Assembly (NCBI GenBank): GCA_913051775.1
Contig: CAJXCL010000015.1
Coordinates: forward strand, 1 to 38,888
Direction: 5' to 3'
Source of the DNA: an uncultured Nitrospirota bacterium
GTDB lineage: Bacteria; Nitrospinota; Nitrospinia; CAJXCL01
DNA: 38,888 nucleotides
Shown: positions 1 through 38,888 of the stretch, in pieces
How the letters are laid out: each line of letters begins with the position of its first letter
How positions within the stretch are numbered: position 1 is the stretch's first letter
Translations under genes and position numbers: made by a program
Notes under the pieces: model-generated
Database searches by the model: none
What the model was told of the DNA's origin: nothing
The model's input: only the letters and a program-made list of their open reading frames with translations

Positions 1-1786
1 GATCAGGATAATCCGCATTCCAACCCCACTGGAAAATCTGCTCGCTCCCTTTGGACATCTTGTCCTGAAAGCGATTGTAGTCTGTAGAGCGGATTATTAG
101 TTGGATATCAATTTTTTTGAGCTGTTTCCTGAGCCAATCAAGGAAAGATTTAGCGTCAGGCCCTGAAGCGGCAGTATCAAAGTAAAGCAGCAGGGGTTTG
201 CCGGTTTTTAAATCTTTTCCACCCGGGTAACCGGATTCTGCTAATAATTGTTTTGCTTCAGCAATTGGTTTTCGTGTTGGTCTCCCATTTTTCCAGTTAA
301 AGACAAAAGGATTAATGCCTGCTTCGCCTTCAATGTATCCAAAAATTCCCGGCGGCAAAGGATTCTGTGCCGGTATTCCCCGTCCATTCAAAAAAATCTT
401 AATGTATTCTTCGTAATCAATAGCAATAGAAATCGCCTGTCTTAATTTTTTCTTCTCCTCGCTGTAACCGCCCACCACATCGTCCAGCATATTGAAACCT
501 ATATAAAAAGTGCTGGTTTGAACAGCTGTGGAAAGACGGATATTTTTTGCTTTCATGCTGTCGGTTAGGCCAACATCACCTTCGGACTGGATGCGAATAG
601 CCTGATCAAAACTATCTGAGGAAATTCCGGAAGTATCATAATACCCCTGCAGAAATTTGTTCCAATATGGAATATTTTCTTTTTCCAGCTTATAAACTAC
701 TTTTTCTACAAAGGGGAGAGGTTTCCCCGCGTCTTTTAGAAGTCCTTTTTTTTGAGCTTCTTCAAACCCTTCTGATGGATAAAGCTCTTTATGAAAATTT
801 TCGTTTCGAAGGAGTATCATTTCTTTATTGGGATTATGAACTGCTAATCTGTAAGGTCCGGTGCCGACCGGATACCAGTCGAGAGAAATCTGACGGTTAA
901 GCACCGGTCCCTGTGCATAAAACGCTTCTGCTTCCCCTGGGATGGGAGCAAAAAATGGCATGGCCATCCAGTAAATAAATTGAGGATATTTAGTCTTAAG
1001 AGTTACGCGAAAAGTATGACGGTCAACCTCCTCAACTCCTTTGAGTTGGTAAGCGTTCAGGTCGAGAAGTATCGGGTTTTTTTGTTCGTCCAGTTCCTGG
1101 TTATATGCCGCGCCTGCAAGAGTTTTTCTTTCCGCCCTTATTTTTTTTAATTGCTGACCAAGGTTCTTCGAGTACTCGGAAAAACCATCTATGTAGGAAG
1201 CCATAACTGGATAGATTGGACAATGCAATAAAGGATTTGCCATCCTTTTAATTTGATATAAATAGTCTGCGGCAATAAGTTCCCTGCTCCCTGTTTCTTT
1301 GAAGTCTTTTAACTCAAAGATGAATTCCATATCTTTGTCCAAAAGGTTATGGTAAAGGTAATTTCCCTGGCTGTCTTTCGCAAAAGCAGGGTGCTCCTGG
1401 TATTTGATGCCGGATTGTATTTTGATTTCATAAACTGCTTTTGACACCAGATCATCACGAGCATCAAGAGGGAGGCGTTCTCCATCCTTGTCAAAATACA
1501 TGGGTTTCGGAATTTCAACAGCGGTGAGAGGGATTAATTCGTATGGCCGTTTCAAATAATGGTATTGAAACGGCGGTTCGTATGTTTGTCCTATTATGGC
1601 ATATTCATTTGAGCTATAAGATCGGACAGGGTCTAGATGTTTAGGCCGCTCAGTAAAAGAAGAATAGAGAATGTTTTGAGCGCTTTCTCCAGGGTCATAA
1701 GGGTTATTGAGCGGATGATCAAAGCTGCAGCCTGACTGAAGAACCATCAACCAAATAATGTTTAAAACGATAAATAATTTTTTCAT
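1..1786 (-). CDS. ABC transporter substrate-binding lipoprotein (SBP_bac_5, peptide type), 3' end cut by window
   Basis: An uninterrupted minus-strand reading frame of 595 codons runs from an ATG at 1786 off the left window edge. The N-terminus is a lipoprotein signal with lipobox LQSGC (Cys20), so the mature protein should be lipid-anchored in the cell envelope. Blocks such as DWYPVGTGPYRL, a YIGFNMLD strand followed by LRQAISIAIDYEEY, and a final FQWGWNADYPD are characteristic of the large oligopeptide/dipeptide/nickel-binding family (extracellular solute-binding protein family 5). It would capture peptides or related solutes for an ABC permease, whose genes would lie beyond the left edge. 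No clear Shine-Dalgarno precedes the ATG. The family is well supported; the ligand is unknown. The C-terminus is missing only because the window ends. Confidence 0.9.
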   Translation of the reverse strand, partial: MKKLFIVLNIIWLMVLQSGCSFDHPLNNPYDPGESAQNILYSSFTERPKHLDPVRSYSSNEYAIIGQTYEPPFQYHYLKRPYELIPLTAVEIPKPMYFDKDGERLPLDARDDLVSKAVYEIKIQSGIKYQEHPAFAKDSQGNYLYHNLLDKDMEFIFELKDFKETGSRELIAADYLYQIKRMANPLLHCPIYPVMASYIDGFSEYSKNLGQQLKKIRAERKTLAGAAYNQELDEQKNPILLDLNAYQLKGVEEVDRHTFRVTLKTKYPQFIYWMAMPFFAPIPGEAEAFYAQGPVLNRQISLDWYPVGTGPYRLAVHNPNKEMILLRNENFHKELYPSEGFEEAQKKGLLKDAGKPLPFVEKVVYKLEKENIPYWNKFLQGYYDTSGISSDSFDQAIRIQSEGDVGLTDSMKAKNIRLSTAVQTSTFYIGFNMLDDVVGGYSEEKKKLRQAISIAIDYEEYIKIFLNGRGIPAQNPLPPGIFGYIEGEAGINPFVFNWKNGRPTRKPIAEAKQLLAESGYPGGKDLKTGKPLLLYFDTAASGPDAKSFLDWLRKQLKKIDIQLIIRSTDYNRFQDKMSKGSEQIFQWGWNADYPD

Positions 1787-2019
1787 AGATGAAAGATTTA
1801 GTTTTTATTTCTTGTGGTTTTGCGATGCTTTATTCTATAGCAAATCCTTTGGTTATTAAATACTGATCTTTATTGAAGCACCATGCTGCAAAGCTGAGCT
1901 TAGCTCTGCAAGCCGCATGGAATCTTCGGCAGAGAGTATAATTTTATTAAGTTTGCTTTCTAACCCCGCGTAAGCCCTGTTCCCGTAGGGTTCAGGACAA
2001 GCAGCAAGGAATGAGTTCG
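1787..2019. other. Intergenic gap with an open frame after the aldo/keto reductase stop
   Basis: No gene can be assigned firmly. In a different frame from the reductase, minus-strand codons from 2029 to the TAA at 1856-1858 are open for about 57 codons and read like protein (for example AYAGLESKLNKIILSAEDS), but there is no good start codon. It may be a frameshifted C-terminal tail, a decayed gene, or chance. Bases 1968-2008 also resemble, in reverse complement, the core of the intergenic repeat family described elsewhere (TGTCCT-AACCCT-CGGG). Confidence 0.35.
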
Positions 2020-3207
2020 CTAAACACTTTCACTTTTCCCACCGAGGCGTCTGACTTCTTGACCGGATAAAAGTGAATAAGCTTCTTTTAGAATAGACGG
2101 TATCAGGTGGGCGTGAGGAGATTTTTTAAGGCATTCAGAAAAATCAAATTTATCCAGAAAATCCGGTTTGTTTCCGGGAAACCAGTGATCCGCATTTCCC
2201 ATTAAGTTGAATCGCATTTTCCCATACTCCGTCATATCATATGCCCTGGCTAAATTCCAGAGATATAGTATTACCGGGATGTTAATATTCCCCGGGGTCT
2301 CATACCAATGAGGTAATCCTTCTTTCCATGTTGCCGCCCACTCTTTGCCGAGAATAGTACTAAATTCGCTCTTTAGCCTTTCAACAATGGGAGAAATGAG
2401 GTCTCTACGCTGTTCATAGAAACTCAGGGCTTTAATATGCTCATCGTAATCTGCAGGTTTGGCAGCGCCAATGGAAAGGGTAGAAACTTCGTGACGAGAA
2501 AGGCAAAAGAGATCATTAAAAATCATCGGAGAAAGAGGAGACGTTAATTTTCTTAGTTTTTCCGGTGGGTCGTATAGTTTTCCGCCTTTATCATTCGGGC
2601 TGATTATAAGCACGCCCATGTTTCGTTTGTTGGCTTCCAAAATAACCGGCCAGTTGTCCTGGAAAATATAATACCAGTGGAGGTTAATGAAATCAAAAAC
2701 ACCAGATTTGACAGCTTTTAAAATGATATCTGTAGAACCGTGAGTGGAAAAACCCACATGCCGAACTAATCCCTGTTTTTTCAGTTTGAGGACGGCCTCA
2801 AGACACCCTCCCTTCTGAAGAGTGTAGCTAAGTAGTTCTTCATTATTAATTCCGTGGATAGCAAAAAGATCGAGGTAGTCCACATGCAACAGTTTGAGGC
2901 TTTCTTCAATTCGTTTTAAAAATTCATTAACATCTTTTCTGGGGGATACTTTTGTCTGCAAAATAAAAGAATTTCTCGGAAGATTTTTAATAACCGAGCC
3001 AATTTCCTCCTCGCTTGTTCCATAACCATAAGCAGTTTCGATATGGTTTATGCCTAATTCAAGCGCCCTAAGAATGGTGGATTTTACTTTTTGTTTGCTT
3101 TGCTGAGTTGGAGTGTTGGATCTATTCCATGAGAATTGAAATCGCATTCCGCTGCACGTAAACACCGGCATTTTGATTTCAGTCTTCCCAAATCTACGAT
3201 AAAGCAA
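2020..3207 (-). CDS. Aldo/keto reductase with degenerate C-terminal ferredoxin-like region
   Basis: The 395-residue protein has the AKR barrel: N-terminal YRRFGKTEIKMP, an ETAYGYG motif near residue 57, Lys86 in QTKVSP and His118 in FAIHGIN. These give a tetrad of Glu57 (usually Asp), Tyr62, Lys86 and His118. It probably carries out NAD(P)H-dependent carbonyl reduction in the cytosol; the substrate is not evident. Residues about 298-378 align by pattern (PGNINIP, LWNLARAYDMTEYGKMR, LIPSILKEA) with the 4Fe-4S ferredoxin-like C-terminal part of many bacterial AKRs, but the CxxCxxC...CP cysteines are gone and only Cys359 remains. It stands alone, about 40 bp downstream of coaD on the same strand. 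Start ATG at 3207; no strong ribosome site is seen. Confidence 0.85.
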   Translation of the reverse strand: MLYRRFGKTEIKMPVFTCSGMRFQFSWNRSNTPTQQSKQKVKSTILRALELGINHIETAYGYGTSEEEIGSVIKNLPRNSFILQTKVSPRKDVNEFLKRIEESLKLLHVDYLDLFAIHGINNEELLSYTLQKGGCLEAVLKLKKQGLVRHVGFSTHGSTDIILKAVKSGVFDFINLHWYYIFQDNWPVILEANKRNMGVLIISPNDKGGKLYDPPEKLRKLTSPLSPMIFNDLFCLSRHEVSTLSIGAAKPADYDEHIKALSFYEQRRDLISPIVERLKSEFSTILGKEWAATWKEGLPHWYETPGNINIPVILYLWNLARAYDMTEYGKMRFNLMGNADHWFPGNKPDFLDKFDFSECLKKSPHAHLIPSILKEAYSLLSGQEVRRLGGKSESV

Positions 3208-3245
3208 TGTTTTGGAATTCCCACATTTTGTGAAATTAAAAGAGG

Positions 3246-3728
3246 TTATTGGAGTTTATTTTTCAGGCCTTTTGCAACGGATGAAGGGACATGATTACTT
3301 ACATCGCCATGAAAACTCGCAATTTCTTTTATAATTTTGGAACTGAGAAAAGAATATTCTTCACTTGGGATCATAAATATTGTTTCTAATGATTTATCAA
3401 GGGTTCTGTTCATCAGACCCATCTGAAGTTCGAAATCAAAATCTGAAATAGCTCTTAAACCTTTAATTACTACATTAGCGTCTCTTTTTCTAGCATAATT
3501 CGTAAGTAGATCTTTAAAGGAATCTATCTCTAAATTTTTCCAACCTGTGGTAGCGTTTTTTATGAAATCAACTCTTTCTTCTACAGTAAACATGGGATCT
3601 TTTTGAGGATTATGGGCGACAGCCACAATTAATTTATCAAAAAGCTGAAGGGCTCTTTTTATAATATCAACATGTCCGTTTGTTACAGGATCAAAAGTCC
3701 CGGGATAAATCGCTATCGTTTTTTTCAT
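3246..3728 (-). CDS. coaD: Phosphopantetheine adenylyltransferase
   Basis: This is the fourth step of coenzyme A synthesis: transfer of AMP from ATP to 4'-phosphopantetheine, giving dephospho-CoA, in the cytosol. The 160-residue length is typical of the bacterial enzyme. Visible motifs are the nucleotidyltransferase signature YPGTFDPVTNGH (T16 to H19), the KGLRAISDFDFELQM segment that contributes to the pantetheine site, and SSKIIKEIA, equivalent to the ISSTxVRE motif that binds ATP. The gene lies between rlmN and the aldo/keto reductase on the same strand, with about 165 bp containing a strong hairpin before it, so it may have its own promoter. Identity is essentially certain. Confidence 0.97.
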   Translation of the reverse strand: MKKTIAIYPGTFDPVTNGHVDIIKRALQLFDKLIVAVAHNPQKDPMFTVEERVDFIKNATTGWKNLEIDSFKDLLTNYARKRDANVVIKGLRAISDFDFELQMGLMNRTLDKSLETIFMIPSEEYSFLSSKIIKEIASFHGDVSNHVPSSVAKGLKNKLQ

Positions 3729-3798
3729 CTTTTTATTCGATTATTTACAAAGCACTAATATAAAGTATTGGATTCTACCACATTTTTTTTAACATTTT

Positions 3799-3817
3799 AA
3801 ACCACTAAGATACACAG
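3799..3817 (+). repeat. ACCACnnAGAnnCA-type short dispersed repeat, single copy
   Basis: The bases ACCACTAAGATACACAG between rlmN and coaD match the motif seen twice more at 27759-27782 and 27869-27892. Short elements of the form ACCACAGAGACACAGAG occur in intergenic DNA of many environmental bacteria. No function can be read from it here. Confidence 0.45.
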
Positions 3818-3836
3818 CATCCTTTGTTAAAATCCG

Positions 3837-3873
3837 AAATTCGAATGAAGTTCAGGTTTCGACATTCGAATTT
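3837..3873 (-). terminator. 11-bp perfect inverted repeat between rlmN and coaD
   Basis: AAATTCGAATG at 3837-3847 is repeated as its exact reverse complement CATTCGAATTT at 3863-3873 with a 15-nt loop. It begins about 20 bp after the rlmN stop codon on the minus strand, so it could end rlmN transcription or stabilise its 3' end. The stem is AT-rich and the following T run is short, so it is not a textbook intrinsic terminator; it could instead be a protein site upstream of coaD. Confidence 0.45.
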
Positions 3874-3893
3874 ATACTTCAATAGTTTGTACT

Positions 3894-4919
3894 TCATGAT
3901 GCTGTTAATTGTCCGCATGAAGCAGAAATGTCTATTCCTCTCTGTTTTCTCGTAAAAACAGAAAAATTACGGGAGATGAGATATTCATGAAATTTATCAA
4001 CTTTATGCTGATCAGGTGAGTCATATTGACTTTTGCCATCAAGTCTTTTATTAAAAGGCAAAAGATTAATTTTGCATTTTATCCCTTTTAAAAGATCGGC
4101 TAATTGTTTTGCGTCTTTCACCGAATCATTGACGTCTCTAATTAAAACATATTCAAAAGTAATCCGCTTTTTATTTGGTTTAAGCGGATATTCCCGACAT
4201 ACTTTTAACAGTTCTTTTAATGGATATTTCTTATTAACAGGCATTAATCGGTTTCTAACATTGTCATCGGACGCGTTTAATGAAATAGCGAGGTTAATGT
4301 TAAGTTTTTCATCTTTAAGCCTTTTTAGGCCCGGGATCAAACCGCAGGTTGAGAGAGTGATTTTCGAGGCGGAAATCCCAAGTCCCCAGGGAGAATAGAT
4401 AATTTTAACTGCTTTAATGACGTTTTCATAATTATCAAGAGGTTCTCCCATCCCCATTAAAACAATATTAGTAATTCTTTTTTCCTTTCTGCTGACTAAC
4501 ATGATTTGGTTGACAATCTCACCTGCTGTTAAATTCCGAGAAAACCCCATTTTGCCTGTATAACAAAAGGAACAATTAAACTTGCAACCCACTTGGGTTG
4601 AAACGCATAAGGTTAATCTTTTGTCGTCCGGCATGAGTACGGATTCAATTTTTTGCTTATCTTCCAGTTCAAAAAGGCATTTCCTCGTTCCATCTTTAGA
4701 AACCATCTCTTGCAATAAAATAAGGCCTGAAACATAAAACTCGTTTTGAAGATCTTCTCTTAGTTTTTTTGACAGGTTGGTCATTTCCTCTATGCTTTTG
4801 ATTTTCTTATTATAAATCCAATCCAAAACCTGTTTGGCCCGATATGCTTCAGAACCAATTACTCTCAAGTATTCATTGAGTTCGTCTTCTGTTATTTCCC
4901 TCATATCAATTTTATTCAT
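3894..4919 (-). CDS. rlmN: Dual-specificity 23S rRNA/tRNA adenine C2 methyltransferase (radical SAM)
   Basis: RlmN methylates A2503 of 23S rRNA and A37 of some tRNAs using two S-adenosylmethionine molecules and a protein-bound methyl intermediate. The 341-residue protein has the radical SAM cluster motif GCKFNCSFC (Cys112, Cys116, Cys119), the glycine-rich MGMGEPLDNYENV segment that contacts SAM, and the C-terminal SASCGQL Cys335 expected to form the transient RNA cross-link. The N-terminal helical part (EAYRAKQVLDWIYNK) is also typical. It has Cys-Asn at the first motif and an ordinary RlmN length rather than features that would mark Cfr. It is a single gene followed by a hairpin. Confidence 0.96.
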   Translation of the reverse strand: MNKIDMREITEDELNEYLRVIGSEAYRAKQVLDWIYNKKIKSIEEMTNLSKKLREDLQNEFYVSGLILLQEMVSKDGTRKCLFELEDKQKIESVLMPDDKRLTLCVSTQVGCKFNCSFCYTGKMGFSRNLTAGEIVNQIMLVSRKEKRITNIVLMGMGEPLDNYENVIKAVKIIYSPWGLGISASKITLSTCGLIPGLKRLKDEKLNINLAISLNASDDNVRNRLMPVNKKYPLKELLKVCREYPLKPNKKRITFEYVLIRDVNDSVKDAKQLADLLKGIKCKINLLPFNKRLDGKSQYDSPDQHKVDKFHEYLISRNFSVFTRKQRGIDISASCGQLTAS

Positions 4920-4946
4920 ATTTTTATTTTTGATTATTTGTTTGTT

Positions 4947-5052
4947 TTGATATTAGCCACCCTTGGCCTCAACCCTTTAGGAGGCTTTCCATTGGGAAAA
5001 TGTCAAATTCGGCTCTCCTCGCCCCGAATTATGGTTGCGATCACTGGCCACA
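4947..5052 (+). repeat. Intergenic repeat family, copy C
   Basis: This stretch aligns with copies at 20574-20680 (plus) and 22659-22789 (minus). Shared landmarks in order are TTGAT, TGGCCT-AACCCTT--GG-GG, TTCC, CAATTCGG or AAATTCGG, GAATT-TGGTTGC and CTGG or GCTCC. The copies are clearly diverged. Here it ends about 17 bp before the ATG of the cyclase pseudogene and has the same orientation. Its role is unknown. Confidence 0.65.
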
Positions 5053-5068
5053 CCGTTGAAATCTTTGT

Positions 5069-5463
5069 ATGAGCAATATTACAACAGATTTATTAGAAAA
5101 ACATCTGGAAAGCCTGGAGCAGTTCAATGAAAATATCCTTCAAAGCATAACTTCCAGTTTATTAGTGGTGGACAATTAAAACTATATTATTCGAAAAATT
5201 CAATAAATCCATGAAAATTAATACCGGTGAAGCTGTTACAGGAAATATTGGTTTAGAAAAAAGGATGGCCTCTACTTTTATCGGAGATGTTGTTAATTTT
5301 GCCGATCGCGTTCAGTCTCAATCTAAAGCTGGAGAAATTCTGATTTTCGACTCTACGTTTAGGAAGGTCATAAAGAAAATAGCTGTAAAAAAGTTAATAC
5401 CGCATTATTTGAAAGGGAAACAAAAAGAGGTTGAGCTTTACAGGATACAGGGGGTCATATAAA
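5069..5463 (+). pseudogene. Decayed PAS-domain class III adenylate/guanylate cyclase
   Basis: The 5' piece starts at ATG 5069 and reads as a coiled linker plus the beginning of a PAS domain (EQFNENILQSITSSLLVVDN) before an in-frame TAA at 5177-5179. Reading on, with a frameshift near 5200, gives NYIIRK then FNKSM, as in a PAS domain, and then abruptly the last part of a class III cyclase: KINTGEAVTGNIG, STFIGDVVNFADRV and ELYRIQGV. The whole core between PAS and the GNIG motif, including the metal-binding aspartates, is missing. So there is one nonsense mutation, one frame change and one large internal deletion. The 83-codon 3' frame (5211-5462) is unlikely to be a working protein. The parent was probably a sensor making cAMP or cGMP. 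Confidence 0.85.
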
Positions 5464-5494
5464 AAAAGACTTGAAATATCGTCAGTCATAATAC

Positions 5495-5719
5495 TTAATT
5501 TAAATCATCCGGTTCATCAGGAACAGTTTCATCTAAAAATTCATCGGGAATAGAATCTTCATCTTCTTTTTTGTCTAATAAATCTTCTTCGTAACTGATT
5601 TCATTGTAAAAGCCATCATTCAACCCGGCAGAAATACAATCCCCACATAAATTCATAGTAGCCCCACCTACGAGAGGTTGATACTTGGTACCACACTCGG
5701 AGCACCTCAGCAAACCCAT
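5495..5719 (-). CDS. Small zinc-ribbon protein with acidic tail
   Basis: A 74-residue protein. The first 28 residues hold two CxxC knuckles (Cys6/Cys9 and Cys25/Cys28) around a GG-containing turn, as expected for a zinc ribbon; the rest is low-complexity and very acidic (EEDLLDKKEDEDSIPDEF). I do not recognise a named family. It could be a regulatory or RNA/protein-binding accessory factor, but nothing in the sequence settles that. It is on the minus strand, converging on the cyclase pseudogene and about 105 bp downstream of the amidase gene. GATTCT-type bases and a possible AGGAGATTC ribosome site precede the ATG. Confidence 0.7.
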   Translation of the reverse strand: MGLLRCSECGTKYQPLVGGATMNLCGDCISAGLNDGFYNEISYEEDLLDKKEDEDSIPDEFLDETVPDEPDDLN

Positions 5720-5822
5720 TTTTTAGAATCTCCTAAAAAAGAAAATCTCAACCTTTAAATTACAAATAAAACTCAATGACCAAAAAAATATACATTAAAA
5801 TTTTCTGCTATTATTTCTACTA

Positions 5823-7079
5823 CTATTTTGTTTTTAAAGCAACCTGCATTTCTCTAAAATATTTTTCAATCCCTTCTAAAATGAAATAGGCCAGCCTTTC
5901 CCTGTACTTGCTTGATCTGAGTCTCTTCCCTTCTATAGGATTGCTAACAAACGATGTTTCCACTAAAACACTGGGCATATTGGCTCCGTGCAGCACATAA
6001 AAAGGTCCACCCTTTGCGCCTAAATCTTTTACCCTCTTGAATTTTTTTCTCATACCCTGGATTAAGTTATTTTGAACAATTCCAGCTAATTGGCTTGAGT
6101 CATTCATTTTCGTATTGGCTACCATATCCGCCAGAATATATTGGACATCATCAATATTAGAACGCGGGACTTTATTTTCCCTCGCGGCAGTTTCTAATGC
6201 TCGATCGCTTTTAGCAAAATCAAGATAGTATGTTTCTATCCCTGAAGCATCTTTACGTTTGCTGGCATTTGCGTGAATTGAAATAAAAATATCGGCTTTA
6301 TTGCCGTTTGCAATCTCTGTTCTCTCCTGTAATGGAATGAATACATCATTATTACGGGTAAGAATGACTTTATAGTCCAATTTTTTTTTTATCAATTTTT
6401 TTAATTTAAGAGCAATGTCAAGAACCACATCTTTTTCTAAAAGTCCCTTTATTCCTTTTGCGCCACGATCCTTACCCCCATGCCCGGGATCAATAACAAT
6501 GATCTTTTTTGCTATTATCCGGTTGGGCACCCGTGAGTTATCGAACGAAGATAGTTCATTAAGTCTTTCAACCGCCAACTTATACATATCTCCCTTTGAA
6601 AATTTCGTAGTTATTTTTGTATAAGCTTTTTTTGCTTTATAATATTTCCTTAAGTCATAAAAATATATATCACCAGTACGGAATAATGCATCATCTGCCA
6701 GGCTGCTGCTTGAATATTTCTTGACAACCATACTATAGTGTTGGATAGACGAGTTCAGGTCTTTCCTCATGCCAAACTTTTTAAAGGAATCATAGTAAAG
6801 CATTCCAGCAGTGAAAAGAGCGTCATCAGCAAATGAACTGCTGGGAAAGCGCCGGGAAACCGAGAGAAACTTATTTATATTTTTTGTCCAGCCGGATTTA
6901 ATCGCTTGTTTTCTCTTGGAGCCTTTTAAGGAGTAATAGTCGTTCCTGGCGTTATTATATAGAGTTTCCGCCGTTTCTTTTGCATAGGCTAAGGATGGAA
7001 AATATGAAAGAGAAAAGAAAAATATTATGAAAACTATAAAAGAAAAAGCAGCATTAACCATAGAATGAAAATATAGCAT
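5823..7079 (-). CDS. N-acetylmuramoyl-L-alanine amidase (Amidase_3) with N-terminal TPR-like region
   Basis: A periplasmic enzyme that cuts the amide bond between N-acetylmuramic acid and the stem peptide of peptidoglycan, as in daughter-cell separation. Of 418 residues, the first 33 form a signal peptide with a probable AYA cleavage site. Residues about 35-175 contain two repeats of the form FADDALFxxGxxYYD, typical of the YbgF/BamD type of TPR. The catalytic domain follows: zinc ligands His200 (VIDPGHGGKD), Glu215 and His269 (SIHANAS), and catalytic Glu374 (VLVETSFVSNP). The AMIN domain of E. coli AmiC is replaced by TPR-like repeats, suggesting a different way of being placed or activated. 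Met7 is an alternative start. Confidence 0.93.
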   Translation of the reverse strand: MLYFHSMVNAAFSFIVFIIFFFSLSYFPSLAYAKETAETLYNNARNDYYSLKGSKRKQAIKSGWTKNINKFLSVSRRFPSSSFADDALFTAGMLYYDSFKKFGMRKDLNSSIQHYSMVVKKYSSSSLADDALFRTGDIYFYDLRKYYKAKKAYTKITTKFSKGDMYKLAVERLNELSSFDNSRVPNRIIAKKIIVIDPGHGGKDRGAKGIKGLLEKDVVLDIALKLKKLIKKKLDYKVILTRNNDVFIPLQERTEIANGNKADIFISIHANASKRKDASGIETYYLDFAKSDRALETAARENKVPRSNIDDVQYILADMVANTKMNDSSQLAGIVQNNLIQGMRKKFKRVKDLGAKGGPFYVLHGANMPSVLVETSFVSNPIEGKRLRSSKYRERLAYFILEGIEKYFREMQVALKTK

Positions 7080-7284
7080 TCATTATAAATAAGTCAAGAT
7101 GCAGTAAAGATCAATTATTGGTCACTCGTTTCAAGGTTAGTGTTCAGCAGTCAGCTATAAGAGGTCAACAAGAGATGATAAAGCAACAATTATAAGTAAG
7201 AATATTTTCTGCAAATGAATACCCATGTTTTTATATTTTCCTGTTGCAGCAGAAAGCTGACAACTGATGGGTGAACGTTTATCC
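7080..7284. other. Intergenic, no gene seen
   Basis: About 205 bp between the amidase and the thioredoxin gene. Short inverted words GTCAGCT (7148-7154 region) and AGCTGAC (7256-7262 region) are present about 100 bp apart, but no ORF or convincing promoter stands out. Confidence 0.4.
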
Positions 7285-7908
7285 TTACGTTTTGCGGATT
7301 AAATACTCGAAAGTTTCAATCGTTTGAGCCCCGAACCAATTACGGGCACCTACAACTCGAGTTAATATACGGCCTGACTTATCAATAATAAAAGAAGATG
7401 GAAGCGCATTAACCATATAAATCCTCTGGATTCGTCCATCCGGTGAAAGAAGAATCGGAAATGTAAGTTCCAGTTCTTTGACAAATGGTTTAACAACTGG
7501 TTCTCCCTGACGGTCGATACTGACTGCAAGTATGACAAGATCTTCTTTTTTAAATTTACGGTAAAGCTTTTCCATGTCCGGCATTTCAATTCGGCACGGA
7601 CCACACCATGTTGCCCATATATTCAAAAATACTACTTTGCCTCTGAATTGAGAAAGGGAAACAGGTTTGCCATTCATATCAGAAAAAGTAAAATCAGGAG
7701 CCATAAATCCTTCTTGAGGAGCAATTTCTTCAGATAACGGTTTTGCTTGCTTTACATTATTGTTCCCGGATGACTGGTTTTTTGCGGATTCATATTTGGA
7801 AAAGAAAGCAAGCACATTTTCGTGCTTCATAAAGAAACCGCTGACAAGTAAAAATAATGTAAAAGCGCCAAATGAATAAAAAACAACTCTATATCGGGAA
7901 TTTAACAT
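7285..7908 (-). CDS. Membrane-anchored TlpA/ResA-like thiol-disulfide oxidoreductase
   Basis: A 207-residue protein with one N-terminal membrane segment (about residues 8-26) that should leave the rest in the periplasm, then a low-complexity linker and an AhpC/TSA-like thioredoxin fold. The active site WCGPC lies at residues 101-105 and a cis-proline loop (NALPSSFIID) is present. ResA/CcmG/TlpA proteins reduce the CxxCH cysteines of apocytochrome c before heme is attached. Its place directly downstream of ccmA-ccmB-ccmC on the same strand supports that role, so it may serve as the CcmG-equivalent; ccmE, ccmF and ccmH are not in this window. A hairpin and a possible repeat remnant occupy the 66-bp gap in front of it. 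Confidence 0.9.
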   Translation of the reverse strand: MLNSRYRVVFYSFGAFTLFLLVSGFFMKHENVLAFFSKYESAKNQSSGNNNVKQAKPLSEEIAPQEGFMAPDFTFSDMNGKPVSLSQFRGKVVFLNIWATWCGPCRIEMPDMEKLYRKFKKEDLVILAVSIDRQGEPVVKPFVKELELTFPILLSPDGRIQRIYMVNALPSSFIIDKSGRILTRVVGARNWFGAQTIETFEYLIRKT

Positions 7909-7916
7909 AGCTTATT

Positions 7917-7965
7917 CCATAATGCGGCCAAGAGGCCGAAACCGAATAGGGCTTCCGCCCAGTAC
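7917..7965 (-). repeat. Possible remnant of the intergenic repeat family (copy F) with a GGCC hairpin
   Basis: In reverse complement this stretch reads ATTCGGTTTCGGCC, then TCTT, GGCCGCATTATGG, resembling the ATTCGG...GAATTATGG part of copy C. CGGCC-TCTT-GGCCG at about 7924-7938 forms a perfect short hairpin. It lies just upstream of the thioredoxin gene and has the same orientation. The match is weak. Confidence 0.3.
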
Positions 7966-7974
7966 ACTTCCCTT

Positions 7975-8781
7975 TTACGTGCGGCAGCGGCTAAGATTTG
8001 CTTCAAGGGAATCGACGTGAAGCCTTATAATATACATAGCGGCAAATACAATTAAAAACGCAATTATAGATACCTCTAGGGTCAGCATCATTTCAGGAGC
8101 CAGGCCTGAATTTTTTCCACCGTCTGTTACCACCGGGTGCATAATCTTTCCCCACAGCTTTATTGAATAATGAACAAGGGGAACGTCAATAAAGCCGATA
8201 ATTCCGTATACCGAAGCATAACGCGCTGTGGTAACAGGATTTTCCATTACATGCCGCAAGATCAAGTAGCCGACATAAATAACCAGAAGAACCAGCGCCA
8301 AAGTCAGACGGGGTTCCCATATCCACCATGCTCCCCACCTCTGTTTTCCCCAAATCATACCTGTTATGATCATGAGAGCGCAAAAATGAACACCCAGGTC
8401 GGCGCCCACTTTTGCCCATCTGTCAAAACGCAGGTCCCGTTTCCACAAATACAGTATGCTGCCTGCAAAGGTGATAAAAAAACCGACGTAAGACATAAAA
8501 GCAGCCGCCACATGGAAATAAATAATACGGTATGTAGCAGGCTCTCCCTTTGCGTCCGGTGACCAGATAAGAGCCATGTAAAGGGCAACTGAAATGAAAA
8601 GAAGAGCAAACCCGATTAAGCAGAGCCGCGCTTTGGAGCTGTCTAATTTGGATATCGACTTTTGATCGTTGCTCAAACATCCGGCCTCTTTCACAAGACG
8701 TCCACATTTCAAGTTTACCCGCACTATATACCCGATCATTATAAGGAGTAAAAATCCATAAGCGGACAAAAGATAACTCAT
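7975..8781 (-). CDS. ccmC: Heme exporter CcmC with fused N-terminal CcmD-like segment
   Basis: CcmC is the inner-membrane WWD-domain protein that, with CcmA, CcmB and CcmD, loads heme onto CcmE for cytochrome c maturation (System I). In this 268-residue protein residues about 52-255 match CcmC: six membrane segments, His90 (IIYFHVAAAFMSYV), the tryptophan motif WGAWWIWEPRLT at 149-160, and His204 (VPLVHYSIKLW). Residues 1-33 (MSYLLSAYGFLLLIMIGYIV, then a basic stretch) look like a complete CcmD, a protein normally encoded separately after ccmC. There is no internal Met that could start CcmC alone before residue 69. The start is preceded by GAGGAG and sits 1 nt after the ccmB stop. The fusion is my inference from pattern. 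Confidence 0.9.
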   Translation of the reverse strand: MSYLLSAYGFLLLIMIGYIVRVNLKCGRLVKEAGCLSNDQKSISKLDSSKARLCLIGFALLFISVALYMALIWSPDAKGEPATYRIIYFHVAAAFMSYVGFFITFAGSILYLWKRDLRFDRWAKVGADLGVHFCALMIITGMIWGKQRWGAWWIWEPRLTLALVLLVIYVGYLILRHVMENPVTTARYASVYGIIGFIDVPLVHYSIKLWGKIMHPVVTDGGKNSGLAPEMMLTLEVSIIAFLIVFAAMYIIRLHVDSLEANLSRCRT

Positions 8782-8782
8782 A

Positions 8783-9460
8783 TTACTCCTCTAAAGTATA
8801 TTCAAAAATCAAAAATGAGACTGATATGAATATAATATCAAAGGCTATGAGCAGTTTCAACCATGACATAATGTCCGCTATTTGTTTTCCATACAATAAA
8901 GCCCCGGTGGATTGCACTGCCGCGATGACAACCGGCAAAATCAGTGGATATAAGAGAACGGGCAACATGTATCTTAATTTTGCTGAAGCGGCGGACATTG
9001 CAGAAAGTAATGTTCCGCATGCCGTAAACCCCAATGTTCCCAAAAATGTGATAAGAACTATTCCTGGTATGTTTTGAATAGGCAAATTAAAAAAAACGAT
9101 AAAAACGGGAAAGATAAATATTTCCATAATGGTCATAAAGATAAAATTACCGGTCATTTTACCGAAGTAAATTGCGCTTCGGTCTATTGGCATGGACATA
9201 ATCCCAAAAATGCAATCGTTTTCTTTTTCATTTAAAAAGGAGCGGTTCAAACCAATAGTTCCGGCAAATATAATTGCTATCCACAAAACTCCCGGGGCAA
9301 CATCAATGGCTTTTACTTTGCCAAGGTGAATGGAGAAAATAAAAATAATCAATATTAGAACCGCCAGCATGAACATAGAGATCAACATTTCCCTTGTTCT
9401 GAATTCAGACAGGGTATCTTTCCACACAATGGCACTAACATCTTTAAAGTATTTTTTCAT
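8783..9460 (-). CDS. ccmB: Heme exporter permease CcmB
   Basis: The membrane subunit of the CcmAB(CD) ABC complex, which uses ATP hydrolysis to release heme-loaded CcmE. I chose the ATG at 9460 (MKKYFKDVSAIVWKD), giving 225 residues, the usual CcmB length, and starting 4 nt after the ccmA stop codon. The frame is open back to an ATG at 9505, but that would overlap the end of ccmA by 41 nt. Features seen: an amphipathic N-terminus ending in KDTLSEFRTREM, six hydrophobic segments, and the GLNRSFLNEKENDCI segment typical of CcmB/ABC-2 permeases. It is tightly coupled to ccmA and ccmC and should be translated with them. Confidence 0.93.
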   Translation of the reverse strand: MKKYFKDVSAIVWKDTLSEFRTREMLISMFMLAVLILIIFIFSIHLGKVKAIDVAPGVLWIAIIFAGTIGLNRSFLNEKENDCIFGIMSMPIDRSAIYFGKMTGNFIFMTIMEIFIFPVFIVFFNLPIQNIPGIVLITFLGTLGFTACGTLLSAMSAASAKLRYMLPVLLYPLILPVVIAAVQSTGALLYGKQIADIMSWLKLLIAFDIIFISVSFLIFEYTLEE

Positions 9461-9464
9461 AAAT

Positions 9465-10184
9465 CTATTTCCGCTTTTCCACACAATCAAAGTAGATCTG
9501 TTCAAACTCTTCCGAAATGATCTCAGGTACAGGTTTTTGAAAAACTATTTTTCCGAAAGCCATAATAATAACTTGATCGCTAACTTCTAAACCCTGTTTT
9601 AAATTGTGAGTGGTCATGATTATTGTGTTTTTAGCTGTATGTAACTTTTTAAGTATGCCCGTTAAAATTTTTGTTGCATGTTGATCAAGGCCTGTATAAG
9701 GTTCGTCCAGAAAAATAATAGACGGGTTATTCAACATGGCTCTTGCAATAGCAAGCCTTTGCTGCATACCTCTTGAAAAGGTACGCACCGGATCCCGGCG
9801 CCTTTGAGACAAGTCCACTTCATTCAATAATTCTTCGATACGGGTTTCCAAGTTGGATAAACCATGCAGTTTTCCATAGAACTTGAGGTTTTCATAGGGA
9901 GTAAGATTATTATAGGAAAATGTATTATGGGATATTAGACCTATCTTACTGCGAATTTTTTCCCCTCCTTCCGCAACATCAATCCCATTGACAAATGCAT
10001 TCCCCGAAGAAGTCTTGATTAAAGTGGAGAGGATTTTGATTAGTGTGGTTTTACCGGCTCCGTTGGGCCCAAAAATCGTGAGAAAACTACCATAAGGTAC
10101 TTTTAAATTTATTTCATTCAACGCGTCGATATGGCCGAATGAACGTTTCAGTTTTTTTGTTTCTATAGCCCACCTGTTCTCCAT
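9465..10184 (-). CDS. ccmA: Heme exporter ATPase CcmA
   Basis: The ATP-binding subunit of the Ccm heme-handling complex. The 239-residue protein has Walker A GPNGAGKTT, Q-loop region ISHNTFSYNNLT, ABC signature FSRGMQQRLAIARA, Walker B SIIFLDEPYTGLD and a switch histidine in MTTHNL. The sequence alone is that of a generic ABC ATPase; the assignment to CcmA comes from the adjoining ccmB and ccmC. It is the first gene of the ccmA-ccmB-ccmDC-tlpA run on the minus strand, and about 145 bp separate it from secF. Confidence 0.92.
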   Translation of the reverse strand: MENRWAIETKKLKRSFGHIDALNEINLKVPYGSFLTIFGPNGAGKTTLIKILSTLIKTSSGNAFVNGIDVAEGGEKIRSKIGLISHNTFSYNNLTPYENLKFYGKLHGLSNLETRIEELLNEVDLSQRRRDPVRTFSRGMQQRLAIARAMLNNPSIIFLDEPYTGLDQHATKILTGILKKLHTAKNTIIMTTHNLKQGLEVSDQVIIMAFGKIVFQKPVPEIISEEFEQIYFDCVEKRK

Positions 10185-10329
10185 TGTAAAACCATTTTAA
10201 AAAGTGATAATAACAAGCAATTGATTAAAGCACACAGGGATTAGAGCAAGTACGAGAGTTGAGGTTTAGAATATAATTATTATTTGGAGCTTGTCATTTA
10301 AGATTTATCTCTATTTTTATACTTCGCCA

Positions 10330-11232
10330 CTATCGCTTTCTCTGTTTTTGTTTTTCCCATACAAGCAATACAGGACTGGCAATGAATATAGATGAATACG
10401 TACCTACAAAAACACCAATCATAAGAGCAAACGAGAAATCATGGATAACCTCTCCCCCTAAGAAAAATAGTGCCAAAACCACAATAAGCGTCGTTAATGA
10501 AGTTAATATTGTTCTGCTTAAAGTCTGATTTATACTGAAATTGATAACATGTTCAAAATTTTTCTTTCTTATCTTTCTCAGGTTTTCTCTAATCCTGTCA
10601 AATACCACTATGGTATCGTTTAAAGAATATCCAACGATTGTTAAAAAAGCAGCTATAATGGGAAGGGAAAATTCCTTATCAAATAACAAAAAAAATGCGG
10701 TAGTAACCAGGATGTCGTGAATAAGCGCGATAATGGCAGCAACAGCAAAGCGGAACTCAAAACGCCAGGATATGTAAATAATAATCCCGATCAAAGCATA
10801 AAAAATGGACAGAATAGCCTTCTCTCTTAAATCACGACCGACTTTTGGGCCTACCATTTCCACACGAACGACCTCAAAACTTTCCGGAGCAAAATCTTTT
10901 TCAAGCTGACTTTTAACAGTCACATTAAAGTCTTCCAGAGCTTCCGAAAATCGCTCTGTATTGATCAGAATATCTCTATCAGAGCCAAATTGCTGTATGC
11001 TGCTACTTCCCATACCTAATTGGTGGAATGATACCCGAATTTTATCAATAGAGACCTTTTCTTTAAACTGAAGTTGGATTAAAGTGCCGCCAGAAAAATC
11101 AATACCAAGTTTCAAACCACCTTTTACAATAAACAAAATAAGACCGATTATTATAATAAAAAAAGATAAAAACATAGCCCACCTTTTTTTACCAACAAAA
11201 TCAATCGAGATGTCACTTTTTAAAATTTTCAT
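10330..11232 (-). CDS. secF: Protein translocase subunit SecF
   Basis: SecF works with SecD and YajC in the inner membrane, using the proton gradient to help proteins exit the Sec channel on the periplasmic side. The 300-residue protein shows the first membrane segment, the periplasmic-start motif GIDFSGGTLIQ (residues 43-53), a periplasmic domain of about 90 residues, then five membrane segments with the GYSLNDTIVVFDRIREN motif and a C-terminal TLSRTILTSLTTL segment. Usually secD lies immediately upstream; here the upstream 750 bp hold only a decayed lipoprotein gene and then lon, so secD must be elsewhere. The encoded protein looks complete. Confidence 0.95.
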   Translation of the reverse strand: MKILKSDISIDFVGKKRWAMFLSFFIIIIGLILFIVKGGLKLGIDFSGGTLIQLQFKEKVSIDKIRVSFHQLGMGSSSIQQFGSDRDILINTERFSEALEDFNVTVKSQLEKDFAPESFEVVRVEMVGPKVGRDLREKAILSIFYALIGIIIYISWRFEFRFAVAAIIALIHDILVTTAFFLLFDKEFSLPIIAAFLTIVGYSLNDTIVVFDRIRENLRKIRKKNFEHVINFSINQTLSRTILTSLTTLIVVLALFFLGGEVIHDFSFALMIGVFVGTYSSIFIASPVLLVWEKQKQRKR

Positions 11233-11400
11233 GTTGTATTCATTTGAATTTATTTGCTATACACTCATGATAGGAGGGTTAATATACCAGAAAATAGGTG
11301 GAGATTAAAGAAAATTTTGTGCGATAGGGGCTCTCTTTATCTTGAACAGCACGATGAAGGGAAAAGTGCGAATGAGCTCTTATGGCAATTGTTGTAGTAA

Positions 11401-11967
11401 TTAATACTTTCGAAGCATTTCTGTAGCAAAATCATTTCGGGCAATACTTTCCGAGGCAGAAGCAATTATTTCGCCTATCCTTATGTCGACAAAATTTAAG
11501 TTGACGTCCATATTTGCGCCAATGTCAATTATCCTGCCTGCAATTATAATTTCAATCTAAAGAGCATCTCCCAGTTCATTTAGAGTAGAAACCTCAAAAC
11601 TACTGAACCCAGTACGCAACCTATTCATTGCAACCAACAAATCTAGCTCTTGGAGTCAGCTTGAAATATTCATTTTTAGAAATTTCATTAGCTCTTTTTA
11701 AACTGATGTATCGGCCTAATTCCGAGACTTTGTCTGTGTGATCTACTAAATTCAAAACTGCAACTTTATTGATTATAAAATTTTAACTTTCTTCTTCTCT
11801 TTCTATTTGGTCTATCAAATGATTTACCATAGAGCGGGCCTTTTTTTCGTAGTAGCGTGTATTTGTTTTTGAATCGAATATTTTTTTTAACTATCAGAAG
11901 GTGAAGAAAAAGTGCCGCAGCCTTATAACAATAGAACAAATACCCACAAGATAAATATTTTTTTCAT
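11401..11967 (-). pseudogene. Decayed FlgO-like outer-membrane lipoprotein
   Basis: On the minus strand an ATG at 11967 begins a signal sequence (MKKIFILWVFVLLL) that hits TAA just before a lipobox-like GCG. The frame then continues through further stops and two frame changes but remains readable: YYEKKARSMVNHLIDQIE, KVAVLNLVDHTDKVSELGRY, NEISKNEYFKLTPRARF, then in another frame MNRLRTGFSSFEVST, NELGDAL, stop, IEIIIAGRIIDIGANMDV, LNFVDIRIGEIIASASES and a final TAA at 11401. This is the FlgO-type domain architecture (VAVL-x-VSELGRY and later IDIGANMDVN). At least four nonsense codons make it non-functional. Orthologues would be envelope lipoproteins, some linked to flagella. Confidence 0.85.
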
Positions 11968-11979
11968 TTTTACATTCCT

Positions 11980-14415
11980 TTAATTTAAAGGCACATTTTG
12001 GGGGATTTGTTTATTAGCAATTTTATCAATTTGCGTTTTTGCAGCAGAGCGTTTTTCTTTATGTTTTACAACAGTTTTAAGGGGATTACGTATCAGAGCT
12101 GCTTTTAGCACTTCGTCCATATTTTGTACTAAAGTTATTTTAAGAGCCTTTTTTATTTTTACTGGAATTTCTTCGAGGTCTTTTTTGTTTTCCATTGGAA
12201 TAATAACATTAGATATTTTACCTCTATGTGCCGCAAGTAACTTCTCTTTTAACCCACCAATGGGGAGGACTCTGCCCTGTAAGGTTATCTCACCAGTCAT
12301 CGCCAAATAATTTTTTACCGGAATCCTGGTTAAGGCAGAAACTATGGCTGTTGCCATGGTAATGCCGGCAGAGGGCCCATCTTTCGGGATAGCTCCTTCC
12401 GGGATATGAATATGTATATCATTTTTTTGATAAAAACTTTTGGGGAGGCTAAGTTCCTTGGCTTTAGAGCGGACATAGCTCAATGCCGCCTGTGCAGATT
12501 CCTGCATAACATCTCCCAGTTTTCCTGTAAAGGTGGGTTTCCCTTTCCCCTCAACTATAAGAACTTCAGTAATCAGCAACTCTCCTCCCACCTCTGTCCA
12601 CGCTAAACCTGTGGCCAGGCCGATTTTATTTACTTTTTCTTTTTTTCCATATCGAAATTTTTGGACACCTAAAAAGCTTTGTAATTTCTTTGAGTTAACG
12701 ATTGATTTGGTTGATTTCCCTTTTGTAGCAACTTTTTTTGCTGTTTTACGACATATTGTTGCTATCTCCCGTTCTAGGTTTCTGACTCCTGCTTCTTTGG
12801 TATAATGTTGAATAATTTTTCTTATAGCATTTCTTAAAAATTCGATATTCTTTTCGTTAAGACCATGCTCGGGTATTTTCTTCGGAATTAGAAACCGTTC
12901 TGCTATCTTTATTTTTTCGTCTTCTGTATATCCGGAAATTCTCAATATTTCCATCCTATCCTGTAATGGCTGAGGAATGGGATGAAGGAGATTTGCAGTT
13001 GTAATGAACAATACTTCAGACAAATCATAATCTACCTCGAGATAATGATCGTTAAAGTTGCAGTTTTGTTCCGGGTCGAGAACCTCAAGTAATGCGGAAG
13101 ATGGATCGCCTCTAAAGTCAGTACTCATTTTATCGATTTCATCCATCATAAAAACCGGATTTTTAGTTCCTGCTTTTTTTATCGACTGGATGATTTTTCC
13201 AGGTAAGGCGCCAATATAAGTTCTTCTGTGCCCCCTGATTTCCGCCTCATCTCTGACACCTCCCAAAGAAACCCGTACAAATTTCCGGCCAAGTGCGTGC
13301 GCAATAGACTTGCCTAAAGAAGTCTTACCCACTCCAGGTGGCCCCACAAAACAAAGTATAGGGCCATTCATTTTATCTACCAATTTTCTGACTGAAAGAT
13401 ATTCCAATATCCGTTCCTTGATTTTCTGCAAACCATAATGGTCTTCATCAAGTATTTTTGATGCCTGACTGATATCAATTTTATCTCTTGTTCCTGGTTT
13501 CCATGGTATATCAATCAACCAGTCAACATAATTTCTAACTACAGTTCCCTCAGCAGACATGGGGGGCATTAATTCCAATCTTTTAAGTTCTTTTTGGGCT
13601 TTTTCATATACCCCTTTTGGCATTCCTGCTTTTTTTATTTTGTCAGCAAGCTCTTGGATTTCTGATTTTTCATCACCTTTTCCCAATTCTTTCTGGAGGG
13701 CTCTGATTTGCTCAGAGAGGTAGTATTCTTTCTGGCTTTTTTCCATTTGCTGTTTGACTCTGTTTCTGACTTTCTTTTCAATTCTTAAAATTTCAAGCTC
13801 ATTGAGCATAAAATCAATGAGTTTATCCAACCGTCCCTTTGGGTTCATCGTTTCTAATAGCTCTTGCTTTTCATGTGTTTTCAAATCTAATTGTGCTGCT
13901 AAAGTATCCGCAAAAATATCAGGTTCAGAAACAGAATTTAGAGTTTTTACTACTTCTAAAGGGACACGTTGATTAAGTTTTGAATATTGCTCAAAAATCG
14001 AATTTGCGCTACGCATCAGCGCAGTAGCTTGAACAGAATTTTCTCGCTCGGTTTCCAGCGGAATTGCGGTTACTTCAAAGAATGTAGAATTTTTAAGAAA
14101 TAACTCAATCTTTACTCGCTGGATTCCCTCAATTAAAACTTTTACAGTCCCATCTGATTGCTTTAATATCTGAAGAACATTGGCGATTGTGCCGATCTCA
14201 TGAATTTCCTCAGGAAGCGGATCATTTTTTTTGGCCTTTTTTTGAGCTGCAAGGATTATTTTTTTATCAACAGCCATGGCGTGATCCAACGCCTTTATAG
14301 AGCATTCCCTCCCGACAAAAAGGGGAATAATCATTTTAGGAAACACAACAATATCTCTAAGGGGAAGGAGTGGTAAAGTTATTTGTTTAGTTTTTTTTTG
14401 CTCTTTTTTTTTCAT
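11980..14415 (-). CDS. lon: ATP-dependent protease Lon
   Basis: A cytosolic AAA+ serine protease that degrades misfolded and short-lived regulatory proteins. The 811 residues comprise the N-terminal substrate-binding LAN domain ([13 protein letters not shown]), a coiled-coil (around 210-270), the AAA+ module with Walker A GPPGVGKT (358-365) and Walker B VFMMDEID (421-428), and the S16 peptidase domain with catalytic Ser682 in PKDGPSAG and Lys725 in GGLKEKLL. The lysine-rich C-terminal tail of about 30 residues is longer than in E. coli Lon. It starts 13 nt after the clpX stop codon, so it is the last gene of the tRNA-Leu/tig/clpP/clpX/lon run. All catalytic residues are present. Confidence 0.97.
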
Positions 14416-14428
14416 GGTTTTTTATGCT

Positions 14429-15691
14429 CTAAGCGGTTTTAACTTCTTTTTTTTCATACAACAACATAGGGGATTCTTTTTTCGTAACAACTTTTTCATT
14501 GACCACACATTCTATAATTTCAGGTTGTGATGGAATTTCATACATGATATCCAGCATAATTTCTTCCATAATTGATCGCAATCCTCGAGCACCTGTTTTT
14601 CTTTTCATGGCCATTTTAGCAATAGCTTTTAAAGCATCATCGGTAAATTTAAGTTTCACTTTATCTAAATCGAAAAATTTTTGATATTGTTTTACCAAAG
14701 CATTTTTTGGCTTTGTTAAAATATCAAACAAAGCCTTTTCATCAAGGTCATCAAGAGAGGAAACTACTGGTAATCGCCCTATAAATTCCGGGATAAGCCC
14801 ATATTTTAAAAGGTCTTCCGATGAAATACGGGATAATATCTCACCAATATTCTTTTCTTCTCTGGTTTTAATTATAGCGCCGAAACCAACACTCCTTTTC
14901 CCAATACGATTCTCTATAATCTTATCCAACCCTATAAAAGCTCCTCCACATATAAAAAGAATATTAGTCGTATCTACCTGCAGAAAATCCTGATGCGGGT
15001 GCTTTCTCCCCCCCTGTGGAGGAACAGACGCTATAGTACCTTCTATAATTTTTAAAAGCGCGTGTTGTACTCCTTCACCAGATACATCTCTAGTTATAGA
15101 AGGGTTCTCAGATTTTCGACTAATTTTATCGATTTCATCAATATAAATTATTCCCCGTTCTGCTTTTTCTACATTATAGTCAGAATCCTGAAGGAGCTTC
15201 AGGATGATATTTTCCACATCTTCACCAACATACCCAGCTTCGGTTAAAGTGGTTGCATCTACAATTGTGAATGGGACCTCCAGTACTCTTGCCAGGGTTT
15301 GTGCTAAAAATGTTTTACCTGACCCTGTAGGTCCGACAAGCAGAATATTGCTTTTATGGAGTTCAATGTCATCAGTATCTAAAGGAGCATCAATTCTTTT
15401 ATAATGATTATGAACTGCTACTGAAAGGACTCTTTTGGAAGATTCCTGACCAATGACATACTGATCCAAAATTTCTTTGATTTCTTTAGGTTTCGGCAGG
15501 CGTTGAAGCTCGGCACTTTTTTCCTGAGTCCACTCCTCCACCATGATTCCATTACATAACTCAATACATTCATCACAAATATATACAGTTGGTCCTGCAA
15601 TTAGCTTTCTTACTTCTTCAGGAGCCTTTCCACAAAAAGAACACCTCAACGATCCATCAGATCCGGAACCAGAGTTACATTTTCTAATCAT
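14429..15691 (-). CDS. clpX: ClpX, ATPase subunit of ClpXP protease
   Basis: ClpX unfolds tagged or native substrates and feeds them to ClpP. The 420-residue protein has the N-terminal zinc-binding domain (Cys17, Cys20, Cys39, Cys42), Walker A GPTGSGKT (120-127), Walker [10 protein letters not shown], the pore loop region around [11 protein letters not shown], sensor motif [10 protein letters not shown] and the C-terminal [15 protein letters not shown]. Its ATG overlaps the clpP stop by 4 nt and is preceded by AAGGAGAGG, a good ribosome site that lies inside the end of clpP, so the two subunits should be translationally coupled. Confidence 0.98.
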
Positions 15692-16311
15692 TTTTTCCTC
15701 TCCTTGCTGCTTGATGTTTTTGACATAGCATTTCTCGAAGAGATAACCTCATCCACAATTCCGTATTTTTTAGCATCCTCTCCGGACATAAAAAAATCTC
15801 TATCCGTATCAGATCTAATTTTTTTCAAAGGCTGTCCCGTATGCTCAGATAATATTTTGTCAAGAGTATCACGCATTCTTAGAATTTCCTTAGCATGGAT
15901 ATCTATATCAACGCTTTGACCCTGAAAGCCTCCGGAAGGTTGGTGTATCATAATTCGCGAGTTTGTAAGAGCAAATCGCTTCCCTTTTGTTCCGGCTGCA
16001 AGTAATAAAGCCCCCATGCTGGATGCTTGACCTATACAAATAGTCTGAATATCCGGTTTGACATACAACATTGTGTCATAAACAGCCATTCCGGATGTTA
16101 CAGTGCCACCCGGAGAGTTTATATAAATATAAATATCCTGTTCCGGTTCTTCAGCTTCTAAAAATAACAATTGGGCAATTATTAAATTTGCTATATGGTC
16201 ATCAATCGCGGATCCAAGAAAAATAATCCGATCTTTCAGCAGCCTTGAATAAATATCATAAGCACGTTCGCCACGACTTGTTTGCTCCACAACCATTGGT
16301 ATTAAAGTCAT
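15688..16311 (-). CDS. clpP: ClpP, proteolytic subunit of ClpXP
   Basis: The tetradecameric serine peptidase of ClpXP. At 207 residues it has the expected length, with catalytic Ser98 (GQASSMGA), His123 (IMIHQPSGG) and Asp172 (DTDRDFF), and the oxyanion-region [12 protein letters not shown]. An N-terminal [13 protein letters not shown] segment, normally processed in some species, is present. It follows tig by 36 bp and precedes clpX with a 4-nt overlap, the widespread tig-clpP-clpX order. A GGGGGAAAAT stretch upstream could serve as a ribosome site. Confidence 0.98.
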
Positions 16312-16347
16312 TGTCTGATTTTCCCCCTTAAAATCATTTTAGCTTGA

Positions 16348-17652
16348 TTATGATGGAGTATCAAGTTCATTCCTATCAACTAAAACTTCTTTTATCGTTA
16401 GTTTGGACAATATAACATCCATGGTTTTTTTTCTTTGCAGTCCGTTCAAAAAGTTATTGTATGAATTATCTTTTTGCATGGAAACTCTTAACTTTTCTTT
16501 TGCCATTTTTTTCTCCGCCGCAATTTTTTCCAATTCCCTCTCAATTTCAGTTTTGTCTATTTCAATTTTTTCTATTTCTGAAATTTTTTGCCGAATCAAC
16601 TCTCCCTTAACAACCCTCACAGCATCCTCACTAAACTCCTCTCTTTCAATTTTCATACTGTCATCTTTCATTCCCCGGAGACGCATGTTATCTTTAAAAT
16701 CTTTAGCCATAAAATTGATCTGATCTTCAATAAGGACTTGAGGAATTTCAAAAGGATTCATTTCAATTAATTTATTTATGACATCCAGATAGAGAGTAGT
16801 ATCAGACATCGCTTCCCCTCTTTTCTCCTGATGCTGCCGTATTTCTTCCCTTAATTCAGCTACAGTTTTTTCTTTTCCCATCTCATTTTTTATAAACTCA
16901 TCGGTAATCTCAGAAAGTTTCTTGATTTTGATTTCATTGACTTTGACTTTAAAAAGCACCTTTTTATTAGCCAGATCTTTATTTGCATGGCTGGCTGGGT
17001 AAGTTACTGTAAACTCTTTTTCCACATTTTTATTCAAACCGATAAAGCCTTTTTCAAAATCCTCTAATAAATTGTTTGCCCCTATTATCAGGGAATAATT
17101 TTTTGTTTCTTCCTTCTGGACAGAGGAACCATCGACAAAACCCTTAAAATCCACAACAACAAGATCACCTTCCTTTGCCGGGCGGCTGGTTACCTCTTCA
17201 AAAGTAGCATATCGATTCTTTATATAGTCAAACTCTCTTTCTATATCTTCATCAGTAATTTTTGCAATCTTTTTTGTAAATTTCAATCCTTCATATTTTT
17301 TTATTTCAAAAGGAGGAATAATTTCTATGGTAGCCGAAAAAGTTATCGGTGAATTTTCTTCATGTTTAATATTTTCAAGCTTTGGAGAACCGACCGGTTT
17401 TAGATCTTTTTCTTCCACAGCCTTATAGTAAGCTTCCGGAATAATCTTATTAAGCACATCACCTTTGACACGGTCATGGTATAATTTTTTAAGGTAGCTT
17501 TTTGGGATTTTCCCTTTTCTAAAACCAGGAACTTTCACTTTTTTACCAAGTTCACGGTAGGCATCTTCCTCTTCCTGCGAGAATATTTCCAAAGGAATTT
17601 CTATCTTCAACTGCTTTGTGTAGGGGCCAATTTCTTTAATATCGATTTTCAT
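16348..17652 (-). CDS. tig: Trigger factor, ribosome-associated chaperone and prolyl isomerase
   Basis: Trigger factor binds ribosomal protein uL23 at the exit tunnel and shields nascent chains. I place the start at the ATG at 17652 (MKIDIKEIGPYTKQL), giving 434 residues; the frame stays open upstream only because it reads through the tRNA-Leu gene. Features: the ribosome-binding signature VPGFRKGKIP (about 55-64), the FKBP-like domain with EGDLVVVDFKGFVDG and GFIGL, and a charged helical C-terminal domain with FEIPQVLIE. It lies 23 bp downstream of the tRNA and 36 bp upstream of clpP, so all are probably in one transcript. Confidence 0.96.
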   Translation of the reverse strand: MKIDIKEIGPYTKQLKIEIPLEIFSQEEEDAYRELGKKVKVPGFRKGKIPKSYLKKLYHDRVKGDVLNKIIPEAYYKAVEEKDLKPVGSPKLENIKHEENSPITFSATIEIIPPFEIKKYEGLKFTKKIAKITDEDIEREFDYIKNRYATFEEVTSRPAKEGDLVVVDFKGFVDGSSVQKEETKNYSLIIGANNLLEDFEKGFIGLNKNVEKEFTVTYPASHANKDLANKKVLFKVKVNEIKIKKLSEITDEFIKNEMGKEKTVAELREEIRQHQEKRGEAMSDTTLYLDVINKLIEMNPFEIPQVLIEDQINFMAKDFKDNMRLRGMKDDSMKIEREEFSEDAVRVVKGELIRQKISEIEKIEIDKTEIERELEKIAAEKKMAKEKLRVSMQKDNSYNNFLNGLQRKKTMDVILSKLTIKEVLVDRNELDTPS

Positions 17653-17675
17653 TATGTCTCTTAATAAATTTTCAC

Positions 17676-17757
<82 letters not shown>

Positions 17758-17771
17758 CTTAAGGGTCTTTC

Positions 17772-17808
17772 ACTAAATATTTAGTTTAAAATAATTTCTC
17801 AAAGTCAA
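17772..17808 (-). promoter_or_regulatory. Candidate promoter and 14-bp palindrome upstream of tRNA-Leu/tig operon
   Basis: On the minus strand TTGACT (17808-17803) is a good -35 word, followed after 18-19 nt by the AT-rich CTAAATA, a poor -10. The latter lies in a perfect palindrome ACTAAATATTTAGT at 17772-17785, 17 bp before the tRNA. The palindrome could be an operator for the proteostasis operon or simply AT-rich chance. Confidence 0.35.
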
Positions 17809-17882
17809 TCGTCAGATTCGTACTTTAAAAGTTAATTTTACTTTTATCATTTTTACATTTCATTGTCAATTAACCGAATTTA

Positions 17883-17911
17883 TTGACCTCTTGAAATTTC
17901 TTTATTAGAAT
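17883..17911 (+). promoter_or_regulatory. Sigma70-type promoter for the SHOCT lipoprotein operon
   Basis: TTGACC at 17883-17888 and TAGAAT at 17906-17911 are separated by exactly 17 bp and sit about 43 bp upstream of the ATG at 17954 on the plus strand. They match the TTGACA/TATAAT consensus at 5 of 6 positions each. Confidence 0.55.
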
Positions 17912-17953
17912 TGATAAATTAAAATTTCATATAAAAATATTTATCGGATAGCA

Positions 17954-18811
17954 ATGTCATTTTTTTTCCATATAAATGATGAAAAAAAATTTGGGCTTCC
18001 TTTTTTCATTTCTTTTATTTTTATTTTGTTTCTTACAGCCTCATGCGCCTTTACCAAGTCAAGAGTTACCAAACAAACATTTAAAAAAGGGAAACAAATC
18101 GTAAGAATTGTTGAAAAAGATATAGATGCTCATTACCTTTCGAAAAAGAAATTGGAGCATCCTCACATCTTTGCAGAGGCAAAAATCTTTGATAACTTAA
18201 CATCCCTTAAGTATAAAAGACTTGCTTTACTCAGCAGAGAAGAAGACGTTTTTGACAAAAAATTAGCTAAGGAGATCAGTTCTCTTTTAGTAAATGCTTT
18301 CAAAAGAGCGAGTAAAAATGATTTTATTGAAGTTGATGCCAAGTCTCCTAAAGGCCGCATTTTAGGGGATGTTTTTATTTTTAAAAGAAAACTTAATTGG
18401 AAATTCAAAATTATTAATGGCGCTTCCTATGAAAGACGGAATTCAAAGGATTACCTCGACGGATGGAAAATTGTTCTCCAAAAAGGTCAAAAATATTATG
18501 GTAAAAAGGAACTATTTGGTGTCAGGGTAGCAAAGAACTGGATTATTTGTCCGGTTGATAAAACCTGGTCTAATGTTACCCTTCCCAGTAAAGGCGATCA
18601 AAAAGTAGACACCTATAATAAATTAAATGGTGAATCAGGCACGGATATTTTAGAAACTCTTCCAAAAGAGCAATCGAAAAAAGGCGTTTCTTCAACTCAG
18701 AAAGAAATTGAATCCAAATTCCTTCGACTGAAAAAACTTGTGCAAAAAGGACTCATTACAAAAGAAGAATATAAAGCCAAAAAACGGGAGCTACTGGAAG
18801 AATATTTTTAA
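17954..18811 (+). CDS. SHOCT-domain lipoprotein of unknown function
   Basis: A 285-residue protein with a hydrophobic signal (residues 13-30) ending in lipobox LTASC (Cys31), so it should be lipid-anchored in the envelope. Residues about 60-200 form an unrecognised soluble domain with LKYKRLALLSREED and a DGWKIVLQKGQKYYG stretch. The last 30 residues (LKKLVQKGLITKEEYKAKKR) form a SHOCT motif, a short C-terminal domain thought to mediate oligomerisation. It is the first gene after a good promoter and is followed 28 bp later by the ParB-like gene, suggesting one transcript. I cannot assign a function. Confidence 0.8.
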   Translation: MSFFFHINDEKKFGLPFFISFIFILFLTASCAFTKSRVTKQTFKKGKQIVRIVEKDIDAHYLSKKKLEHPHIFAEAKIFDNLTSLKYKRLALLSREEDVFDKKLAKEISSLLVNAFKRASKNDFIEVDAKSPKGRILGDVFIFKRKLNWKFKIINGASYERRNSKDYLDGWKIVLQKGQKYYGKKELFGVRVAKNWIICPVDKTWSNVTLPSKGDQKVDTYNKLNGESGTDILETLPKEQSKKGVSSTQKEIESKFLRLKKLVQKGLITKEEYKAKKRELLEEYF

Positions 18812-18838
18812 CTTGTAACCATACTACGTTTATTCTAC

Positions 18839-19843
18839 GTGTTGTACTCTTACGAAGAGATTAAAATTCAAAACATTAATTTGGCTAAAAGACCTTTCAG
18901 CTTTTCTTTCCCTGAATTTGATCAAAAACTATTTGATTCGATTTCAAGCATTGGTCTTGCGAACCCACCAATAATTTTACCTGCTTGCGTTAATAGCACA
19001 GATAAACAAAAAAAAAATACTAATAAATTTTATGTTGTATCTGGACTCAGAAGAATCCTGGCCTGTAAAAAATTAGGAATAAAGACCCTGCCATGTTCCA
19101 TTATTAAAGAAAATACATGGGATTGCGAAAAATTTATTCTTTTAAGCCTTAAAATCAACCTGTCACATAGAGAGTTCAATGATATTGAAAAAGCCAATCT
19201 TTTTAAGTTGCTCAAAGAATCAGGCATTCCTCAAAAAAAAATAATAAGAAAATATATGCCGTATCTCAACCTGGAAAAGAGCAGGAAAATCTACGAAGAT
19301 ATCATAAGTCTTTATTCACTGGATACTGTAAGCAAGATGAGAATTATCGAATGGAAACTTCCTTTAAATATTTCTGCAGTATTAGCAAGGTATCAGAAAT
19401 CCGATAGAGCTGCTGTAATGAAAATAGCTGAAATATTAAAACCAGGCATAAACCGTTTGAAGGAAATTATCATGTTTTTAGAAGAGATTGCTTTAATACA
19501 AAAGTGCTCCATATTAGATATTATTAAGCAATATCTCGTAAGCATGGTTAAAAATTCTACAATATGCAGAAAAGAACGAACAGAAATGGTAAGGCAAAAA
19601 TTAAAGGGACTAAGATATCCGCAACTGGCAAGAATGGAAAGGAAATGGAATAAATGCATAAAAGAACTTCATCTGCCACAGGATATAAAAATAATTCCAC
19701 CCCTTTCTTTTGAAGGAAAAAAGATAAAACTGGAAATTTCATTTTCTAATAAAGATACCTTGTCCCGTTCCCTGTCCAAATTTAATGGGACTTTAATGTC
19801 CGGTTCATTAGTGGAACTGATAAATTTAGTTAACGCAAAATAA
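18839..19843 (+). CDS. ParB-like nuclease-domain protein, orphan
   Basis: A 334-residue protein that starts with GTG. The N-terminal third resembles the ParB/Sulfiredoxin fold: LFDSISSIGLANPPIILP followed by YVVSGLRRILACKKLG (box II-like VxSGxRRxxA, residues 65-80) and TLPCSIIK. In chromosome-segregation ParB this box binds CTP. The middle region (FNDIEKANLFKLLKESGIPQKKI) recalls the helical DNA-binding part of ParB; the C-terminus is rich in Lys/Arg and unrecognised. No parA or parS-like site lies nearby, so it is probably not the main segregation ParB. Its TAA overlaps the ATG of the glycosyltransferase by 1 nt, implying translational coupling. Confidence 0.75.
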   Translation: MLYSYEEIKIQNINLAKRPFSFSFPEFDQKLFDSISSIGLANPPIILPACVNSTDKQKKNTNKFYVVSGLRRILACKKLGIKTLPCSIIKENTWDCEKFILLSLKINLSHREFNDIEKANLFKLLKESGIPQKKIIRKYMPYLNLEKSRKIYEDIISLYSLDTVSKMRIIEWKLPLNISAVLARYQKSDRAAVMKIAEILKPGINRLKEIIMFLEEIALIQKCSILDIIKQYLVSMVKNSTICRKERTEMVRQKLKGLRYPQLARMERKWNKCIKELHLPQDIKIIPPLSFEGKKIKLEISFSNKDTLSRSLSKFNGTLMSGSLVELINLVNAK

Positions 19844-20532
19844 TGAAACTCTCTGTTGTAATCCCAGTTTATAACGAAAAGGCAACTCTCGAAGAAATTG
19901 TAAGACGCGTTCAAGCTACTCCAATCGAAAAAGAAATAATTATCGTTGATGATGGTTCAACGGATGGCACAAACAAACTGTTAGAAAACATAGCGAAACC
20001 TTCAAGTAACAGTATTCGCATAATTCGTCATAAAACAAACAAAGGCAAAGGGGCTGCTATTATTCGTGGTTTGGAAGAAGTTAAAGGAGATTTAACTATT
20101 ATACAAGACGCAGATCTGGAATATGATCCCAATGATTATAAAACGCTTCTTGAGTTGTTCAAAAATGATCACGTTCAAGTAGTTTATGGTTCAAGAAATT
20201 TAAAAAAAAATGACCGTTCTTCTTTTGCTTTCTATTGGGGAGGCCGGCTTTTGAGCTGGATTACTAATATTATATATGGTTCTAATGTAACCGATGAAGC
20301 CACCGGTTATAAAGTTTTCAGAACATCTCTATTAAAAGATTTGGATTTAAAAAGCACCGGATTTGATTTTTGTCCGGAAGTTACTGCCAAAATTCTGCGG
20401 CGCAAAATCAAAATTTTTGAAGTTCCTATTTCTTACAATCCAAGACTCTGGCATGAAGGAAAAAAGATCAGGTGGATTGACGGCTTAATAGCCATTTGGG
20501 TTTTGGTCAAATACCGCTTTCAGCGTTTCTAA
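19843..20532 (+). CDS. GT2 family glycosyltransferase, polyprenyl-phosphate mannosyl/glucosyltransferase-like
   Basis: A 229-residue single-domain GT-A enzyme without membrane segments at the C-terminus. It shows the nucleotide-sugar binding start SVVIPVYNEKATLEEIV, the IIIVDDGSTDGT motif, the metal-binding QDADLEYDP (about residues 88-96) and the acceptor-side VTDEATGYKVFR. Relatives related to dolichyl-phosphate mannose synthase load a sugar onto a polyprenyl phosphate carrier at the inner face of the membrane. A GT39-like enzyme encoded 200 bp downstream would be a natural user of such a lipid-linked sugar. The sugar donor cannot be told from sequence. Confidence 0.9.
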   Translation: MKLSVVIPVYNEKATLEEIVRRVQATPIEKEIIIVDDGSTDGTNKLLENIAKPSSNSIRIIRHKTNKGKGAAIIRGLEEVKGDLTIIQDADLEYDPNDYKTLLELFKNDHVQVVYGSRNLKKNDRSSFAFYWGGRLLSWITNIIYGSNVTDEATGYKVFRTSLLKDLDLKSTGFDFCPEVTAKILRRKIKIFEVPISYNPRLWHEGKKIRWIDGLIAIWVLVKYRFQRF

Positions 20533-20573
20533 AAAAGCTTTTTGTACTGCAAATTTATAGAACTGTTATTTTA

Positions 20574-20680
20574 GCACAATTTTTGTTAGCAGCATCAGGG
20601 CGGTAGCCTATTTGATTAGCGGCCTTCCATGTCCTCAACCCTTCGGGCGGTTTTCCTTACCGAATTGTGGTCGTGGCTCC
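20574..20680 (+). repeat. Intergenic repeat family, copy B
   Basis: It aligns along its whole length with the reverse complement of 22659-22789: GCACAATTTT-GTTAG, GGG-GG-AGCC-ATTTGATT, CC-TCC, AACCCTTCGGGCGG, TTTTCCTTAC-GAATTGTGGT and GGCTCC or TGCTCC. AACCCTTCGGG can fold as a small UUCG-loop hairpin. It lies about 55 bp before the GT39/TPR gene and has the same orientation. The 3' flank to 20722 (TGCGCA, reversed) weakly mirrors the left end. Confidence 0.75.
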
Positions 20681-20735
20681 TTGGTCGCTTTACGTAAGAA
20701 AATTAATTTTGCGCAGTGTATTCTAAACAACTACT

Positions 20736-22511
20736 ATGACTTTAATTAAAGATAGGCGACAGGCAATTTTTCTAATTTTCCTATTTTTTTCAGCATTTAG
20801 TATCAGAATTATCTATCTATCAGAATTTCATCACAAAAATCCCTTATTTGACATTATCCCTTCTGCTTTCGATCACTCTAACTTTGACAAAGGAGCAATA
20901 AATTTCTCTAAAGGTGATCTATTAGCTCGAAGTTCAAACAATAGTTATGCTCCCTTATATAAATATTTTTTAGGAATAATATACCTGCTTTTCGGCAGAA
21001 GTTTTGATGTTATTTACTTAATACAGTTTTCCATGGGGTCTCTCTCCGCAATATTGATCTATTTAATTGCGAAAGAGCATTTCGGTTTTCGTGCCGGTGT
21101 AATAGCTTTTACAGGTTTTGCCTTTTACTCTCCTCAAATCATTTACGAAGGTATAATTCTGAGGGCTGCGTTTATATCTTTCTTTGGAGTATTATCATTT
21201 TACCTTTTATCCCGTTTAAAATTTTCTTTAAGTACAGCCAATTTGATAATTTCTGCTCTGGCCCTGTCATTATTCATTCAGGGTAGGCCTAATGTGATAC
21301 TTTGCCTCCCCTTTGTGTTTGTTTTTTTGCATAAAAACATTCGCTTTCTTAAACCGGAAGAACGAATCAGGTACTGGCTAACTTTTACGGTCACACTTTT
21401 ATTATCGTTTATACCATTACTTGTTCAATGTTACCTGGTTCATGACAAATTTGTTTTTTTTGATGCCAGCGGACCGCATACTTTTATTTCCGGGAATATT
21501 ATCTCTTACTCAGGGGTGGGGTTTGATCAGGCTATCGTTGAAAATTACAGAAGGAAAAATATATTAGGCTACTTATCTAATATCGATTTTTTGTTTCATC
21601 ATATTTTAAACGATTTCTCAGGGTTTATTAAATTATATCTTCGAAAGCTGTATTATTTTTTCAATGATTTTGAAGCGCCAACAAATATTTCTATTTATCT
21701 TTATCGAAAATTATCTGCTATTTTACCGCTCTTGTTAGGACATTTTTCTTTATACTCTTCTTTGGGGCTCATGGGATTATTGCTGGCAATAAAAAATAAA
21801 AAACAGACCTTTTTATTGTATTCTTATATCTTTTCATTATCCGTATCCGTGATAATTTTTCTCAATGAATCAAGATATCGTATTCCGGTTGTCCCGTACT
21901 TTATCATTTTCAGTTCATATACTATCCACTTAACTATTTCCTGGATATCTCAGAAGAAATTCAAAAATACTATTATAGCAGTATCCATAGCTATTACCCT
22001 TTTCACAGTTTTCCTTGAACCTAAAGCTAATGTGGTGGATCGAATCCGGGCGGAAGATTACAACAACATGGCAACAGCGTGGAAAGAAAAAGGTAATTTA
22101 GAAAAGGCTGTCAGCTATTTGGATAAGGCAATTGCTACTGATCCATTTTTTTCTTTTAGTTATTTTAATAAAGGACAGTATTTTTTAAAGAAACAGGACT
22201 GGGAAAATGCAATATTTTATTTTGAAAAAGCATTCTTTTTTAATAAGGGGCATATTGAATCAAAAAACAAATTAATGATTGCATTATTTGGTTTAGGAGA
22301 TCAATATTTAAAAAAGGAAAAGTATAAAAATGCTATTGGTATTTATTCAAAAATTCAAATGTTAGATTCGCAAAATATTGACGCATTACTTAATATGGGC
22401 GTCTGCTATGCATATATGGGGGAAGAAAGCGAGGCAAAAAAATTATTCGAGTCTATTTTGAAAATTGACCCGGATCATTCTGCAGCAAAAACCAATCTTG
22501 GTCTTTTATAA
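20736..22511 (+). CDS. GT39-like (PMT/ArnT fold) membrane glycosyltransferase with C-terminal TPR repeats
   Basis: A 591-residue protein. The first about 430 residues hold some ten hydrophobic segments in the pattern of the GT-C fold PMT_2 family, with acidic residues in the first periplasmic loop (FDIIPSAFDHSNFDKG) and the SSNNSYAPLYKYFLGIIY block. Such enzymes transfer sugars from polyprenyl-phosphate donors to protein or lipid acceptors on the periplasmic side. From about residue 440 the protein carries at least four TPR-type units (NNMATAWKEKGNLEKAVSYL, ENAIFYFEKAFFF, NAIGIYSKIQMLD, LLNMGVCYAYMGEE), probably a periplasmic protein-binding arm. It lies between two inverted copies of the repeat family. 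The activity is inferred from the fold only. Confidence 0.85.
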   Translation: MTLIKDRRQAIFLIFLFFSAFSIRIIYLSEFHHKNPLFDIIPSAFDHSNFDKGAINFSKGDLLARSSNNSYAPLYKYFLGIIYLLFGRSFDVIYLIQFSMGSLSAILIYLIAKEHFGFRAGVIAFTGFAFYSPQIIYEGIILRAAFISFFGVLSFYLLSRLKFSLSTANLIISALALSLFIQGRPNVILCLPFVFVFLHKNIRFLKPEERIRYWLTFTVTLLLSFIPLLVQCYLVHDKFVFFDASGPHTFISGNIISYSGVGFDQAIVENYRRKNILGYLSNIDFLFHHILNDFSGFIKLYLRKLYYFFNDFEAPTNISIYLYRKLSAILPLLLGHFSLYSSLGLMGLLLAIKNKKQTFLLYSYIFSLSVSVIIFLNESRYRIPVVPYFIIFSSYTIHLTISWISQKKFKNTIIAVSIAITLFTVFLEPKANVVDRIRAEDYNNMATAWKEKGNLEKAVSYLDKAIATDPFFSFSYFNKGQYFLKKQDWENAIFYFEKAFFFNKGHIESKNKLMIALFGLGDQYLKKEKYKNAIGIYSKIQMLDSQNIDALLNMGVCYAYMGEESEAKKLFESILKIDPDHSAAKTNLGLL

Positions 22512-22542
22512 TAAAAAATTAAATTCTATTGGACCAAAGATT

Positions 22543-22650
22543 TCAATTATCATTATTATCTTTTCCGTCATGACGCACCACTAAAAAGTAAAACGCAATT
22601 AAAGTTGCTATAGCCAATCCTAATTTTATGTAAATTTCTTGATAATCCAT
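22543..22650 (-). CDS. Possible 35-residue single-span membrane peptide
   Basis: An ATG at 22650 opens a minus-strand frame of 35 codons ending TGA. The peptide has a short polar start (MDYQEIYIKL), one clean membrane segment (GLAIATLIAFYFLVV), and a charged, Asn/Asp-rich tail (RHDGKDNNDN), the shape of a small inner-membrane protein. It begins 8 bp after repeat copy A with the same orientation. There is no clear ribosome site, so expression is uncertain. Confidence 0.4.
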   Translation of the reverse strand: MDYQEIYIKLGLAIATLIAFYFLVVRHDGKDNNDN

Positions 22651-22658
22651 AACTCAAC

Positions 22659-22789
22659 GGAGCAGCAACCACAATTCAGTAAGGAAAACCGAATTGGACG
22701 GATTCCGAAGGAAGGCCGCCCGAAGGGTTAAGGCCAGGGATGGACGAAATCAAATGGGCTGCCACCCGGTTTCCTAACGAAAATTGTGC
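22659..22789 (-). repeat. Intergenic repeat family, copy A
   Basis: Reverse complement alignment with copy B is strong (see copy B) and with copy C moderate. GGCC-TTAACCCTTCGGGC-GGCC inside it can fold as a hairpin. It lies between the GT39/TPR gene and lspA; with copy B it makes inverted repeats about 2 kb apart around the GT39/TPR gene. The 329-bp gap 22512-22840 holds this repeat and the small membrane ORF and nothing else I can see. Confidence 0.75.
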
Positions 22790-22840
22790 AGAGCTAATCT
22801 CAGCTTTGCTAAATTTTACAGATTTGCAATAGAGAGAGAT

Positions 22841-23359
22841 TTACTTTTCTCTTGATAAATTTAAATTGTCCCTGGTTTTCAAAAACGCTTTGGGGAAAAC
22901 CATATCCCACAGCAATAAGCTGACGCCGATAGTAATACATGAATCCGCAACATTAAAAGCCGGCCAGTAATGTTGATACCAGTGAAAATATAAAAAGTCT
23001 ATTACCTCGCCGTAAAAAGCACGGTCAATAAAATTTCCTATGGCGCCGCTCATAATCAAGGCAAAAGAAACAAGTGTTAAACGTTGATTTTCAGGGGTTT
23101 TATAATAGTAGAACATAATTATTCCTATAGCAACAACTGAGATAAGCACAAAAAAAAGAGTTAACCATGGACTTTTAAAACCGGACAAAATGCCGAAAGC
23201 AGCTCCTGAGTTTCGAATATATGTAATCTGGAAGAAATTTTTTATTACTTGTATTGATTGGTGCAATTCCATATTTGAATCTATATAAAGTTTAGTGGCC
23301 TGATCTAGAAAAACCATTCCAACTATAATCAGTAACAGTGTCTTATACTTTTTGCTCAT
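22841..23359 (-). CDS. lspA: Lipoprotein signal peptidase (signal peptidase II)
   Basis: An inner-membrane aspartyl protease that removes the signal peptide from diacylglyceryl-modified prolipoproteins; several such substrates are encoded in this window. The 172-residue protein has four membrane segments and the catalytic aspartates Asp112 (GNFIDRA) and Asp139 ([11 protein letters not shown]), with the conserved [10 protein letters not shown] loop near residue 49. Its start overlaps the ileS stop by 4 nt, so the two are translated together; ileS-lspA is a common pairing. Confidence 0.96.
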
Positions 23360-26166
23360 CCCAAATTTTCCTTACAACGACGACATATGGCAGGATGACT
23401 GCTATCCTTTCCTACAGATTCACTAAAAGTCCAGCACCTCTCACATTTTTCTCCAGGAGCCTTGTAAACTAATATTTCCAGACCTTTAATTTCTTCACTG
23501 TTAAAAACAATTGATTTTGATTTACTTTCTCCATCATTAGCCCTATTTCCACAAATTTTTTCCACTCCAGAGACAATAAAAATTGTTTTTAATTCCTCTG
23601 TTTCTAATGGAATCTGATTATTCAAGTTTCCAGACAAACTTAGCGTGACTAGAGCATCTAGGGAATGGCCGATGACTTTATCGCGACGTGCTATTTCCAG
23701 AGCTTTTGAAACCTCCTTTCTTAAAAGAATAACCTGCTCCCATTTTTTTGATAGAGCATCGTTGATATAACTTTTTTTAACTTCCGGGAAAAAAGCCATA
23801 TGAATTGACGACGGTTCACTTCCATTTTTTGGCAAATATCCCCAAACCTCCTCAGCAGTAAATGAAAGGACAGGAGATATCAATTTTGTCAGAGCGCAGA
23901 TTAATTCATACATAGTTGTCTGAGCCGCTCTCCTTCCAGGGGAATCTTTTTGGAATGTATACAAACGGTCCTTAAGAATATCGAGGTAAAGTGAACTCAA
24001 GTCTACAGTACAAAAATTATGGAGTGTATGGTAAAAAACATGAAATTCAAAATTCTTAAAGGCATTCTGAACCTTACAGACAACATCCTGAAGCCGATGG
24101 AGAATCAGTCTATCAATTTCAAAGAGGTCTTCATAATTCACCTGGTGTTGTTGAGGGTTAAAATCATATAAATTTCCAAGGATATACCTAATGGTATTTC
24201 GAATTTTTCTATATGCTTCGGTTAGACGTTTAAGAATTTCATCAGAAATCTTGATATCTTCCCGATAATTTTCTGACGCGACCCATAACCTCAGCACTTC
24301 TGCTCCACTTTTTTTAATAACCTGATCCGGGGTGATAACATTTCCCGCCGATTTCGACATTTTTTTTCCTTCTCCATCCACCACATAACCATGAGTCAAA
24401 ACAGTTTTATATGGCGCCTTCCCACGGGTTCCGATAGAAGTCAATAAAGAACTTTGAAACCAGCCCCTGTGTTGATCACTACCTTCAAGGTAAAGGTCTG
24501 CCGGCCAGAGAAGATCGTCATTTTTTTCAACCACTGCCGCTTGACTCACGCCCGAATCGAACCAGACATCCAGAATATCCGTTTCTTTCTGGAAATCTTT
24601 ACTTCCGCATTTGGAACATGTTGTTCCGTTCGGCAATAGATCCGAAACATCCTTCTCAAACCATATATCGGTTCCATCTTTTTCAACCATTTCCGCAATA
24701 TGTTCCGAGATTTCTTTGCTCTTTAGAAACTCCTTACATCCTTTGCAACAAAAAGCAATGATAGGAACCCCCCATGCTCGTTGCCTGGACACACACCAAT
24801 CCGGCCGGCTTTCCACCATTTCATAAATCCTGTCCATTCCCCACTCCGGAACCCATTTTGTTTTTTTTATTTCTTCCAAGGCTTTTTGTCGAAGCCCGCT
24901 TATCTCCATAGAAATAAACCACTGAGAAGTAGCCCTGAACAGGATAGGGCTTTTACATCGCCAGCAGTGAGGGTAGGAATGAGTGGTTTTTTCTTCCTTT
25001 AATAAATATCCGTTTTCCGATAATTTTTTATTAATTTCAGAATTGGCCTTCCACACATTCATCCCGCCAAACTGTTCCACGGATTCGATAAAAAAACCGC
25101 CATCATCCACAGGGTTATAAATATCTAGGCCATATTTCATGCCAATTTCATAGTCCTCCTGTCCATGTCCCGGAGCAGTATGAACTGCACCTGTCCCTTG
25201 TTCCAATGTGGCGTGTTCTCCCAAAATCACCGGCGACTTTCTATCTATTAAGGGATGGCGGCAAACAATTCCTTCCAACGCTTCACCCCTAAAGGTTTGA
25301 AGTGTTTTAAAAGACTTAATATCACATTTTTCCATAACAGGATTTACCAGTTTCTCGGCAATTATAAATACCTCTTTCCCTGCCTCAATTGCTGAATATT
25401 TTAGTTTTGGATGAAGGCAAATAGCTAAATTGGCCGGTAATGTCCAGGGAGTCGTGGTCCAAATTATCACTGAAACGGGTTTACCTTTTAATTTCGGAAA
25501 TTTATTTTCGAGATCATCTTGAACCGGAAACCTCACATAGATAGAAGGGGATTCATGATCAGCGTATTCCACTTCTGCCTCAGCCAGAGCTGTCCGGCAG
25601 CGGGCACACCAATGAATAGGTTTAAGTCCTTTGTAAAGGCTTTTATTTTTTATAAACTTTCCAAGCTCTCTAACTATGGCTGCTTCGTAAGAAAAATTCA
25701 TGGTAAGATAGGGATTCTCCCAATCTCCTAATACACCCAAACGTTTGAATTCGGATCTCTGAATGTTTATGAATTTTTCAGCAAACTCACGACACAATTT
25801 TCTGAATTTGCTCTTAGTAATATCTTTTTTTTTGGATCCAAGTTGTTTTTCAACTTGATGCTCTATTGGAAGGCCATGGCAATCCCACCCCGGAACATAA
25901 GGAGCATCGAACCCTTCCATATTTTTTGATTTGACCACAAAATCTTTAAGAATTTTATTAAGTGCTGTCCCTGCATGGATATGGCCATTAGCATAAGGGG
26001 GACCATCATGAAGGATATACTTGGGTTTGCCATTTCTATGTTGCCTGATTTTTGCGTACAATTTTTCCGATTCCCATTTTTTCAGAATCTCAGGCTCTAA
26101 TTGAGCCAAGTTTGCTTTCATTGGGAAATTGGTTTTAGGAAGGTTTAAAGTTTCCTTGTAATCCAT
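23356..26166 (-). CDS. ileS: Isoleucyl-tRNA synthetase
   Basis: Class I aminoacyl-tRNA synthetase that charges tRNA-Ile. I take the ATG at 26166 ([20 protein letters not shown]), the usual start for this family, giving 936 residues; a TTG four codons upstream is less likely. Motifs: HIGH-type [10 protein letters not shown] (57-66), the CP1 editing domain with [13 protein letters not shown] and [22 protein letters not shown] in [10 protein letters not shown], and a C-terminal zinc knuckle CERCW with CRRC. This is the bacterial, mupirocin-sensitive type by these C-terminal zinc ligands. A hairpin lies in the leader 35 bp upstream. Confidence 0.97.
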
Positions 26167-26200
26167 TTTAGTTTGCAAATGACAATAATGATAAATAAAA

Positions 26201-26219
26201 GGCGGGGGTCAACTCCGCC
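26201..26219 (-). terminator. Leader hairpin upstream of ileS followed by a T-rich run
   Basis: On the minus strand GGCGG-AGTTGACCC-CCGCC is followed by TTTTATTT, an intrinsic-terminator shape only about 35 bp before the ileS start codon. It could be an attenuator in the ileS leader, or a terminator if ileS transcription starts downstream. I see no T-box consensus upstream of it. The rest of the 348-bp gap 26167-26514 is AT-rich; it holds an imperfect palindrome AGTATCATGGTACT (26247-26260) and nothing else I can support. Confidence 0.4.
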
Positions 26220-26514
26220 TTAATTAAACAAAAAGCTCCCTTTTCAGTATCATGGTACTAAGCAAAAATCAAATATAAATATTTAAAATAAAATGCTAAA
26301 ATAGTTTATACAAAAAGCATTGAAGGTTGCTTTAATCAGTTTCATAAGTATTAAGAAAATAGCTGTTTTTTTGCGAATGTAACCTTCCCCACTATCTGTA
26401 CCACTTTTCTAAACAAGTAATCGCTATTGAAAAATTCAAAAATTTGAGGTTTTAAATTTATATGTTTGGTATTATTAGTTTTATAGTGTCCATTGGTTAA
26501 TTAATAAATTTTCA

Positions 26515-27693
26515 ATGTCAAATTTCTTTAGAAACGAGCTTCAAAATCTGAAAAACATTGACCTTTACAGAAAATTAAGATTAGTAGAGGGTGGTCAGGG
26601 GTCTTGCGTTTCTATGAATGGGAAAAAGGTTATTCTTCTTTGCTCCAACAATTATCTTGGACTGGCAAATCACCCTTCTGTTAAAAAAGCTGCTAATAAA
26701 GCAATTAAAGAGTTTGGATGCGGTTCCGGAGCATCGCGCCTTATTTCTGGGACAATGACACTCCACAGTGAGTTAGAAAAAAAAATAGCACATTTCAAAA
26801 ACACGAATTCTGCTTTAATTTTTAATTCTGGATACCATGCAAACATAGGCATGCTCTCTGCTTTAATGAAAAAAAAAGATATTGTCTTTTGCGATGAATT
26901 AAACCATGCCAGTATTATCGACGGCTGCAGACTCAGCGGGGCGGAAACAACCATTTATCCTCATAAAAATATGGACGCTCTTGAAAGGCATTTAAAAAAA
27001 TCAAATGGGTACAAAAAGAAACTAATTGTTACGGATGGTGTTTTTAGTATGGATGGTGATATAGCTCCATTAGCTGATATTGTTTTTCTTGCGAAAAAAT
27101 ATTCGGCTTTTACCATGGTGGACGATGCTCATGCCACAGGAGTTTTTGGAAAAAAAGGAAAAGGAACAGCAGAACATTTTAATCTTTCTTCCAATGAAAT
27201 CGATATTCAGATGGGAACTTTTGGAAAAGCTTTAGGGAGTTTTGGAGCTTATATTGCTGGCAATAATGAATTAATAGATTATTTAATTAACAGGGCCCGG
27301 CCTTTTATCTATACAACAGCGCTCCCTCCAGCTGTTTTGGCTGCATCTTTAGCTGCTATTGAAATGATTCAATCAAAACCAGATTTAAGAAAAAAACTCT
27401 GGGAAAATGTGGATTATTTTAAAAAAGAGCTTCAAAAAAAAGGGTTTAAAAATTTTGGCAGCCAGAGTCAGATTATACCCATTATTATCGGCAATTCAAA
27501 AAAGGTCGTTATGGCAAGTGAATACCTATTTAACAAAGGGGTTTTTGTAGCGGGGATTCGCCCCCCTGCTGTCTCTAGAAAAAAAGAAATGCTCCGAATC
27601 ACAATTATATCTTCACATACGAGGAAAGATTTGGATTATGCCTTAGATGCACTGCTAAAAATGAAAGAAAAATTTTTAGATTATAGACCTTAA
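26515..27693 (+). CDS. bioF: 8-amino-7-oxononanoate synthase / glycine C-acetyltransferase family, BioF-like
   Basis: A PLP-dependent alpha-oxoamine synthase. BioF condenses pimeloyl-CoA (or ACP) with L-alanine in biotin synthesis; the close relative Kbl makes 2-amino-3-oxobutyrate. The 392-residue protein has the SNNYLGL motif, GSGASRLISG, the cofactor-aspartate motif MVDDAHATGVFG (202-212), and PLP-lysine Lys238 in TFGKALGSFG. C-terminal GIRPPAVSRKKEMLRITI resembles BioF, where an IRPPTVP block is usual, more than Kbl. No other bio genes adjoin, so the acyl-CoA used is not certain. The ATG at 26515 lacks a clear ribosome site. Confidence 0.85.
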   Translation: MSNFFRNELQNLKNIDLYRKLRLVEGGQGSCVSMNGKKVILLCSNNYLGLANHPSVKKAANKAIKEFGCGSGASRLISGTMTLHSELEKKIAHFKNTNSALIFNSGYHANIGMLSALMKKKDIVFCDELNHASIIDGCRLSGAETTIYPHKNMDALERHLKKSNGYKKKLIVTDGVFSMDGDIAPLADIVFLAKKYSAFTMVDDAHATGVFGKKGKGTAEHFNLSSNEIDIQMGTFGKALGSFGAYIAGNNELIDYLINRARPFIYTTALPPAVLAASLAAIEMIQSKPDLRKKLWENVDYFKKELQKKGFKNFGSQSQIIPIIIGNSKKVVMASEYLFNKGVFVAGIRPPAVSRKKEMLRITIISSHTRKDLDYALDALLKMKEKFLDYRP

Positions 27694-27694
27694 C

Positions 27695-27728
27695 AACAGA
27701 TTTCACAACGTGGCCAGGGGCCGCAACC
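27695..27728 (-). repeat. Partial copy D of the intergenic repeat family
   Basis: Its reverse complement reads GGTTGCGGCCCCTGGCCAC then GTTGTGAAATCTGTT, closely matching GGTTGCGATCACTGGCCAC and CGTTGAAATCTTTG of copy C and its right flank (5033-5067). It directly follows the bioF-like stop codon; GTGGCC-AGG-GGCCGC forms a small hairpin that could help end bioF transcription. Confidence 0.5.
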
Positions 27729-27758
27729 AAACATAAATAAGGTGTAAAATCTTCTTTT

Positions 27759-27892
27759 ACCACAAAGACACAGAGGTCACAGAAAAATTATCTAGGGGAC
27801 AGGGATTAGGTTTCAAGGGATGAATTTTTTTTCTGATCCCTGATAACCAAACGCTAACCCCCAAATTGTTAATCTTTGAATCTCTGTGGTTA
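27759..27892. repeat. Inverted pair of ACCACnnAGAnnCAnAG elements
   Basis: ACCACAAAGACACAGAGGTC at 27759-27778 and, in reverse complement, ACCACAGAGATTCAAAG at 27869-27889 face each other about 90 bp apart in the gap between bioF and algH. A third copy lies at 3799-3817. The pair could form a long imperfect hairpin between the convergent genes. Confidence 0.5.
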
Positions 27893-27926
27893 ATTTACTC
27901 CAATAAAAAGCAGTAATAACTAAGGG

Positions 27927-28490
27927 TTAATTTAAAATCGGATCGGGTGGATAGGTGGAAAGCAAAGCATACTGGCCGCCCATTGATCTTAAAACTTGTC
28001 GCCATAGTTTGTCCGGCTCAGGGTGAAAAACAAAGCCTTCTCTACCAGGGCAGACTATCCAGGATTTTATTTTTAATTCTTCATCAAGTTGTCCTGCTGC
28101 CCAACCAGCGCTTCCAAGGTAAAGCCGGTAAGAAATGTCTCCCTGAGTTTTATTTGATAATAAATTATTTAAATAATTAACATCTCCTCCTAGGTACACG
28201 CCTTCACATATTCTTTCAGCTTTTTCTGAAAGGCCATTATTATTGTGTAAATATAATAGATGATTTGTTTGAACTGGTCCCCCGCTGAACACTTTGTCTT
28301 TGTTTTTAGTCGCATTAGGGTTGTTCTTCAACACTTCTGCAATGGATACATTAAGAATTCTATTAACAACTAATCCAAATGCTCCGTCTTCATTATATTC
28401 ACAAATTAAGACCACGGTTAGATTAAAATTCGGATCCTTTAAACGTGGATTAGCTATAAGAAACGAACCTTTGGTTAGAGTTTTTTGCAT
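27927..28490 (-). CDS. AlgH / YqgE family protein (UPF0301)
   Basis: A 187-residue protein of the AlgH family, named from a Pseudomonas regulator of alginate but with biochemical role unresolved. Conserved blocks: SFLIANPRLKDPNFNLTVVL, DGAFGLVVNRI, VFSGGPVQTNHLLYLH, GVYLGGDVNYL and YLGSAGWAAGQLDEE. There is no signal peptide, so it should be cytosolic. It lies divergent to the peptidyl-prolyl isomerase gene, with an 11-bp inverted repeat in the shared upstream region, and convergent with bioF. Family confident, function unknown. Confidence 0.93.
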   Translation of the reverse strand: MQKTLTKGSFLIANPRLKDPNFNLTVVLICEYNEDGAFGLVVNRILNVSIAEVLKNNPNATKNKDKVFSGGPVQTNHLLYLHNNNGLSEKAERICEGVYLGGDVNYLNNLLSNKTQGDISYRLYLGSAGWAAGQLDEELKIKSWIVCPGREGFVFHPEPDKLWRQVLRSMGGQYALLSTYPPDPILN

Positions 28491-28562
28491 GTTGATTTTA
28501 TTGTCTTAAGTCATTTCTATATAAAGTGCAATGCATCCCGGCGATACAATGGGGAAATTTTG

Positions 28563-28608
28563 CATTTGTATAGCATAAAATTATTGTAAAAAAAATACTA
28601 TACAAATG
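28563..28608. promoter_or_regulatory. 11-bp perfect inverted repeat between algH and the isomerase gene
   Basis: CATTTGTATAG at 28563-28573 is repeated as CTATACAAATG at 28598-28608, with 24 nt between. It sits in the divergent intergenic region of algH (start 28490) and the isomerase (start 28666). It may be an operator with two half-sites about three helical turns apart, or an AT-rich hairpin. Confidence 0.45.
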
Positions 28609-28665
28609 TCAATAGTTCGGATAGACTGACTTTTTATTTTTAATATTTTGACAGGAGAATTTTTT

Positions 28666-29769
28666 ATGAAGTTAAAGTCGTTTATCTCTATTTTAGCCGC
28701 AATAAGTATTTTCTTGGCAGGAATATTTTTTTCTGCTTGTAATAAGAAAAGCGACTCTCCATCAAAGACATCCGCAGAAACGGGAAAAACATTTGAAGCA
28801 ATAGAAAAATTTGAAAAGATAGGGGATGCATCAAGCCCAGAAAGCACATTAAAGTTAATTGATGAAGCTTTAAACTCATTACCCGAAGTAGTTGCAAGCG
28901 TAAACGATGTAAAAATAACGAGCAGGCCCATTAAGGCAACTTTACAGAGGTTAAAAGTTCAGGCAAGTCACCAAAATCAAGGGATTAATAAACAGCAGAT
29001 CAAGCAAATGGTTAACCAAGTCTTAGAGGCGGAAATCCAACGTGAGGTTATGTTTCAGCATGGAAAGAAATTAAAAATTGAAGTTTTGGATAAAGATGTT
29101 TCCGATATATTAGACCTGATGAAAAGTAGATTTAATAACGAAGAAGAGTTTTTGAAAGAATTTTCAAAAAGTGGGTTGAACCTTGAAATGTTAAAAAAGC
29201 AAATTAGTCAAAATATTGTAGTTACCAGAGTCATTCAAAAAGAGATTCAAGACAAAATTGAAATCAGCGATCAACAAACCTTGGATTTTTATAAAAAAAA
29301 TGAGAACTCTTTTAAAAATCCGGAATCGGTTCATGCGGCGCATATATTGATTAAAGTAGATAATAAATTTAGTGATAAAGATAAAGAAATCGCAAGAAAA
29401 AAAATTGATGATATTTTGATAAAAGCTCAAGAAGGAGAAGATTTTGCCGAGTTAGCAAAACAATACTCTGAGGGACCCAGCGCATCCCGAGGAGGTGATT
29501 TAAACAACGTTACCAGAAACCAAATGGTTAAAGAGTTTGAAGACGCTGTTTTCAAGCTAAATGAGGGGGAAATAAGTGATGTTGTTGAAACCCAGTTTGG
29601 CTTCCATATCATTAAAGCATATGAGAAAAAAGAAGCTGGTGGTTTAGTTCAGTTTGATCAAGTAAAAGAAAATATTTCGAATTTCTTAAAGCGTTCTGAA
29701 GCCGAGCAAAGGACAAAACCTTATATTGAAGATATTGTGGGAAAAGCTGATATAAAAAGGTTTATTTAA
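28666..29769 (+). CDS. Parvulin-type peptidyl-prolyl isomerase lipoprotein (SurA/PrsA-like)
   Basis: A chaperone for proteins that have crossed the inner membrane. I start it at ATG 28666, 8 nt after AGGAGA, giving 367 residues; an in-frame TTG at 28648 would only add residues before the signal peptide. The signal ends in lipobox FFSAC (Cys25), so it is a lipoprotein like PrsA, unlike the soluble SurA. Residues about 80-200 are the helical SurA-type N domain (QMVNQVLEAEIQREVMF), then a rotamase domain with HAAHILIK, FAELAKQYSEGPSASRGGDL and FGFHIIKAYEKK. A single parvulin domain is present. Confidence 0.93.
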   Translation: MKLKSFISILAAISIFLAGIFFSACNKKSDSPSKTSAETGKTFEAIEKFEKIGDASSPESTLKLIDEALNSLPEVVASVNDVKITSRPIKATLQRLKVQASHQNQGINKQQIKQMVNQVLEAEIQREVMFQHGKKLKIEVLDKDVSDILDLMKSRFNNEEEFLKEFSKSGLNLEMLKKQISQNIVVTRVIQKEIQDKIEISDQQTLDFYKKNENSFKNPESVHAAHILIKVDNKFSDKDKEIARKKIDDILIKAQEGEDFAELAKQYSEGPSASRGGDLNNVTRNQMVKEFEDAVFKLNEGEISDVVETQFGFHIIKAYEKKEAGGLVQFDQVKENISNFLKRSEAEQRTKPYIEDIVGKADIKRFI

Positions 29770-29976
29770 GACAGACAGTTAAAAAAATGGTTCAATATGT
29801 TTGTAGTAGCCGATGGTTGCACTAACCGGCTCAAAAGTACATTTTGGTTAGAAGAGTCCTATTGTACAATTTAATAACCAACAGAAATTGTTGAAAGCTA
29901 TATGCCGAATTCTTTTCACCTATAGCGTGGTTGCGGCTGAAAGCTACACAGCAATCCCTATAGTAAACAGTTCCAT
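29770..29976 (+). repeat. Intergenic region with partial repeat copy E (29904-29938)
   Basis: GCCGAATTCTTTTCACC and GCGTGGTTGCGGCT resemble the TTTTCCTTACCGAATTGTGGT-GTGGCT end of copy B, though weakly. GGTTGCACTAACC at 29813-29825 can form a small stem about 45 bp after the isomerase stop. No gene is seen. Confidence 0.35.
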
Positions 29977-31188
29977 TTACGACAAACAATCCAGAAAACT
30001 TGTTCCAACTAATCCTGGTGTCATGAATTCCTGGTTTGATTTATTTGATAATAATATTCCAAAATTATCCGCTACAGTGGTTCCCAAGTCAGCAAATGTC
30101 TGGCGCGTCCCCAGGTCTCCACAATTTTTTGATTGAGGGTTGTATACTAATAAAGGCACATACTCCCTATTATGGTCTGTCCCCGGGAATGTAGGGTCAT
30201 TACCATGGTCTGCAGAGATTATTAATAGATCATCATCAGTTATTTTTTTTAACAAATCCACAAGCCACCTGTCAAACTGCTCAAGAGCCAAAGCATATCC
30301 TTTAGGATCATTTCGATGTCCGTATAACATATCAAAATCGATAAGATTTGCGAAAATCAAACCTTCTTTTCCCATATCCATGAGTTCAAGAATTTTTAAC
30401 ATGCTTGAATTGTTTCCCCTTGTATGATGTGATTGTGTCAAGCCCCTTCCGGCAAATATATTTTCGACCTTACCAATGCCAACTACCTGACAGCCAGCAT
30501 TTTTTAATTTATCTAAATAAGTTCCCTCTGGCGGTGGTAGAGAATAATCCTGTCTATCATCAGTGCGTGTGAATGATCCCGGTTTTCCAATAAAAGGGCG
30601 AGCTATAATGCGACAAACTTCATGTGGCGGCTTTAAAAGTTCTCTGGTAAATAAGCAGATTTCATATAGCTTTTCCAATGGACAAACGGATTTATGCGCT
30701 GCAATTTGGAAAACAGAATCTGCTGAAGTATAAACAATAGGTGAACCTGTTTTCAGGTGCTCTTCACCTAAGATGTTAATTATCTCCGTTCCCGACGCAA
30801 CGCAATTACCCAGAACTTTTTTGCCGATTTTCTTTTCGAATGGCTTAATGATTTCCGGGGGGAAACCTTTAGGGTAAGTTGGAAAGGGCTTCTTTAAATT
30901 TATTCCCATAATTTCCCAGTGGCCTGTAGTTGTGTCTTTTCCTTTAGATTTTTCCCTCATTTTCCCAAAAAACGCATTTGGATTTTCTGCTTTAGAAATG
31001 CCTTTAATCGTTACAATATTTCCCATTCCCATTTGTTGAAGATTGGGCAGGTGCAACCCGTTTACCGCTTCAGCAATGTGTTGAAGCGTGGCAGCTCCTT
31101 GGTCTCCGTATTCAAAAGCGTCCGGGAGTTCACCCACACCTAAGCTATCCAGAATAATGAGGAGAATTCGTTTAAATCGGACAGGCAT
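29977..31188 (-). CDS. deoB: Phosphopentomutase
   Basis: DeoB interconverts ribose-1-phosphate (or deoxyribose-1-phosphate) and the 5-phosphate, linking nucleoside salvage to central metabolism. The 403-residue protein has the alkaline-phosphatase-fold metal ligands and nucleophile: [14 protein letters not shown] (Asp14), [12 protein letters not shown] with the phospho-threonine, a cap domain in the middle, [14 protein letters not shown] and [19 protein letters not shown]. It stands alone, so no pathway partner is evident in the window. Length and motifs are normal. Confidence 0.96.
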
Positions 31189-31283
31189 GCTATTTTATAT
31201 ATTGTTGGGACAGCCGAAACTAAAAATTCAGCTATTGTTTTATAACGCTTTATTACATTAATTTTACAGGGTTTTTGGGACAG

Positions 31284-31508
31284 CTATTCTTTATTTTTTA
31301 TCTTATGAAATATTTCAAAAAGGAAGTATATTGAGAGAGGTATTCCAAGGATTATTCCTAACCCCTGTTGCTCGCTAAGAATAAGGTCATAGTGTCTTAT
31401 AACTTTTGGTGCGACAACGATTAAAATAATTCCTACAACAGCACATAGAACAAGACACTCAATGTAGACATTGTTAAACCCAGATTCGTTTTTTATAAAT
31501 CGTTTCAT
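31284..31508 (-). CDS. Small two-span membrane protein, unknown
   Basis: A 74-residue protein, starting at ATG 31508 (MKRFIKNESGF); an upstream TTG at 31544 would add a Cys-rich leader and is less likely. It has two membrane segments, VYIECLVLCAVVGIILIVV (residues 14-32) and GIILGIPLSIYFLFEIF (about 50-66), joined by a short charged loop, and a Lys-rich tail. No family is recognised. It diverges from the secreted 137-residue protein gene. Confidence 0.55.
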   Translation of the reverse strand: MKRFIKNESGFNNVYIECLVLCAVVGIILIVVAPKVIRHYDLILSEQQGLGIILGIPLSIYFLFEIFHKIKNKE

Positions 31509-31589
31509 GTCACATATTATAAACTTGTTACATCTACAATTCAAAATTATTCATAGCCCATTTAATTATAAAAATAAGGAGATTTATTT

Positions 31590-32003
31590 ATGAGAAATAA
31601 ATTTTTACTAAACATACTCATTGCTAGTGCCATCTTACTATTTGGATTTACCGCAGAGGCAGAGACAGTTAAAGTTACTTCAAAAGAGAAGAAAGCTGAA
31701 GTTCACGCTATAATGAAAACTTTTGTTGATCAGAATCTAGCTGATAACGGAATATTATCAGTGATGCATAAGGGAAAAATTCTGCAGTTAACAGTTAGGA
31801 ACAGTGACAAATACCCTGATGGATTTCATTCAGGAGTTAAGCAGAACGGCAATCTCTTTACAAGTTGCGCTGACTTTGCCTCAGGGAAAACAATGTATGA
31901 TATTGATTTTCTTATACGCAAAACAAATAACAAATATATCGTCGTTCAACCCATAGTTCACAAGGTAAACGGTATTAAGAATCCCTACGATCTTTCTCAC
32001 TGA
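31590..32003 (+). CDS. Secreted protein of unknown function
   Basis: A 137-residue protein with a signal peptide ending TAEAE (cleavage near residue 24) and a strong ribosome site AAGGAGA 8 nt before the ATG. The mature part is about 113 residues with one Cys; SVMHKGKILQLTVRNSD and YPDGFHSGVKQNGNLFTSCAD are its most distinctive stretches, and it ends in a predicted beta-rich NNKYIVVQPIVHKVNG. It does not match a family I can name. It is followed by a large stem-loop and is probably transcribed alone. Confidence 0.7.
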   Translation: MRNKFLLNILIASAILLFGFTAEAETVKVTSKEKKAEVHAIMKTFVDQNLADNGILSVMHKGKILQLTVRNSDKYPDGFHSGVKQNGNLFTSCADFASGKTMYDIDFLIRKTNNKYIVVQPIVHKVNGIKNPYDLSH

Positions 32004-32031
32004 CGTTAGACAGGAAAGTCAGTAAAGCAGG

Positions 32032-32095
32032 GTTGGCTAATAATGTTGGCCTAGCGGGGTTAAAATGTACTCCCTGCTAATGCCAACTATTTTTG
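32032..32095 (+). terminator. Stem-loop followed by T tract after the secreted-protein gene
   Basis: GTTGGC (32032-32037) pairs with GCCAAC (32082-32087), and inside it TAGCGGGG pairs with TCCCTGCTA; a T-rich run TATTTTTGTTGTT follows. It lies about 30 bp downstream of the stop codon, as expected for an intrinsic terminator. The remaining gap to 32209 shows no gene. Confidence 0.55.
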
Positions 32096-32209
32096 TTGTT
32101 ATTGCTGTTGATTTCATAGAAATATAGGACAATGTTTAATTGCACATTCTATTAAAAAAAAAGGGATAACACCATAGAAGATACTATTCCTTAATTGTGC
32201 CCACGACTT

Positions 32210-32296
32210 CTAAGTTTCTTCCACCTCAGACCGTGAAACTAAGATATTTTTATGGCATTTTCTGCATGGGAATACGATTTTTTTCCCCTCTTTCAT
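32210..32296 (-). CDS. Possible 28-residue CxxC mini-protein or zinc-ribbon remnant
   Basis: It begins 1 nt after the acyl-CoA dehydrogenase stop (TAA-T-ATG) and reads MKEGKKIVFPCRKCHKN then ILVSRSEVEET. It has one CxxC knuckle and resembles the first half of a zinc ribbon cut short. The position suits translational coupling; the shortness suits either a decayed gene or a genuine small protein. Confidence 0.35.
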   Translation of the reverse strand: MKEGKKIVFPCRKCHKNILVSRSEVEET

Positions 32297-32297
32297 A

Positions 32298-33452
32298 TTA
32301 ATAAGCTCCTTTTTTAAGTAATTCTTTTGCTATCACAAATTTTTGGATTTCATTAGTACCTTCAAATATCCGGTTAATACGGGAATCACGGTAAAAACGC
32401 TCCACAGGATAATGGCTCATATATCCCAAACCTCCATGTATTTGCATGGCCGAGTCAACTATCCAATCCAGAGCTTCAGAGCAGAATACTTTTGCTATTG
32501 CGGATTCACGGGTAAACTTTTCTCCGTTATCTACCATATATGCTGTCCGGTACACCATTCCTTCCATTGCGTAAATTTTTGTGCTCATCTCCGCTAACAT
32601 AAATTGGACTGCCTGATGCTCACATATAGGGATATTAAACTGTTTTCTTTCTCTCGCAAACTTTAAAGATAAATCCAGCAGTTCTTTAGAAGCGCCAAGA
32701 GAGGCAGCCCCGAGGCTTAGCCGTCCAATGTCAAGCGACTTCATCGCGGTAATAAAACCTGCGCCGTAAACTCCCAACATATTATCCATAGAAACTTTCA
32801 TATCTTCAAATATTAATTCGGCTGTAGTGGAACCTCTTATACCCATTTTTTCTTCAATAGTTCCAACTTTAAAACCAGGTGTATTAGATTCAACAATAAA
32901 AGCGGATACCCCTCCACGCGCACCCTTTGCAGGGTCTGTTACAGCGAAAACAACAATAACATCGGCATTGCTGCCATTGGTAATCCATATTTTGGTGCCA
33001 TTGATTACAAAATCATCTCCATCCCTAACAGCCGAAGTCTTAATGGATGCAGCGTCGGATCCGGATTCTGGTTCTGTCAGAGCAAAGGCTCCAAGCTTTT
33101 CCCCCTTTGCCATAGGAACTAGGTACTTCTCTTTCTGTTGATCAGTTCCATCAAAGTAAATAGAAGAACAGGTAAGACTCTGGTGGGCAGATATTGTTAC
33201 AGCCGTGCTGGCACAACCATGACCCAACTCTTCCAGCATAATGCAGGCGCCGGTCTCGCCTAATTCGGAACCGCCATATTCTTCCGGGAAAGGAATTCCC
33301 ATCAAGCCAAGTTCAGCCGCTTTTTTTAACAACTCTTCAGGAATTGCTTTTTCTCTATCTATCTTAGAGGCAATGGGTTTGATGTCCTGATCAACGAATT
33401 TCCTCACCATAGCGCGCAACATGTTATGTTGTTCAGTAAACTTAAAATCCAC
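32298..33452 (-). CDS. Acyl-CoA dehydrogenase (short/medium-chain type)
   Basis: A FAD enzyme that makes the trans-2,3 double bond in acyl-CoA, passing electrons to ETF. The 384-residue protein has the N-terminal FTEQHNMLRAMVRKFV helix, the FALTEPESGSDAASI and WITNGSNAD FAD-binding motifs, an ARERKQF block, and FEGTNEIQKF with the expected catalytic Glu364. The start is GTG at 33452, 7 nt after AGGAGAG. It is 55 bp downstream of the enoyl-CoA hydratase gene on the same strand, so the two should act in sequence in beta-oxidation, or in butyryl/glutaryl-CoA metabolism. The chain length is not clear. Confidence 0.93.
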   Translation of the reverse strand: MDFKFTEQHNMLRAMVRKFVDQDIKPIASKIDREKAIPEELLKKAAELGLMGIPFPEEYGGSELGETGACIMLEELGHGCASTAVTISAHQSLTCSSIYFDGTDQQKEKYLVPMAKGEKLGAFALTEPESGSDAASIKTSAVRDGDDFVINGTKIWITNGSNADVIVVFAVTDPAKGARGGVSAFIVESNTPGFKVGTIEEKMGIRGSTTAELIFEDMKVSMDNMLGVYGAGFITAMKSLDIGRLSLGAASLGASKELLDLSLKFARERKQFNIPICEHQAVQFMLAEMSTKIYAMEGMVYRTAYMVDNGEKFTRESAIAKVFCSEALDWIVDSAMQIHGGLGYMSHYPVERFYRDSRINRIFEGTNEIQKFVIAKELLKKGAY

Positions 33453-33507
33453 GTATCTCTCCTGAGTCCACAGGTTTTATGGAGAATAACTTAATTTAGA
33501 AATCAAG

Positions 33508-34293
33508 TCACATGTCCTTAAATTTTGGTTGGCGCTTTTCAAGGAAAGCTGCAACTCCCTCCTTTTTGTCCTCAGTTCCGCATATTTTCCCAAACATTTC
33601 AGATTCTATATTGAGCCCTTCTTCCAAAGATGTTTTTAGGCCTTGATTTATGGCCTTCAGAGCAGCAGCAATCGCCAATTTTCCCTTAGAAATAATCCTC
33701 TTTGCAAGTCCCTTTGCCTGTTTTAAGACGTCTTCTGGAGGCACAATTTTATCTACTAGACCTATCCTATGAGCTTCTTTTGCTGTTATAATGTCTCCTG
33801 TTAAAATGATTTCTGCTGCTTTTCCCGGCCCTACCAAACGGGGAAGCCTCTGCGAACCCCCGAAACCTGGTATTATTCCGAGATTAATTTCCGGTTGTCC
33901 TATTTTTGTCATATCACTTGCAATTCTTATATGGCACGCCATTGCCAATTCGCATCCCCCTCCAAGAGCCAAGCCGTTAATAGCAGCAATAAAAGGTTTT
34001 TCTGAGTTTTCAATTTTATTTAGTACTGCCTGTCCTTTAGCAGTCAGATCCTGTCCTGTTTTAGCATCAGTTATATCCGCAATTTCCTTTATATCCGCCC
34101 CCGCTACGAAAATAACATCGCCAGTCCCTTTTATAATAGCCGCTTTTATTTCTTTATCTTTCAGAACCGTATCTACAGATTCCTCCAACTCTTCCATAAC
34201 TTTACTACTCAGGGCATTTGCAGGCGGATTGTTGATGGAAATGATGGCGATTTTGTTTTCAGATGAAAAATTGATAAATTTAAAATCAGGCAT
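33508..34293 (-). CDS. Enoyl-CoA hydratase/isomerase family protein
   Basis: A crotonase-fold enzyme of 261 residues that adds water to 2-enoyl-CoA. Seen are the ISINNPPANALSSKVMEEL start, the CoA-binding oxyanion hole segment AAINGLALGGGCELAMACH, and the catalytic-glutamate region GQPEINLGIIPGFGGSQRL, which carries two glutamates at the positions expected of a hydratase. It is the first gene of a pair with the acyl-CoA dehydrogenase. Homologues act in fatty-acid oxidation or crotonyl-CoA hydration; which is the case here is open. Start ATG 34293 follows GGGGAATTA. Confidence 0.92.
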   Translation of the reverse strand: MPDFKFINFSSENKIAIISINNPPANALSSKVMEELEESVDTVLKDKEIKAAIIKGTGDVIFVAGADIKEIADITDAKTGQDLTAKGQAVLNKIENSEKPFIAAINGLALGGGCELAMACHIRIASDMTKIGQPEINLGIIPGFGGSQRLPRLVGPGKAAEIILTGDIITAKEAHRIGLVDKIVPPEDVLKQAKGLAKRIISKGKLAIAAALKAINQGLKTSLEEGLNIESEMFGKICGTEDKKEGVAAFLEKRQPKFKDM

Positions 34294-34392
34294 TAATTCC
34301 CCAATAAAGCAGACTTTTAGTGTTTACATTATAAATTTAATAGATTTTAATAGCAACGGCAATAAAAACAACGTTTAACAGGAAAGTGCCGT

Positions 34393-35313
34393 TTACGAAA
34401 CAGACAGCATTTTTTCGAGAGCAGAATTAGCCCTGACTTGAATCTTCTTTGGCACAGTAATTTGGTGTTTTTCATCCTCCAAAGCTTTCAATACATCTTC
34501 CAAAGTTGTTACTTTCATGTTCGGGCAGATCTGCTCTTTTGATGGGAAATAAAACTCCTTTTCCGGGTTCCCTTTTCTTAGCCTGTACCCGATTCCAATC
34601 TCCGTACCTACAATAATTTCATTGTGAGAGCATTCCTGGGCAAATTTAATCATCCCGGAAGTACTGGCAATATGATGGGCAAGATTCAATACTTCTGGAG
34701 TGCATTCGGGGTGCGCCATAAAAACTGCCTTTGGATGTTCTTTCATCGTTTCCCTTACATTCTCTTCTTTTATAAAGTTATGGTGGGTGGGACAAAAACC
34801 TTTCCAGGGGATAACTGTCTTTTGGGTAAAACGTTGAGCATATTTCGCGAGATTCATGTCCGGAATCATCAATACTTGGTTTTTGCCATTTAGCGACCCT
34901 ACTACTTTAACGACATTAGATGATGTGCAACATATATCGCTTTCCGCTTTGACGTCAGCGGTTGAGTTTACATAACACACGACAATTGCATCGGGATAGG
35001 TTTTTTTTACCTCCCTTAACTTTTGAACGGTTACCATATCCGCCATGGGACATCCTGCTTCAAGATTCGGAAGTAAAACTTTTTTGTCAGGAGATAATAT
35101 TGCCGCGCTTTCCGCCATAAAATGAACACCGCAAAAAACAATAATCTCTGCCTTTGTTTCAGCCGCCGCCTGGCTCAAGCCTAAAGAATCACCGGCAATA
35201 TCAGCAATCTCCTGAATCTCATCCCTCTGGTAGTTATGCGCCAACAACACCGCTTTCTTTTCTTTCAAGAGTGAGCGGATATCCTTTTTCAGTTTGCTAT
35301 CATTATCTGTCAT
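34393..35313 (-). CDS. nadA: Quinolinate synthase A
   Basis: NadA condenses iminoaspartate with dihydroxyacetone phosphate to quinolinate in de novo NAD synthesis, using a 4Fe-4S cluster. The 306-residue protein is the compact form with Cys88 (EAGCPMA), Cys174 (GFCPTHH) and Cys263 (QICPNMK), spaced like the three cluster ligands of well-studied homologues; HNYQRDEIQEIADIAGDSL and HPEC are further hallmarks. nadB and nadC are not in the window. The promoter is predicted to start transcription at the ATG itself, overlapping the divergent ffh promoter. Confidence 0.96.
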   Translation of the reverse strand: MTDNDSKLKKDIRSLLKEKKAVLLAHNYQRDEIQEIADIAGDSLGLSQAAAETKAEIIVFCGVHFMAESAAILSPDKKVLLPNLEAGCPMADMVTVQKLREVKKTYPDAIVVCYVNSTADVKAESDICCTSSNVVKVVGSLNGKNQVLMIPDMNLAKYAQRFTQKTVIPWKGFCPTHHNFIKEENVRETMKEHPKAVFMAHPECTPEVLNLAHHIASTSGMIKFAQECSHNEIIVGTEIGIGYRLRKGNPEKEFYFPSKEQICPNMKVTTLEDVLKALEDEKHQITVPKKIQVRANSALEKMLSVS

Positions 35314-35356
35314 GTTGACATTATATTACGAAATCTGATATAAGTGAAAGTTTATT
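35314..35356. promoter_or_regulatory. Overlapping divergent promoters of nadA and ffh
   Basis: Plus strand: TTGACA (35315-35320), an 18-bp spacer and TATAAG (35339-35344), with transcription expected near 35351 and the ffh ATG at 35357. Minus strand: TTCACT, 17-bp spacer and a perfect TATAAT (35325-35320), with transcription expected at about 35313, the A of the nadA ATG. The ffh -35 and nadA -10 share a base, so the polymerases should compete. No ribosome site precedes either gene, in keeping with leaderless or very short leaders. Confidence 0.65.
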
Positions 35357-36673
35357 ATGTTTAAAAATCTATCTGATCGGTTAGAACCGATTCTAAAAAA
35401 ATTAAAAGGGCGGGGCAAGCTAAACGAAGAAAATATCAGGGAATCCCTTCGTGAAATCAGGATAGCTTTACTGGAAGCCGACGTAAATTTTAAGATCGTT
35501 AAAGGTTTTATTGCGCGCATCGCTGACAAAGCTGTTGGATCCGAGGTAATGGAAAGTTTAACGCCCGGACATCAGGTTGTGAAAATTGTCCATGAGGAGC
35601 TTATTCATTTATTGGGATCCGAATCATCACAGATTACTTTTTCCAGACAACCACCAACTATTATTTTAATGGTTGGTCTGCAGGGATCCGGTAAAACAAC
35701 CTCTGCCGCTAAATTAGCTAAAAAACTTAAGGATGAAGGAGAAAAACCGTTTTTGGTTCCTGCTGATGTTTATCGACCAGCTGCGATAGAACAGCTAAAT
35801 ATTTTAGGTGAAAAGCTTGATGCTGAGGTATTTGCCACTAATGAACAAAAAGATCCTGTTAAAATTTGCAGGAATGCCTGTGCAGAAGCCATAGAAAAGG
35901 GTTTAAACCCTATTATCATCGACACTGCAGGGAGGCTTCATGTTGATGAGAAGTTAATGAAGGAGTTAAAAAATATTAAAGTGGAGATTGAACCTCATGA
36001 GATTTTATTGGTAGCCGACGCCATGACAGGGCAGGAAGCGGTGAATATAGCCCAATCTTTCGACAACAGCCTGGGGATCGACGGGATTATATTAACAAAG
36101 ATGGATGGAGACGCGCGGGGCGGGGCGGCTTTGTCCATAAGAGAAATTACGGGAAAACCAATAAAATTTATTGGTGTTGGAGAAAAATTAGAAGCCCTGG
36201 AAGCTTTTCATCCTGATAGGCTGGCATCAAGGATTTTAGGAATGGGAGATGTCCTATCATTAATTGAAAAAGCAAAATCTACTGTCTCTAATGATTCCGC
36301 AGAGGATCTCTATAAAAAAATTAAAAAAGATACTTTTTCTCTTGAGGATTTTAAAAACCAGTTAGCGCAAATCAAAAAAATGGGTCCGCTGGATAAGCTA
36401 ATGGGAATGTTGCCTGGGATGAAGGGTTTAAAAAACATTAAAATTGATGATAAAGCCATTGTCAGGACGGAAGCAATCATTAATTCTATGACGTCTAAAG
36501 AAAGATTAAAACATCAAATTATTAATGGAAACCGAAAAAAAAGGATTGCAAAAGGAAGTGGAACTCATGTTTCCGACGTTAACAGGCTTCTAAAACAGTT
36601 TGTACAATCTAAAAAAATGATGAATAAATTTTCTAAAATGAACTTGAAAAACGGTTTAGGAATGCAAAGATGA
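35357..36673 (+). CDS. ffh: Signal recognition particle protein Ffh (SRP54)
   Basis: The GTPase and signal-binding subunit of the SRP, which with 4.5S RNA delivers membrane-protein ribosomes to FtsY. The 438-residue protein has the N domain (MFKNLSDRLEPILKKL), G1 GLQGSGKTT, RPAAIEQL, DTAGR, TKMDGDARGG and the methionine-rich M domain with the RNA-binding GSGTHVSDVNRLLKQF and a short MMNKFSKM tail. It is the first gene of the ffh-rpsP-khpA-rimM-trmD run on the plus strand. No 4.5S RNA gene is seen in the window. Confidence 0.98.
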   Translation: MFKNLSDRLEPILKKLKGRGKLNEENIRESLREIRIALLEADVNFKIVKGFIARIADKAVGSEVMESLTPGHQVVKIVHEELIHLLGSESSQITFSRQPPTIILMVGLQGSGKTTSAAKLAKKLKDEGEKPFLVPADVYRPAAIEQLNILGEKLDAEVFATNEQKDPVKICRNACAEAIEKGLNPIIIDTAGRLHVDEKLMKELKNIKVEIEPHEILLVADAMTGQEAVNIAQSFDNSLGIDGIILTKMDGDARGGAALSIREITGKPIKFIGVGEKLEALEAFHPDRLASRILGMGDVLSLIEKAKSTVSNDSAEDLYKKIKKDTFSLEDFKNQLAQIKKMGPLDKLMGMLPGMKGLKNIKIDDKAIVRTEAIINSMTSKERLKHQIINGNRKKRIAKGSGTHVSDVNRLLKQFVQSKKMMNKFSKMNLKNGLGMQR

Positions 36674-36753
36674 TTCCATTTTGAATACATTGCTGGATGA
36701 GTAGATGAGTTAATTACTCTTTCACTCACAAACGAAAAGAAGGAGGTGGTTTA

Positions 36754-36999
36754 GTGCCTGTAGTAATGCGGTTAGCGAGATATGGAGCAAAAAAGAAACC
36801 TTTTTATCGAGTAGTTGTAGCAGATTCGAGGTCACCAAGAGATGGACGTTTTTTGGAAATCGTCGGAACATACAATCCCCTGATTGAAAAAGAAAGCATT
36901 CAAATCGATCAAGAAAAAGCAACTTCATGGTTAAAAAAAGGTGCCCTGCCGTCAAAAACGGTTAAAAGTTTATTTAAAAAAAATGGAATTGAACTATGA
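36754..36999 (+). CDS. rpsP: 30S ribosomal protein bS16
   Basis: An 81-residue ribosomal protein of the 30S subunit, involved in early assembly. The start is GTG at 36754, chosen because GAAGGAGGTGG, the strongest ribosome site in the window, precedes it; the next ATG would cut into [20 protein letters not shown], the family's N-terminal strand. [12 protein letters not shown] is also typical. Its stop overlaps the khpA start by 4 nt. Confidence 0.97.
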
Positions 37000-37226
37000 A
37001 AGAACTAGTCGAATTTATAGCTAAGTCTTTAGTCAAGAATTCGGAACAGGTGGAGGTCAGCGAGGTTCAGGGTGATATAACTACCATTATTGAACTGAAA
37101 GTTGCCCAGGAAGATATGGGAAAAATTATTGGTAAGCAAGGCAAAACGGCAAGATCCATTCGAACTCTTCTAAATGCAACAGCTGCAAAGGTAAAAAAGA
37201 AGACTGTTTTAGAAATTTTGGAATGA
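36996..37226 (+). CDS. khpA: KH-domain RNA-binding protein KhpA (YlqC family)
   Basis: A 76-residue single KH domain with the RNA-binding loop [18 protein letters not shown] (GxxG at about residues 47-50). KhpA with KhpB affects cell-wall enzymes and small RNAs in Gram-positives, and this gene is very commonly placed between rpsP and rimM. Start overlaps rpsP by 4 nt and stop overlaps rimM by 4 nt, so translation is coupled. Confidence 0.95.
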
Positions 37227-37732
37227 AGAAAGAATTAATTCCCATCGGCAAGATTGTTAAGTGCCAGGGGAATAAAGGCCATGTCCGGTTATTTCCTTTC
37301 ATTGAAGATCTTGCCCTGAATGAATACGCAGGAGAAATCTCTACCAGTGACTCATCAGGGACAGTTTTAAAAAGAAAAATCACTTCCATCAGGCCTAATA
37401 AAAAATTTTGGATTATTCATTTTGAAGGCATCAACAGTATCGATGAAGCTCAACCTCTTGTAGGACAAAAAGTGGCTGTCAATAAAACCTTTTTCCGGAA
37501 ACTGCCTGCAGGAAATTATTATTGGTTTGAAATATTAGGGCTTGACGTTTATGATGAAAAGGATACTTTTCTTGGAAAAATTGATAATTTCTTTTTCACC
37601 GGCGGCAATGATGTGTATGTAGTTAAAAAAGATAAAAGGAAGGAATTCTTCATTCCGGCAATTAAAGAAATCGTGAAACAAGTTGATTTAAAAGAAAATA
37701 AAATGGTCATTCGTTTGGTAAATGGTTTATGA
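37223..37732 (+). CDS. rimM: Ribosome maturation factor RimM
   Basis: RimM helps fold the 3' major domain of 16S rRNA, where it binds ribosomal protein uS19. The 169-residue protein has the N-terminal RimM barrel (IPIGKIVKCQGNKGHVRLFP) and the C-terminal PRC-barrel with YYWFEILGLDVYDE, FFTGGNDVYVV and IPAIKEIVKQVDL. The FxxGIxSxDEAxPLVGQ linker (HFEGINSIDEAQPLVGQ) is well conserved. It overlaps khpA and trmD by 4 nt at each end. Confidence 0.97.
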   Translation: MKKELIPIGKIVKCQGNKGHVRLFPFIEDLALNEYAGEISTSDSSGTVLKRKITSIRPNKKFWIIHFEGINSIDEAQPLVGQKVAVNKTFFRKLPAGNYYWFEILGLDVYDEKDTFLGKIDNFFFTGGNDVYVVKKDKRKEFFIPAIKEIVKQVDLKENKMVIRLVNGL

Positions 37733-38463
37733 GCTATATTGAGTTTAACATAGTTACTATTTTCCCTGAGATGTTTAAAGCTTCTCTAAATGAGAGTATC
37801 CTTAAAAAAGCTCAGGAAAAAAGTCTTTTTAAAATTAACTTGTTCAATTTACGTGATTTTGCAGAAGGAAAACATAAAGTTACTGATGACTACCCTTATG
37901 GCGGGGGTGGTGGAATGATAATGAAACCCGAGCCCATTGTAAAAGCCATTGAATCAATTAACGATGAAAAACCAAATAGTAAAGTAATTCTTATGACGCC
38001 TCAAGGAAAAACTCTCAACCATGCTTATGCTAAAGCACTGTCCAAAGTACGATCATGGATTATCATATGCGGTCATTATGAAGGGGTTGACGAAAGGGTA
38101 CGTCAACATTTTGTTGATGAAGAAATTTCAATAGGAGATTATATTTTAACGGGGGGAGAAATTCCTGCCATGGTGTTAACTGATGTTATGGTCCGGTATA
38201 TTCCCGGAGTCATTGGGGGTGAAAAAGCCGTTGAAAACGATTCTTTTATAAACTCACTTTTAGAGTACCCTCAATATACCAGGCCGTCCAATTTCCGTGG
38301 ATTGCAAGTACCTGAAGTACTCCTTTCAGGAAATGAGAAACATATTAAGGAATGGCATCATAAACAGGCTTTAAAAAGAACATTCGAGAGACGGCCAGAT
38401 CTTTTGACAAATACCAAACTGAGCGAGGAAGATACGCTATATCTTGATACAATACGAAAATAA
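37729..38463 (+). CDS. trmD: tRNA (guanine37-N1)-methyltransferase
   Basis: TrmD methylates G37 next to the anticodon, preventing +1 frameshifts on CCN and other codons. The 244-residue SPOUT enzyme shows FNIVTIFPEMF, the GGGGGMIMKPEP substrate loop, ICGHYEGVDERV and the trefoil-knot SAM site SIGDYILTGGE, with RPSNFRGLQVPEVLLSGNH-like block near residue 190. It closes the classical operon; rplS, often next, is not here; a TM1570-like methyltransferase follows 1 nt after the stop. Confidence 0.98.
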   Translation: MSYIEFNIVTIFPEMFKASLNESILKKAQEKSLFKINLFNLRDFAEGKHKVTDDYPYGGGGGMIMKPEPIVKAIESINDEKPNSKVILMTPQGKTLNHAYAKALSKVRSWIIICGHYEGVDERVRQHFVDEEISIGDYILTGGEIPAMVLTDVMVRYIPGVIGGEKAVENDSFINSLLEYPQYTRPSNFRGLQVPEVLLSGNEKHIKEWHHKQALKRTFERRPDLLTNTKLSEEDTLYLDTIRK

Positions 38464-38464
38464 T

Positions 38465-38888
38465 ATGTGTAAGAATTACGCAAATATCTCTTTGATTCTC
38501 ACGCATTATCCCGTTTATAACAAAAATCAAGAGGTTGTAGTTTCTTCAATAACTACTCTTGATATACATGATCTTTCAAGAATTGCTAAAACCTTTGAGC
38601 TTGGGACATTTTATATTGTTACACCGCTGAAATCGCAAATAGATTTAATTGAAAAAGTATGTTCACATTGGAAAACGGGGTTCGGCGCCAGTTATAATCC
38701 AACTCGGAACGAAGCATTCGGCAACGTTTGTGTAGCTGATAACCTGGATTGCGCTTTTCGACTAATTATGGATCGTGAAGGTAAACCACCAAAAGTTATC
38801 GCTACCGGAGCCAGGAAATTTCAAAATTCAATCAAGTTTCATGAGATGAAGAAAAAAATTAATCTCAATGATCCTTTTGCAATTCTTC
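38465..38888 (+). CDS. RNA methyltransferase of the TM1570 type (Methyltrn_RNA_4), 3' end cut by window
   Basis: The frame is open from the ATG at 38465 to the right edge, 141 residues so far. The start ANISLILTHYPVYNKN, IHDLSRIAKTFEL, FYIVTPLKSQ and WKTGFGASYNPTRNEAF blocks are those of a small SPOUT-like family seen in Thermotoga TM1570, which also lies near trmD. It is predicted to methylate RNA with S-adenosylmethionine; the target is not established. The gene begins 1 nt after the trmD stop and is the last seen member of the operon. The missing C-terminus is only due to the window end. Confidence 0.82.
   Translation, partial: MCKNYANISLILTHYPVYNKNQEVVVSSITTLDIHDLSRIAKTFELGTFYIVTPLKSQIDLIEKVCSHWKTGFGASYNPTRNEAFGNVCVADNLDCAFRLIMDREGKPPKVIATGARKFQNSIKFHEMKKKINLNDPFAIL

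What the first reader, a model, noticed from the sequence alone, without database searches (positions are those of the whole stretch)
4947..22789. A diverged intergenic repeat family often placed just upstream of and co-oriented with an ORF
Three long copies (4947-5052 plus, 20574-20680 plus, 22659-22789 minus) and four weaker pieces (1968-2008, 7917-7965, 27695-27728, 29904-29938) share AACCCTTCGGGCGG, AATTCGG, GAATT-TGGTTGC and CTGGCCAC words. Copies A, B, C and F each end within about 10-55 bp of an ORF start (22650, 20736, 5069, 7908) and point toward it. That would fit a mobile leader or promoter element, a structured RNA, or simply insertion preference. The sample is small, and pieces D, E and G do not show the rule.
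Basis: partly seen in the sequence, partly recalled or inferred. Interest (0 to 1): 0.7.

Follow-up and report, generated by a model that had tools for sequence, protein, structure and literature searches.

The report
Multi-hairpin mobile intergenic repeat family
A roughly 200-base repeat made of several DNA hairpins sits about 80 times in this Nitrospinota-phylum bacterium's genome, faces genes at random and in one case sits inside a repair gene, so it is best read as a small passive mobile element; its core recurs in unrelated bacteria, whereas a gene-control leader is not supported.

Summary
The repeat family is real and much larger than the window shows. One window copy used as a query found over 40 matches in the genome, and a profile finds 81 copies at E<1e-5. 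In the window there are two full-length copies, one copy truncated at its 5' end, one 3'-end fragment and one probable deletion derivative. The weak pieces at 1968-2008 and 29904-29938 are not members.

The claimed rule "just upstream of, and co-oriented with, an ORF" fails. Between tandem genes, 24 copies point with the genes and 25 against, and flanking-gene arrangements match background.

The element is a string of hairpins (H1, H2, H3, plus H4 at the 3' end), and the H1-H3 stems show compensatory changes. Copies lie mostly in intergenic DNA. One adds 47 in-frame residues to UvrC that relatives lack, and one lies inside a DUF1848 gene. The H2-H3 core recurs in 3 of 77 Nitrospinota genomes, 45 of 369 sampled from a Gammaproteobacteria MAG's class and 11 of 174 from a Jidaibacter MAG's order. 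In one genome it splits the T-loop of three tRNA-Leu 3'-end repeats.

Best explanation: a non-autonomous palindromic mobile repeat, working like REP/BIME elements, mobilising enzyme unknown. It does not meet the CGTC-REP definition and is not linked to RAYT transposases.

The parts
22637..22848 (-). full-length copy C of the composite element
   Evidence: Full-length profile positions 6-210, 146.7 bits, E=7e-45; R1 135 bits
22756..22767 (-). hairpin HB of copy C (GGGTGGCAGCCC), followed by the conserved TTTGATT
   Evidence: read from the sequence; other stems in other copies, e.g. GGAGC..GCTCC
22732..22745 (-). hairpin H1 of copy C (GTCC-ATCCCT-GGCC, loop with TCC)
   Evidence: alignment A2 and pair counts
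22696..22721 (-). hairpin H2 of copy C (GGGCGG ... CCGTCC)
22673..22695 (-). hairpin H3 of copy C (AATTCGGTTTTCCTTACTGAATT)
22650..22669 (-). position of 3' hairpin H4 (degenerate in this copy) and the 3' end GAGTTATGG
   Evidence: H4 stems of at least 5 bp in 32% of copies against 5.6% of shuffles
22787..22809 (-). small palindromic module GCAAAGCTGAGATTAGCTCTGCA inserted in the 5' part of copy C
   Evidence: inverted pair with 1888-1910, 96%; the same module interrupts H1 in at least four other copies
20531..20707 (+). full-length copy B with an internal deletion that fuses H2 and H3 (CGGTTTTCCTTACCG)
   Evidence: Full-length profile 9-214, 102.7 bits; R1 62 bits; the same fusion in a group of other copies
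4946..5065 (+). copy A, lacking the 5' part
   Evidence: Full-length profile 93-209, 71.6 bits; R1 98 bits
27694..27729 (-). 3'-end fragment (GGTTGCGGCCCCTGGCCAC)
   Evidence: Full-length profile 176-211, E=1.4e-4
7923..7967 (-). probable internally deleted derivative (HB, TTTCGGCC, 3' end)
   Evidence: R1 E=0.0027; full-length profile E=0.0017
1888..1910 (+). isolated copy of the small palindromic module (not the main element)

Best explanation
The family is a non-autonomous mobile DNA repeat, that is, a composite palindromic element that works like a REP/BIME or MITE. Shown: about 80 dispersed copies of up to about 205 bp; a string of hairpins whose stems (H1-H3) are kept by compensatory change; random orientation to genes; mostly intergenic location; insertion inside genes (in frame in uvrC, and inside a DUF1848 gene); internal-deletion and nested-palindrome variants; and a shared H2-H3 core in distant phyla, where it splits tRNA 3'-end repeats at the T-loop. 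Inferred: the hairpins of one DNA strand are the recognition sites of an enzyme supplied in trans, which copies or moves the element; most present copies are decaying remnants; any effect on neighbouring transcription (a terminator-like 5' hairpin, a structured 3' UTR) is incidental. Which enzyme moves it is unknown.
For: 81 copies at E<1e-5 in the 2.05 Mb genome. Gap types equal background and tandem orientation is 24 against 25. Stem covariation: 81 double-change cells against 31 in shuffles, 83% of cells paired against 25-51% when slid; cross-phylum set 37 against 9.5 and 94% paired. In the own UvrC there is a 47-residue element-encoded insert, where six of eight relatives have none and two have shorter unrelated linkers. 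A second copy lies inside a DUF1848 gene. A tRNA-Leu gene is followed by three 171-bp repeats of its 3' end, each with the core inserted at GGT^TCGAC of the T-loop; similar T-arm sites occur beside tRNA-Ser and tRNA-Gln genes. Inverted pairs and tandem arrays occur. Direct repeats of 5-7 bp at composite ends exceed permuted pairings (p=0.001), e.g. CGTTATG on both sides of the copy at G000:C1:10475.
Against: No mobilising gene was identified. The direct-repeat signal may partly reflect subfamilies: an earlier test with wider windows gave p=0.05 overall and p=0.0065 for repeats of 6 bp or more. No close relative is held, so empty orthologous intergenic sites could not be compared. Copies are 76-90% alike, so no recent movement is seen.
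Confidence: 0.75

Rival explanations
1. A cis-acting structured RNA leader or a portable promoter that controls the gene downstream.
For: Some copies are followed by TATAAT-like hexamers 17-18 bases after TTGCGG, noticed by eye and not tested.
Against: Across 79 copies the downstream gene is co-oriented no more often than chance, tandem 24 against 25. Copies also lie between convergent genes and inside genes. Partial pairs show 41 G-U against 75 A-C, no bias for an RNA strand. No Rfam family matches the element above its threshold.
Confidence: 0.06
2. A transcription punctuation element (terminator or mRNA-stabilising 3' hairpins), kept for that function.
For: The 5' hairpin HA is followed by a T-run in many copies, e.g. 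AGAAGCTTTTTTTTTGAGAAAGCTTTTTTTT. Strings of hairpins are natural RNase blocks, and REPs elsewhere were proposed to act this way (PMC3733652).
Against: No enrichment in convergent gaps or after gene ends in a fixed orientation. Two copies lie inside genes. The core in other phyla lacks HA. It may be a side effect rather than the reason for spread.
Confidence: 0.13
3. A REP/REPIN moved by a RAYT (Y1 HUH) transposase.
For: Hairpin architecture, inverted pairs and a conserved TTGA at the 5' edge of the core resemble single-strand transposition substrates.
Against: The own genome holds one Y1_Tnp remnant with stops and no element within 1.5 kb. A Gammaproteobacteria MAG with 23 copies and the Jidaibacter MAG have no Y1_Tnp match, while genomes without the element have up to 16. 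No core copy lies near 18 Y1_Tnp loci. The GTAG tag is absent.
Confidence: 0.1
4. A CsrB-like RNA on the opposite strand, because its hairpin loops carry GGA.
For: Reverse-strand loops read CAGGACG, CAGGGATG or AAGGAA in the aligned copies.
Against: No CsrA gene is found in the 96%-complete genome, though the same search rings in E. coli, B. subtilis and T. maritima. About 80 dispersed copies is unlike CsrB. No strand bias in pairing.
Confidence: 0.02

Closest known systems
CGTC-tagged REPs (Di Nocera et al. 2013, PMC3733652), including Rickettsia RPE-4/RPE-6 and Neisseria dRS3
   Same: Short stem-loops in tens to hundreds of dispersed copies, mostly intergenic with some inside genes including DNA-repair genes; no dedicated transposase; occurrence in several phyla including Rickettsiales; a CGTC next to a hairpin (CCGTCC before H3).
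   Different: Here CGTC lies inside the paired 3' arm of H2, the stem starts AA rather than AT, the tail is GTGG/GTC rather than CCA, and the unit is a fixed string of at least three different hairpins rather than one 8-9 bp stem.
GTAG REPs, BIMEs and REPINs with RAYT transposases (PMC3116915, PMC2817692)
   Same: Hairpin repeats, inverted pairs, composite organisation, compensatory changes in stems, random spread in extragenic space.
   Different: No GTAG tag and no association with RAYT genes by presence or proximity.
Rickettsia palindromic elements such as RPE-1
   Same: Insertion of a palindromic repeat into protein genes, here a 47-residue in-frame insert in uvrC and a copy inside a DUF1848 gene.
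   Different: Sequence relationship not shown; known here only through the description in PMC3733652.
RtT RNA (RF00391), the E. coli repeats that contain tRNA 3' ends (knowledge from memory)
   Same: A tRNA gene followed by tandem repeats carrying the tRNA 3' end, as at L240 and L191.
   Different: The Rfam match at L191 is below threshold (31.8 against 45 bits), so relationship is unproven.

Membership tests
CGTC-tagged REP | unpaired CGTC (or TGTC/CCTC) tag at one end of the stem-loop | tested here: not met
   CGTC is present but is the paired 3' arm of H2
CGTC-tagged REP | complementary A-T in first and second stem positions, stem of 8-9 bp | tested here: not met
   H3 begins A-U, A-U (AATT...AATT) rather than A then T
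CGTC-tagged REP | loop of 4-5 bases | tested here: inconclusive
   5 in Nitrospinia OFTM173 (GTCCT); 6-7 in most own-genome copies
CGTC-tagged REP | tail fitting CCA | tested here: not met
   GTGG or GTC follows H3
CGTC-tagged REP | dispersed, intergenic, no associated transposase | tested here: met
GTAG REP / REPIN | GTAG tetranucleotide at the foot of the hairpin | tested here: not met
   no conserved GTAG beside H1-H4
GTAG REP / REPIN | associated RAYT (Y1_Tnp) gene | tested here: not met
MITE | terminal inverted repeats of 15-30 bp | tested here: not met
   none seen between the 5' and 3' ends by inspection
MITE | target-site duplication | tested here: inconclusive
   5-7 bp direct repeats in some copies, p=0.001 by permutation, confounded by subfamilies
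cis-regulatory RNA leader | consistent orientation upstream of genes | tested here: not met
   24 against 25
CsrB-like sRNA | host encodes CsrA | tested here: not met

The most novel reading that the evidence does not exclude
A previously undescribed superfamily of transposase-less mobile hairpin strings, shared by Nitrospinota, Gammaproteobacteria and Alphaproteobacteria including Rickettsiales, whose core unit inserts at T^TCGA-like sites such as tRNA T-loop copies, with an unknown class of mobilising enzyme. In one Nitrospinota lineage it expanded into a larger composite that has invaded genes, in frame at least in uvrC.
Probability: 0.4. Interest if true: 0.65.

Novelty: new variant of a known kind. 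Interest (0 to 1): 0.5.

Why it matters
Palindromic repeats without a known transposase are a long-standing puzzle: the authors of the CGTC-REP survey state that those elements apparently lack a dedicated transposase (PMC3733652). Here a structurally defined core recurs in several phyla, with in-cis empty sites (tRNA T-loop repeats, uvrC homologues) that fix an insertion point in at least one genome. A covariance model for it can be run over complete genomes to look for a co-occurring enzyme, which makes the question of how such repeats move directly testable.

Tried and rejected
A CsrB-like reading was dropped when CsrA proved absent. RAYT mobilisation was tested by presence and proximity and not supported. 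RNAalifold on the first 25 own copies gave only 7 pairs, because own copies fall into subfamilies; structure became clear only with relatives. A G-U versus A-C test for strand gave no RNA signal. No exact-pattern match in viral contigs, and no blastn match to one G005 copy in plasmids or to one Gammaproteobacteria copy in phages. Two pattern hits (Paracoccaceae L137, Gemmatimonadetes L141) lack the hairpins and are chance. Rfam matches to sX4, RtT, Thr_leader and the like are below thresholds and mostly reflect neighbouring tRNAs. Literature searches by sequence words and by topic found no description of this element, in an open-licence library only.

Full report
What was checked. The three long copies named in the finding align well. 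A core model (R1) built from 25 copies scores them at 135, 98 and 62 bits. Used as a plain DNA query, the copy at 22640-22830 (-) finds more than 40 matches at 76-90% identity in its own genome of 2.05 Mb, and R1 finds 81 copies at E below 1e-5. A full-length profile of about 210 positions shows that the copies at 22637-22848 (-) and 20531-20707 (+) are full length, the one at 4946-5065 (+) lacks its 5' part, and 27694-27729 (-) is a 3'-end fragment; 7923-7967 (-) is a probable deletion derivative. The pieces at 1968-2008 and 29904-29938 are not significant.

The placement rule. ORFs were called on 731 kb of the genome around the copies. Of 79 copies scored, 24 lie between tandem genes pointing with them, 25 between tandem genes pointing against them, 19 between divergent and 11 between convergent genes; background gaps of at least 150 bp are 169 tandem, 65 divergent and 39 convergent, the same proportions. 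The rule is not supported.

Anatomy. Reading in the element's own direction, own-genome copies consist of a 5' hairpin HA with a following T-run, hairpin HB (GGGC-GGTA-GCCC or GGAGC-GGAA-GCTCC), TTTGATT, H1 (GGCC-ATCCAT-GGCC), the linker TCAACCCTTC, H2 (GGGCGG...CCGTCC), H3 (AATTCGG-TTTTCCTTA-CCGAATT), GTGGTTG, H4 (e.g. GCGGCA-ACT-TGCCGC, GCGGAG-CCT-CTCCGC) and CTTTATG. Some copies carry a nested 20-nt palindrome (CAAAGCTGAGCTTAGCTCTG) in H1 or HA, and a group including window copy B has H2 and H3 fused by a deletion between TTTCCTT repeats. On an alignment of 53 copies from the host and six other genomes, 83% of cells pair, against 25-51% when the partner is slid, with 81 double-change cells against 31 in shuffles. 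On a 22-copy set that is mostly from other genomes, 94% pair and there are 37 double changes against 9.5. H4 stems of five or more base pairs occur in 32% of copies against 5.6% in shuffled sequence. Partial pairs show 41 G-U against 75 A-C, so there is no sign that an RNA copy of the forward strand is what selection sees.

Distribution. An exact-pattern scan of 84,980 species genomes named the carriers: Nitrospinia OFTM173 and Nitrospinota NC_groundwater_1753 (the relatives G005 and G001), plus MAGs of Gammaproteobacteria, Alphaproteobacteria, Jidaibacter and Midichloriaceae (two other hits are chance). With the H2-H3 model R2, only 3 of 77 Nitrospinota genomes carry it (54 or more, 15-21 and 3 copies), the other 74 giving none at E of 1e-4. 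The Gammaproteobacteria MAG has 23 copies, 15 of 57 genomes of its order and 45 of 369 sampled from its class have at least one, and 11 of 174 genomes from the Jidaibacter MAG's order do. The host is placed in Nitrospinota by being in the same class as G001 and G005.

Insertion sites. In the host's UvrC the element adds 47 residues in frame; six of eight relatives have none there and two have shorter unrelated linkers. A second copy lies inside a DUF1848 gene. In one genome of the Gammaproteobacteria MAG's class, a tRNA-Leu gene is followed by three 171-bp repeats of its 3' end, each with the core placed between GGT and TCGAC of the T-loop. Elements beside tRNA-Ser and tRNA-Gln genes sit at similar T-arm sites in either orientation. 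In the host, 5-7 bp direct repeats at the composite's ends are more common than in permuted pairs (p = 0.001), though subfamily structure may contribute.

Mechanism. The pattern (dispersed copies, random orientation, mostly intergenic with rare insertions inside genes, conserved hairpins, deletion derivatives, inverted pairs, patchy occurrence across phyla) is that of a passively mobilised palindromic repeat. The enzyme is not known: CsrA is absent, so a CsrB role is unlikely; Y1 transposases neither track the element nor lie next to it. Steps shown: family, structure, placement, insertion relative to homologues. Steps inferred: movement in trans, role of hairpins as recognition sites, decay of old copies.

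Relation to known systems. The nearest described kind is the CGTC-tagged REP superfamily, which also lacks a transposase and also inserts in repair genes (PMC3733652). Its defining unpaired tag, A-T stem start and CCA tail are not met here, so the element is filed as a variant of the REP kind, not as a member of that family.

Noticed in passing
window 1888-1910; 22787-22809: A separate 20-23 nt palindrome (GCAAAGCTGAGCTTAGCTCTGCA) occurs on its own and nested inside several copies of the main element, as if it moves independently.
   Followed up: partly
   Followed up: no
L017, L024, L030 just upstream of the element: A third repeat of the form CCCCCTTAATAAAGGGGGATACAGGGGGTTGT sits directly 5' of several copies.
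   Followed up: no
L240 1340-1830 (-); L191 1150-1650: tRNA genes (Leu, Gln) followed by repeats of their 3' end, interrupted at the T-loop by the core element; the layout recalls E. coli RtT repeats.
   Followed up: partly
L125 8824-10776 (-) (G000:C8); L115 6417-7601 (+) (G000:C3): UvrC with a 47-residue element-derived in-frame insert, and a DUF1848 gene that also contains the element.
   Followed up: yes
window 5069-5179 and 5211-5462 (+): Two short ORFs just after copy A look like pieces of a broken PAS/adenylate-cyclase-type gene.
   Followed up: no

Follow-up and report, generated by a model that had tools for sequence, protein, structure and literature searches.

Zheng et al. (2011, PMC3160421) described leaderless genes with a TA-like signal some 10 bp ahead of the start codon; their survey of 953 genomes lists no Nitrospinota. 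Overlapping divergent promoters are known from ilvY-ilvC and fepA-fes of Escherichia coli (PMC4469952). At the bidirectional promoters of E. coli, activating one direction tends to repress transcription in the other, and polymerase exclusion is present but slight when basal activity is low (PMC12825309). The gap between nadA and ffh described here probably combines two known arrangements, leaderless genes and overlapping divergent promoters. A literature search for a divergent nadA/ffh promoter returned no paper.

Within the window, i.e. the whole stretch of 38,888 nucleotides that was analysed, nadA (quinolinate synthase, 306 aa; 34393–35313, minus strand; NCBIfam TIGR00550 above cut-off) and ffh (signal recognition particle protein, 438 aa; 35357–36673, plus strand; NCBIfam TIGR00959 above cut-off) lie head to head, and their ATG codons, at 35313 on the minus and 35357 on the plus strand, flank exactly 43 bp (35314–35356). 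ffh is the first gene of a run that reads ffh-rpsP-like-...-rimM-trmD-like, with the downstream names read from the sequence. The start codons of both genes seem right: at the site nadA offers one in-frame start only, which agrees with the ATG of three homologues (L005–L007), and ffh begins with the usual MF- and is preceded, 4 codons upstream, by an in-frame stop. Divergent gaps this short are rare, not unique, in this genome, the shortest among 109 sampled pairs being 41, 43, 50, 64 and 74 bp. In the 41-bp gap (L134), one side has an SD-like AAGGAAA, the opposite side a TATAAT-rich stretch.

On the plus strand, the sequence of the gap contains a −35 element for ffh, TTGACA (6/6; 35315–35320), followed after a spacer of 18 by an extended −10, TGA-TATAAG (35336–35344; also found by the weight matrix described below), in which TG occupies 35336–35337 and the hexamer TATAAG (5/6, with G as its sixth base) 35339–35344. 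On the minus strand, the scan placed a −35 for nadA, TTCACT (4/6; 35343–35348), at a spacer of 17 from a −10, TATAAT (6/6; 35320–35325), that is also evident in the sequence. The −10 elements end 12 nt (ffh; −18 to −13) and 6 nt (nadA; −12 to −7) ahead of the respective ATG. The two promoters thus lie antiparallel on ∼34 bp (35315–35344 on the plus strand, 35348–35320 on the minus strand), and each −10 overlaps the opposite −35, by 1 bp at 35320 and by 2 bp at 35343–35344. We verified the coordinates of the gap, the TTGACA and the TATAAT overlap at 35320 that the first-pass annotation had given for interlocking promoters. Overall, the gap is a region of overlapping divergent promoters, sigma-70-type, which point in opposite directions on common DNA. 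Because each −10 overlaps the opposite −35, we infer that one RNA polymerase at a time would fit the gap, where it would initiate either nadA or ffh.

The gap is 77% A+T, and its motifs could therefore be chance products of AT-rich DNA, the real promoters lying inside the opposite genes with leaders of at least 40 nt. Further points in favor of this alternative are a 9/12 site for nadA inside ffh (35418–35390) and the position of the best ffh promoter in most other sampled families of the phylum, 42–68 nt upstream. A simple promoter scan of 1.1 kb gave 3 sites against 2.8 expected, no excess over chance, and caught the nadA promoter only; the ffh promoter was missed because the scanner requires T at the sixth −10 position, where ffh has G. 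We also used a weight matrix that scores the −35, spacer, TG and −10 and is a general, E. coli-like one. By this matrix, the gap promoters are the top sites for their genes, with scores of 9.5 (nadA) and 9.4 (ffh; runner-up 6.1 at −59). When the gap was shuffled 5000 times by dinucleotides, 2% of the shuffles reached 9/12 on both strands and none reached the joint scores of 11/12 and 10/12 on opposite strands (the test was post hoc). As the promoter position is, in addition, conserved in a sister family (see below), we consider promoters inside the opposite genes unlikely.

TTATAT (35321–35326) and ATATAA (35338–35343) form an inverted repeat, so that the two −10 elements are mirror images of each other. 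The gap could accordingly be read as one bidirectional promoter, pseudo-symmetrical and with its −10 shared, of the type found in E. coli (PMC12825309), which it resembles in this pseudo-symmetry and in the mutual polymerase exclusion that would be expected. However, the −10 elements at 35320–35325 and 35339–35344 have no bases in common, and the predicted starts are ∼38 bp apart, compared with 18, 10 or 23 bp in that class. On spacing and on the separate −10 elements we rejected a shared-element promoter, which we regard as highly improbable.

Counting to the seventh nucleotide past each −10 puts the predicted transcription start of nadA at 35313 (minus strand), the A of its ATG, and that of ffh at 35351 (plus strand), 6 nt ahead of its ATG, in agreement with the first-pass annotation. 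With the purines 35350 and 35354 as starts, the ffh leader would be 7 or 3 nt, and we take 35350–35354 as the predicted start zone, with a leader of 3–7 nt. The nadA mRNA would then be leaderless; its −10 sits some 10 bp ahead of the ATG, and the gene has no Shine-Dalgarno sequence (anti-SD duplex energy +0.6). ffh, with its predicted 3–7-nt leader, is not strictly leaderless, because its −10 lies 4–5 nt further from the ATG than in sister-family genomes (−18 to −13 versus −12/−13), and its −10 ends in G, where T is usually conserved. The leaderless reading, which conservation strengthens, has firmer support here for nadA than it has for ffh. The proposal that the genes form a leaderless pair, to which the genome-wide and sister-family data below lend support, would hold for ffh only in the looser sense of near-leaderless.

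That neither gene has a ribosome site was confirmed: pairing with the anti-SD has a duplex energy of +0.6 for nadA and −2.4 for ffh, against a genome median of −2.4, i.e. ffh equals the median and nadA pairs more weakly. The anti-SD was borrowed from a class-mate (G018), since 16S rRNA is absent from this assembly; the 16S rRNA of that genome ends in the canonical GGATCACCTCCTTT, and Nitrospinia is tabulated among the classes with a canonical anti-SD (PMC10783764). To place these values, we called 875 genes by codon usage in a 1.17-Mb sample of the same genome, 529–567 of them with an unambiguous start. An AGGA, GGAG or GAGG tetramer was found ahead of 23–30% of genes, compared with 8–15% in an upstream control window, and good anti-SD pairing by duplex energy in 28% of genes, compared with 12% in the control. 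A missing ribosome site is ordinary in this genome, where ∼75% of genes have none, and the earlier view that the locus is unusual for this reason is not supported.

Promoter position was then scored genome-wide. Among 346 unambiguous first genes in the 1.17-Mb sample, 13 had a strong promoter with a −10 starting at −15 to −11, where shuffles gave an expectation of 1.6–1.8 and a maximum of 6; the four neighboring 5-nt bins held 1–3 strong promoters each, near expectation. Within operons, 1 of 130 genes had a strong promoter at −15 to −11. A Shine-Dalgarno sequence preceded none of the 13 genes at the leaderless position, compared with 8 of the 38 genes with more distant strong promoters. TATAAT-like hexamers alone gave no clear positional peak; for the excess to emerge, −35 and TG had to be included in the score. 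Such an excess marks a minor leaderless class, which at the cut-off applied accounts for ∼4% of first genes. A sister-family genome (G008) had an excess of its own at the leaderless position, 5 of 105 against 0.4 expected, with one other bin (−30 to −26) also above expectation; in G018 (family f5), the count was 2 of 97 against 0.7 expected, which is not significant.

The set at the leaderless position includes a gene that starts with MNKKAIGLLSGGLDS and has an apparent G008 counterpart, MNKKAIVLSSGGIDS, that is likewise leaderless-like, and a LexA-like repressor gene. The latter (L128; contig C18 of this genome, G000; minus strand, from about 18775 downward) has its −10, TAAAAT, at −12 from its GTG, and GAACGTTTGTTC, which resembles a Gram-positive-type SOS box, lies between this −10 and a TTGACA −35. 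The gene is apparently a leaderless, self-controlled lexA.

To compare the spacing in relatives, we used a set of 77 genomes of the phylum (apparently Nitrospinota), which includes this genome and none other from its own family; the top ffh match beyond this genome is a Nitrospinae MAG. Upstream regions of the sister family, f6, were compared as ATG-anchored stacks. In this family, ffh is preceded by TTGACA-17-(TGn)TTAAAT-7/8-ATG in four genomes of three genera (G008, G011, G017 and G019), with the TGn ahead of the −10 as in the present ffh promoter, and nadA by TTGTYA-17-(TGA)GATAAT-7-ATG in three genomes of two genera (G008, G017 and G019). GATAAT at −13 to −8 is kept ahead of nadA in L004, L005 and L007, which have the same −10/start arrangement as nadA here. 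The f6 sample is small, five genomes with ffh, and one of the five ffh loci (L180) has a weak promoter (score 5.1). The two genes are not neighbors in f6: nadA faces rplM over 57–58 bp, and ffh faces bioB over 74–75 bp in L181, L182 and L189. In these three ffh-bioB gaps, the ffh −35 abuts a TTGACT facing bioB, forming the palindrome GTCAA-N3-TTGAC.

Thus, the near-leaderless promoter is kept at both genes in the sister family. Because it stays 7–8 nt before the ATG with the genes apart, the comparison suggests that near-leaderless initiation travels with each gene and not with the nadA-ffh neighborhood. Elsewhere in the set, a Shine-Dalgarno sequence is mostly present ahead of ffh in families f2 and f4. 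Whether leaderless or near-leaderless initiation of nadA and ffh in a lineage of Nitrospinota is a heritable promoter trait that has persisted while divergent partners were exchanged (rplM and bioB in the sister family, nadA and ffh facing each other here), with ffh leadered in other families, seems to us evenly poised. In f5, a conserved block like GATAGTCCCCTTAAATTTAAAGGGTTTAGCCC is found ∼10–40 nt upstream of ffh (e.g. L187, L188, L191, L242, L253 and L258), downstream of a conserved TTATATACT promoter; its folding is weak and inconsistent, and a 400-kb sample of G018 held no other copy.

The head-to-head arrangement itself was seen in this genome only. nadA adjoined ffh in none of the 49 other phylum genomes with nadA and a full-strength ffh match, all outside its family, and in none of 80 ffh loci from other genomes, which include other phyla and classes and were viewed mostly with 3-kb flanks, some shortened by contig ends. 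These results bear on the suggestion of the first-pass annotation that polymerase competition ties NAD synthesis to SRP level, which in its strongest form would make the overlapping promoters a selected switch. The −35 and −10 elements do physically overlap on both sides, and opposing polymerases exclude each other at E. coli bidirectional promoters (PMC12825309). However, the same study reports minimal interference when basal activity is low (PMC12825309), the gap yielded no regulator site and each gene has a different divergent partner in the sister family. The regulatory NAD-SRP link is unsupported because the pairing is not conserved, and a selected switch is, in our judgment, very unlikely; the coupling would matter only with conserved pairing.

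We consider it probable that the gap is a compact region of divergent promoters in which each gene has its near-leaderless start by descent, the pairing is a lineage-specific rearrangement and competition is a by-product. According to this proposal, the nadA mRNA would begin at its AUG and the ffh mRNA 3–7 nt ahead of its AUG, and leaderless-type initiation, in which a 5′-terminal AUG is recognized together with initiator tRNA and Shine-Dalgarno pairing plays no part, would serve both messages. The leaderless placement would be a property of each gene's own promoter, older than the present neighborhood, and a lineage-specific rearrangement would have put nadA and ffh head to head, so close that their promoters interlock. 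Promoter competition would then be a by-product of the short gap rather than a demonstrated control circuit. If this is correct, leaderless initiation occurs in a phylum that the large survey (PMC3160421) does not include, in genes under strong functional constraint. It would also offer a natural comparison, the same gene having no leader in one family, a leader in another and an SD-led message in a third, and a warning to gene callers that in these genomes the absence of a ribosome site is the normal state.

Compared with the described systems, the predicted leaderless genes here resemble the class of Zheng et al. (PMC3160421) in their −10-like box at about −12, in the lack of a Shine-Dalgarno sequence, in forming a minority of genes and in the extended TG before the box, which is found there in low-GC genomes. 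Unlike in that survey, the class is small, ∼4% of first genes, and includes nadA in two families. With ilvY-ilvC and fepA-fes (PMC4469952), the nadA-ffh gap shares a back-to-back promoter pair in a short gap, where competition is possible. Those pairs are under known regulators or metabolically linked, whereas nadA-ffh is neither, and the nadA and ffh messages, unlike theirs, are predicted to be leaderless or nearly so.
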